Below are positions 1-64,000 of a DNA stretch of 64,000 nucleotides, piece after piece. The stretch covers positions 163,502 to 227,501 of the forward strand of contig JAODTK010004365.1 of assembly GCA_026419785.1 (NCBI GenBank). The letters are read 5' to 3'. The stretch is from Sclerodactyla briareus. Lineage: Eukaryota; Echinodermata; Holothuroidea; Dendrochirotida; Sclerodactylidae. Position numbers and translations under genes: made by a program. Each line of letters begins with the position of its first letter. Within the stretch, counting starts at the first letter, position 1. The notes under the pieces are model-generated. The model was not told where the DNA came from. It ran no database searches and was given only the letters and a program-made list of their open reading frames with translations.

Positions 1-540
1 TTCACAGTATATATTTTTCATTAGCTATATACATTTTTGTTAAGGCGGAGTATGTACTCTTTAATGATAGAGCGTGAGGGGCTGAGGACTCCTTGCCTCA
101 GAAAGGGACAAAAAATACATGAACACTATCTGACTATTCAATCGAATCATTTATGCAGTTACAGCAAAAAAAGTGGGTTGGTCAAAATTTGGCCCATATG
201 GCCTCTCAGCGTTCATGGCATACTGGGGCTATCCAGAAGTATACGCACGCCGTCCAGATAACATTGGCCCAAGGTCCCATGTGCGCATTCAACACCCAGA
301 TCGTATATTTTCCTTGTCGCGTGAAGCAAATAAACCATACTTGCAAAACTTGGGTACAAGTTGAACGTGACTGCTCACATACAGCGACAACGAATACTTA
401 TGCAAATATCCGCGTAACAAATCCCATAACCCAGGAAAATCCACGCTGTTTTTTTTTTTATCACAAGCGGAACCCCATGACTGAAGACCATACCTCGCCC
501 ATCGCAACTGCACCAATTGCAGCCCCTCGGAAAATCGTCT
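1..540. other. No recognisable gene
   Basis: Open frames here overlap each other on both strands and none resembles a known family. I see no splice-framed exon or named repeat. Confidence 0.4.
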
Positions 541-613
541 GGGACCGCTGGAATCGAACCCGGAATATTTTGGTTGTAACGTTTCATGATACCACTCTAC
601 CATCCTTCCGCCC
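541..613 (-). tRNA. tRNA-like sequence, probably a pseudogene or SINE head
   Basis: On the minus strand there is a perfect RNA polymerase III B box (GGTTCGATTCC). A near-consensus A box (TGGTAGAGTGG) lies about 35 bases upstream, which is the spacing seen in tRNA genes. A four-pair D stem can be drawn and the outer three G-C pairs of an acceptor stem are present. The rest of the acceptor stem, one side of the T stem and the anticodon stem do not pair, and no anticodon can be assigned. A decayed tRNA or the tRNA-derived head of a SINE fits best. I found no second copy in the window. Confidence 0.4.
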
Positions 614-1148
614 TGATTGGTTAACATGGGTCTGGTGGTATATTGAAGGGGGTTATTCTTCTTGAAGTGTGCGGCGGGAGGTAGACACGGTACTATAAGC
701 ATATAAGGGTACACGATAAATACAGTGATGCTGTCGAGAACGGCTGCGTTGATATAGGTAATTGTTACGTCATGAATCAGACCACACTATGGAAACCTGC
801 TGCTGACTGACTTGTATGCCATTGCCTGCAAGCAAAGCGTGGCCAATTATGTGACGTGTCACGTGTCGCACAGTGCTTATTTTTCTATTGCAGAGGTCAG
901 ATTCTTTTGTTTTTAAAGCAACCTTGCATTGTTGATGTTATGACCCCCAGAGCAGTCCATGGACGCTGTGTATGCGCTATCGGCCAGTGAGAAATGGATC
1001 AAAATATTGTAATATCTTTTCAATATGTAGGAGAAGTATTTTGGATTAGATTGCAAAATTATAAATTTTTACCTAACTTCCTGACACGTGCTTTGGTTAG
1101 TCAGTAATACTGTTTTATTATTATCAATAGCCTAAAGTTTATTTTTGT
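614..1148. other. No recognisable gene
   Basis: AT-rich sequence without a recognisable exon, RNA gene or repeat. Confidence 0.4.
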
Positions 1149-1830
1149 ATGAGGACACTACGGCGTTTTTCCAACGACTCCGTTTATCCCTGCATCGCTA
1201 TTCATCTATACCCTTCCCTTGTATTGTCAAGGATCGCCTACGGTGTAGAAATTCGGCACCCATGGACCGCCGCCACCTTAATGAAGCCTTCACAAGTCCT
1301 TCAAAATAGGATCTTGAAAAACTGCGACTCGCACAACACGTAGGTACTCCACGATGCTCTTCAGTCCGATCCCCCCCCCCTAACCCCCCTTTAAGGTCTA
1401 CATATCCATGTTCTAAAATTTTTTGATTTACTTACCAGTAGGTACATTTTCTGACCCTTGTATTTCTCGCGTTTTTCCTTGTGCGTCCTTCCCGAAGCTG
1501 GCGCACGCCAACAAGAACCAATGCTCTCTTCTCATACGGCACAACTCGAAACTGGCAAATTACTCTAACAACTATTGCTTTAAGATATGAATGGTTTACC
1601 AACACGTCATCAAATGTCTCACCACCTAGCCACCTTACACGTATCTCAAAGCTTAACCTTATCGCTCATATTCCTCTAATGTATTCCTTGTATCCACTTT
1701 CCTTTTCTTTCTCTTCACTGTTTTCATCCCTGTCCTAGCTCGATAAACTTGTATAACTTGTGTTTCGGTGTCCTTCTGTACCATTGTATTTTGTATGGGA
1801 AGTAAATTGAATTGATTGAATTGATTGAAC
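1149..1830 (+). mobile_element. LINE remnant: C-terminal part of a non-LTR reverse transcriptase and its 3' tail
   Basis: Translated pieces in shifting frames follow the order of the region after the catalytic core in CR1/L2/Rex-like elements. First comes a block with SLVLSRIAYGVEI and QVLQNRILK (1190-1320). Then comes a block with HIHVLKF (around 1400), and then a block near 1535-1650 that reads like an RHNS...IWNGLPTHV segment spread over two frames. At least three frame changes separate these blocks. The sequence runs into a tail with repeated TTGAATTGA units (about 1804-1830), typical of LINE 3' ends. The element is 5'-truncated and has no catalytic motifs left, so it is dead. The clade is uncertain. 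Confidence 0.65.
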
Positions 1831-1889
1831 TCGGGTTTGGACGACGCATTTTCTCTCCAGCTAGTTAAAAAACCCTTCATAATTCATCA

Positions 1890-2780
1890 TTCAGTTGTCC
1901 TCAAAAAGTGACTTATAAACACATTATGACACGTACCATTGACCAATCCCACCTCGAAATTCATTAGGACCGAACTTTGAATGTCCCAAACTGTTTTTTT
2001 ATTACTGTTGTTATGCACATGAATGTTAATAGTTGTATTATATACAAATAATTCAGAGCATGCACTATCTGGTGAAAAAACTCGTCATTAACATAGTTAA
2101 CCAGATCACACTAGAGATAAGAAGGTGTTCGGATTTCTCGCTCTTCGACGCATAGGGCGGATTCCGGAACGCTGCGATCCCATCATCTCAGATCTCCTAG
2201 CGGACTAAGCACTATTTCGCAACTCGCAACAAAACTGTATCAGAACCTATTCCATACTCACAGTATCGTATAAAACAGTTCTTAATTCTCTATGTACCTT
2301 TTCCTTTCGAAGTAAGATTATCCCTTTAGTGAAAATAAGATTTATTTGAGAAGGGTGCTTGGCTGAAAATCTGATACTGTCGGAAATCCTCCTCTGTGTA
2401 AATTGAAAAAAGAGTTGCACACCGTCCCCGTCTAGGCACACTCAGTCAATTGCTTTTTCTACATTACAACTGTCTAGACACTTTCAAAAGAAGGGATCCC
2501 ACATATGAGATGCTAAGTAATTCACAATATATTTGTTTGTTACGATGATAAGTTCCGAAAACATAACAGTGTGATTAAATGTACGTGATGCCTAAACGAT
2601 CTTTCACTTTGTTGGGCTATATACAAGCATAGTGAAACGCACCAATATAATAAGCGCCAGAGTTAAATTTAATGTTTAGTTTTCTTTAGTTTAGATAATA
2701 TACAAGCATGTTTGGCGACTAAATACATGTCGAAGTTTATACATATTTATATCTTGTTGATAGCACCTACCACTACAGAA
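1890..2780. other. No recognisable gene
   Basis: AT-rich sequence with only short open frames. Nothing recognised. Confidence 0.4.
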
Positions 2781-2784
2781 TGGC

Positions 2785-3010
2785 GGGTCCAATCGACTAG
2801 TGTCGTTACATTAACACAAACTGGTTTACACTCTGGCCTGCATGTTATCTTGGGCAGTAAGACGCCCTGACAGCATGGATGTTAGGGGACAATACAGAAC
2901 CCTGAGGGACGTCCAAATTATTGCTGAACAAGCGTGGTGCTGTCTGATAACGGACGTGCTCTGAGACCATTCGCGGTATGTCACGAACACCCGCAGTCTC
3001 CTACTCTAGC
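2785..3010 (-). mobile_element. Short LINE reverse transcriptase fragment
   Basis: The minus strand encodes VPQGSVLSP at about 2885-2915. This is the conserved reverse transcriptase motif that precedes the catalytic YxDD box in non-LTR elements. It is preceded in frame by a stretch compatible with the upstream strand (SNNLD). The YxDD box itself is not visible and the frame is lost within about 30 codons, so this is a small degraded piece. It may have belonged to the same wave of insertions as the remnant at 1.15-1.83 kb, but it lies in the opposite orientation. Confidence 0.45.
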
Positions 3011-5999
3011 AATAATCATGATAAGTAAAGTCCTGATCGTGAAGAGAGAGTCACCTTCATTTCTGACGTAATTGTGCCCCCCATTTTCTGTTTCATGACT
3101 CTGCTAATTTGTGCATGCAAATGGAAAGAACAAATGTTTGGCCTACTAAATAATTTCGTGGATTACAGCCAATGAGTCTATCATACGAATTGCAAGGTGC
3201 GGAGTAAATTTTTCCGGACTTATGGTCCATAATATTCGTTCATTACAATCCGATTCTTGATTCGTAGCATAGCTGGGAAGACAAAAAAAAACACTTCTAA
3301 GGCCTACTTGTACTATCGTTAAACTTTTAGGAAGACGTTGCGGTCTGCCTAATACGGCCATATATATATATTTTTTGTAGTATTTTGCTGGCTGTGATAA
3401 GTTTTTTGACAGGACCCAAAACGTCTTCTCACGATTAAAAAGTTGGTATCAGCCACACTGTCCTCCAATAGTTAGAGTTTAGTGATGAAAAACGAGTTTT
3501 TCCCGATTCATGTGGATGGGCCTTTCCATTGTTTGGCGCGAAAATGTAGGTTGGTGTCTCACATGGATCTGTCTTAGCCTGTGCTGTTTCCTCCCTAATG
3601 TGGATGACATTCTGAAATGAGATCTGTAGAATTGGTTGACGGTGCTAGCTCTGTCCAAAGTGAGTTACAACATTACACAAATATACAAAGGTCCCCAGAG
3701 CCGCAGCCTCCCCTCTCTCACGAGTGTTGTGTCAAGCTCAAACTCTATCACAAAGCAATGAAAAACAGCAACCTTAGATGTCATTGCAATGATTGCTTGC
3801 ATATTTGTCAGTAAGAAACGTCGAAGGATTTGTGACACCATTTCTATATATATAGCAGCCAGTATAAACAGTAAAACAGTTAAAAACAACATATCTAAGA
3901 GCACTGTTATATACTGATTTAAACGAACACTCTCCGTAAAAAGCCATAAATGTTTACTGTGATTCGGTTCACTATCCTAATTGTTTTTAGGATACACTCT
4001 GTTGTTTATTTTTCTCGTATATAAACATTACTCGATTTCATCGAGGGTATAGTGGGTTTAAAAACACTATATGTAAATTGAATTATATTAGAGCAAAGCC
4101 TCGAATCAGAACAAGAGGCTGATACTTACCATCCACAGAACACGAGTCTCTTAAGTGATCGGCCGACAGTAATACAATTATAGCCGACGATGGATTGAGG
4201 TCCAAACCAAGTGATTTTTGTCAGCGAATTAAATTCCAAGATACAGAAACAACAATATCTTCGGGAAAGAACAAAAAAGTTGAAATAATCTATGTCCCAA
4301 CTGACTAGTATTTGGGGTTTGAAAAAACGAATTGAGTGTGTTGTTGTGCATGTGTACAATTAGCGCCCTTAGTATTCCTGCTTTTTCACTGCTGTCGTCA
4401 CACCCAACGTTCATTGTTTCCTATTGATTGCTGTATTTCAGGCCACTACCTACACCTAATGCATTGCTTACTGACATGTCTGTCTCGATTGAGAACACAC
4501 CTCAGAGGGCCCAATAACGCCCTGCTATCATCGAGGCGGAGCATAGTAGAGCAGGTATCATGTCGCTTTGCATGCACAGTCCCGGGTGGTCGTCATTCCA
4601 CCCGATCAGCACGTGCGTTTTCCAGAAGTGGGCTAGTACTGCAGTTCAGACTGGCGTGTTTCCCTGGTCCTGGCTGTTGAGCAGTGGGGCTGGTAATTCT
4701 GGGGGGTTGTTTTCCTGGGGCACTTGCAATAGGTCCTCTGCGGTCGTCCTGTGAGCAATCGCGTCGAACATCTCCCGCTCCTTCCAGTGCTGATAATTGG
4801 TCAGGTCCTGAGTTCCCTGAGCGTCGTCCGTCGATGGGGACGTAAAATTTGCGGTCCCGGAGCAGGGATTTGGTGGTCACCCTGCCTCGGTATCATCTGA
4901 GCACTAGTCGAGAAGAGAAAGGCGAGTTGTCCGCCGTGCTCATCCACGTCAAAAATTCGGTTAGGGTTCCATGCTTAGTCAAATTGTATGCTCCTGACCC
5001 TTAGCAATCAAATCAAGCCAGATAGTTATTGTTGATCAAAAATCTATTACGAATGCGACCGGCGTTGATTTTCAAATCTATCTATTGGGGGCTCTATCCT
5101 GATGTTAGAGAAAGCTTTTGTACCCCTAGACACTGAATGTGAGATCCGAAAAGCCAGAAAACAGCCAACTGAATAGATACTGGGAATCTTATGAATTCCA
5201 TGTCTTTCAAGTGTTCAGACTTGGTAATGCAGACCCAATGAAAAGGTAAACTATAGTAAACCGATATGGCCGCACCACTCCCATGCTATACATAGAAAGA
5301 GAGAGGTGAGAGAGAGAGAAGAAAAAGCTAATCCCTTCCCCGCTTCAAAAAAATGCGCGTAGAGAGGTAATTGTCGGTTAATTCGGGTAGAATAGGGTTT
5401 TTTCATATCCTCTTGGGAATCTCTTCAGCGGCGGAGACATTATTGAATTACCCTACCACCGTACTTCTGTCAATGAGGTAAAACATTATACCAAGAAATT
5501 TGAGTTGTGTTGTTTTTTTTTTTGTAAACCAAGAAGTGGGGGCTTCTATGCACATATACGGTTTCAACTCTGTAGAATGATAGCATTTAGGCTCTACATG
5601 ATTCGAAACGTTTCAATGTTACATCGTGGTACGGTTATCGCGCCCACCATGGATCTACTAATATCACTCCTCCACCATCTCCCCCTCCCACCTCCCAGGA
5701 TCGCCGCCCCTGCTGAGACAGACCTGCAGCGGATGTAGGAAACAAACCCGTTGCCCCATTACTGAAGAGAAGTTACACATACAAGAGGTAATAGGCTTTC
5801 AATGGCTATACCGTGAGGAATGAATGATGGATATAAAATCAATTTTTACTACCCTCAAAATCCCTTAACCACGGACGGCTTCTCATTGACCAGCGGCATT
5901 TTCAGTGTATTTGAATGTGTAAGATCATATCAAATGGAAACGACTTATGAACAAGTAAATATTCGCGCGATTGGCCGGGCTGCTGGGGCCACATTCTGG
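3011..5999. other. No recognisable gene; one GC-rich patch
   Basis: Most of this is AT-rich noncoding-looking sequence, with a short TA run at 3360-3370 and a GA-rich run at 5285-5325. Around 4500-4890 the composition becomes GC-rich and an open minus-strand frame of 95 codons (4593-4880) has a charged, protein-like composition. I could not match it to any family. A transposon-derived protein fragment is possible. Confidence 0.35.
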
Positions 6000-6341
6000 C
6001 AGGGGTAACTGGTGCAAAAGGTGCCAGTGTGTGTATGAACGCAAGAAGTACAACCGCCCCCGCGCCTCCCAGTGGGGGACATTAGGCTCGTCAGGTAGGG
6101 CAAATGCCGTTCTAACCCTAACCGTATTTTTTTACATGCTGCGGTCAATCCAGTATAGGCGCTTATCCCTGGATTTGCCGGGCCTAGCGCCCAACTCGTG
6201 ACATTAATCACTAATGGATCCCCAACCAGCATAGCCAATACGAACTTAGCGGTCGTTCATTTGAACGCTGTAAGATATGCGCGTGACCTTCAGCGGCGTA
6301 AAATATGGGGGGTTAGGGGTGAGGAGGGTGTGACACCCCTG
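6000..6341. mobile_element. Possible small MITE (hAT-like)
   Basis: The left end starts CAGGGGTAACTGG and the right end, read on the other strand, starts CAGGGGTGTCACA. They share the first seven bases and the CAGGGGT form common at hAT termini. The flanks are ACATTCTG (5991-5998) and ACATATTG (6342-6349), six of eight identical, which would be a decayed 8-bp target duplication. One extra G lies between the left flank and the terminus. The interior has no coding potential. The short termini make coincidence possible. Confidence 0.3.
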
Positions 6342-6355
6342 ACATATTGAAAGTC

Positions 6356-6418
6356 GGTTCCCTTAGCGTAGCGGCAAAAATCGTCTCTGAGCGGCCAAGC
6401 CGATTCTTAAGGAACCTA
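6356..6418. repeat. Short inverted repeat
   Basis: GGTTCCCTTAG near 6358 is mirrored by CTTAAGGAACC ending near 6417, giving a stem of about 10 pairs with one bulge around a loop of roughly 40 bases. Function unknown. Confidence 0.35.
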
Positions 6419-6464
6419 AAAATGTACCGTTGTACGTAGCAACCTACGGAAAGAATTGCCACTA

Positions 6465-6503
6465 CCCCCCCCCGCCCCTAACTTCCCCCCCCCCCCCCCC
6501 CCT
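6465..6503. repeat. C-rich homopolymer tract
   Basis: Two C runs, the second about 18 bases long, separated by a few other bases. Similar G or C runs recur at 18.4, 28.1 and 35.3 kb. Lengths are unreliable in long-read assemblies. Confidence 0.8.
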
Positions 6504-8019
6504 CCTCGTCGTGAACGTCTACCACGGTCAGGCTGATGAAAAACTGGGAATTACAAAATAGTCAACAAAAAAGTCGTCTCAACAGAACATCTTGTCGTCC
6601 GAAGTTCACACCCCCCTTGTGAAAATTGTGTATTTTGGGCATTCCACCGCACTCGCATTACACATTTTTGTACATTTTTGTAATCTTATAGCTGTGTATT
6701 TGTATTCCTTGATAATGTTCTGCTTTTTCTATTTCATACCACCAGAGTACTTGATGCTTTACATCATGTCGTTGACAAAATTTGGTAGTACGTCTTATTT
6801 GGTACTGGCATTATCGCGAAAATGCGTCACTCACATTACGCAAAAAGGACATGGTAAAATCCACCTTTTTAAATCATAGTGTCCTCAACCAGAACGGCAT
6901 TAACTGTGTCATCATATTCTTAATAACTCCAACTCCTGCATTAAGGCATTAACTATGGCATTAGAAAGTAGAGTATTCGAACTAGAAAACTGCATCATGG
7001 TATAAATCTGGAAAATCCTCTTCACTTCGCATTACGCCACTCGTAATACACATCTTTTACAGTACCCGCAACATGAATAATTTTTACTTTAATCATAAAA
7101 TTGGTATGGAAAATGATCACTGGGGTAACTTTACAATGACTGAGATTACAACACAATATTAAAAGTTTACGTGGTACTTTGACTACTGGCCATTGATCAA
7201 ATGTGAGTTTGGGGGGGATTTTCACCACTGGGCTATTTTACAAATATATTTTACATTACCTTAACCTACTAATTGACACTTTTATATTGTAATAACCTCC
7301 GTTTTCTTGGGTAAAGATATTGTCAATGTTCAAAATCAAAATCAATTTTCTAGAACCTGCTGCTTATATCAGATACTGGCTGAATGAATAATAAGGCCAG
7401 ACATATGTGTTTAACAATAGCCTATTTAACCCATATACAAACTGTATTTGCTAAACAGTGATGTGTAAAGTCCTACATTCATGGATAATAATACCCTCTA
7501 GGTATTAAAAAAAAAAGGGCCACCCTCAGCCCTGTAACAAAACACTTGTTGTCAGTAACTTTGAAAAATACATTCTCTCATTTCTTTAGACCTGAGTATA
7601 AATTTTTACATTTGAACATCACAACCCGGCCATTTTTTTCTTCAAATAAACAGAGAACATTTCAAAGTAACTAAAAAGGTTAGAGTGTATGGTGTTATGA
7701 TGTAATGGTTAGAATTGTCATTGTCCGCTGTATCATGCACTAAACACGACCATCAACATTAACCATATTCTAAAATAACTAAAAAAAACTACACGACATA
7801 CAAATTAATGAGGAATAAAGTGATATGTCACTAGCATTACATCTGTCACTCTCTCTCGCATTACATGTCACTCTCATTAATACTCACTCTGATAATGTTT
7901 TAGGATGGTTATATTCAACTGCTCTTCACTATATCTAGAATTTAATATGGTGGCTAAACCGTATTGAGAATAACATCCAAAAATTTGTAGCATTTTTAGT
8001 ATATAAGTTAGTTTTAGTT
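6504..8019. other. No recognisable gene
   Basis: AT-rich sequence. The words GCATTAC and CATTACA recur loosely between 6650 and 7880, but I could not define a repeat unit. Confidence 0.35.
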
Positions 8020-8149
8020 TGTTTTGTTAATAAGGGTCAGGAAGGACAAAAGCCTCATAAACGACCCCCGGATCCACAACACCCCAGGAAAGAAAAATGA
8101 ACCAACCACTAACCTAATCGCCCGTGATTCCTGCAAAATATCAAGACTG

Positions 8150-10880
8150 TCTTGAACGCATTAACACTCCTTAGATGAGAACCACATTTTCCGGAAGACA
8201 CTTCCACTCATGATCAATCTCCTGCGAGAAGAAATATTTCCGACTGTTGCCAATTCTGCAAGCGCTTGCCACGAAGCTTGAGACAGTGGCCTTTTTGCAG
8301 TAACATTGGAAATCAAAGAAGTAGTGGGAAGGACAGGCATCGAGTCCATGGAACAATTTTGAAAACCTGATTCAATTCACCCCGAAGTCGCCTCACTCCA
8401 TGGTAGTTAGACCGAGACGCCTTAATCTTCCACGGTACGATAAATTTTTTCAGACAGTCATCATTCTAGTTGCCCCCTCCCCTGAACTTTTTCAATGACC
8501 CTGCTGTCTTTTTTAAGTGGATTCCACACTTGTACAGAATATTCCAGGTGCGGCATCTCACCAGTTGCTTAAACAGCCTGACATAACAATATCATTATCA
8601 GGAACCTGAATTGACGTCTAATCAAGACAGAATCCAATTTACCTCTTCTAGCAGCCTTCAGCACACTGCCTTGGAAGTTCAAGAAGAATCACACAAACCC
8701 TGAGATCTTTTTCTGAATCACCTCCTGAATATTTTGGCCATTTAACTTGAAGGAAGCCGTTGGTTGTGAAAACCAACATGCATAACTTTGCACTTGTCGA
8801 GACATTGTAACACATTTGCCAGTCGGAAGAACCATTTGGGAAATTATACCAATCCTTGAACAATTTCATCATGCATCATTCGAACCGAACTCCCAATACA
8901 ACTTGGTATCGGCTCGCACTTCTTAACCCTGGAATGCACAGAACCTTCAAGATCGACAATATACGTCAGAACGATAACGGCCCGAAACCATCCCTGGGGA
9001 ACACCACTGGTGCCTTTTGCCAGAAGACGACCGCCCATTTGACAACCGTTGTTTTCCCTATTATGAAGCCACTCACGATCCACTTAATAGGACATCCCCT
9101 CAATGCCAACGCTCTCCAACTTGACAGAAGACGCTCATGAGGCACCTGTCAAAAGTTTTCTGAAGTCCGGAAAAGTATATCAACAAGCAATTGGCCGTTT
9201 GTCAACAGAACATGTAAAATCTTCCATAAATACCAAGAGATTTCAAACACTAACGTTTTTCCTAACCCCATGCTGAGAATCCCTACAGTAATCAGACTAT
9301 GCTCATTAAATGATCCCGAATGATTGATCCCATTATCTTGCAGACAACACGATTAACTCACTGCCTGTAATTACAAGGACAACCGTTTACCTTTCGTGAA
9401 TAGAGACCCTTTGCTTCCTCCATCATCCGCCCAATACCTTCTTGCAGAGTCTATTGAAAATAATAGCTTAATGAACAGACAACTCGTCGGTCAAGGATGT
9501 TTATAAGAAATGGATACCAGCCATCCGTCATGACCAGGAGCTTTATCACTTTGAGCCTCTTGCAGTTGTTCTCCTTTACTAAACCAGGCGAGCACACCAT
9601 ATTACCATTACAGCGGAGAAACCCCGACCAACTAGGTCACCAAGATTATCCAAGTTCTCATGAGTAACAACAGACGAGAAATTAGTGAGACTCTTAGCTC
9701 TCTCCTGGCTATCGCTGAATGTATAACCCAAGTCGGAATCTATCAAAGGAGCCATTGCTGTCCTTGAACTTTCTCTTCCCTCTCACATAAGAGAAATGCA
9801 CGAGGATTCTCCTTGATATTAGAGCAATCTGCCTCTCAACATCAGTTTTAGCACCGAAACTAAATCGCTGGACAAGCTTTTGCTGAACGTTGAATTGCTC
9901 TAGAAGCAAACACTGACCCAGAAGAGCGGTAACGTCGCCATAAATGTCGCTTACGTTTGATGGCCAGGAAAACTTCCCTATTCACCCAAGAAGGCCTGTT
10001 CTTACTCTTTTTTTTTACTGGCGACGTTTCCTCAAGATACGTAACTCTACCTAACCTCGTTACCTTTTCCCTGAAACCATTCAAAGTCAACAGCATCGTA
10101 CTTTCTAAACAATTTACGCCAATCTAGTCGCTAAAAAACCTGAAGGCCTCGACATTGGCCTTCGCGAACAGGAACAAGCTCTACACCTCTGTGGGCTTGG
10201 ACGGATAACACGACACATTGAAAGTCTAAAAATCGGTGATCACTCAACCGAGCTACCCAGCTCTCTACATTATCTACAGAATCTGGGTCACTGTCAAACG
10301 AACTTCCAAAATATTATGCTTTCTGTTAGGAAAATGTACATGCTGAGAAAGGAAACAATCCTGCTGACATTGAAAACGCCAGATCCATGACTGCCACTAG
10401 TCCATCAACCAAGAAGTATCTGGATAATTGAAAATCACCCATAATGATGGTACTCTTCCCAGAAACTTCAAAAAGTATGTCGGAAAGAATGTTTGTCTTT
10501 CAGAGCTATTTGAGAACGGTACAAACAACGCCAACTAATACCGAATCTGGAATCCCCGATTGAGTTAGACGAATTTACACCAAACGATTTGACAAAACTC
10601 CACCATAGCGCCTTCTCAAAACTATCAAGTCAGACCTCCATACAACAAAAACTCCACCACCAATGCCACGAGAGTATCGGTCCTATCTTCCCTATAAACA
10701 ACAACCATGAAGGTGCATTCGCTGTTGGGAAATATCACTGTTCACCCACGACTCTGTAATACCAATGACGTTAGGCTTGCGTTCCTGGACAAAATCTGCA
10801 ACTCATCAAACTTGTTTCTGATACTTTGAACTTAGCACAGAAAAAAGCCAGCTGGCTAACATATCTATCGCTACGTTGAC
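8150..10880 (-). pseudogene. LINE ORF2: endonuclease plus reverse transcriptase, frameshifted
   Basis: The endonuclease shows ITESWVN (about 10770) and, further on, IIMGDF (about 10440), the catalytic GDFN box being split by a frameshift. The linker contains RPSWVNREV and an RRY motif (around 9970). The reverse transcriptase core shows a VVCKIM block (about 9360), YFSGLQKTFDR in place of the usual YLDFxKAFD (9150-9190), TSGVPQG (about 9010) and a ruined second catalytic box near 8900 where a YxDD motif should stand. The thumb-side region keeps SSDWQMC (about 8820) and KYSGGDSEKDL (about 8720), and the C-terminus keeps RKYFFSQ (about 8230). All these motifs occur in the right order. The changed catalytic positions and numerous stops show it cannot make an active protein as written. 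Confidence 0.85.
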
Positions 10881-10989
10881 CTCGCAGACCTCCCACTGCG
10901 ATGCTTCCTATTAACAACCCTGCCAGTAACCTACGGACACCAGAAACCCCGCCCCAATTTATTTAACAACCCTCACGCAGACATTTTTG

Positions 10990-11690
10990 ACCAACTTGCC
11001 CTACACTGAAGCCCCCGCACCATTAAGGTTAAGACCATCCTTAGCGAAAAGACACCTCCTTCCCCATAAACCAAACTCCACAAACTGAACTGCCCCTCTC
11101 TCAGCGCTTCTAATTCTAACCACCTGTTGGACCCGCTATCGTCCTACCTGCAACACGACCGTCAACCTAGGAGAATGCAGCAAATCGCGACTTTCGATCT
11201 AGTGGACTTCAGCCCGCACAACAGTTCACGGAATCGTGATCTTTAGGACGGTCCTGCTGTCACCCCGGAGATTATTAGGCCTATCTCCGACAACCACCAC
11301 CTCCTCATGTCCCACGATCCTATAACACTCGCACTAATATCCTCCACCCGTGCTCCCGGAAGACAAACACGCGTTAGCTACAGCTTATCCTAATGCGACG
11401 AATTCCCTGTCACATACCGGACAAGCGAAGTCCCCCACCAGCAACACTTCCCTTTTCACCTTATCCCTCCCCACAGTCCACACCCTTCACGTTTCCATCC
11501 CCCTCGACTGAACACCGGCTTCTGACTGTCGTCCGCCCCTCCTCTTCCCACCCCCGACAACCCGCCCCCACTCATCCAACTGACCCCCCTGCACTGCCTC
11601 CTCAACGCCACACACTAAAACATTCCTATTCACAGGACCAACCATACTTCCGTTTGACCTATATTTGAATTTTATGTCACCTGCTCGCAT
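10990..11690 (-). pseudogene. LINE ORF1 with SGNH-hydrolase/esterase-like domain, frameshifted
   Basis: On the minus strand an open piece (11696-11487) leads into LLVGDF (about 11430), in the place of the GDS block of SGNH hydrolases. CLPGARVEDI (about 11350) follows, then a GTNN-like block in a shifted frame (about 11290-11260), and finally LFAKDGLNLNGAG (about 11040-11000), matching the C-terminal DGLHL block that carries the catalytic Asp and His in this fold. In this copy the His position reads Asn. Esterase-type ORF1 proteins are known from some CR1/L2 LINEs, where they bind nucleic acid and lipid. The first Ser block is also altered, so activity is unlikely here. Confidence 0.7.
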
Positions 11691-11700
11691 TAACACTACC

Positions 11701-13900
11701 TCCTAAGCAGCTACCTGAAAAAAGAATATAAGTGCAAGTGGTGCAAGAAAACAATTTTTTCATCCTGAACATATGGAGTTACACCAATACATTAAATGCT
11801 ACACCCCTATCTCTAGTGTTCTATTTCTACACGCCACATACTAAAGTAATTTGCCTTGTTTTTAGTGATGTGGGGACTTCTGCGATTTATGATGTCATGC
11901 GGTGGGGTTTTGTGGGTGTGGGCCGCATTTTACAGTTTTTATTGCCTTCCTATAGGTTGTTGGGATGTTTAGTACCCACAAGGTTATTCAATTTTTTCAG
12001 TACGTCTTAAGGTGTATATGTGGAGGACGTTAGTGGGGGGGAAGTGGCATGCCTTGGACATACTTATTCCTGTTAGCGTAGTAAAAAAACGTTGATATTT
12101 TTGTCACTTGCATTACACCATGGCCAGTGCATCAACGAGGCCACTGTACCATTTTCCAAAAATCTTCAAAGAAAATTGCTATTATTTTTAAAAGAGCACC
12201 TTTATGTTGTTTTTATTCATATCACTTTTCTATGGATTGCTTTTACTTGGAAAAGAGTGGATCCTTAAGAAACTAGTACAGTAATCCACCATTTTTCTTT
12301 ACTTCCGTCAAAGGTTTGTAACGAATCATGTATATTTTTTTGCCAAATAGTTAAAGGATTAAGCTTTATTGCTTTCATTCTGAATTATTTATTATTCTCA
12401 ATCCAAATAAAGTGTACAGGAAGTTGAGAGACTATATATTTGGTGACAATGTCCTTTTTTGCATGGAATTGCCATTGTAACGCCCCTGGTGAGCACTTAC
12501 ACAATGAAAATTCGACCTCAGTAATCACCTGTGCTGATCTACCGCGCATTATTAACGCCTTGCATCAACGCCCGTTCAATCACGGTCAGTGACCTGATTC
12601 ACGCCCATCCAAGGGAGTTTTTCTACGGCAGTATGGTTGAATCTGTGAATTTGGGCTTTTGCTTTTTGGAGTTGTTTAAATGCGAGATTTTTATGAAATT
12701 TGACTAATTTAATTCCATTCAATTTTGACAGCCTCCCCCGGGGGCCTGGCGAGCCTGGGCTGCTAAAATAGCATTCAGACTGGCGTAACTGAAGAACAAA
12801 AGCAGGAGCTCTTTTTTTCTATTTTTTTATATGGTTCGTATTTCTACGCACTACGAATACTACATAATTTCCTACTAGTAGTGAGTGAATATACCCACGA
12901 TATTAACAAAATATCAACATGACATATCAACAAGACATCCATTCTCTCTTTTCCTAAGTTCATTTACCTCATTGTTTACTCTATTAAACACATACACTCG
13001 GTAGATTTAAATTAATGTTTTGAAAACGTCATTTTCCAGTGTAGTTTTATCTTCAAGCCATAATTATGTGTAAGATTGCCACTAATTTTTTGCCTTTCCC
13101 TTGAAACTAGCAAACATTCTCATATTCGAACTATATCAGAATTGAACAGTTATCATTATTACTTCTCTTACCTTCCGTGGCTACATCTCTTCATTGCCAG
13201 AACGAAATATGGTTATCGATTCAACGACTCACTACCAGAAAGTACAAATCGGAACGTCTGTTTTACACTAATCTTAGCTATAAGAAATAAAGTCTCGAAT
13301 GTGTTCGCCCAATCGAATCGTGTTCCCACTTTAGAACAACAACGTGGGTAACAAATCTCGATGTTCAAATGATGGTAAACATAACGGCAGACTTTGTTTT
13401 GCTCACCAATTGTGCAAACATCTCTTGTTGACGAGGTGGCTTTATCACAGCTCAGTTAAACCCAGGACGGATGGCCTCCTGAAATTGAATATCCCTTCAG
13501 CATGTGATGGAAACGCGGACAAGGGAATTTACGAAGAACTCCTCATCATATTGAAAGGCCTCCCTCTCATTAAACTAAATCCTGACCTAAGAACCAGGCC
13601 GGTTCTACGGGTAACAGTAACCCATGTGCAGATCATATTAGTACTATTTCTTACAAACACTTTGTCACGTTCATTGAGAAATTTTTGCAGACACAAGCAA
13701 GATTATATTCCAAGGCTGGAACATGCAGGTAAACACTCGTGGATGAACGGTTTTCCCGGCCATCTGGAGGTTTGTGAAGTACCAAAGAATGTCTTGGACG
13801 CTCCGTCGCCCAACCTATGGTGGCGCTCCGCTTAATAGTTAATCCACCAATTATCCCACTTTCCTGATAGCCCCCAAGCCCCCCCCCCCCCAAAAAAAAA
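11701..13900. other. No recognisable gene; two unassigned open frames
   Basis: Intergenic-looking sequence. Two adjacent + frames, 13076-13351 (91 codons) and 13344-13835 (163 codons), are long for the local composition, but neither resembles a family I know. No splice context or codon pattern supports them, and chance is the default reading. A perfect GC palindrome, CCCCCGGGGG, lies near 12735. Confidence 0.35.
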
Positions 13901-13901
13901 T

Positions 13902-14045
13902 GGGACGCTATAACCGCGCTTACAGAACTGTTAGATCATAGCGCTTCCTATACCATGTAATCTGATTGGATCCTGAACTCTCGCGTGTACAAACGTTAGA
14001 ATCATAGCGTCTTTCCCTATACCAGATAGTCTGATTGTTAATCTT
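13902..14045. repeat. Tandem duplication, about 66-bp offset
   Basis: Two diverged copies share ATCATAGCG (13935 and 14001), CCTATACCA and TCTGATTG at a constant offset of about 66 bases. Confidence 0.6.
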
Positions 14046-15580
14046 GGTGAAAATATTGTTCCATAAAGCTGATCAATGAAATTAACGGGGAGGTGCAAAG
14101 GTGAGATCACTCCACGTACAACAGCAATCGAGAATTGTAACTGAAAAGGAATTGCCCACCAACCTTTCGCAGCAAATAGTCAAAAACATTAGTTCCCATG
14201 ATCCCTTATATGTCCGATAGAATCTCTCTACCCATTGATTTCATACTAAGATACATACTAAATTAACCACATTGATCAGATTCATTCAACCGTCATTGGG
14301 TGCTGTGTGAATATACTTGTTTTTCTTCTTATCATGCTTTACCACCCCATAAAGTTACTGGTATTTATTCAGTTTCTTGTTAAAAGATTCGGTGGATCCG
14401 GTAAACAGTTAAAAGAAAAACAAGTTGTGAAATAGGCCAACTTTTTACACAACCATTTTTGCCATAAGGGGTCAAATCCCAAGAGTACCACATGTTCAAA
14501 TCTTGAGTCTTGACACTTTGGCAGTAATTATAATCATTCCGTTTCTGTGAATGTGACACCTCTAAACACGAACTGGCCCATGTAAACAAGATATATGGCG
14601 AGGTTGGAGAGGGCATGTGGGGATATAATCGAACCATATTGGAATAGACTCGCTTTATTAGAATTATTCTTCAATCCAGAACTGTTCCTAATATTCTAAA
14701 ATCAAGATGACCTCTTTAAAAGAACGATCACGTCTCAAGAAAGTAGTTGGGATCATCACAGACATTGATAATTTAACCCTCACCATCGCCAACTGGAAAC
14801 CCCGATAACTGATAATATAATCCCCTCGTAATTTGTAAGCCAGTTCTTTCCGCACAATAATATAAAAGAATAAGTAACTCAGTGGCAACCTTGTCGCATT
14901 CCTCTTCTAATGTGGAAGAAACCGACGACTCCCCGTTATTCATAACACAACGGAGAAGTTGAATGAAAGCTTTCACCCAACGAAAATTTTTGGTCCCCCA
15001 AAATTGAATAGATTCATTGTTGATACAAAAAATCCCAGTTATACTTCGAACGCTTCTTCAAAGTCTATAAACCAGATGTGTACAACGGAAAATTTTATTT
15101 TGCGTTCATATTCTAATACCAAGATAGGTCGTACATTTCTCTAATGTAGCTATTTAAAAAACCGATCAAAACAAACTCGACACAAATCCCTCGAATGTTG
15201 ACGATTCTTTTGCAAACGTTTGAAGTGTAATTTTTGTCGTGAGTCTAGTGAAATGTTCAATTTGAGTGAGTCCTGTAGCATGGCAGCAGGCTCGCCAGAA
15301 AAAAAACCCCCATTTTCCCCCCCCCCTTTTTGGGGGTTGTTCCCCAATTTTTGCCAGACTCCTGCCGAGTTTGCCCTACATGCTGAGTTTGCACCGACTA
15401 ACCCCGCTTCATATACTAAGGAAAAGCAACCACAAAATTCCCCACAGTGTGTCTGTACCAACCGGTAAGCAGGCTGGGTGATTATGGGCCGTGCCACCAG
15501 CGATGCGCAAGAGGCCGAGCTTAGATTTTTTTTATCAAGGTATGCCAGATTCCCAATCTTGTACTGACATTGTCTCAGGT
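14046..15580. other. No recognisable gene
   Basis: AT-rich sequence with overlapping short frames on both strands. Nothing identified. Confidence 0.35.
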
Positions 15581-15581
15581 T

Positions 15582-15945
15582 GCATCTAAAGTATTTTAGT
15601 CTTCTTATTCTGGGGCACTGGGGGTGGCATATTAGTAGAGTGGGAGTCGTGTCCTATCCAATCGGAGCGCCACCTGGGTTGGCGCGGAGCGGTTGCAGAA
15701 TTTTTTGTTCTGGAGTCCCCAGATGGCAGAACGGCCCTTCCCAGTGTTTAGCTGCATGGGCATCTAAAGTATTTTCTACTTATTCTGGGCGCTGGGGGGG
15801 GGGGGCTGGCATATCGAGTTCAGTAGGGTGTGGAGTAGTGTACTTATATCCACGCGGAGTCGCCCCCTTTGGATTGGCGCGGAGCGTTGCGAAAATTTTT
15901 GGTTTTGTGATCCCCCGATGGCAAAACGGCCCTTCCCAATGTTTT
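15582..15945. repeat. Tandem dimer, 178-bp unit
   Basis: GCATCTAAAGTATTTT begins at 15582 and again at 15760. It is followed in both copies by TTATTCTGG, a G-rich run, a TTGGCGCGGAGCG block and a block ending in CGGCCCTTCCCA. The dimer happens to keep an open frame across both copies, but the encoded peptide is simply duplicated and resembles nothing known. The second copy has an expanded G run. Confidence 0.85.
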
Positions 15946-16234
15946 ATTTTAAGCTCAGGCATGAAGTGGAATTCCTATCCCGCCATAGATTGCCAAACTT
16001 CTACCCTCTCTTCCCGGGCTTCCAATTTCACTTATTACAGGGCGCTGAATTTTTCAGTCCAACATTTTTATTAGTCGTAAGACCAAACTTCAGTTAGAAT
16101 ACTCTAGACGACAACTCGTTGAATCTCCATCAGATTCGTTGACGGAACTTTCAATCAAGAATGTGTTATCCATGATTCCACTGAAATTTCATTCTATTAG
16201 ACCGAATTTTCTGTCCCCATTGTCAAGAGATCCT

Positions 16235-16830
16235 TCAATTTTGCCGACTGGGCACCAAAATTTCGTTCCCTATTACCGTCACGATTTTGCCGACTGGGGA
16301 GAATTATAAATTTTAGTTCAAACCACTATAAATTGCTGGCCGATACCGCCACCCAGGCCATTTTGGCCGCACTATTCAGACTTTGTAAGGGCTGAATGTA
16401 CAAGGTATTTTTCTCTTCTGTCAAAACCTTCCCTCCTCTACTTTAACCCCGTTACCAACCGCCTCCGGGTCTTTACCCTCTTTTCATTCTTTTCATATTT
16501 ATATATATTATAAAAAACAGAAAAAACTAAAAATTGTTTTGTTTTTCAATTTGCCGACTTGGGCACAAAAGGTTAGTTCTATACACCATCGATTGCTGGC
16601 GATGGCCCCCAGGCCATTTTGAGCCAAAATATTGGGATGTAAGGGGGTTGAATATAAGGTTTTCTTTTTGTCTCTTCATAATGTGTTGTACTCCCTTTTG
16701 TTAACCTCTTTTATCGTTGGCACTGTGGCCCTTCATTTTGCCAACTGGGGCACATTTTGGTTGCGACGCCTGTGGATGTGGGGGGGGGGTGTCACACCCC
16801 CTACCCCCCCCTCTAGCGACGCCCCCTGGA
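16235..16830. repeat. Repeat family marked by TTTTGCCGACTGGG
   Basis: The anchor TTGCCGACTGGG or a close variant occurs near 16239, 16286, 16549 and 16737. Two of these are followed at similar distance by CAGGCCATTTTG (16363 and 16608) and then by a similar GTAAGGG...TTGAATRTA stretch. The blocks look like two or three diverged copies of a unit of about 250 bases, partly deleted. Part of the region has a G/C palindrome (GGGGTGTCACACCCC near 16787). Confidence 0.6.
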
Positions 16831-16954
16831 TGCAAGGAGTTCTGTTGGAAATATGTCAAGCACGATGGGCCATTCCTTACAAGATGCAAGACATAGTCTC
16901 CAAATATATGGTTGGCAGGACAAAAGGGGGGTTCTGTGTTTGGTGGCTGGAACA

Positions 16955-17415
16955 CTCATATTATATTTTTCAACGGGCAGGGTCCACGTCCTTGACACCG
17001 CAATACGGTTTGGAAAACGGGTCACTCAAATCAGACTTGTCACAAAACCAACAACAACCTATTTCCTACTGCCTAGCAGTTGTCACCCACCCCCTGCACG
17101 AAGAACACTCTCTACAGTAAGCCTTCGTCTGGAACGCATTTGCTCTTCAGATGCTGGTTTCGAGTCTCGTGCCAACGACTGTTCACACATATCCAAAGAG
17201 GCAAGTCTTTCTCGGATTTCCTTTTGGGACTATAATGCAGTCCAGGAGCAGGGTGGGTTGTGGTACCACCCGCCCCCTGCCTCATATCTGGCACTAGTCG
17301 GAAAGATAGCGAAGTTCCGCCGGTGTCCACCCATCAACGCCAGGGGGTTCCTCTGATGACCTAATTGGTCTTCCTGACCCCGTAACATTCAAATGAAATC
17401 AAATAAATCAATCAA
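16955..17415 (+). mobile_element. Penelope-like element fragment (3' part of reverse transcriptase)
   Basis: In overlapping + frames the sequence reads RVHVLDTAIRF (about 16980), then TKPTTTYFLLPSSCHPP (about 17040-17095), then LRLERICSSDAGFESRAN (about 17123-17176). This series (LDT, KPTDT...SCHP, LRxxRICSxD) is characteristic of the C-terminal reverse transcriptase region of Penelope-like elements, which in many members is followed by a GIY-YIG endonuclease. No GIY-YIG domain could be traced. The segment runs into an A-rich tail with ATCAAATAAATCA near 17398-17415. It is truncated at both ends and frameshifted, hence inactive. Confidence 0.7.
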
Positions 17416-17419
17416 TGGA

Positions 17420-18375
17420 TGGTATTGACATTACGAACTACGTAGAGGCATTACCCTTACTTAATTTCATCATAGCTATTGCTTATCACATACCAAATCC
17501 TGGTAATATATACATACAAGTTTTAAAATACATACTTCCATACTTTTCAGATGGGCCGAGAGCCGTCATCTTTGTTTTGGTGGTTGAGATATACTAGAAC
17601 CTATGATGCCCGACTCACTCCAGTGGATTCGCTTCATTAGTTGGAATCAACACTTTAATCATCACCCATGTGCAATCTCTGGCAATTGTATGCTATCATT
17701 ACAGAATTAGCCCTTTAACCGGGTGCCATAGCTAATGACCTCCTCTGACCGGTGCCACATTCCGTAATTATTTCTATTTCTACATCTACCGCGGACTGAG
17801 AAGTTATTTAATCGTAAATTAAATTATGAATTATGCACAGTTCTCCATTTCCATTGTCGGATTCGGATCGCTGGCAATTAAGTGTACTGAATAGAAAAAA
17901 AACTTTCAATTCTCAAAATCGGTTCACAAATTCGACAGAAAACGACGGACTCAAAAGTTGATATGAAATCTAATCCGTAAAAAGTTTAAAAAAGTGGATC
18001 GTTGGAATACTTTTCGTGTGTCCTGCGATGCGAGACACTGTTACTTTACATTTCCTGGGAATTTCCCTGAAACAATATATTTATCTCATTCTATTTCTTC
18101 CAGATATTTCATTCTTGTCAGTTATTAGCCCCTCCACCATCGCTGTTTCGAGTTTCACGTTCGAAAATCCGTACCCAGTACAATTGAAACCACTCCTCTC
18201 ACTGTCAACACCACTGTCCAAAGGAGTAAGCCCTTGGGAAATCATCTCCCGATGTGTATGTCATTGATCCGACCGATCGGCCAGTTCACTTTCCAACAGT
18301 TTCACAAGGGGCTGAATATTTAATGATTTTCAAAATGTGGCTGCGGCGTTTTGAGAATTTTCCGTTCAACGCAAC
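17420..18375. other. No recognisable gene
   Basis: AT-rich sequence after the Penelope tail. Nothing recognised. Confidence 0.35.
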
Positions 18376-18378
18376 TCA

Positions 18379-18453
18379 CTTTTTTTTTTTTTTTTTTTTG
18401 GAGGGGATAGATTTTTTTTTTTTTTTTTTTTTTTTTTGGGGGGGGGGGGGGGT
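18379..18453. repeat. Long T and G homopolymer tracts
   Basis: Two T runs of roughly 20 and 25 bases followed by a G run of about 15. These run lengths are likely to be assembly approximations. Confidence 0.8.
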
Positions 18454-18789
18454 AGATGGAGCAGATAACCGCGTCCTATTACTAAACAAATGAGTTGGTA
18501 TATTCGACCCTGGTAGATACCAAGAGTGATCGGCCCCTCTATTTTAGGAACGGCTTCCTGTATCGTCTGCTCTAGCAGGCTATGGCGGGTTTTCCAGTCG
18601 AAACGTCGTCCCTCTACAACACGCGTCCCCGCCTTCCACTACCAAAACGGCCCTGGTACAACCAAAACTCCCGTTGAATGTTGTATGATAAAATGCAGTG
18701 AGTATGGTCATATTGGCCTAAACTCGCCGATTAAGTAAAATATACCGGTCAATAGCCGTACCGCAACGCTAAGCGATTCCCGTGAGACG

Positions 18790-19230
18790 CAAGGGGATTA
18801 TCGGTTATGGGGGCCTACCAACAATCCCATAACCCCTGTCTTTCCTGAAACCCCTCATTCACCAACCTTTATATCGGGCTTAAACCCAATCATTCACATG
18901 ACCTGTCAAATCATGCTAACCCGTTGTGTCCAACCCTGTGGACCCATTACTTCCACATAATCCATGTTAGGCCTATCCCTCAAACTCACTTATTCACAAA
19001 CTGATCGGGCGTCCCAACTGTGAAACCCAATCATTAACATAACCACCGTGAATCCTGCAACACGTTTTTTTTTCAACCGTCGGACCGGCGTCCCCATTAA
19101 TTCACGTAACTGTTTAATCTGTTATTCCTGAACCAATTGATTCACAACACCTTTCAGCGTCCGGCCCACTGTGACACCCTCATTTTACCGTCAATCTGGC
19201 GAGTGCAGACCCGTTTGTTTTCACCGTCTT
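18790..19230. repeat. Degenerate minisatellite, about 40-55-bp unit
   Basis: About eight imperfect units share a core of the form CCTGTGAAACCCA followed by ATTCACATAAC. Examples are near 18846, 18886, 18937, 18980, 19019, 19122 and 19168. Unit lengths vary, which fits old divergence plus indel noise. Confidence 0.6.
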
Positions 19231-19234
19231 GACC

Positions 19235-21115
19235 AATTTATATACCTTAGATGTAGTACACTACATATCCCCGCACATGACCCGAACCGTCCATGACCAC
19301 AGCAGCTCATCGTCTGAGTCAATGACAATTTTAAGACACAATCTATACTTTTGGCAGGGCCTTATGCTTATTTACTTCCCTCACAATATTCTGACCCAGG
19401 CGTTCAGTCCACCATAGTTGTATCAAAAAACTTTACAAAAATCTTGGATCCAAATCGTCCATGTATGTCTTAACCAAGCGGAGACGTTTTGCCCACTCAT
19501 TTTCCACCATACACAATCCACGGGGACGTTTTGGTCGACCCGGGACGTTTGGGTACGGAACTTTTTAAAGGTATGTTCGACTGGTACCTATGCGCATGTG
19601 ATCAAGTTTGGAAAGCACCTCATCAAGCGATAATCAATTGTTTTCATCGTGCCCATGCACATCTTGCAAAATTTATTGAACATTCTTCTATTAACCATTT
19701 ATACATAATTTTCACTTCGAAAATAATTCGTTCGATGATAGGATCGCTTGAGAGGGGATCTACTTGTAAGTCGGGACGGGGTCGAAAACCAACCAGCCCC
19801 CCCCCCCTATGAGTACCCACTTGCTGATATAAATTGACTTACATGAATGGAATTGATTTCGCAACAATTTAAGGGAAACGTTGTTACATTGTCAACATTT
19901 GAATATTGTTTGTCCTCATCAGCAATTGTGAAGAATCCCTCTCAAGCGGGCCTTTTGATTGCTTCAAATTTGGGCACCCCAGTTGAAGATCAGTTGAAGC
20001 ACCTCGCTGCTACTAGTATAACTATTGGCATGCCAGCGCAGCGCCACTGTCATCGTCCGCCACCTTCAAACTGAGTATCGGCCTAACGACTTAGCCTAGC
20101 TAGCTGTTTTCAGCAATCGAATGGGAACTTGTCGCTCCGTCTCTCGCTCTCTCGTATGAATATTATAGGTATTTCTTATTACTGCTATAGTTCGTATTGT
20201 GTCAATTCGTGGCATTTTCCTGCAATTAAATTTAGCCCTGGTGAAAATATTTCAGTTGTTCAAAAAAGTCGATCCCACTACGCCGTTACTAGTAGCCTAA
20301 CGTCGACTAGCGTAGCATATGTAACATAGGCCCTTCGACAGGCCCAGGCCTACTATCCACGTATCAGAAGAAATTTTCTTGTAGCACCTTTCCATGAAGC
20401 CCATGAGGTGACGAAATCCGTCACCCCTCATGCCTCCACTTCGTCCCCCTGATTAACAGCCCTTTATAACTTTCAAGACATCATCAAGATATTTCCAATC
20501 CACTGCCATGTTGGAAGTTCATTGAGTATAAAGGTGAAATACGTACAAGCTTAATTTTGACAGTAATAATTGGGGCAAAATCCCCACCTGTTTTTTTTCC
20601 CAGCCCGTCTTGTTTTGGAAACATACTTTAGTCATTTTTGTTAACTGTGCTTCATTTTTTTTTTCCACACCTACAAAATCATTTCTCCCAGAATGAAGAC
20701 AGATTTCCCTAAATTGGCTCATTTTTCCTGGAATTAGGCCTCCGATTATACTCACGAACCTACGAAAATCAACACACTGGGTATAATTTCATTCCCGGAA
20801 ATTTCCTGAATGGGCAATTGGGGCACACGATTCCAGAGTTTCCAGTGATGGAAACACTGCTTGTAAATAAACAACAAGTGAGAGCCTTTTTTTGACTTTC
20901 CTGAGTAGATTTTTGGATAAATATTTGGTAAGCCCATCTGCAAAGGCCATATGTGAATTATTAAGTTCTTAACCATGTATCACTACACTAATGGTCTTTG
21001 GTATATTGATTGAGATACATCTCGTCGAACCAAGTTGAAACATAAAAGTTGGCTGATTTCTGTGTTTATGCTAGCCTAAAAAGTAAAAACAGCCTAGCCT
21101 AGGCCTCGAGTTTGG
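19235..21115. other. No recognisable gene
   Basis: No recognisable exon, RNA or repeat. Short frames only. Confidence 0.35.
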
Positions 21116-21119
21116 GAAC

Positions 21120-21900
21120 GCAGGGCTTAGTACAGTTACGGTACTAAGCCTGTGAGCGCAGCTAGGCCCACCCCCTCAACTTCTATAGTAAGTATTTATC
21201 AGTGAATACTGAAAGGTTTCGTCCTTCTGCCATTGACAACAGTTAAGCATCCCTCGTTTATCCAAGTCAAACACGAATTATGAGCTTATTCCCCATCTTA
21301 GGAAACAGTTGCCTCACCTGGAAGCTCTGTGTCGTAAAAACAGCTCTGCAGTAGTTTTTTCTTCAAAAACTCGCACAGTTTGGTTTTGATGAATTTTCTG
21401 GTCTCAAGACATCGCGGTGTCCAGAGAAAGTCAAAATATGACCGAGTTTGTTCATTTTTATTGTGGCATATACCAATCATCATTGACCAATCACGCTGCA
21501 GGATTCATAGACAAGTTCAGCTTTTTGGCCTTCCTGAATGTTAGCCGGCGCTATGGCTGTTTTCTTTCTGGTTACCGAGATCATGCCATACTTGACGTTC
21601 ACTGGACACCGCGATGTCTTGAGACCAGAATATTCACCCACACATCAAGACTATGACGATTTTTGAAGAAAAAATACTGCAGAGCTTATTTTACAACACA
21701 CGATCCTCCAGGTGAGACAACTGTTTCCTCCAAAGATGGTGGAATAAGGTCATAATTCGAGTTTGAATCGGATGAACGCTAGGCTGCTTACGGTTTAGTC
21801 ATGGCAAAGAACGACCTTTCAGTATTCATATACTATACTATTAACGTTGAGGGGGCCTGTGTGGCTAGCTAGGCCGACATGTATGATGGAGTACTAAATC
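21120..21900. repeat. Large inverted repeat (about 300-bp arms, about 170-bp centre)
   Basis: The left arm (about 21120-21425) matches the reverse complement of the right arm (about 21597-21900). The innermost 30 bases, ending CATCGCGGTGTCCAG, are nearly identical. Going outward, both arms contain CTGCAGTA followed by TTTTTTCTTCAAAAA, then CTCACCTGGA, GAAACAGTTG, CGAATTATGA, GAATACTGAAAGG and CCCCTCAAC in mirror order. Identity falls outward. The centre (about 21426-21596) is unrelated single-copy sequence. No coding potential is seen. It could be a foldback-type element or a local inverted duplication. Confidence 0.85.
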
Positions 21901-21904
21901 GCGT

Positions 21905-23870
21905 GCTAAGCACATTTGGTATTATTGCATAATGTATACCGTTCTATCTGGAAGTCTTCCCATGCCTACAAGGGGCCAAAACGACACTTTAGCTGGTTTA
22001 TATTATTCCCGGTTATTCCAACACTGTATCTGATAGTATGATGGGGGGGGTCCCAATTTCCGTTTCCTTTATTACATTTGCGAACCAGTCCTGTATTGAA
22101 TACAAGAAGAAACTCACAATTTTCCTGGTTTTTTTGCATCTTTTCTCTTTCAGTCTGTATCACCAGCGGAACACAAGTTACAGAGGTTGTCCTCCAGTGG
22201 AAGTAGGCGGGCAATGTCCGGATACGCATGAGAACTCAATTTTGGGTCCGAAATCCATTACCAATAAAACTATGGCACTATTCTCTTATAAACCCAATCT
22301 GAAGTATATCTCCTGGGCTCTATAAAGAGTAAGACTTCAGCTTCTCACATGAAAATACCCAGTTGTCCACCATACTTAGAAGGGCAATAAATAATGCATG
22401 GAGAGTGACTGTAAATATCAGTGTAGTCAAAATTTAACACATTTCCTTCTTCCCGTCACAGTAATAGCGTACAGCCCGCGTCGTTCAAAAGATTCCATTG
22501 CGTATTGCTAGCTCATCATCGCGCGTTAGTTAAAAACACGCGCAATCTAGTATCAAGGTTACGACGCGAAAAATTCTTTGGGGTAACAACATTTGGTCCC
22601 ACTAACGAACTTTGGACCCTTCACTATACTGTTATAATAAAAACCCCTAAAGTGTAGAATGCCCTACAATGTACAGAGGGCGTGTTGTTTTTGATGGGGT
22701 ATCTATATGTATCGGAAACACTTGGGCGAAGTTGGGGGGGCTCCGGGTCCTTTCAGGGTTTGGTGACCGATACGGGGAGAAAAAAGTATAATTTTTATCA
22801 GATTTCCTTTTTATTAATTTCTTTTCCTTCTGGTTTGGTTTTCACTGTATCTCCCCCTGTGTTGCAGTTGGCTATTCCTAAGGCATACTGTGTACATGAC
22901 AACGAAGTTACGAAAGAACGTCGTCTGATCTGGCGTATTCTAGCTACATTCTGTTAAAGAAGTTATTTTGCTGCATTTGTCATTAGCCTTTTTGCAAATA
23001 GCCTCTCGCAATGCATTGTGGCTAGCTCAGGGGGCAAAGTAGCAATCTATGGAAGGCCCATAGGAATTTTTAGCAGATAAATTGAGTATTTCTTGGGAAA
23101 AAATAGCACATTCCATCCAAAATTTGTCCAATCAGATGTGAAAAATTATCGGGAACACCATACTAAATTTTGAGAGAATACGCACATACAATAAGGACGA
23201 TAATTGAAATTTACAAGTTTTTCTTTACCGCTAATACAAAACTGCCCCCCGAAGTATCCAGCAATTGGCCAGCTGCATCAAAACTATCCCACAGTGCACC
23301 GCAAAATCCCAATCCATTTGCGAAAGGGTCCATTCGATCTTGTTAGAAAAAGTGATCTGTTGTCTCCTATTATAGCCTTTAATTCTCAACTGTGGATATA
23401 ACTTCATACTGCTCACATTTAACGATTATACACCTGAAGAAGTAAAGGTTATTAGGATTTCCACGAATTTTTGAATGTATTCAACACTCATTACATCCAT
23501 ACGTTGCACCCTAACCCCATACACTGGCCTAAGACAAGACGGCAATTTAACCGGACCGTCTAGCCCTTCCTCGTCCATTTTCATCAAACCCAAAAATCCT
23601 AAACTAGGAAGTATGTATTTCACCCTTTGGAGATGATATATGAGATTAATTGAAGTAAGATCTCATTTTACTTAGATGTAACTGTCCCTGCCAACCCTAA
23701 GATCAATTCCTATTGGAAGTTAGCAGCTGTATTCCTTCAGCAAATCACAACGGTATACGTTAATGCCAATTATGCCCACCATTTTTTCTCTTGCAATGTT
23801 CTTCTTCTTTATTTTCATAGTTTATTCTTGAACAGGAAATGGTAGTCCCTGTCCGCTACCTAACTATTAC
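21905..23870. other. No recognisable gene
   Basis: No exon, RNA gene or repeat recognised. Confidence 0.35.
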
Positions 23871-23875
23871 AAACA

Positions 23876-25705
23876 TAGGCTAACATTAGGGCAGGGTAGG
23901 AATTTTTTGCATAACGGGGGCTATTTTCAATTTTGTCCCGTCAAAAAAGCCTCCGCAGAAGAGGGCTCGGGGCTCTTTTGACCCACACGGGGCTCTTTCT
24001 CAAATTCTTAGTGTGTTCTTCCCTTTCCCCCCCAACTGTGAATAGCCTACCAGGACGGAAACCTAGCCACCTATTCCATCAATGATAATGAGATGTAGAC
24101 GAACAGAATTTACTATTGTTTCTTGCTTCAATATTTCCATGTTCTCTAATTCTAAGACAAGTAGGCTACGCTTATCGTACGCAGCGCTCCGCTGTGTCAG
24201 GAAAGAGAATTATCATGCTTGCTAACCCTGGATACCGCGAGGACACTGCAGGTGTCACGTACATTCCATAGCCATGACAAACTAGCCTCCGTAGCAGACG
24301 CGGGTTATTCTTGCAAAAGTTCAGTGTGCAGTTGTTGTTCCCAACAATGATGTTATCCACACGCGGACGCTACGGGACTATTCGGTAAATGCCTTGCAGT
24401 GTGTGTTACGGCTATCATGAGTGAGGGAAAGTCACATCTTTCAGTCAACGCAAACGAAGTATACAAAATTTCGTGGGAATGGTACTGGAGTGTCCCGACA
24501 TGGATTGAATCGGGATAGGCGCGATTTGAGATTTGACACACAAAATTCTTTTAGACTCTAAGAGGGATTCCATCATCATTCACATGTGAATGAAGCAACT
24601 TCCCGCAAATAGGACTTTTGGTATTTACAATTTTTTTTTTAATGGCTTTTAAAATTAGGTTTGTCGAGGAGACCCTTTCAGCACTGAAGGGGTTATTTTA
24701 CATAACATTCGTTTTGAAATATTTGCCTGGCATATTTTTCTTTAGAGGGCAATTCTGGGAAAATTAGGGGTGAATCGCCTGTCACCCTCGCTTATTTCCG
24801 ACCCTAGCATTAGGAATGACAAAATGTGCAGTAGTAGCTACGGTATAGTGGATATTAGAATCAAATAGACATAGGCAACGTGGTCGGAACCAGGGTAGGA
24901 GGAATCAATGTTTGCCTTACAGGGGCTCTTTTCAATTTTGTCCTTCAAGGAAAGCCCCCATGGGAGATGGCCTGAGGCTCTTTTGACCCACACGGGGCTC
25001 TTTTTTCAATTCGAAGATGCCATGCAAAAAAGGAATTCCTGAAGTACAGAAAGCAATTGCCCTGTTATATTCTCAGTCACTTTATTGGTGCTGACATTCT
25101 TGTTCAGAATATCTACAATATGAGAGGAAGAGTGAAAAACTTCAGAAAGCCAAAAGGCTTAGCCGTGATCCTTGACTCTTGGTTGACAAACCTACACTGT
25201 ATAGCCCGACACACAAGACAAATGGGAGATTTTATCGCTCATTATGGGCAACATCACGTCTGACAACTTTCCCATTTTTTCCAACCACCCAATAGGTTTC
25301 TGTACCTTGATAAGAAAGCTACGCAATAAATTTCTAGGTTTTCAGACTTTGACCTCGTGACCTCAGATAATCCCACCTGACCTGACCACAAAACAATTTG
25401 GTTTCAATGGTTCATGTAACTCCTCCATTGGAATACCACGTTACTTCATCCATCCTTTTTGCATTTTGACAGAATTCACACCGAGAAGGTCACGACCCGG
25501 CTTCATAGGACTTCATGATTTCCAAAAAACATTCTGTGGCTAATTTGGTTTTTTGGAGAGACCCTTCCAGCACTGAAGGGGCGATTTTGACATGACATTC
25601 ATTTATATTCGTCGCCCGCGTATACTTTTTCAGAGCGGAATTCTGGGAAAATTGGGGGGGGGGCTAATATCGCCCGTCGCCCCCGCTTATTTCTGTCCTG
25701 GGTGG
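23876..25705. repeat. Two interleaved repeat families (A-B-A-B)
   Basis: Family A lies at about 23876-24010 and 24865-25015. Both copies contain CAATTTTGTCC and CTCTTTTGACCCACACGGGG. Family B lies at about 24640-24800 and 25545-25700. Both contain CAGCACTGAAGGGG and GAATTCTGGGAAAATT-like blocks and end in CGCTTATTTC. The order is A, B, A, B with an offset of about 0.9-1.0 kb, so this is either a larger diverged tandem duplication or a composite repeat inserted twice. Confidence 0.7.
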
Positions 25706-26240
25706 ACATACTTTTCATAGGGGCACTTTGTGTTAGCTGTCATGGAGTGAGCCAGAAAAATCACAATATTTCACTCATTTGTTGGTTATTGCCACCAAAT
25801 CCTGATGGTTTGTTTCTTGTTATTCCTCTCACATGAAAATTGCAGAAATTCTGATTCCAATTCGATTTGTTTTACTCAAAGTCCAAATCAAGCATTTATT
25901 TTGGTTTCTGGGAAGATATTATGAATATTTGAGGCTGGTTTAAGAGGCTTTGGGAGAAGAAATTTGGTGAGGGTCGAATGAGCTTCATTCTAGCATGAGT
26001 GTGGGTTGACAAAGCGAGTGTAGGTCGCTGCCATCCCTTGCCCACCCGGCTCATCCCTGGTGTCGGTCTATGGCTGTGCCCTCACAATTAATCCATTATT
26101 TGATTTAATCAAATTTTAGATGCTTATAAGTGATTGATCAAATGCTCTTTATTCGTTCTGTAGGTGATTGTATGTATTACACAAAGGGAGTGCTGAATCA
26201 GTGAATCTCCTGCCACACACGAGAGGATCGATATTTTGGC
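25706..26240. other. No recognisable gene
   Basis: Nothing identified before the start of the tandem array. Confidence 0.35.
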
Positions 26241-26244
26241 CAAT

Positions 26245-29200
26245 TCTCTGGCTGTAAACTGATAACTCGACCCCATCCTGGATGATGAAGCTCATGCTTG
26301 GCAGGTTGTCCCATGATGAGTACAGAACCTATGTTTTTTGTTTTTTGGTCATGTCAGAGGGTCATCTGAGGTCCCAGATGTCAAGAGTCTTAAACCTTAT
26401 CAACCCGATAAGTCGGAGGTGGTGGTGTGTTGCTGTAAATGAAATTTGGTGTTAGCTTTCTATGTGCATCAGTAACAGGAACCTAATGCTTTTAGTTAGG
26501 TCATGTTGATTGGGTCCGAAGACAAAATGTGCAAAGTTAATATTTTGGCCAATTTTGACTTGTGAAACCGATACCTCGACCCACCTTGGATCGCAGTGCG
26601 GTAGTGTCTCGAGACGGTCTCGTCTCGAGACCGGTCTCGAGACCAGCTTTTTGCTGATCTCGCTCTCCGGTCTCGACAACCCGTGGTCTCGGTCTCGGTC
26701 TCGGCCCTTGCTGTTCTCGAAAGTCTTCCGGTCTCGCATCGAGACCAGCAAAATATTGGTGTCGTCTTTTTTCTTCGGAATAATTCATAGGTTGAGCACA
26801 AAATCATCCTGCAATTCATGCTTTGAGCTTTGCTATGAACTTGCAAGTGGAGTGGGCCTTTATGTACTTGGTCAATGTGGGAAACTGCCCAGGGCCTAGT
26901 ACCCAGGGCCCAGTATTTTTGCTAGTTTCAACTTGTTGGCATTCACACCATAGTCCACAGTAGGCCTACAGTAAAGGCAAGGATCAGCACTGGTAACTGG
27001 TTCATTTCCTGTTGCTCATAGAGAAGGCATATATAGTTGGCTCCTTCCTATGGTGTTGCTCGCCCTTTTAGAATGCCTGTATTTTGACAGGGGATTATTT
27101 AGGCATTAGCCAATCAAATTGCTCCGAAAATTGTTATTGTCCTGTTTTCAAACCTGAATATTATCCTGTTCTTCCACGTTTTCGAAGCCGTATTGTTAGG
27201 GCCTATTCAACCTATTTCTATCCATACCCTATATATTGCCCCTAATCATTAGGACAAATGATTGAAAAAAAAGAACTCCGGGCCGTATAACCTGGGAACC
27301 CCGTTTACGTCTGCTACCCCGAACAAAACTCAAGCCGGCACTAAACCTGATACTGTGCCGACGAGAAGAAGTGTTGAATATTTAGTGATTTCCTTCAATT
27401 ACTAATAGTGGGGAGGAGGGAGCAGTAATTGGTAATTAACTTATCTAGTAACTGCCGTAGCCTAAATTACTATCATTATCAATGTTAACTGTGAACATGA
27501 AATTGTTTTCGATTTTTCCAATGGGTTGAGACCTTTATACATTGGTACCAGTTCGCTAAAAGTTGATCTGACACATTCGCTGCAGTCCTTGAATGAGGAA
27601 TTGTTCTCAGTATCGTACAGTATTTACATGTGACATGCACCTGGATGCTTTATTGGCTCTTTGTCATGATTTAGTCAGCCCCGATGTCATCATGTGAGAT
27701 TTTCAAGATTTTCAAGAGCTTTATAGCAAGTCCAGGCCTACCATACCATTATGTACTAGGGCCTATCCCTTCCCCAGTGGGGCATTGTTTGTCCGGGGGT
27801 ATTTGCTATCTGTGATTAGTTGGAAAATGACCAACTTTAAACTGTACTGGTATTTGCTGAAAAGGTCCACAAGTAGAAACCTGGCAATAACACTGAATTC
27901 ACATTTTGACATACAGTGATGTGGGCCTAAACGTTACAGTACATGGTATATGGAATTGGTATCCAATCATAGGACAAAAGCTACTGGTAATACATTTGAA
28001 GGGGTCAAGTTAATGGTTTGATTTTGGAATCTATGGATGGGGCTATGGATGGAGACACAATTGTACCCCACCTGGCCACATATGAGAGCGGGTTCCTGGG
28101 TGGAGGGGGGGGGGGGGGGGGGGGTTTAACATAAGAAGCTAATTGGACTACAGAGAATGAGAGAAGTGATCAATAATTTCCTGGTTTAGGAATCTGTTAG
28201 TCTTCTGAATGCTCGCATGAGGATGCAGAGAAAAATGCTCCCAGGCCAAGGAAGAGGTAGACCAATTGAAAGGTGGGAGGGGGAGGGGCCTTCATCCAGG
28301 GGAGTCGCCGTGCGATTGTTCCTCATACTGTGTGATTGGTGCCATATTCAGTATTGGTTTTGATTGCTAGATTCAGTCTGCTCCTGGCGGGGTCGTCACA
28401 CACTCTTGATTTTTTACATTTTATTTTAATGTATGAGCCATGGGGGGTGGGTGTATTTTGGTTCTGGCTTTCACCGATATACTTGGCAAAATAGAGGAGG
28501 TGGGTCTCACACAACCGGAATGGGCGGGGGCGTGCCAATGCTCACATGGCACCAACCATATAAGATTTATGCTCAGGGGTTAAACCTATTCCTCGTCGAT
28601 TGGGGAGAATGATCGGGAGTGTTTGGCTTGTTTTGCAGATCGTAGAAAAAACGAAATGTATCAATGAGCAGAGGGTGTCGATAGTTCAAAATAGAGCATG
28701 GGGTTGTTTGTTCAAAATAGGCCTACAATAGAGTTCGGACTTTCGAATTGTTGCCTATAACACTATCTTACATTCGTTCGATTACGGGTCTCGGATCTTG
28801 GATGGTCTCGGTCGCGGCTAGAAATTGTGCTCCTTTGGTCTCGGTCTCGGACACCCCCTGGTCACGGTCTCGGTCTCGGACTTAGCTGGTCTCGACAACA
28901 AACACTGCTGGTAGATGAGCTCATACGTAGGTTGTGTTGTTCCCCAGGATACAGGATAAGTAACATGAACCCTATGTTTTGGGGTAAGGTCGAGGTAATC
29001 TGAGGTAACCAAAGGTCAGAAGTCAGAGAACCTTGTAAACACGATAAGTTCCAAGAATGGTTGGTATGATCAGGTTGAAATTGTTGTGTAGTTTTTTGTG
29101 GAGAGTAAGATAATCTTGTATATGGTAGGACCCCCATTGTTTTTGGTATAGGTCGGAGGTGAATTTTGGTTCAAAAATAGAGAATTGTGAAAGTCAATAT

Positions 29201-29560
29201 TTGCCCAATTTTGCCTTTAAACATGATAACACTGAACTTCACTTGCTGGATGAGACCCATTTCTTGGTATGAGTGTTCCCCACGATGATACATGAACCTA
29301 CTGTTTTGGGGGAGGGTCGAGTTCAATTGAGTGTCACCATAGGTCAAAGCCTGAGAATCTTGAAATTCAGTGTGTAGCTGTCGTATCAAGAGTATAGGAA
29401 CCCTATTGGTTGTTGGGAAATTTGTTATTTTGGCCTGTATTGAGCTGGTGCAATCTCCATTTGTTAGCTTTCTGGCTTAGGTTGTCAGAAAGAGTCTAAG
29501 GAATCACTAAGACTTTAGGCTTTCTGGTTCTGTGAGGGGGTACTCTATTAGCATACAAAC
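26245..29560. repeat. Tandem array 1, about 300-340-bp units, interrupted by a transposon
   Basis: Units begin with a TGTAAACACGATAACTCGACC-like block. They continue with GATGAAGCTCATAC, TGATGAGTACATGAACC, GGTCAGAGGTCATCTGAGG and a TTGAAATTTGGTG block. Unit starts are near 26250, 26557 and 29214. The second unit is split at 26593 by a 2.3-kb insertion and resumes at 28908. The array ends at about 29450-29560 with a distinct terminal block containing GTTGTCAGAAAGAGTC and ATCACTAAG. The same family with the same terminal block occurs at 38.7-39.95 kb. No coding function is apparent. Confidence 0.8.
26594..28907. mobile_element. hAT-like DNA transposon, non-autonomous, inserted in tandem array 1
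   Basis: The left end starts CAGTGCGGTAGTG and the right end, on the other strand, starts CAGTGTTTGTTGT. Each is followed at once by a block rich in GTCTCGAGACC and GGTCTCG words (26606-26745 and 28785-28895). Such clustered subterminal words are typical of transposase binding regions. The flanks CTTGGATCG (26585-26593) and CTGGTAGATG (28908-28917) both correspond to the array consensus CTGGATG, which fits a decayed 8-bp target duplication. Removing the segment restores a continuous array unit. No transposase-like frame was recognised inside, so it probably depends on another element. A G run of about 20 lies near 28107-28124. Confidence 0.7.
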
Positions 29561-29599
29561 CTCTCCTGTGGAATTTTAGGTAAAGAGGAGAACAGTAAA

Positions 29600-31740
29600 A
29601 CTCACTCGACTATACACCAGCATATTTGTATTGGCAGGTTCTGCTCAACTCGAATGTCATTCCACTAACTGTGATGCCACTTTTCAATGTCGTCTTCCTC
29701 AGGGGTCATCATCATATCGCAGGCCCTGTACAACACAAAGCGGACATACTGATAGAAACCTCCTATTGGCCACCCCCCGTAAATTCAGTCACAATACTCA
29801 CATGACCACGCTCAGCTGAAAACACTCACTAAACCCCCCAAATTAGTCTGTAGCTGAGATGGTGGCAAATGATAACGCCATCCTAATTTCCACTCTTGAG
29901 AAGCATGCCCCAATGATCAATCAAACGATCAGAGTCGCGCATTCTAACTCGTGGTATAAACAGGACATCCGCAGCGAGGCAATTGCAGCATAATCTGGAG
30001 CGGTCGTGTGGTGAACTACTCGATTAAACTGGTAACGAGAATGTTCACCAACCACTGCAGTTGTGAATGCCAAGATCATCAGTACAAAACAAGAAAATCT
30101 GTCTAGTGCGATACAGAAATGTGGATCCAACCAGACCCCTCTAAGAAGTCCTGCAAAGATTTCAAAAACGAAAAAAGGATGTTCGAATTAATGTCATGCC
30201 AAAACCTTTCTGCGTTTCCCCACAACTAAATCAATAATATTAGGTATATCTTGATACAAACGGCGTTGTGGTGATAACCATTTAACGCTATTAGTTATGT
30301 CATATAAATTTTCGCGCAATTCCCACTAAGAGTTTTAGAACAATATGATACATGCCTCAACTCTCCTCAATGCCTAGATTTGTCGGTCAAGTACTGTGTC
30401 ATTCCATGCTTACGCACGCTCATGTCAATCCTGTTGGGAAGTACATTCTATTGATAAGTTCAGTGTGGAAATTCACTGTCCTATTTCAACTTTACCGCTC
30501 CTCTCAAAGATCTTAGAGAGGGTTGTTGGGGAACAGCTCACTAAGCACTTAGCCCTTAATTAATTGATTGACTCTAACCAATCAGCCTACAGTATAGGTC
30601 AGGCCATTCCACAAACTTTCTTCTCTCAGTGAAGGATGATATCCTAAATTCCTTTGACAATCGTCATTCCGTCATGCTGGTGCGGCCGAGCTCGATCTCT
30701 CAGCAGCATTCTTACCAGAGATCACACACGTATTGAAACACAAATTAGCACCTAACGGGGTTCCGTGATGTTGCCGTTGAACTGGTTCTGTTTCTTACTG
30801 AGTAACAGCCTCAGTGTGTTACTCTCATGGCGCATCCGCATCTATGTTGCTCTACCATATGGTGTTTCCACAGGGATCTGTCTTGGTACCGACATTGTTC
30901 AATCTCTCTATGAAGGCCTTTGGGAGACTATGCCGTTATCGTGGAATTATGTTTCCATCATTATGCTGATAACACACTGCTCTATGTAATTTTCTATCCC
31001 AACTGACAATCATGACGCCTTGAGAGCTGCAGGTAAACCTGAGTTGCGCATTGAAGATATTAGGATTCTCATGCGTATATGAACAACTTTGAGCTTAATG
31101 ATAATGAACGACGTGAAATTTGCTAACCTCCAGGTATATGCCTGTTCCTGATCTATTCGGAAATCAAAATTGGTATTCCATCATCACTGCCCCTCTGTTC
31201 CTTTAAGAACTTTGGTGGCTTACGCGTTATCCTTCTGCAAGGAATTCGATCATATCCTCTGCCTTCAAGACTTGCCTGGCTCTCATTAAAGAGAGATCAA
31301 ATTAACTGTTGCTCTTTGCCTATAAAGCCTATTCTGACAACGTCAAGAAGCTGTCCCGATATATCAGTGACAAATTGACCAAGTATTTCCCTGGCCGTTC
31401 TCTTTGGTTTCCTCTTCCCAACTTCTACTACGTGTACCTCTTGTTAATCTCGCCAGCTATGGTGAATTCTTTTTCTTCATTCTTCTGCTCGTTCATTCAA
31501 TGGCCTTCCTATTTCTGTAAGGTCGGCGTATCTTGTGAATTTTTTCAAATCAAGGCTTAAAATGCTTCTCTTTGTTTTAGGGTCCTTCTCACACTTGTAG
31601 CTTGGTGGCTTTCTTTCTTTTTCATTCTTGTTTAGTGTTCCAATTGTTCCCCAGACTCCCGGTTTTAGCTCAACCAGCTATCTGGCTTGAGGCTATTGGA
31701 ATCTGCATGTCACTCGTATCTACTATCTATCTTCTATCAA
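29600..31740 (+). mobile_element. LINE (CR1/L2-like), 5'-truncated, inactive
   Basis: Starting in the C-terminal part of the endonuclease (frameshifted pieces at 29630-29820), the segment shows the connecting region with LEKHAPMINQTIRVRHS (about 29897-29945). The reverse transcriptase blocks follow: LPLLSKILERVVGEQL (about 30490-30545), VFPQGSVLVPTLFNL (about 30860-30905) and FHHYADNTLLY (about 30950-30985), where the catalytic YADD reads YADN. Downstream come a SRYMPVPDL block (about 31130) and the C-terminal region with FKTCLALIK (about 31265). It ends near 31740 at a G run. Several frameshifts and the lost second Asp make it inactive. Its 5' end lies just after the terminal block of tandem array 1. 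Confidence 0.85.
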
Positions 31741-31919
31741 AGGGGGGGGGGAATCAAACAACCACAATGAACAACCTTTAAACGGCCAAACACACAACAG
31801 AAAATCATAATCTCTGATTAAGATGTCGACCCCAAAAAAAAAAACTTAAGAAACAACACACACACATGATATCACTTGCCCATGGTCAACAGTCTGACCA
31901 TATGTGTAGGTAACCAGTC

Positions 31920-34080
31920 AAAGGTCATTAAAGGGGCAATATAGGCCATTATGTGTAATTTCAAAATGTTATCTCCTACAAATTGTGATGCACAGCGCTG
32001 ATTTCGGCTCATAATGATAATCTATCAGCCGTACCTTCGTGGTGTTCCGGAATTTTTGGTGTGGTCCAGGTCCCACTTTGACCTGAGTGCCCATTTTATA
32101 TGAAATTTCACACAATAGTACTTGTGAATGCATCTCCTCCCAAAGCCTCAATTCATTGTTCGTCAGTTTCTCAAAGTTACATGTAATGTTTCTTGGTAGA
32201 GTGCCATTGTGGGTGTTCCAGAATTTGGGCCCATTTTTGGGCCCTTAGGGCCCGGCTCAGTTTGGGGCCACTAGGGCCCATTATGTTGAATACCACCAAA
32301 ATCTTGTATCTCTGCAAATTTTGTTGCAACACAGTGCCTGATGTTCGGTCATAATGATAGTCTATTAGCCGTACCTTTGGGGTTTCATCATGGTGCTTGA
32401 ACGAATTTCCTCCCACCCCATACTTCATTCATCAACTATCTTCAACGTTACATGTATGGTCCTTGGGTAGAGGGCCATTGGGGTTTTTCAGGACTGTTTG
32501 GCCCAGGGCCCGTTTGTGTCATGGGGGCCCCCTAATGTGACAAGGCAAAAACTTGTATCTCCTGCTAATGTAGTTCACATGCTGATTTTTCGGTCATAAT
32601 GATTGGTCTAATAGCCCTACCTTTTGGGGTGTTCATGATTTTTTGGTTAAGGTCCGACTTGGGCCAGAGCGCCTATTTATAATATTTCCACACAAGGTGC
32701 TTGGATCTCTCCCCCACAAGCTTCAATTGATTTTCTTTTCTTCCAAGTTCATGTAATGTCCCTTGGGTAGAGGGCCATTGAGGTGTCTAGGAATCTTGGC
32801 TCCTGGCCCCCCAGTTTTGGGCCTCAGGGCCCATTATACAAAATTCCACAAAACTGTATCTCATACGAAATTACTTTGCACTGCACCATGCTGATTGTTA
32901 GTCATAATGATGGTCTAATAGCCTGGCCTTCAAGGGTGCCCTAGGAATTTAGGAACCCAAGGCCTGGTGTGGGCCCGAGGGCCCATCTGTGAAACTGCAA
33001 AATGCTCCTCCTCTTACAAGTTTTGTGTCACAGTACTGACTTCAGTATAATTATGGTCTCACAGTCATACTCCGGGGTGTTCAGGAATTTAAATGATCCA
33101 AGGTCCCACTTGGGACCGATGACCTCTTTTTAAAAGAAATTCCATGGGATTCCACACATTGGTACTTGAAATGCCTCTCGTTTCCCACAAGTTCCAATTG
33201 ATTTTTTCTCTAAGTTACATGTAATTACTCCTTGGTTAGTGGTCCATCAGAGTGTTTGTCGAACCTCTGCTCAAGGCCCGATGTGGGCCCTAGGGACCAT
33301 CATGTTAAATCATGCAACTGCTTCTACAATTTTTGATGCCACAGTCGTGTGTGTCGGTCATATGAACGGTCTAATAGCAGTACCTTCAATGTTCTCAAGA
33401 ATTTGGACTGAACCCGTTAGGGTCCCGATGGCCCATCCTGTGTCAATCACGTAAAATGCTTCGCCATCCTACAATTTTTGGTGCACAGTGCTGAGTTGAT
33501 TATAATGATGGAAGAGCCTACCTAACATGCTTTCCAAGATTTCTGGTCCGAGGATCCACTCGGCCCGTACAGCCCAATCTATCTCTCCGGTGTGTCAACA
33601 ATTGTACTTTTTTGGCCCCTCAAAAAACAGTCATTCTTTGACGTCAAACTGTGTCAACAAACTTGGACATAATGTTACTTGTTAATGTTACTTGTTACAT
33701 GTTTGGACTTTTTGGGTGAGGTCAAAGGTTCTTGAAGGGGCAATATAGTCATTATGTGTAATTTCCAAATGTATCTCCTCCTACAAAGTACAATTAGATT
33801 TTCTTGAAACTGTGTTATAATGTTCTCTTTTAGCTGGTTTTCAAATTTTGGATGCAGCATCATATAGGTGTCATTATGAATTGAAACAGTAAGATCGGAT
33901 GGGAAACAAGAAAACGTCATTCTTCGTTGTTGGATGTTGATCAAAACTTGAACCCATGTTCATCCAACCTTTGGGACATCTTGACCATGGAAGGTCAAGT
34001 TCATGGTCATTAAAGGGCACAATAGGCCACTGTGAAATTGCCTTTTTCTCTCTCAATTGGTCATTCTTCGATGGACGTTA
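31920..34080. repeat. Tandem array of about 150/300-bp units
   Basis: Core words recur along the array: TTGTATCTCCTGC (near 31968, 32296, 32545, 32842 and later variants), GTCATAATGATRGTCTAATAGCC (32350, 32595, 32900, 33357), AAGTTACATGTAATGT and CTTGGGTAGAGGGCCATTG (32200, 32465, 32765). GGGCCCATTAT precedes each restart. The spacing is about 250-330 bases with diverged half-units of about 150. A separate word, GGGCAATATAGGCCATTATG, marks the left edge (31935) and recurs at 33737 and 34017. No gene function is visible. Confidence 0.75.
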
Positions 34081-34398
34081 CAGGGGCCAATAGGCTATTG
34101 TTTTGAAACTGCTAACACATTCGTCTTGGTATCATTTGTGGCGGTTTGAGCTACAGCACCATTGGTGCTCTAAGTTTTTTCTCTGTGAAGGGCATGGTAC
34201 TGTACTCTGTGTGATATTGTTCATAAAAATATTACACCCTATTATTGTTAGTAACAAACTATATGCCCACAGTATATGATCAACGTTCTTTTTGGAGTCC
34301 AAAATTGTTTCCTAACGCTAAATTCTAACCCCACAGCTGGATTGCTTTCCTAACAGATAATAAAAAGTCATGAAACATCGTGGGAAATATCAGTCTGG

Positions 34399-34640
34399 CT
34401 TGGTTTAGAATGGGGCAAGGTGAGGTCCCTGTTTTCTCAGTTACGTCCCTTTGACAATAGGTCTATTGCTGTAGAACTCATTGGGAGAGGCTATTAAAAT
34501 GGAGCTTTCCTACTTGCCGGTTTAGGAAGTGGCAAATTAGGTCGTACCCCAAGTTCAATCTTTTTAGACAATAGGTCGCTATTGATGCAGAACTCAATTG
34601 GAAATGCTAAAATAAAGCTTTCCTATTGTGTGCTGGAAAC
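34399..34640. repeat. Tandem duplication, about 114-bp offset
   Basis: GACAATAGGTC occurs at 34453 and 34567. Both copies are followed by CAGAACTCA or TAGAACTCA and by AGCTTTCCTA, and preceded by GGTTTAG. Two copies only. Confidence 0.7.
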
Positions 34641-34644
34641 ATTT

Positions 34645-36257
34645 CGGATTGTTTGGCACATTTTTCTCAGCAAAATGTTTTGACAGGGTGACCTTTTTTA
34701 CCCCTACGGGATTTATTTTCACACCTGAAATGGGAGACGTCGGGTAAAACAAAAAAACTTCCTGGAATTTCTCCTCAACTCTTTATGATTTCAATTTTCA
34801 TTTGCTATTTGGGAAGAATTCCACTTGTCCCCCTGACATACTAGAATATCTGTGGCATCTACCACCAAGGTTAGGTTGGAGTTTAGGGAAACAGACTATT
34901 TCATTAGTCATCTTCATGTTGTCAATTTCGTTCATGTTCAGCATGAATTGGCACCACTAGCCAGTCATCACAGTGATTGATAAGTTGGCATAGCTGTGAA
35001 ATAGTTACTGACTTCAGGCATTCCAGTCTTAGTAATTATTTCATGGAATTGAGCAAACTGGGCATCTGGAAGAATCTGATCCATTAATTGATGCTGCCAA
35101 TTACCGTATACATTCCGCTAAGGCGCCACTCCCGTAATCGCCCCTCACTTTTTTGCAATGTCCAGATCGCAGAATTTGCAACTGTATTGGCTCAAAATTG
35201 AAACAACTGTGTACTAAAACACACATTCAAAATATTGCAGCAGGTTGAGGCAAACAATGTCTTGCTTATTCCAATACAGTGCTTCCACCTCCCCCCCCCC
35301 CCCTTACAACCCCTCTCCACAACTAAATAAAACTACCAAACCATCGTTCCTTCCTGCCGTACTAGGTTATATGCTTGCATCCACGCTGTACTTCGACGTA
35401 CATGTTATAACCGCTGGAATGCTCGTGATTATCGAAACTAATTATACTCTCGGATCGCCCATCCTGAAACTTTGTCAAGCACCCTGGCGCTTATGCGGAA
35501 TGAATATCGGTATGGTCATTTTCAATGATCGTGTTCAGTTAGAAAAAAAGAGAGGAATATCCATCACTCTTTATGTGATCAACTCACGTCCTCCATTACT
35601 ACTCGATACGCCCTAGGCTATGCTGATCTCATACTATAAAGTGAGTAGGGTGAGTAAGACCTCGATACAACAATTAGGCATTTCACCCAGTCTATGGCAA
35701 ACAGAATTTCTTTTTTTGTGCTATTCTGATTAAGCGCTCCTTCGAATTTGTTTGGCAAGCATCCTTGGCAGTGACAGGATTAGTGGGAAATGCAGTTATT
35801 TTTAACTCAAATCCTATGCTGAGTGAGCTATTGAATACTATTTCACTTAATCCTCACTTATCCCACATTGCACTTTGCACACCCGTCCCTCGCCGTGGAA
35901 CATCTGGAACTTTATAGTCCGGGTTGGCAACCCTATCTACATGTCACTCTGTCTGTCGGTCGGTCCGTCAGCTCCCCACGTTATCATCCCATTATCCCAT
36001 TCGTCTTGTATTGAGTATAGGTTTTAGAAATGAGTCGAGGAATCATTAAGCCGTTCGGCTGTCAGGTCATGTGAGTTCCTTGTGCCAAGAGGGGGGAGGC
36101 GACAAATAGTCACATTTCCAATCTTTTGTTATGGCCTGACCAGTGTTCAACTTCAAACTCTATCTCCCAGGAGGGCAGCAGACACTCTATGTCTGTGCTA
36201 GCCACTGAGCTGTACGGTTAATGTTAAGGTGAAATCTGTTTTCTGTATGTTCTCCAG
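34645..36257. other. No recognised exon; one unassigned frame and a terminal-block copy
   Basis: The upstream part of the TRPC4AP gene could lie here, but I found no stretch matching its N-terminus. An open + frame of 123 codons (35245-35616) begins near a C run (about 35291-35304) and matches nothing known. At about 36020-36055, GAGTCGAGGAATCATTAAGC resembles the terminal block of the two 300-340-bp arrays, so an array remnant may end here. Confidence 0.4.
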
Positions 36258-36451
36258 GTCCACAACAAAATCATCTTGCGAGGAGAGGATTTGTGGAGAA
36301 CGGCAGAAAGTGGGGTCCAGAGAGGCTGTCCACGTCAAGAGATTGCAGATGACCCATACATCAACATGTATCAGCAGGAGACAACAACCCACATCAAGGT
36401 CTATCACATGGATCTCCATGTCAGTTTGGGTCAAGAGCACGTCTAGATTTT
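36258..36451 (+). CDS. TRPC4AP: TRPC4AP candidate exon a
   Basis: Preceded by a pyrimidine-rich TGTTCTCCAG acceptor and followed by GTAAGG. It reads openly as VHNKIILRGEDLWRTAESG and onward to a block with QETTTHIKVYHMDL. This lines up with the human QETT...YIFDLFGG segment in the N-terminal third. Similarity is weak outside that block, and the last residues need a frame change. Confidence 0.5.
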
Positions 36452-39400
36452 GTAAGGTAGAGGAGGCCATATAATGAAGGAATTCGTTCAGGGGTGGCAT
36501 GATGATGTTTGTCTGGATGCTTGTACAGCAATTTCATGTATTATGAAACATGCCTCAAAACGTTACAAACCCACTATCAGGATATGCCATTGCTTGATAT
36601 AATGGAGGTTATATTGGGGGGAAGGTCAAACTCCAAAACCCAATTTCAATATGACGTTATTTTGACAGAGTTCAGTCAATTATTCAGAGGGAATAGGGAG
36701 AATCCCAAGTGCAAATTTTTGGAATGATATCCACAGTTGAACAACCACAGATAATGGTCCATTGTTTTATTGTAAATAACTACATGTAACATTCCAAAAA
36801 AATGCTAGTCTGTTGTTTTCTTTCACTGAGCAACTGTCAACACCAACAGGACCTACCAACCCACTACAGCGATCCTATCATAGACTATTTATTGTTTTCA
36901 AGTGAAAAGAATTTGTACATATAATACAAAAAACAAGGATATCGTGACAGGGTTGTGCAGAGATTATGACATCATTTATTATGGCATGAGCAAAAACTGA
37001 AAGGCTCTTAACTGTCCTTATCTAGCCTGAGTTAATGTTGTTATAAAATGTTGTTCTTTTCACGCTTTCACAGTTCCCATAGAAACTATTATAAAGACAT
37101 CAGAGAAGAACATGGTTTGGAGAGAAACAAAGGTTACCAGGAAAGTGAAGGAGATGCAAGAAGCTGCTATCAGACTCATAGCTCCCAACATACACCACCG
37201 CAGCAGAACCATCAGGAAACCTCAGATCAATTGAAGGTGAGAATCAGAGCTCATCTACCCACCCGCAGAATCATTCAGGATAATCCTCAGATCAATGAAG
37301 GTGAGCTCATGGTTTCCAACATACCAACCGCCCACCGAAACCATTCAGCGATAATCCCCGATTCAATGAAGGTGTTGAGACTCATGGTTTCCAAAATACC
37401 AACCGCAGAAAATTCAGGATAATCCTCAGATTCATGAAGGTGGAGATTACGGCTCCCAAATACCACGCAGAACCATTCAGGATAATCCTCGATCAGCTGA
37501 CAGGTGAAACTCACAGCTCCCAAAATACCCACCGAAAGAAACCATAAGGATAAACCTCAGATCAATGAAGGTAAGACGTACGCGCTCCATATACCCACCG
37601 CCGAACCATCAGGATTAATCCTCAGATCCAATGAGGTGATGAGACATATGGTTCCAAATACCCACCAAGAACCATTCATGATAATCCTCAGATCAATGAA
37701 GGTTAAGATTAGAGCTCCCATATATAACCACCGACCAGAAACCATTCCGGATAATCCTCCAGACCATCAACACGGTCCCCGAACTCATGGTTCCCAAAAT
37801 ATCTGCCCGAACGGTCAGGATAAACCTCAGATCAATGAAGGTGAGACCCAGAGCTCTAAAAAACAACCCGCAGCAGGACCATAGGGATATCCTCAGAAAA
37901 TGAAGGTGAGGACTCAAGGTTTACCAAAATACCCACCGAAGAACCATTCGGTTAATCATCAGATAAATGAGGGTGAGACATATGGTTCCCAAAAATACCC
38001 TCCGCAGAACCATTAAGGATAATCCTCAGATCAATGCAAAAAGCATCAGAGAAGAACATGCGTTGGAGAGAAACACCAGGTTACAGTACAGTGAAGGAGA
38101 AGATGCAAGAAGCTGCATCAGACTCATAGCTCACAAAATACCCATTGCAGACACCATCAGAATAATCCTCAGATCAATGAAGCTATCAGAGAGAACATTG
38201 GTTTGGAGAGAAACACAGTTATACCCGTTACAAGTGAGACATAGGAATACCACTGCAGAACCATACAGGTTAATCTCTCTGTTCACTTGACCATAGAATC
38301 TTCATCCAATGAGAATCTGTTGTTTCTATTTTCGTTTCTTATTTTTTCAGGCAATAAGTGAAAAAGTGCAGTCTGATTGACACACTGACAACTAGGGTGC
38401 CCACTCACCCTGGCGAAGAGCGAAAGACGTCTAAAACAGTTACTCGCAAACTCTTTGAGTGTTTGGAGGAATTGAGTAGTTGTGCGTGGATTTGTCCGAT
38501 ACCATGAAACACACTGGCTTAAGCTAGTCTCATAATATATGAGGACATTAGGCACACTCGAAAAAGGCACTTCTCATTGTCTCTCCTATTAGAGGGTCTG
38601 TGGTCTATTGTGCTCACTAGGTTCCTGTAACGATTTGTATTTTAACGATTTGCAGTGCATCTGTGTGTTGTGTGTTGTATGTATGTGACGCCCGCTTGTA
38701 AACACGATAACTGGACCCCACTGGATGAATGAAGCTCATACTTGGTATGTGTTGTTCACATGATGAGTACATGAACCTTATTGTTTGGGGGTAAGGCAGA
38801 GGGCACTAGATCATCAAAGTCTGAAAACCTTGTAAACATTGATAAGTCCAGAATGGTTGGTGATCAAGTTGAAATTTGGTGCTTGTATAGGCTTTCTTAG
38901 GAGAGTACAGGAACATTGTTGTTTGGTTGAGGTGGGGGGTATTTTGGTCACAAATTTGAATATTTGTGAAAAGTGAGATTTGGCATTTGGCTTGTAATCA
39001 CGATAACTGGACCCAATCTTGATGGATGAAGCTCATACGTGGCTTGTTGTTTACCATGATGAGTAATGAACCCTATTGTTTTGGGGTCAGGTCGAGGTAA
39101 CCGGAGGTCAAAGTCTGAAAACGGTTTAGAGGTCACTGAGGTACATAGGTTCAGTGTCTAAACCTTGTGAACAAGATAAGGTCAGAATGGGCTGGTCGAG
39201 TTGAAATTTGGTGTGTAGCTTTTTTATGGGGCGTAAGGAAACCTATTGTTTTGGTTAGGTCAGGGTGGGAATGTTGGTGGAAAATAGGAAAATTTGTGAA
39301 ATGATGAAAGTCAATCATGGCCAATTTCGGCTTTGTAAACCGATAACTCGATCCCTCCTGGTTGGATGAAGTTCAAACTGTGTATGTGTGTTCCTCATTG

Positions 39401-41181
39401 ATGAGTAATGAACCCATCGTTTTTGGGATTAAGTCAGAGGTTATCTGAGGTCCACCAGAGGTCACAATCTGAAACCCTTGTTCTACATGAGAAGCCAGAA
39501 TGGTTGGTCCGATCCCCCCCAAAAGTTGAAAGTTGGTGTATAGCTTCTTTTGTGGTAGTAAGGAACCATATTATTTTTGGTTCAGCCTTAAAATAGAATT
39601 TGATGTTTGGTCCAATTTGGCTTGTAAAACACGATTAACTCGACCCCACATGATGGATGAGCTCATACTTGGTATTTGTATTCCCCGTGTTGAGTACATT
39701 AACCCTGTTGTTCTGGGGTCAGGTCAGAGGTCATCTGACATCAAGTCTGAAAAATCTTGAAATTCAGGTGTGTAGCTTTCTTATCAAGAGTTTTTTTTCA
39801 GGAACTCATTAGTTGGTGGAAAAAATGGGAAAATTTGTCAGCGTATGTTGACTTATAATGCGGTGGTACAATCTCCCATTTGTCTGTGTGGTCTGCTATA
39901 GGTTGTCAGAAAGAGTCAAGGATCACTAAGCCGTTTGGCTTTTTCTGGTTTTAAAGTAGTTGCATTTCTTGTAAACTATTGAGTGTGGTACCGGCCAGGC
40001 CTCAAGATTAGAGAATGGGGTCACTAATGTTGCTATTGCATAATTTAGACAATTTTCAAATAACATTCCCTGAAATTGGACTCAATGGTCAATATCATGG
40101 TTCAATAGTCCTGAAAATATTGAAATTGGTGCACTGAATATCGCATTACAGGCCGGCAAACTATATTCAATCTGATATGCTTTCAGATTGCTGCTCTCAT
40201 AGTGTTAACTGGCAATTCGTCCCTTGCTACCCTCTAAGATCAGGATGGTTGAAACATCTCCCCTAAAATGAATTGATAGCGAAACCCGAACCAGTATGCT
40301 ATCGCTCGCAGGCTATGAGTCACTAGATGTCATTTTCAGCCCCAAAAAGGTCATGTTATCTGGGATAAAATAGTGCATTATATGATGTTGAGCTAAATAC
40401 AACAATTGGTGTCTAGTTAAGTTCCGTAGCCACCCCATTTAGTAAAAAGTCAGTCAGGTTCTGATCTATTGTCCTATTTTTGTTTCACAGGTGACAGTCG
40501 GTTTCTCCTGCAACAGTTTTACTTTCCTGCCAAGGAGACAGCAGGACAAAGGCAGGATGCTGGATTGCACCCCCATCCTCCTCAGGTGATGGGGGTGCCG
40601 AAACTTTGGTTGTCTAGAAAAATCCCATGTGAGCCCCCCCATTTCAATATAAGTTCCATTCAGCCTTTATCCAATATTCCTCCTTCCAGGACAACATGCG
40701 ACTTATGTGGTATTCTATTGTATTGACTGTATAGGAACTACAATTAGAAAAAAAAAAAAAACGTTTTGTAACAAAAGTAATAGGTCCAAAATGAAAACAT
40801 ATGATTGTTGTGCCGGCCGACTTTTTTAAAATTCCGCCGACTGCATGATCACCTTTTTCTCCAGAATAGAATGATTGGAGTGTTGTAACTTTGACCTGAA
40901 GTTTCTCTTGTAGTGAGGTATCAGACGATGGTATCCGATTTCAAGATCATGATGACTATGGTCTCAAATATATAAAGGCTGAATGGAACTTTAACACCAG
41001 ATACTGGGGAGCAATGAACCTAGTAGGGGAAATGTTGGGGAAGAAGACTGCCTGCGAAACAGTCTGCCTGATAATAGCTCCGGGAGGTGGGGAGGAGGGT
41101 CTGTCATGAGAGAGGTTGGGTGAGTCTAGACCGGGGTGACTCAAGTTACTCTTGTCTATTCTTATTATTCTTTTTTTTTTT

Positions 41182-41220
<39 letters not shown>

Positions 41221-44200
41221 TCTAGATATTGGAAAGTTGTCAGGGTGGCTACTCATGGAGTCACTGTAATGTCAGAAGATGTGGTCTTTTACGCCCTGGC
41301 ATACGCATATTACACCCTCCTAGTGGTTTATATGGTATCAGTGGGGTAAACTCCACAATCGTCTAATTAGATTGGGAATCGTGCTATATTGTAAAGCGGC
41401 CAATCACGTCAATTCTCAGCGTTGGCATGGTAACTGTATTAATGCCCGCAGACATATCGCCGGCTCGTTGGTGTTGTTCGGCCTGATTAAATTCGCCTGT
41501 TACATCACCGCGTGGGGCAAGTACAGCAGATGAGAGACATATAGTTGGAAAAGTGTTATAATAAGGTGCTAAATTAACGCGATTAGTGATAACTGCGTGT
41601 CTTGCGATACTACGTAGGAAACCTTTTACAGGTTAAACAAGACCGATGTTCGGGTTTATATACCCATGGATCTGAAGGTGGAGTGGAGTAGTTGTAGCCT
41701 ATAAACGTTCAATGGTTGCTGGATCGCAAGGTGAGTAATCGAGTCTTGAACAAGACTAGAAGTCAACTGGCCAGTCAGGCTGCGCGGTAGTATGTGAGAA
41801 ACAAAGCTGATTTGCATCTGCCTCACATGAGCATAAATGCAGGGTTTTTACTGGCAGAAGTCATAAAACTGTGTGTGCCTCGAATTTCACGGGCTACAGT
41901 CCGACACGAGATTGCCTGAGAGGGATTGTTTACACAAAATGAATTGACATGGACATACTGGAGCCCCTCCCATATATAACAACAGATACTGGGGAGCAAC
42001 TGACCTAGTGTGGTAACTGGATGGTGCGGAAGAAGACTGCGAAGACCATGCCTGCCCAATAATAGCTCGGGGAGGGGAGGTGGGGGGGGTTGGTCAAGAG
42101 AGAGGTTTGGATGAGGTTAAATGTAATCAGTCTACCCTCTTCCAATCTTAATATACATCCAGAGGCGGTTTACTCATGAAGTCAACGGGGCAGTCAGGTT
42201 GAGGTAGTGTAGTTATGTGAAAAAACAAACTGATTTGCCTTGCTCCACTAAGCATAAAGGCAGGGTTGGTTTCACTGGCTGAGTCACTACAAACTGTGTG
42301 CGTGTCTACACCTGTCATGACCTTTGGTAACCCTTCACATCAATCCTGATGGTGACATCCAATATGAACAAGACATGGCTTCTTCCCCCAAATGAATTGA
42401 AGGGGCCATGGGAGTTATTCAAGCGTTACCATTGACCAATGATCAGTATGGGATTTTCAGGGGTTTTATGTCATCGGTCATTTTGGGGCGCGGCAATTTC
42501 AGCATTTTGTTGAACAGTCAAGTAGTTTCTACTTCTACAGAATAGGATGGAATGATCATGAGTGGTGGTCAGTATTATCATTAAACCAATGTTTCCGGTG
42601 GTTGTTTAGGAATTTGTGTCCAGGTCATTCAGATTCAATATTAGCAATTTGTACGAAAAGTCAGCAACTTATATGCCTATGATGATGGATGATCATGATG
42701 AAAAGTTCGGTCAGTAGTATACGGGGGGGTACATTGGGGTGCACACGTAAATGAGAGGTCAAAGGGCATCCATGGGTTAATGTCACAGTCATGCCTTGAC
42801 CTACACCTCAACTAAACCTGAAACCATGCAGACCTTGGAAGTTGTTTAAATGTTCAAAGAAACTGATTGGAATCCTTCAAGCCAAATGAGGAGGAGTAAC
42901 TTTTATACCTCACATTCGACTGCCAGGAATTGGCTTTGTTTGTTGTTTTTTGTTGCCAATCATTCAAAACAGGATAGGTGGAGTTACTGATTCGCGTGAA
43001 TTGGCACTCTCAAACTGGCAACCCCTTGCTATGCGATACACTGTTATGAAGATTTTTTTCATGAACTCCGCAACTGTGGTTCTCTCTAAATAGAGGCGGT
43101 GCTTCGAAAACTACAAATGATACATTCTGCACAAAAAATGCCTCAGTTGACATAGTGAACCTGTGGCGCATTTCACGGCGATAGAAGGCAAGTCAACTAT
43201 AGTTGGCCTAGCTTGTTGCCGAGGCTACTGCCGTGTTGAATAACAATGAGCATTGAGAGGGTGTAACCATTACGTATACAAAAAGTGTTCTTCCAGGTAC
43301 TCTATACTGTCAGCTTGGCTTGCTAGTAATAATCCCCTGGTTCACAATGATTTGATTTTAGTCAAGCCTAATTATCAAGAATGACACATTTTCGTTTTTT
43401 TACATTTTGTTTCAGGGAAACTGTAGTGGAGAAGCTCTCCTACAAGTCATTAGATTACTACATCGGTACTCTTTTCAGTGGTTGTAAGTTTGACAATATG
43501 TAGTCCAGGCGGCTTGCAAATGTTGCAAGCAGTCTAACACACAGTCATACATAGCAAGTACGCGAGGCCAATCGCACAAAAAGTTCCTAATGTTCGGGGA
43601 CAATACTGTGTGTAATAATATAATTGCCAGATCAAAAATAACACACTTACAACAGTAATCATAGTGCCTTTGACAGCGATTGCATGCTGCCATGGTCTTG
43701 CAGAATGTTCCAAAAGAGGGCAGAAGCATGCTGAATGTTCTGTGCCTGTAGGTCTTTGTGGAAAACTTTGTGTGACTCAGCAGGAAAGTTGAATATAGAC
43801 CGTAAGGAGCGCCCCTGTGGCAACAAGTTTTTTCGAGTATTTAGGAAGCCATTACGGAGGATGCACTGAATAAAAGAATTGTTGAAGTTATGCGAAGTTG
43901 ACAGGACGCCAACGAAGGGTTTGCAGAGTGGGTGTTATGTGGAGAGAGTCGACTGCACATTGTGCTAACTCTGGCCTGCAGTGGTTGGGGATTCTATGTT
44001 AATTCGATCAGTCAGTGACAGGAGACCAAGATGATTTATTACTGTTGTTGAGGTGAGATAACAAGGGTTGCGTAACCAACACAACAACAGTTAATGTTGA
44101 ATTTTCAGGAATACAATGGAATTTGTCATTACTAGGGAGTTGGAGTGTGGATAGGGAATGTTGAAGTAAGTGTGCCAATACGAGCCTCTGTCAAACATTA

Positions 44201-47200
44201 TATCCTTGCCTTCTATTTAAGACAGGGCTGAGTCACGGTCCCCTAGTAGTCTTAACTCCAAGCAGTGTGTTCTCAGGGAAGAAGTAGCACAGTGGTTGCC
44301 TCTCACTTAATGTGGGGCAAACATCGGTGTCAGAGTGGGGAGGTCAGTTGGTCAGTAACATTCAACTTGAATGCTCCCATGACATTGATGTCTTACCAAC
44401 TTGATTCACTCTTTTGCTCAGCAGTTCCAATGTTACAGCCATTGATAGGTACGGGAGCATATGTTGTGGCATGAAGATGTGGAGAAGAAACTCCTAAGCT
44501 ACTCCTCAGCCTTAGGTTATATCCTCACTAGATCACCTCATGCATGCTGTTAATCCAATAGCCAGAAAAGCTAACATAGAATGCAAGATGTGAAGACACG
44601 CCTAATGAGTTGAATCAGCCTGATTTTTAAGCAAAACAACCAGGAATAGGCATTTATTATTTTTAAGAGCAAGACAGGACGCGATGCATAAAAGTTAATA
44701 ATTCCTGTGGCTCCTCACTCACTTACTGTGCTCATAACATCTAGAAGGCACCAGACCAAGGTGAACATAGCCCACACCCCCTCCTCCCTTCCCCACTCCT
44801 CACGAAGGGACGATTTGTCTCACTTTCAAGTGTTCATGCTGCCTTCTAGTAGAGAGAGCAGGCCTCATGAATACTTATGTTAGGAAAGTATTACAAGAAA
44901 GTGTATTTACACATGTGGGCAGTAGAAAGTTGTAAAACATTTTCACTTGTTGTGCGTTTGTGAATCAGACGTGCATGTTGCAGTTTACTATTTCCCTCTA
45001 ACAGCTTGGACCTGACATGGGCGTGGAGCTCGGCCGTTAAACAACGATCTATGCCTGACTTATTCAACTAAAGGTCGACAAAATCTTGCTTATTGAAGTC
45101 CGCAACGTTACTGGAGGGACATCTAGGAATAACACTAACACCTTCAAGCTATCAGAACTAGGTATGTTTACTCATCTGATGGCTACGCCGATCATTATAT
45201 GCGTAAGCATTCAGACTAACACCTTCAAACCTTGGTTGAGCGTTATCTTCCACAAGAGACTGAGCTAAGTATAACTCAGTGACATTATCACTTTCAGGTA
45301 CCATTGATATTAACACCTTGAAGCCATCAGACCTAGGTGAGGTACTCATGATAGTGTGACCTATTAGACCAGGTACTAACAGAGGTAACCCCATTGAAGC
45401 CAGCAGTATTAGAGCTATCAGATGACGTTGCGGTACCAACAATAAACCATTGAAGCTAGCAGTATTACCTAGCTATAAGATGAGGCACCAACCAATAACC
45501 CATTAAGCTAGCAGTATACCTAGCTATAAGAATGACCTGGTACAACAAGAACCATTGAGCTAGCGTATTACATAGCCTATCGATGATGGTACCCAAAACT
45601 AACCCATGAGATAGCAGGTTTTACCTAGCTAATCAGATGAGGGCGGTACAACAATAAGCCATTGAAACTAGAGTTGTTAACTGCCATATAAGATGAGGTA
45701 CCGACGGTACCAACAATTAAACATTGAAGCTAGCGTATTACCTAGCTAGTCAGATGAAAGTACCAACAATAAACCATTGAAGCTAGCAGTGTTACCTATC
45801 TATCAGATGAGGTACCAACAATAAGCCATTGAAACTAGCAGTGTACCTAGCTGTAAGATGAGGCGTACACACAATAAGCCATTGCAACTAGCAGTGTGAC
45901 CTAGATATAAGATGACGGTACAAACAATAAGCCATTGAAGCTCAGTGTTACTAGCTGTCAGATGAGGGTTCCAACAATAAGCCATGAAGCTAGGCAGTGT
46001 ACCTCGCTATAAGATGAGTACCAACAATAACCCATTGAAGCTAGCAGTGTTACCTAGCTGTAAGATGAGGTACCAACAATAAGCCATGGGAAACGAGCGT
46101 GTTACAAGCTATCAGATGAGATACCAACAATAAGCCACGAAGCTAGCAGTTGACCTAGCTATCAGAGGAAGGTACCAACATAAGCAGTGAAGCTGCAGTA
46201 TTACCTAGCTATCCAGAGGAGGTACCAACAATAAGCCATTGAAGCTTGCAGTATTACCTAGCTATAAGATGAGGTACCAACATAACTAATTGGTACTAGA
46301 ATGTGTGTTCATTTCTACCAGGGGCCCATATCATGTCAACTACATCAGCTTTCTTTATGACCTGGTTCATGCAATTGAGGAAAGAACTATTTTTTTGTAT
46401 TATGTTTCAGAGAACTTGCCAAAACTTATATCAACTTTAGTGACGAGACAGATTGCAATTCCTGTAGAGTTCTGTCGATAGCCGTCTCTGAGCTGGAATC
46501 AAAAAAGACAGTCATCACACCATACCAGTCAAGGACCAGGGCCCCAAGAAACAAAGCAACCCACCCCATCTCTGAGTTCAACCAAAGTAAGTGACAGTGC
46601 AATTCTTTCCATCCCTAGTAATTGCCATGAATCCTTGCTGCTCTCCTATCACTGACATGATACATTAATGAAGAGAGGTTAAAGGACAACATGCAGGATG
46701 AATTATAAAGAGGCTGTGATATTAGCTTGAAAAGTGATGCGTCAGTCCAAACCCGATGTTCGTACAAATTTCTGTACGGAGTTACGTCCTTGAAGTTGTG
46801 CATGGTAGTGTGCAAGATGAAAAGCATCCCATCATAAAGGATGTCATACTTGACACAACCCTGCAAAAGAATTCTTTGATTTCTATTGAACTTCACACAT
46901 TATTTTCACTTCAAAAATCTTCAGTCTATGGAGAGCGATGCTGAAGTGGTTGGTTGTTGATGGTTACTTTGGTGAGAGAGAGAAAACAGACAACAGAACT
47001 TCTGCTAAATTTGGACTCATTCAACAAAATGAAACAATGAAATACTTAACATAGGTCCCAGCCGGGTTGTCCAAGTAGTGGGACGTAAGAGTTATGCCGC
47101 AATTTGGATTCTGCCCAACTACTCTGCATAATGGACCAAACTTCTCTGCTAAAGGCCAGAGTACTCCACATAGGAACATTGTATACAGCGTCGGAAAAAC

Positions 47201-50200
47201 AGGGGTGCGGAGTGCGATGCCGCCCCCGAAAGGTCCAAAACAGCACCCGAAATCGAATGGAGGTGTGGCGGCAAATTCAGGGACCTATGAGCGAAATCGC
47301 CAACAGTAAATAATAGCGCACCAAATCCATAAAATGGAACTGCCCCCCACAAAAGGAAGCCCAAATATCGGGAACTTAATTATCATTTTCTTGCCGTTTT
47401 GTTTTGTCTCAATTGGCTGTAATACATTCTTCCGCATCGAATTCATTTTCACTCGCAAAAACATATGCGACACATGTACGTACGTGATCAAGCCCTTGTG
47501 AACGCGCAGGGGACAAGGCTTCCCATAACTGGGCGCCAGGCGATTTTTACCCCGATGGTTGGTAATTTTGCGCCTGGTTTGTGCTCCTTTCTTGAAGCCA
47601 GACGACACCTTTCTTATTTTCTTAACAAGCCGCCGGTCGAATGACGAATAGCAAAGCTAAGTAAATTACTCTCATGGTTAATAATATACCTCGGAGTTCC
47701 GTAATCAGGCAGCCTGAAGTTTTTTCATTGATACCGAGCGTCCATGCATACAGAAAATATGCTGACATCGATCGTAGCACATGAACAATCAGGCACATGT
47801 GTTCGCCGATCATGCACATTATACGTATCAGTTCCACTCACAATATTGCAAAAAATAGGCACTGGCACGTGGTGATCGGTGCAGAATTAGTACCGACTGT
47901 GAAGCTGGCATGGCTTCTTAATACAAAGCTGTTGCGTGCACGATCGTGACGAGAGTCTAGTTTAGTTGATGGTAAACAGATGGTGCGGACTAGACTGTAC
48001 AACTGAACTCATTGTTCGCTATGAAAACAAAATATCTCTGATGATAGTTCACAGGAAAAGTTGCATGCGCACGGAGGAAGGTTTGCATTATATGTGGTGC
48101 ATTATATGTGGTGGGATAATATTCCAAATTACAAGGCGATAATATTCCAGTGGGTGGCAAAAGAATAATAATTTGTTCTATCCGCAGAGTGCAGTGAGCC
48201 CCAGCAACCACCCCAAATTTACAAAAACTACCTGCATGGGAACCGTATATGGATGCGGTGCGCGCGGCGATTGACAGCAAACCAGAATTTTGCTGGGATT
48301 TTCAGATATCGTAGAACATAGTTAGCAGAAAGAATTGGAAGTATAATACTGCCGAAACACGTACAATTTATGGAATTCTTCACAAATAAGGTATGAGGGC
48401 AGGATTGAAGGTGTTTTGTGCCATACCACATACTAAAAACAGACAATCAAAGAAATTATGAGCACAAATTCAGAAGATTGTCTGTATAGCCTAATGTACG
48501 TTTTCATATGCTTTCAGTTTGTGTCTTAGGATACCTTTTTCAACCTCAAATTTCGATCGTAGCTATAAATCCTTCACTCCCAAGCTTAAAAACATGTTTA
48601 ATATGACATTATCGCTCATGGGACAATGATACTGAAACTTCAGAAACAAGAATAAATTGGTCATGCATCATCCCGTGTGAAGAGAGAACGTAGATTTCTC
48701 TTTTCCAGTCAGCAAATACATGATATATTTTGGTTGTATTGAACCAATATGTGCCCAGTGCCACATTAGCAACAAACAGACTATATAGGAGTGTTGGGGA
48801 TGTGTCACACATGGCAATAGATAGATGTATTCTTGGTAGTTATTCACTGCGCATGTGTGAACCGTTCATTGAGGAAAAAGTGTTGTAAGTAACTTAGCAC
48901 CGATCACTTAGGGTTTTTCAACAGGTGATCTGGTCTCCAGGGTGCCAGGTCATTTGGGGGAAATATTAATGAGATGTGCATATATGTGCTACCACAAAAA
49001 GAGTTGAACATAATATAGCAAATACTGGCATGAGGATTCGAAGTACAATAATATTTTGGCTCTTGGGGGTTGGGGAATTTCTTCTTACTTATCGCTCTTT
49101 GATTATTAATAGGCCTGAGAAGAGGGTTTATGTACTTGAGGGAGCCGAGGGGGTGGGAGGATTGAGGCCATGGGGGGGGGGGGAAGAAATGCACAGTGAG
49201 TAAATCAGAAGAGGAGAAACAAAACACTTTCAGTCATCCAAGCGTGCCTGCAGAAAAATAGGGTGGCACATTGAGTCATTGGCAGGGAGTGACATAAATT
49301 GTTAGTACACTGGTAGGGCTTCTGCTCAGTGCTTATTCATCTGGATTTTATGTCATTATAGTAACAATAACACTTGAGCAATGTGAATGTATGTTTTGAC
49401 ATACATACTCGTAATACCAAACCGCTCTAAAATCTCAATCATAACATATTTTAACCAAATGGCTCCTGGTCCTGCGGAAAACAGCTCCTGGTTCCACCAA
49501 AAACCACCGGGACCAGGAGCTCCAAATGTAATTTACTGTCTGGTCAATGGCCGCTTAATGGAAGGCTTGGCGGGGGAGTAAAATCCCATTGATTTGACGT
49601 GGGTATACCTACCAGTCAGCTCTGTAGTTAATAAACCTGTATACAGAGCAACAGGACACCAACACCATAGCCTGCTTCTTGCTGGGTGTACGTACAGTAC
49701 CATGAATTGCAGGCAGCCTTTCATTATACATTATAATTCACGAATACCAGTGTTTGTTCCGACTACCGATGTGTGAACCAGTGCTAGCTCCATCCAGTGC
49801 CCAACTGTTTTTCAGTTATGAGTGATTCAGGCCTGAGGGTAGATCGCTGATACGGTTCTTCTGAGAAATCAACTTCGCGAGAATCGGAGCAGTGTACAAA
49901 GTCCACAAAAGCTAAAACCTGAACAGCAAAGAAATACAACGGAAAAGGACCTGGATAACTAGCCGAATATGTTTACATGGGGATAAATATTGGGGGAGGA
50001 GGGGAGGAGGTGGCAATTCATTTCTATTTGCAATTGTGCGCGCGGCCAGTACTGCAAGTTGGCTACCTGCCTTTACCATTTCGCGGCCCAGTGACTGAGT
50101 ATCGCCTCTCCAAACAATCTATAACATGCCGGCAGCCAAAATGGACGTTTGGGGTGAAAAATCCACTACTGACCGCAAATATATGTGGAACGATGGTTTG

Positions 50201-53200
50201 CATTGCATTGTTGAACACGAACAGTGTGTGGTATTGATAGCTAACCAATCGCTGGCGTTTAGCAATGCATTTGGGAACCACTTCAATTGTAGGCACTTTA
50301 GCACCCGGAAAATCCAAAGTAGCACCCGAACTGGATTAAGGGTGTGCGATTTTTTTTTAAAAAAAAGCACCCGAACTGAAAAAAAAATGTCTCCTACCCT
50401 GATTGTATAGTATCCATAGCCGGCAGTGTCCACTTGACAGTGACACCCTTATCCTTTGCCTGGCTGCATCCCATCCTAACACCAGATCCTGGCACCATGA
50501 TGATATTATAGGGGGGGGGGTTATATGGGACACAAGACATCCACCACTCATCATTGATGCCAATATGTAGTAGTAGTTACCAGGAAAACCTCACCAAAAA
50601 AGACTGGACGGCACCCAATCAAACGTCCCAGCATCCCCGATTGCCAGGAATAATATAGAGAGGGGAGGGGAAGGGTGGAGAGAAAACAGACCGCCATAGT
50701 CATCCCTGTGCAATAATAGCAGTCACTAGCAGATCCTCATCCACGCCTGACTGCACCCCATCCTAAATGGGAGCATCCCTGTTCGCTGTCCAGGACCGTA
50801 CTGTGAAGGGGAGAGAGTGTTGGGGGGGGGGGGAAAGACAATCAGCCCTCATCGCTGATGCTATTCGCGCGTCACCCGCAGACACTCTTCCCATGCTGGC
50901 TGCCCCCCCCCTTAACATGCACCATCAACTTGTGAATGCAGTGCCTATGGTTAGGGCCCTGGTGTTCAAAAGGCCTTGTAAATCTTGCTCATCTCCTCAA
51001 CCCAAGCGCCAATTGGATCCAATGAGCCACACCTGTGAGGTGTGGTTTGACATTCGATCATGTTAATCTCAAATCTGCACCCTCACATGTTGGGGGATTT
51101 AGCTGTGCGCAGGGGTGGGTGACCAGTGGGTGGTACGGTGGTCGGGTGGTGGTGCCTTTCAGGCACTGCATACAGGGCTAGTGGGGAACTTGGCAGCATT
51201 GTAATCTTATTCCTCCTTACACCAGATGAGGTAGTTGTTGTGGGGGGGCACAAGCAATCACAGTCCATCTCGGATGCCAATTGAACTAAGACGCAGAACC
51301 CCACTTTTTTTTTTTATCCCAACTCCCTGACATCAGGTGGTGTACTTTCATTTATTATGGGAAGTAAGTAGTGTGTATGTTGTTCGATAATGGGCCACCG
51401 TTGCCTGGACCTCTATCACCTCTGCAGTATTTAGTGGCTGGGGTTGTTTCAATGTGTTCTTTCATTCAGCAAGCTTGTGGTTCCCATGGAATTTTTGTCA
51501 CATTTCACAGAAACGTATACTCCCCTTTGTTAACATAATTAGTAATCAGTCCTCATGAATTTGAAAATGTTCACTGCTTATTAGGCTGTTTCTGTTACTG
51601 CTAATACCAAAATTGGAAAGGAAACACATGGCATGACTATAGTTGTTTGCATGGTGACTGTCTGGAAGGAACCCACTGATCGCGCACCAGCAGACCCAGG
51701 GGGCGATAGTAATAGTAAATACCTTCATTGGTATCGTCGTCTTTTTTCTTCTCAGATACTCGGAGAATTGCCTTCCTTTGTGGAAACCTGGTGCAGATAG
51801 CATGTCAAAAAATTGTGAGTAAAAATAACGTCCTTTCATGGTTTGTGCTGCATACATTGCGTGTTTGGCCTTTGCATTTTGGTTTGTGCTGCCAGACTTT
51901 ATTGATCTTCTCTTCTTTTAACTTCTGAGAACACATCTACTACCTGATTGTGTTAGCGAGGTAAAGAGCAGATCAGTTTTGCGATATTTCTTGGATAGGA
52001 CTCAGGGGAGTCCCCAGAAATTCTATGTAGCCACTTGTGGGAGTGTGTGGTTTGTGTGTGAAAAACTTCTGCTGGCTTAGTCAAAAAAAACACTATAACT
52101 CAAGACCCACTTGGATGAATCAGGGCTATACCCAGTATGTGGGTTCTCCAAATTGAATACATTACCAACGCCCTCAGGACCATGCAATCATAGCTTTCTG
52201 GCCTTCAGGTTTTGTTTGGATCTTCTGACTTCATTTTACTTTATTCATCAGAGAGTGGTATGCCTGCCAACTATCGAAACCTTGTCAGTGAGATAGAGCG
52301 CTGGTTACATGGCTCGACAATTCGCTGGCTTTCGATGCCTGGTAGGGTTGCTTAACGATGAAGAGGGGGTGTAAACCTTAACCCCGCCTTTGAATGACAT
52401 AGCCTCCCTCCCATCCATCCGAGCAATGCATCAGGTAGTCTACAAGGTGGAAGTGGGGGGGGGGGCTCTACGCGTCCTATGCCTGCTGCTTGGAGGGAAA
52501 CAAAGGCAGAAGAGGAAATCATATCCCTTTACTACTTGAGGTATTAGTGTTCTCATAACACCCACAATTAATGGAACTATGATAATTTCATTAAGAGCGG
52601 ATGTCTGCCGTGGTTGGTAGGTGCTGACTGTTAACTTTGGTGAGAGAAAGTCGGCAGAAACTCTGCGGAAGTTGAGTTGGATTTAACTGATGTTCATTAA
52701 CTATGTAACATTCCCTATCTGCATTGTTTCACTGTGATCCTCATGCATAAAATCTGTCGGCATAATGGACCAAACTTTGGAAGGCCAATAACTCCACATA
52801 GGACCATTATTGAAATGGGTTTTGTACCTATAGGTTATGGTTTTTCCAATTCTCCACAATGTATCTCCATTATATCTAGACTATCAGTTCTTCTTTCAGA
52901 TGCCTGCTGAATTATGTCTTGATGGATGCTGTTGTAAAATCTATATGTTGGCATGCATTTGTACTTTTTTGTTGTACACATTCCTCAAAGTGTCTGATTT
53001 TTTACAAACTTTGAACTTCAGCTGGAACATGGTGAACCACATGGCAGTGTCCATGCTCACACGGAAAACAGTTGTCCAGTACTAAGGCCATTCAATCAGC
53101 CCCATTTCTGACTATATTATTGTACTTAATTGTGGGGGGGGATATTTGCCAGTTTTTGTTTTGAACAGAATAGTATCCCCAGCCCTTTCTAGCCTCTGCC

Positions 53201-56200
53201 TCCTCCTTAAACACCCCTCAAACCCTCCTACTCCATGCTCCAGAAGTACCCGGCTTCTTTCAAATCTTTCCTCCCCCTCTCCCTTGTCCCTGCCCCCTTA
53301 CTATCCTTGCTTCACTCCCACTCCTCACTCCTATTTCTTTCTTCTTCCTCTCTCTTCCATCCAGTGAATGTAAACCCTCTATGCTTCTGCTCTTTTTGGG
53401 GCCTGCATATTACTTTCTTCAGGCATGTTCTTTTCTTCTCTGCAATCCTTTGAATCCCCTCCCCCCCCCATGCCCCACTATTCCTAACCTCTATATTCTA
53501 AAACCCTACCCCCCCCCCCTCCTATCCCTCCCCTCACATCCCTCCTGTTTCTTACATGTCTTTATTCTATGAAGTGCACTCACATCTGACCTGCTCCCTC
53601 TTCAGGTTCGAGATTTATGCACCTCTAAGCTGATGCCGGGGCTCAACGACATTTTTGACCGTGTCCTCTGGAATGTTGTCCTCAAGTCACCGTACAAAGG
53701 GTTACAATCAGAACTGTGACTGCAGTCCTGAGGTTGCCCTCAATGTGCAGTTCCTCCGACTCGTCCATACATTCTGTGATCACCACAAGTAAGTTGCTCA
53801 GATGAAGTTTCTGTGGTCATGATGTTTCTCACTCACTGTTGAGCTCAATGGCTTTCTGCAGGACAGACAGGGCTTCCAGCCTCGTTTGGAAAAGAAGTGG
53901 TTCGAAGAGGACGGTATATTTTTTTAGTCACTGTATAACACAGACATTGTTGTTTTTTTTATTCTTTTTTCCAGGATTGACAAACTGGGGATGAATAATT
54001 TTTGGGGATGCGGTGGGGGAGGGGAAGGAAGAGGGCGGCGAGGTGGGGGGGAGGTTAGAAGAATAGTAATGATGGTCCGATTTACAAAAGTTCTCTGGAC
54101 ATGTAGAGATTGCATGAAAATTTCTTAAATCTGCATTTGTTGGTGTTCTGTTTGTTTGGTATTGGTTTCATTATAGGCATCATGTTACAGGGTATGTTGC
54201 ATATTCTTGTTCCACTTGTAGGAAAACAAACAGCGTTGAGAGCTGATAACAATGGTACCAGAAAGCAAATATGGAATCAAGGTCAGAGAATTAACAGGAT
54301 ATGATGGGCCAAGTTAGGCGGGGTATACGAACCTAGTTTCCACAGAATGTTTATTCATAGCCCCTTGAACTTCAGCAGCCTTTCTAATTTTGAGCGAGAA
54401 ATAACATTGCTATACCCTCCTACCAATTGGGGACCAAGCATGTGAGGAAACTGAGCACCCAAGCTGGTGTAGTTGTTGCAAACATAATCTCCAGGATTGC
54501 TGGAGTATGTGCCTGCGTTCCCTTATTCCAAGAATATCTGTAAGTGCTCTAGTGAAATGGGCCTGTATAGTGTGTAATATAGTGAATAATAAGGCGTTTA
54601 ATGGTGAAGTGCAATTTATAGGATCTGCCACAAGTGAAAGGCAAAGCCTAGTCATTCATCCCAGCAATGGCTTGCACTCGATTGACGGTATTAATAATGT
54701 CATAAGCGCACGGAACCATGCGACCTACACTCTCACAAACTATTACTAAGTGTTGAATGATAAAAAAGAAGTGAATGCGTTATAGAGTGCCTTCTGGTGG
54801 GATTCATTAATTTCTGCAATGGCTCTTTTTTTGCTTTGTCTCTTTACAGCAACAAGTATTAGGTGCTACTAACAAAGAAAGAAAGAATACAGTCATTAGA
54901 GAAAATATCAGCCCAGGCTACATACCTGTGTCAGAGCACTCAAAACCCTAGACAGGTAGGTGATGGGTATGTTAATATCTATGAACAGGAACTTGTGCTG
55001 AGTACAGAAAAATGCTGGAGGTTGTCTCGAGCTGCTGCAAGAGGTGATAGTATGATGGCATCATTGATTTTGTGGTTAACAGAAGGTTGTGTCAATTTTA
55101 CACAGTGTGTGGTGGTTAAAAATGCCCATGTCACTGTTCATATCACATGATAACGCAGTGCAATTTTAGAATTGTTTCCTGATGTTTACATCATTCACAC
55201 CAATGTCATTTCAGTGATCCTGATTGGCTGCCCAAGTCATGTGGCACATTATATTCAATCAAACAACATCTAACTCATCCACTTTAGGAGGACTGATAGT
55301 TTTGTTGCAACATTGATTCTCGTGTGGCAACCGCGTTGTTGAATAGCAGTGGTCAACATTAGTGCACACCAAAGATCTCTCACAAAATAGTTGCCTGTCT
55401 GAAAGGGTCCCATTCCGCTACTGGGAAAAATACTCAAAACCATTCAGATGAGAGGTTGAAATAGCAGTCGATCATCAGAATGGAAATAGTTTCATACTTC
55501 ATTCTGTGTTCATTCCAAGCATTCAAACCAATTCTTGTGGTCTTTTGAATGTTTCAAAAACATTTGAGGTGTTAACAATAGAAAGAACAATGGAGTGGCT
55601 GCTTGAATTCTGGCTGCAATCTTACTGCATTCAAATCTTCTTATGAAATATATGAATTTATATGCTGTTGTATCAGGACCTTTCAAGAGCATTCTTGGTA
55701 CTCGAGGAAAGTCCATCCAATACACAAATACCATAGGTGATGTGCCAACATTACAAAAACACATGTAGGAAAAACATATGGCATGCCTTGGTTGATGCAA
55801 ACATGGAAATTATCTACCCTGTCAGTAATTTCCAAGCACACCTGACATTCTCTCTGCGTGTTTGTCATTGATGTTTGTATAATTGAAACTGAATTCTATC
55901 ATGAGCAGAGGTGGTCATTGGCTAGTCTAGATATATCTTTAGTCTGCAACATGCAATAAATTGACCCACTCAACATTTCCTTAAAATTGATCAAATACCT
56001 AAGTTGAAGAGGAAATTAAGGTCATTAAGGTTAAAGTATAGAGCAGTTTTGGCTAGGCGGAAAGTGTCCGAGCCGTAATCAGTGACAATTGTAAGACGAA
56101 CAGTTTGGTGTTTTTTTCAGCAGTCACGGGACTTCTTCCCTCAGTGCTGTTCTTGCCGCACAATGGGAAAGTCTCGGGCCTCCACTCATGGTTCTGCTGT

Positions 56201-59200
56201 TTTCCGTTGGTTTTGGGATTATCGGTATGTTTGCATTAAGTCCTACGATTGTCTGTGGCAAGTGGGCCGAATCCTGGAGTTCACTGATCGCCTTTTTGGA
56301 GGAGAGGTGTAAAAATGGTGTCGGTCCGGGGATGCAGGTTAGGTTGGTTACATCCATGCCTAGGTTAAGGTGAGGATTGCACTGTTCATCCAAAATCAAT
56401 ACAGCCAGGTCATTGCTCCCACATTACATTTACAGCCAGGGTTCCTTGCTCCAACATCAATACAGAAGGGGTCTTGACGAGATTACTTGGCTTCTCAACC
56501 AAAGCTGATGAAAAACCAATCAAATGAAACTTCAGTAGCAAGATTACACAAGAATGTGCCATAAATCTCGCTGAGAATACCTACTTGGGCTCTATTGCAG
56601 TGATTTTCCTGCTGTTGCTTTGACATGAAATGTAGGCATATGATTTGCTCCATTCCAGAAACCTATGTGCAACTCAAATTATAAGGGATCCTCACAAGGC
56701 GGCAGAGGTTACAAGTCTGAGCCAAGGATTCTCCATTAGGTAAAGCATGGAGGTGAAAGTAAAGGGCTCCATATTGGCCAAGCTTATGGAGCGTCAATGG
56801 AAAGAAACTGACATGGGTGGAGATGGACCAAGTATGACCCCGGGGTACTCCAATAGAGTAAAGATTGTGACAAGTTGACCAGGGGATACTCCAATAGAGA
56901 GATCCTGGCAGGTGTGGGTCTCAATATAGCAGCTATGGGGTTCAATGAAGGATGCCTGACAAGCGGGTGTTAGATGGTGACATAGTACGAGCCCAGGGGG
57001 TAAATTCAATAGGGGAAACCCTGGAGGCAAGGTGAGTATCTCATTTGGTAGCTATGGGGTTCAATGAAGGCTCTGACAAGGGTGTGAGATGTGACCAAGT
57101 ATGACCCAGGGTACCTAATAGGGTAAACTCTAGAGGCGAGGCAAGGACCTCAAAATTGTCAGCAGTGGGTAATCTAGAGGACTGATGGGGTGGATCAATG
57201 TGCAACACGTACGACCAAACCTTTGAAATGACTCATCCGTGTTCCAGTGTTTAGGGGGGCACACAAATATCAAGCCTGCATATCAGGGTGTTCTCCTGCT
57301 TCCTCCTCCACGATGATGAATCCAAAGATGTACCAAAGGGTTTGACAGCTTCACAAGTTGCTCCTTGATTTCAATGAAGGTTTTGGCTTGCCAGAGCTAT
57401 CGAGAGTTTCCTGCGGAGCAAGACAAAATCGTTTGCAGATCAGACGTTCTCTGAAGAAGGTGTCTACTCGAGGTAGGATCTGTTCTTGTTGAGCACATTG
57501 AATAAATAACGACAAACGCGAGCTCCCAAGGCTGTTCTCCGCCCTCCTCCCATTTGTTTATTGTGTTACCCCAGCTTAAATGTTAGTGTTCCCTTATCTT
57601 TAAATGTTCCCATTAATCCAACTCACAAGGAAATTACAATCAATGATTCTTTTGACAGGGGAAACATTTCTTCTTGGTATCCAGTTGAATCAAACCAAAG
57701 ATTTTTGAGAAGGTACCCTGTGCCTTTACTGGGTGGTCGCCAATCAGTATGGTGTTTTTACCATATGGTGTGATATTACCACCACCTCATCACACTGATT
57801 TCCGCTGAATATGTCATGGCCTGTCACATCAACTGACAAAAAGTGAAGTATCCAGTATCACATTTTGCCAGGTCTGAATTGTCACATTCCTGCTCGGCAG
57901 TACCGCAAAAGGTTGACATTGTTTTTGCTAATTGTTTGATGGCATAGCCTTGCCCCCATCAGCGAGTATATATTAATGAAGGTACCAAAAGGCCAGGCAT
58001 GCAGATTTCTCCAATGGCCCCCGACCTAATACACATTGAAGAATAGCCAGTCTCTTTGCCATTGCAGCAGTCATCAGACACATACTAGAGTCAGAGAATA
58101 AGGCAATGAGCTAACACATCTGTTAAGGAGAGAATCACTGATATAAAGGTGATAGTTGTCCTTGATAATCATGTCTTTCTTTCCCCTTTTAAGCTCATAT
58201 TCAGGCATCTCTAGAGTCAGAGATACAAGCATGAGGTGATTAACACCTGTTGAGGTAGATTGAGGATAGAAAGTGATAGGTGGCCATTCATGATCATGTG
58301 TCTTTTATACCTTCCAGCATATCATCAGACATCAACTGGCGTCAAGAACAATATCAAGGAGGTGATACCGAGCTACTTTGACTTCTCGCTGAACATCAAA
58401 ATGAAATTCAACCTTAACGCCTACCAGAGGTTTAACAAGATTGTTACCACCGAAGATAAGTAAAAGCTGGTGGTTGGGAGCTGTCGGTGGTATTTGGTGC
58501 TGCAATATTGGTGAGGTAGGTTGCAGTATAAAGTCCTCACATTCTCTCTGAAATTCCTGAAAGAATACAATCTTCTTGCATGGGCCGTTTTCAGAAATAG
58601 TTAATATCCCTTGTTGGTTTAGGACTTTTGCAGACTTCATCATAGAGGCAAAACTATTGCCTTTGGCTCAAAGTTTACAAGCCTCCACAATAACATCATC
58701 AATTGGCCTTGAATCCAAAAGACCTCAGCACTCTCGTATTCACCCTTGAAGACAACTCATGAATTCCAAAAACCAAAGGAGACTATAATTATTGAATATG
58801 CCTGTAACATTACCCCTACCAAACTACTACCCATAAATAGGCAGACCTAAAGAGCTGTAGAATTCTCAGAAAATATTATTTAAACTTAATGTGTTTCAAT
58901 AAAAAAAATATAGAAATTTTTTTATATATTTTAGTGTTTTTGTGTTTTTATAATTATATTATTAATGTTTTCCTGTTTTTTTGTGGGTGATTTTTGTTTT
59001 TTCTCCTCTCATTCAGTTCAAGAGTTTCGGCATATCGTACATTCCAACATCGTGGACTCCAACATGTTTTGGGAGGTTCATGGTTCTCATATTGGGTCCA
59101 TTTTGAGCGGAACATCCAGAGAACTATAGTTCGTCCCTGATGTATTGCATATTCCTAATACTGTCTCAATGTGATAATAACAGATGCTACCACTTATACA

Positions 59201-62200
59201 GTTACAGCTTACTCAAACTATTAACCTTTGTTACCCTCTGATCATGCTTACAACTTGACAATCAATTGTTTGTGCTAAGGGGTGGAATGGTCGATTCTGA
59301 CTGTTTAGAAATGCTCCGTCAAAATATTTGTAGGATCTAATTCCTCCTATTTCCATTTTGCAACATGAGCTCAAATTTGCACGAGGCTGATGAGGATATC
59401 CCTCCTGGTTTTGAAAATCCTCCACATTGAGCATTCCTCAGCTGAACATGTACACAATATTAGTTTTTGTCCCACGACATTATGTTTGTGCGTTAGGGTG
59501 AGATATCAGGTCAGTTCTGACTGTTTAAAAAAATCCCTGCCACAAAATATTTGTAGGGGGGAAAATTCCCTCCCAGTTTTCATTCCAATCCAACAGCTCA
59601 GCTCCCAATTGCAACGTTGCTGATATAAAATCCCCCCTTGGTTCTGGAAATCAACCCTCTTGTAAGAACAAAAAGGAAAGAGTTCCGCTCCCATAGTGAT
59701 TCCTTAGCACTGACACTGTACATCATATCAGTTTGTCACTTTGTGTCCCCTGTAGCATTCCAATAGCATCATCCAGACGCATTGGTCTTTGCTCGTTTGT
59801 TCATTGGATGTCCTGTGGTGGTTTTGTAGATGTGACCTGATTGGTAAATCCTGCAAGAGGTGACTGAAGGGAGGGGGCATCTCACTCCTGATGAACAAAC
59901 AATTATAGAAAACGACCTTTTGCATAAGTCTTTATAGCATTTTCCTTGAGATGTTTCACATGGGGGCTCTGCCAAAATGGTTTTCATGTCTGCAATTAGT
60001 GTCTGGGCAAAGGGAGATAGCAGGAGAGATGCCTTGCGTAACAGCAGTGTTGAGAAATCTGTGAGGTGTAAAAGGTTGTTTAACTGCTAGTCTTGCTAAT
60101 TGTGAATATTGTACAAATAGAGTGAAGAATGTTGAAAATGGCTCCTTAATCACATGTCAATGAGTCCTTCAGTATTCAGAATCTTGAACCTGGTAATTCC
60201 ACAACCATTGGACGTAGATTAGTACCTATGTTGCGAAATTATTTACAGATTGGCCTGCAACAAACTGTTTCTTGATGAGGCAACATCAGTGGAAAGCGAA
60301 CAGACTGACCCTGCTCATCAAACTATCATCAACATCATCAATGTTGAAATCCTACCCGTAATTTTAACCCGACACCTTGAGATAGGCCCTAATTAGGAAG
60401 ATGATGTGGTTGGAATATTAGTCAGGCCTGAAGAAATCGAATCAGGTTTATTCGCCCAGGAGAGAGAAAAGCAGAACAATTTTGAGGGCAAATAGCCAAA
60501 CTTACTCATGTGATTTATGATGGGGAAATCACTCATGTTTTTTGACAGACTTCTCCATAGATATTTAATTATATTTTTCGTCACGTGAGTGGATTTTTCC
60601 TGAATAGCATCATAGGATATGTTCCTGTCTTGTCAAGGCTGTTTTCATAGTAGGATGAACTGGGCATTCCATGTTTGCAGAATTGGCCCAATAATGGAAG
60701 AACCGAAGAACCCTGTGAACCCATGTAAGAGTATGTGCGCAATATGCTTACAATTCCAACTATCCCAAAGAGTGTCCCTCCTAATCCAAATGGTATTCCT
60801 ACCATGCTATGTTTTAGTTAACTATTGGGGAATTTGTTGACCGTTTCATCGCCAATTTTTGGTTTAACCAACCATGAAACCTTTATAAAAAGGAGAAACA
60901 CCTCCATTTCGTATATACATAGTTTGCTTCAAAATTGAATAGCATCTCTGTCAGTGTGCATGTTAACTGGCAACTGAGTGTGTTTAGTAAGTTTTCCCAG
61001 TCTTGTTATATGGTCCTGTATATATTTTTCTTTGGTACAGGAGAATGTAGTTGCCTGAAACAACAATCATCTTCCTCATGTTTGCTGATAGGAAGGGCGA
61101 GCTGCCAATCTAAAATCTCCTGACCGAGAGAAGAGGAACAGCAACAGTAATAGACCCAGGCTACCCTCCCTACAAAACCGCCGGGAACTGTGAATGTTCT
61201 GGCAGGAACATTATCGACACAGAGAGAAGGATTGTACAGCACTGAAAAGGTAACAATTAGTTGGTGCTGTAGTAATATAGACCAGCTACCTATATCAAAC
61301 CTCAAGGACTGTTAATGTTCTGGTAGAAACAGTTATCTACATTGAGAGGGGAACTGTACAGCACTAGAAAAGGTAACAATGAGATTTAGTGGCTGAGTAT
61401 ATAGACCAGTCTACTTATACGAACCTCGAGGAACTGTCAATGTTCTGTGAGGAACATTATCTACCCAGAGCGAAGGACTGTACGTACTAAAAAAGGTAAC
61501 AATTATGTGGTTGGCTGTAGTAATGTGACAGGCTACCTATACAAAACCGCAAGGACACTGTTTTATGTTCTGGCAGGAACATTATCTACATGTAGGTGAG
61601 ACGGTCAGCACTAGAAAGGTTACACTGGGTGGTGACTGTAGCCCTTAGACCAGGCTACCTACTACAGTAACCTCGGGAACTGTTTATGTTCTGGTAGGAC
61701 ATATCTACACAGAAGAAGAACTGTACAGCACTAAAAAGGTAACATTGTGATGGCTGTATTATATAGACCCGGTTGCTGCTACAAAAACCTCATGGAACTG
61801 TTAATTTCTGGTAGGAACACTTACCTACAAGAGAGAAGGATTGTACAGAATTAGAATAAAAGGTAACAATTATGTGATGGCGTAGTAATTATACCAGGTT
61901 GCCTTCTACAAAACCTCAGGGAAATGTTTATGTTCTGGCAGAACATTATCATCCACAATTGAGATATAACCTTTACGCCTAGAAAGGTAACAATTAGATA
62001 GTGGCTGTAGTAATATAGACCAGGCTACCTCATACAGAACCTCAAGGAACTGTTAATGTTCTGGGGAAGGAACATTACTACATGAGAGGACAGGCGACAA
62101 TGTACTATCAGCACTTAGAAAAGGTAAACACTTAGGTGTTTGTGGCTATAGTACTATAGATTAGGTTGCCTGCTACAATACTCAGGTAAAATGTTTAATG

Positions 62201-63121
62201 TTCTGGCAGGAACATTATCTACATTGAGAGAAGGACTGTACTACAGCACTAGAAAAGGTAACAATTAGGTGATGGCTGTAGTAATATAGACCAGGTTGCT
62301 CTACCAAAACCTCAGGGAACTGTTAATGTTTGGTAGGAAATTACTCATACACAGAGAGAAGGACTGTACAGGCACTAGGAAAAGGTAACAATTAGTTGCG
62401 TGGCTGTAGTAATATAGGACCAGGTTGCCTGTTACAAAACCTCAGGGAACTGTTAATGTTCTGCAGGAACTTATCCTACACAGATAGAAGGACTGTACGG
62501 CACTAGAAAAGGTACCAATTGATTGTGCTGTTTATATAAGACCATGCTACCTGCTACAGAACCTCAGGAAACTGTAATTTTCTGGTAGCAACATTATTTA
62601 CAACTATGTGGGCAAACTGCCACTCGTGTATTACAACATTCCGAGGGTATATATTTGAATGGCTTGATACTATACTTGCCATTTCACAGACTAGGCTACC
62701 TGCATCAAGCCGGTGACCTGTTAATTAAGGGCATGCAATACTCATGTAATGGTGAAATTGGTGGCCTGACGGTTGGGCGCAAGACCTAAAACCTAAATCC
62801 TTTTCAGTAATTTGTATTACATTAAATAAGTTCTGACTCATGTCACATACTGCACTGCTCGGTTAGCCTGGTGCATTCATTTCACATTCCAGCTGTTCTC
62901 TGATAGCTTTCCTTAGCCGTTCGCATGTCAAGCATGAGATGATCCTTAAATACAACTTTCATACCTACTCATCTTTACTTTCAATTGGATTCTCCTGCAG
63001 GTTCCTGTATACGGTTTCAGAAGTGGAGGGAGACAGTTCCCTGCTGACGAACTCTGACATGAGTCGCCTGTATCGGTCCTCTCCATTACCTGAAGTGGAT
63101 AACCTTTACCAGAGGACCTGA
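36258..63121 (+). CDS. TRPC4AP: TRPC4AP (TRUSS) gene, about 18 exons, N-terminus missing
   Basis: In vertebrates TRPC4AP is a cytosolic helical-repeat scaffold. It acts as a substrate receptor of DDB1-CUL4 ubiquitin ligases, including recognition of some C-terminal degrons. It also binds TNFR1 complexes and the TRPC4 channel. Eighteen candidate exons on the + strand follow the human protein order recalled from memory. The strongest are 53606-53788 (NQNCDCSPEVALNVQFLRLV), 57380-57472 (FWLARAIESFLR), 58318-58459 (MKFNLNAYQRFNK), 46411-46586 (LSIAVSELE) and the last, 63001-63121, which ends in TGA. Exons have AG acceptors and mostly GT donors. Many contain one frameshift, probably sequencing noise because alternate frames remain conserved. 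The first part of the protein and the exon before the last are not found. Introns hold two large repeats, a hAT-like insertion and five junction-linked tandem arrays. Confidence 0.93.
37074..37236 (+). CDS. TRPC4AP: TRPC4AP candidate exon b
   Basis: The acceptor is TTTCACAG and the donor is GTGAGA. The open frame ends EAAIRLIAPNIHHRSRTIRK followed by PQIN. This resembles the human stretch around EILMRPTISIRGQKLKISDE, the order expected after exon a. The first 30 codons, including SEKNMVWRETKV, do not match well. The end of this exon is the seed of the 66-bp array that follows. Confidence 0.5.
37165..38280. repeat. 66-bp minisatellite built from an exon end and its splice donor
   Basis: About 13 units repeat at 65-68 bases. 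The core CTCAGATCAATGAAGGTGAG appears at the true exon-b boundary (37222) and again near 37283, 37554, 37688, 37825, 37891 and 38024, with diverged units between. Each unit also carries the AGCTCCCAAAATACC and CAGAACCATTCAGGA words found inside exon b. Most units keep a GT following AAG, so a potential 5' splice site recurs. At 38041-38185 and 38186-38270 longer stretches of exon b, starting from TCAGAGAAGAACATG, are copied as well, so duplication occurred at two scales. Confidence 0.85.
38690..39960. repeat. Tandem array 2, same family as array 1
   Basis: Four units start near 38696, 38991, 39333 and 39621 with TTGTAAACACGATAACT-like blocks. They carry the same internal words as the array at 26.2-29.6 kb and end in the same terminal block (GTTGTCAGAAAGAGTC near 39902). 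The array lies inside an intron of TRPC4AP. The shared right end argues that the array moves or duplicates as one block. Confidence 0.85.
40491..40585 (+). CDS. TRPC4AP: TRPC4AP candidate exon c
   Basis: Bounded by a good TTTGTTTCACAG acceptor and a CAG/GTGATG donor, with one open frame ending GRMLDCTPILLR. This can be aligned with human MSKDCLSILYN. The preceding residues (VTVGFSCNSFTFLPRR) have no counterpart, so the assignment rests mainly on position and splice sites. Confidence 0.4.
41000..42310. repeat. Duplicated intronic block
   Basis: AGATACTGGGGAGCAA with a following GAAGAAGACTGC block occurs at about 41000-41130 and 41987-42115. A second block (CAGTCAGG followed by ACAAAGCTGATTTGC and GCAGGGTT) occurs at about 41773-41880 and 42188-42305. 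The copies are partial and the order is rearranged, suggesting successive duplications. Confidence 0.65.
41170..41217. repeat. Poly-T tract
   Basis: About 45 bases of nearly pure T, interrupted once by G, inside an intron. It could be the tail of a minus-strand retroposon, but no adjoining element was recognised. Confidence 0.8.
43416..43483 (+). CDS. TRPC4AP: TRPC4AP candidate exon d
   Basis: Strong acceptor (TTTTGTTTCAG) and a consensus donor (GTAAGT). One frame reads ETVVEKLSYKSLDYYIGTLF, which lines up with human EGVTKRLAEKNDFVIFLFTL. A second frame is also open, so the frame choice rests on this weak similarity and on gene order. Confidence 0.55.
45074..45161 (+). CDS. TRPC4AP: TRPC4AP candidate exon e
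   Basis: It reads KSATLLEGHLGI and, after a one-base shift, NTNTFKLSEL, matching human TATLIEDILGVKKEMIRLDE. The donor is GTATGT. The acceptor is poor, so the start could be at 45074 or 45099. The exon end is the seed of the 52-bp array downstream. Confidence 0.65.
45125..46290. repeat. 52-bp minisatellite seeded at an exon end and donor
   Basis: The exon-e end ACACCTTCAAGCTATCAG followed by AACTAG/GTATGT is copied as AACACCTTGAAGCCATCAG with CCTAG/GTGAGG at 45313-45345 and partly at 45221. It then degenerates into at least 16 units of about 52 bases (45395-46285) with the core CCATTGAAGCTAGCAGT, TACCTAGCTATCAGATGAGG and TACCAACAATAA. Unit starts fall regularly (45777, 45829, 45883, 45935, 45986, 46035, 46087, 46137, 46188, 46240). 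It lies wholly in one TRPC4AP intron. Confidence 0.9.
46411..46586 (+). CDS. TRPC4AP: TRPC4AP exon f
   Basis: Acceptor TATGTTTCAG and donor GTAAGT. The first half reads ENLPKLISTLV...FCR in one frame, and after a shift the second half reads VLSIAVSELESKK...ISEFNQ. Together these match human PNLSSLVSNF...FCRILAVTISEMD...AAEINQ. The frame change lies near 46470. Confidence 0.88.
46940..47177. repeat. Intronic dispersed repeat, copy 1
   Basis: Shares TTGGTGAGAG, CATAATGGACCAAACTT and AACTCCACATAGGA-like blocks with 52607-52812. It is cut at 47177 by the hAT-like insertion. Confidence 0.65.
47186..50401. mobile_element. hAT-like DNA transposon, non-autonomous, 3.2 kb
   Basis: Flanked by a perfect 8-bp direct repeat ATTGTATA (47178-47185 and 50402-50409). 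The left end starts CAGCGTCGGA and the right end, on the opposite strand, starts CAGGGTAGGA. Eight of ten positions agree, with the CAG start and 8-bp duplication typical of the hAT superfamily. Just inside both ends lie GCACCCGAA-containing blocks (47222-47280 and 50301-50358) that also match in direct orientation over about 55 bases. I recognised no transposase among the internal frames, so a non-autonomous or decayed element is likely. It interrupts an older dispersed repeat in a TRPC4AP intron, so it is younger than that repeat. Confidence 0.85.
49461..49523. repeat. Short inverted repeat inside the transposon
   Basis: GCTCCTGGTCC near 49462 is mirrored by GGACCAGGAGC near 49510, giving an 11-pair perfect stem with a loop of about 37 bases. 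A third half-copy (CAGCTCCTGG) lies in the loop. Confidence 0.7.
50450..51290. repeat. Degenerate intronic repeat, about 300-400-bp spacing
   Basis: CTGCATCCCATCCTAA or CTGCACCCCATCCTAA occurs at 50463 and 50749. G runs followed by a TCAT or CATC...GATGC block occur near 50510, 50822 and 51242. Copies are weakly alike. Confidence 0.35.
51756..51814 (+). CDS. TRPC4AP: TRPC4AP exon g
   Basis: Acceptor TTCTTCTCAG and donor GTGAGT. It reads ILGELPSFVETWCR, then a TAG, then HVKK, matching human LLSIPGFVERLCKLATRKV. The in-frame TAG may be a base error. Confidence 0.75.
52252..52341 (+). CDS. TRPC4AP: TRPC4AP exon h
   Basis: It reads SGMPANYRNLVSEIERW and, after a shift, WLDNSLAFDA. This matches human FLQELEEWYTWLDNALVLDA. 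Acceptor TTCATCAG and donor GTAGGG. Confidence 0.85.
52607..52812. repeat. Intronic dispersed repeat, copy 2
   Basis: Counterpart of 46940-47177. Together they show the repeat existed before the hAT-like element landed in copy 1. Confidence 0.65.
52900..52989 (+). CDS. TRPC4AP: TRPC4AP candidate exon i
   Basis: Good acceptor (CTTCTTTCAG) and a possible donor GTGTCT. KIYMLACICTFLL can be aligned with human KLEVLYVLCVLLM, and the position in the gene is right. The upstream residues match poorly and need a frame change. Confidence 0.35.
53180..53560. repeat. Pyrimidine-rich low-complexity intron tract
   Basis: Dense CCTCC, CTTCC and poly-C words just upstream of exon j. The open frames across it are compositional artefacts. 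Confidence 0.75.
53606..53788 (+). CDS. TRPC4AP: TRPC4AP exon j (diagnostic exon)
   Basis: Acceptor CCTCTTCAG and donor GTAAGT. It reads SKLMPGLNDIFDRVLWN and then, after one extra G in the GGG near 53700, YNQNCDCSPEVALNVQFLRL and VHTFCDHH. Human TRPC4AP has FKLIPGLNNLFDKLIW and HNQNCDCSP...LKIQFLRLLQSFSDHH. This is the strongest match in the window. Confidence 0.97.
54850..54955 (+). CDS. TRPC4AP: TRPC4AP exon k
   Basis: The split codon from exon j continues with NKY, an apparent TAG, then VLLTKKERIQSLEKISAQA. Human has NKYLLLNNQELNELSAISLKA. Donor GTAGGT. The TAG is probably an indel artefact. Confidence 0.85.
56659..56815 (+). CDS. TRPC4AP: TRPC4AP candidate exon l
   Basis: The clear part is KGSILAKLMERQWKETDM at the end, matching human KRGLLTRLLQVMKKEPAE. 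The acceptor CATTCCAG is good and the donor is set at 56816 by the following repeat. The first two thirds match poorly and contain a stop in each frame. Confidence 0.6.
56816..57240. repeat. 115-bp tandem array starting at a splice donor
   Basis: Units share GACCAAGTATGACCC, GGGTACTCCAATAG, GGAGGCAAGGTGAG and GCTATGGGGTTCAATGAAGG. Restarts fall near 56826, 56877 (shortened), 56978 and 57093. The first unit begins at the end of exon l. A copy of the GGTGAG-type donor word recurs in each unit. Confidence 0.8.
57380..57472 (+). CDS. TRPC4AP: TRPC4AP exon m
   Basis: One uninterrupted frame reads FWLARAIESFLRSKTKSFAD followed by QTFSEEGVYS, matching human FWQARAVESFLRGTTSYADQ and the residues after it. 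Donor GTAGGA. The acceptor AAG is weak and shares the CAATGAAGG word with the array just upstream. Confidence 0.9.
58045..58330. repeat. Tandem duplication of an acceptor region, about 132-bp unit
   Basis: TTGCCATTGCAG followed by CAGTCATCAGACACAT (58057-58085) foreshadows the true acceptor and exon start, CCTTCCAG followed by CATATCATCAGACAT (58311-58331). Between them TCTAGAGTCAGAGA, ACACCTGTT or ACATCTGTT, GATAAAGGTGATAG-like and GATCATGTGTCTTT-like blocks occur twice (about 58086-58195 and 58205-58310). The 3' splice-site side has thus been copied in tandem two to three times. Confidence 0.75.
58318..58459 (+). CDS. TRPC4AP: TRPC4AP exon n
   Basis: It reads VIPSYFDFSLNIKMKFNLNA and then YQRFNKIVTTEDK, matching human VLQSYFDLLGELMKFNVDAF and KRFNKYINTDAK. 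Acceptor ATACCTTCCAG and donor GTAAAA. The first ten codons need another frame. Confidence 0.95.
59017..59128 (+). CDS. TRPC4AP: TRPC4AP exon o
   Basis: Acceptor CTCATTCAG. It reads QEFRHIVHSNIVDSNMF and then, in another frame, RFMVLILGPF, matching human FLKQINSSLVDSNML and VTLSLDRF. The end is approximate. Confidence 0.8.
59290..59660. repeat. Tandem duplication, about 221-bp offset
   Basis: TTCTGACTGTTTA occurs near 59294 and 59515. Each is followed by AAAATATTTGTAGG, a CAGCTC or GAGCTCA block, GCTGAT and CCTGGTTTTG or CTTGGTTCTG. Confidence 0.7.
60249..60357 (+). CDS. TRPC4AP: TRPC4AP exon p
   Basis: Acceptor TTATTTACAG and donor GTAATT. It reads CNKLFLDEATSVESEQTD in one frame, LLIKL in another and INIINVEILP at the end, matching human CRLLAYISQVPTQ...LFRLINIIHVQTLTQ. 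Confidence 0.75.
61041..61146 (+). CDS. TRPC4AP: TRPC4AP exon q
   Basis: Acceptor TTTGGTACAG. It reads ENVV, then TTIIFLMFADRKGELPI and NLL after frame changes, matching human ENVSCLNTSLVILMLARRKE and RLPLYLRLL. The end at 61146 with donor GTAATA is inferred from the repeat that follows. Confidence 0.82.
61120..62640. repeat. About 122-bp tandem array containing an exon end and donor
   Basis: About 12 units share GTAATATAGACCAGGCTACC, AACCTCAGGGAACTGTTAATG, TTCTGGTAGGAACATTATC, CAGAGAGAAGGACTGTACAG and CACTAGAAAAGGTAACA. The TTCTGG word falls near 61197, 61318, 61442, 61567, 61688, 62057, 62201, 62459 and 62580. The first unit starts at the exon-q end, where AACAGTAATAGACCCAGG is the same as the unit's TAGTAATATAGACCAGG. 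The unit's GAGAGAAGG resembles the exon's GAGAGAAGAGG. Confidence 0.9.
63001..63121 (+). CDS. TRPC4AP: TRPC4AP last exon with stop
   Basis: Acceptor ATTCTCCTGCAG. It reads SCIRFQKWRETVP in one frame and, after a shift near 63045, LLTNSDMSRLYRSSPLPEVD followed by NLYQRT and TGA. Human ends SCISFSYWKETVS, ILLNPD and a short acidic tail, so the C-terminal length is similar. The last 20 residues are not conserved. Confidence 0.9.
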
Positions 63122-64000
63122 TGGATACATCGGACTGGACCCAGGTTTCACTCCGAACCCTTACTCGCCTCCGGACTTGGCTCATGTTGCCCAATGGGTA
63201 TAGTGAGTAAGAAAGTGAAGCTGGGGACCCTCGAATGCCGACAGCCCTAGCTGAGGGGCCTGTCATCCTCACAACTCAGTCATGGCCCACCGGCTCATTG
63301 CGGACATTACCTGTTGGTCCAGGACAGGATGAGCAGACAATCATCCTGGGTCATGCTGTGATGGTTCAAAACTCATATATAGCATGCAGGTGGCTCTGGC
63401 TGCTCCGTTTGTTACGCCTCTCGTTTGTTACTTGACTGGAAGGAGAGTGTACTGACTTGATTATCTTGAGGCAAGTCCCACATATATTGATTGGATAATT
63501 GGATTTATTAATATTTGTAATTTTGCTCTATCAGTCAAATTCTTGTCGGCTAACTGCAACCCCCACCCCCATCCATTTTAAAATATTGCAATTCGCCTAA
63601 ATTGAAAGCATATTAGGTTAAGTCCTCATTCTGAGCATTTTATTGAGAGCAGATGTTTACAATCATTTGTAACATGCCCGTTTGTTCACTTTCCACTTTT
63701 TATCCTGACTGCCTCATTTTCATCTTTGGAACACTATGTGACACTCTCGTTGATGTGTCGTTAAGTCCTATTTCACATCTCAGCACACCAACAATCTAGT
63801 TAGAGGATGTGTCATCCTGCCTGACGTACTGCTAACAATCGAGATCGTCCAACTTTTTCTCATCCAGCCCTTAAAACGTTTGCTTGACCAATTCCCATTT
63901 ATGACGCATTTAAAACTCTAGGGTATGCCTATTTGCAGCACTGCTCGAACCCCATCGCACGCAGTGTTGCGCTAACTTTAATTCTAAGTCGAGAATTCCT
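63122..64000 (+). other. Presumed 3' UTR and downstream flank
   Basis: No further coding match. I found no canonical AATAAA signal before the window end, so the polyadenylation site may use a variant or lie outside. Short frames here overlap the last exon in other frames. Confidence 0.5.

Follow-up and report, generated by a model that had tools for sequence, protein, structure and literature searches.

In the TRPC4AP gene of the sea cucumber Sclerodactyla briareus, stretches that span exon-intron junctions are copied in tandem into the adjoining introns. Such copies are present at five of the 32 tested junctions of this gene, on the donor as well as on the acceptor side, and further genes of the assembly show them too. 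The observation of repeats on exon-intron junctions, which had been made from inspection of the letters alone (the sequence-only reading), is confirmed, and its proposal that repeats are seeded there is supported. The window analysed is a stretch of 64,000 nucleotides and corresponds to positions 163,502–227,501 of contig C2425 (319-Mb assembly, 3171 contigs).

Junction copies in TRPC4AP

TRPC4AP is located on the + strand, from 37 to 63 kb of the window (PF12463, E 3.2e-16), and 17 of its exons were placed. Homology, combined with a visible GT or AG, defined most exon edges; those of the exons 40493–40585, 43415–43483, 56660–56739 and 59018–59110 were placed largely by eye. A human sequence and the best database relative, P0001, served as tblastn queries. 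All eight matches of P0001 in the assembly fall at this single locus, with exon identities of up to 96%. A composite of the exons found 13 database proteins among 7997 scored candidates, and PF12463 is present in each of the 13. In the order listed, these relatives are P0001, echinoids, an ophiuroid, hemichordates, an asteroid, Apostichopus, lamprey and hagfish; amphioxus is absent from the 13 hits among these 7997 candidates. In an unrooted maximum-likelihood tree, TRPC4AP of the window, P0001 and Apostichopus are split from the other eight sequences with 100%. The dynein heavy chain of the assembly likewise groups with Apostichopus in an unrooted maximum-likelihood tree (split from the other eight 100%), with a composite that was trimmed using Apostichopus alignments and with raw identities that are close (Apostichopus 73.7%, Asterias 72.5%). 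The best named hits are from echinoderms for TRPC4AP as well as for dynein. Taken by themselves, these results support an echinoderm host well and make a holothurian very likely; amphioxus, which the literature had first suggested as the host, was rejected on the same grounds.

Frameshifts are present inside conserved TRPC4AP exons when the window is compared with P0001, and the sequence is noisy there. This noise is uneven over the assembly: frameshifts or stops are present in exons of TRPC4AP and CCT, and many dynein exons are clean. COX1 and the clathrin heavy chain gave no match in the assembly, which may therefore be incomplete. A Pfam scan of 37000–46598 (+ strand, three frames) showed no domain, Rfam and tRNA scans of the whole window gave nothing, and neither did a comparison of one window piece with a plasmid collection.

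For each donor, a query made up of the final 30 bases of the exon and 12 bases of the intron was compared with the next 1.8 kb, and the best local match was set against 200 shuffles; the acceptor test is the mirror image. The donor at 52539 is uncertain, and no donor was located for the exon at 59018, so that 15 donors were tested. Four of these are positive, with z-scores of 12.3 (37236), 8.5 (45161), 4.8 (56739) and 16.0 (61249), and no shuffle equalled any of them. The remaining 11 of 15 donors are flat (z < 1). Among the 17 acceptors, one is positive (58319, z 6.8, copies upstream) and the other 16 are flat (z ≤ 1.3).

Tandem Repeats Finder (TRF), suggested as a check in the sequence-only reading, found four arrays with units of at least 50 bp in the window, all within the TRPC4AP span: 37181–38036 (about 66/131 bp), 45432–46282 (52 bp), 56931–57141 (119 bp, 1.9 copies) and 61170–62602 (122 bp, 11.4 copies). 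That reading had placed all four at 5' splice sites. Comparison of the junctions with the TRF consensus upholds this for the arrays at 37 and 61 kb (0/500 shuffles as good) and leaves it weak at 45 kb (9/500) and at 56 kb (4/500).

The arrays 37181–38036 (A37) and 61170–62602 (A61) are unambiguously junction-spanning. All TRPC4AP features described here are on the + strand. The exon 37074–37236 (P0001 residues 23–75; tblastn, edges read in sequence) ends at a donor GTGAGA at 37237, and the A37 unit of about 66 bp consists of about 48 nt of exon end and about 18 nt of intron (TRF, junction test). At its far end, A37 is followed by one more exon-body copy (38040–38182; genome DNA search), with 83% identity to 37093–37236. 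The exon 61041–61249 (P0001 residues 658–719; tblastn) has the donor GTAACA at 61250. Here the unit of about 122 bp comprises about 95 nt of exon end and about 27 nt of intron, and ten decoys are listed (TRF, junction test). Accordingly, parts of P0001 residues 685–726 were matched repeatedly along A61 by tblastn. For A37 and A61, only local matches were found when 1 kb of each was compared with the assembly (one candidate scored each, commonest words skipped), and no dispersed relatives were among them.

The tie of the other two donor-side arrays to their junctions is weak. The exon 45074–45161 (P0001 residues 178–200; tblastn, edges by eye) has the donor GTATGT at 45162. It is followed by a single clear junction copy with exon end and GT (45311–45349, junction test) and by the 52-bp TRF array at 45432–46282, which has a weak similarity to the junction. 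A unit of exon end plus GT donor, claimed for three arrays, is clear at 37 and 61 kb; at 45 kb, the strong junction copy is this single one. The exon 56660–56739 (GILTR.. / SEP.., by eye against P0001) has the donor GTAAAG at 56740. The array A56 (56829–57141; TRF, junction test) has a unit of about 115 bp with the exon end.

On the acceptor side, the duplication at 58045–58330 does copy an acceptor, as had been read from the sequence. Two copies (58050–58110 and 58172–58237; together 58050–58237, junction test) are located upstream of the exon 58319–58459 (P0001 residues 539–576; tblastn, edges by eye). The predicted runs of decoy splice sites are present as well: among the copies listed, the GT is kept in 10/10 at 61 kb, 9/13 at 37 kb, 2/4 at 45 kb and 2/4 at 56 kb.

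Junction copies in other genes

Further exons were chosen by Pfam match alone (Cpn60_TCP1 and dynein AAA_6), and 11 matches correspond to 10 distinct exons. Places with kinase (39) and myosin (8) exons were also listed and are in none of the counts. Of the four CCT matches, three are below Pfam's own cut-off, and in-frame stops are present in three of the four. Finer names for the Cpn60_TCP1 exons (CCT7-like etc.) are our presumption.

Donor-side copies are present at three of the 10 exons. A CCT-like exon on contig C2009 ends with GCATTAGAG followed by GTAACC, and its copy is found about 247 bp further on. On C219, the donor of a CCT-like exon (ACATCATTG followed by GTGAGT) heads an array of 110 bp x 4.9 (z 11.4), in which the GT is kept in all three decoys listed. 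This donor is located 129 bases beyond the Pfam match, after a G-rich run. In a dynein-like gene on C884 (locus L008), the donor GATAATCTCAAG followed by GTAAGC has one junction copy (z 14.5), and the unit is about 169 bp. On the reverse strand, roughly the first 20 bases of the unit (ATTCATGTTTTGAG) recur after the second junction copy (by eye), either as a partial third copy or as a short repeat that mediated the duplication. The junction test was negative for the other seven of the 10 exons; for locus L003, the highest z over 14 trial positions is 3.3.

A 50-kb stretch with a dynein beta-chain gene was tested at 33 acceptors and 34 donors from an automatic call. A strong positive (z 23.2) is seen at one acceptor, which belongs to an array of 149 bp x 2.8. 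At this array, residues 1731–1769 of the Apostichopus dynein are matched by four successive tandem segments, the last of which is the real exon. The array adjoins an open exon without frameshift; the decoy frames contain stops. In total, 1/67 tested junctions is truly positive. The donor 28129 was rejected as a positive: it was mis-called, the duplication is mid-intronic, and no copy with a score above 32 is present around the true donor. At mid-intron control points, one of 75 is positive, and this one lies within the junction array. Furthermore, three duplications of the dynein gene have no visible contact to a junction. Junction copies are common enough in the assembly to merit a genome-wide count.

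Several other repeats were noted. A diverged direct repeat of about 296 bp occupies 38694–39738 of a TRPC4AP intron; words like GGATGGATGAAGCTCATAC recur on another contig, in L026 (by eye), so this repeat looks dispersed. Positions 2817–3000 of L026 and 1–314 of L014 (C1900) hold a minisatellite with a 34-bp unit in about 14 copies, most of which contain ACAGGTAC; no exon was recognised there. At 15582–15944 of the window, a 178-bp tandem duplication (76%) lies in an open frame of 168 aa with the repeated word PRWQNGPSQC. TRF reports GTCTCGAGACCGGTCTC at 26606–26639, repeated with 2.1 copies and palindromic in look. Additional tandem duplications are present at 28963–29365, 31933–32923 and 41759–42300 of the window, at 211–787 of the joined dynein stretch, in L012 and in L016–L018.

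Origin of the arrays

The arrays are probably minisatellites of the type called mirages in amphioxus, i.e. local junction-spanning duplications that have expanded in the intron, are tolerated there and are partly homogenised with the exon. The initial event would be a local tandem duplication with a first unit that straddles a splice junction (exon end and donor, or acceptor and exon start). This unit would then multiply inside the intron. By analogy with amphioxus, the site contiguous with the exon would remain the one used, and array-bearing junctions are presumably spliced normally. The decoy copies may be tolerated because this site stays usable. The extra copies would drift and would be gained or lost via unequal exchange or slippage, the putative motor of the process. 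Sometimes, the exon may convert part of the adjacent copies.

The divergence of the copies bears on these steps. Along the dynein array, the copies become less similar to the true exon with distance (identity 0.89, 0.77 and 0.63). Most of the nearest copy is near-identical to the exon, and changes at its end are shared with the next decoy (alignment by eye). This pattern suggests partial conversion or unequal exchange, which would leave such a copy. In A61, the identities range from 0.51 to 0.75 and show no order with distance. The missing gradient weighs against the mirage-type explanation, as do the single positive among 67 dynein junctions and the three duplications away from junctions.

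A stronger role of the junctions themselves is a tentative alternative, which we regard as rather doubtful: transcription, R-loops, DNA breaks or splicing-coupled repair would make junctions hotspots of duplication. The underlying null model places seeds evenly along each gene, with wholly exonic seeds excluded. A seed of the observed unit would then span a junction with a chance of 4–13% in TRPC4AP and, at 149 bp, of 19% in the dynein gene. When the five short-unit arrays of TRPC4AP are all counted as junction-spanning, as the sensitive test indicates, P is 3.5e-6, and with the dynein gene added (6/7 short-unit arrays) P is 6e-6. Donor-side copies at 3/10 Pfam-picked exons point in the same direction, and so does the scarcity of mid-intron positives in the dynein gene (1/75, inside the junction array).

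The sensitive test, however, was run at junctions and not evenly along the genes. By BLAST self-comparison alone, 3/5 short-period arrays (P = 0.0078) and 3/9 arrays of any period (P = 0.29) are spanning; both methods together give 6/11 arrays of any unit (P = 0.007). The sequence-only reading had judged chance placement unlikely, which holds if the five arrays count and fails for the 3/9 found by BLAST alone. Moreover, of 150 points sampled at random in the window (arrays included), 21 exceed z 4; nine of these are inside TRPC4AP arrays, nine in repeats at 31–33 and 39 kb and three elsewhere. The yield of 1/67 in the dynein gene also argues against targeting. An enrichment at junctions is likely for short units, and its extent varies with search effort.

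Array donors share no motif. GGTGAG is present in two of the seven array-bearing donors (37236 and L002); the others read GTATGT, GTAAAG, GTAACA, GTAACC and GTAAGC. A sequence-specific cause at GGTGAG-like words, proposed earlier, is therefore not supported, as 5/7 donors read otherwise and acceptors are affected too. Weak donors are no explanation either, since the five scored array donors are not weaker than 42 others (one-sided p 0.56). A unit length in multiples of three was also discarded (true of 66 and 123, untrue of 52 and 149). With the same reserve, it is conceivable that some deuterostome genomes have true hotspots of tandem duplication at their junctions, that a sizeable share of sea cucumber donors (3/10 Pfam-picked exons here) carries decoy arrays, and that mirages, far from being peculiar to amphioxus, represent a process shared by echinoderms and chordates and a steady feedstock for new introns.

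Selection for the decoys is improbable. The arrays would be kept for their additional splice sites, which would tune splicing, slow it down or offer alternative exon ends, and conservation within the units provides some indications of this kind. In A61, where the GT is kept in all ten copies, the decoy junction window is conserved to 95%, and 1.7% of the unit windows are as high. In A37 the value is 93%, with 5.5% of windows as high (three GT-less end copies excluded). Junction windows are hence among the best-conserved parts of both units. Pure drift would not predict this, and it counts against the mirage-type explanation. Exonic decoy columns are slightly more conserved than intronic ones in the three arrays compared (0.80 versus 0.76, 0.80 versus 0.72 and 0.85 versus 0.79). 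On the other hand, the junction does not stand out in the dynein array, where 32% of windows reach its level and the decoy frames contain stops, and the GT is present in just 2/4 copies at both 45 and 56 kb.

Two further origins are weaker still. Mobile introner elements are near-identical copies dispersed over many genes. The arrays do not match this pattern: their units hold each gene's own local exon sequence, and only local matches were found for A37 and A61. Ordinary minisatellites placed by chance would agree with the one null that yields P 0.29 and with the presence of arrays such as the 34-bp one without visible exon; the local exon content of the units makes this origin, like the mobile one, highly unlikely. 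An assembly artefact or a decaying pseudogene, to which the TRPC4AP frameshifts and the in-frame stops of the CCT matches could point, is the least credible origin, as the copies differ by 11–50% from the true one, the dynein array stands beside an open exon without frameshift, and TRPC4AP occupies one place in the assembly (8/8 matches) with exon identities of up to 96%.

Comparison with known systems

The mirage minisatellites of amphioxus are tandem copies across exon-intron boundaries on the donor and acceptor side, with AG/GT signals in many but not all copies and a unit length between about 10 and 160 bp (PMC3087553, PMC3902484). They are described in Adh3, the globins BflGb6 and BflGb9, PGBD5 and troponin C; papers on retinol dehydrogenase and presenilin are cited there for similar structures, and Canestro 2002 is cited as the original description (PMC3087553, PMC3902484). 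Copies are homogenised with the cluster edges spared, and length is unstable, also somatically (PMC3087553, PMC3902484). From RT-PCR, the authors suggest regular splicing (PMC3087553).

The sea cucumber arrays share several of these traits. Their units span the exon-intron boundary, 5' and 3' boundaries are affected, and splice signals are kept in many, not all, copies. Units are 52–149 bp, and that of L008 (about 169 bp) is slightly above the 160 bp of amphioxus. With respect to homogenisation, the dynein array suggests partial conversion and A61 has no gradient. Unlike in amphioxus, the host is an echinoderm and not a cephalochordate, and five junctions of one gene are affected.

Related duplications are known from other systems. 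Internal tandem repeats in human segmental duplications are of minisatellite size, are in part located at exon-intron boundaries and can create novel introns (PMC2812944). Half of them are in coding exons of recent duplicates (PMC2812944), whereas the repeats here are intronic and in a single-place gene. In potato RdRp, intron gain is linked to tandem genomic duplication (PMC4974935). That case also involves tandem duplication within a gene (PMC4974935); here, however, the copies lie within existing introns, and no new intron is seen.

Among the matches listed, in a search to which subscription journals were mostly closed, there is neither an echinoderm report of mirage-like arrays nor a further report of mirages. 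As far as the literature searched goes, the sea cucumber arrays are of a known kind in a new host group, and structures named mirages, which in the literature found concern amphioxus, are now extended to echinoderms. If frequent across holothurian genes, they would amount to natural sets of decoy splice sites that are graded and lie in one place, with which site choice by the spliceosome could be studied directly and the gain of introns through tandem duplication be observed under way.
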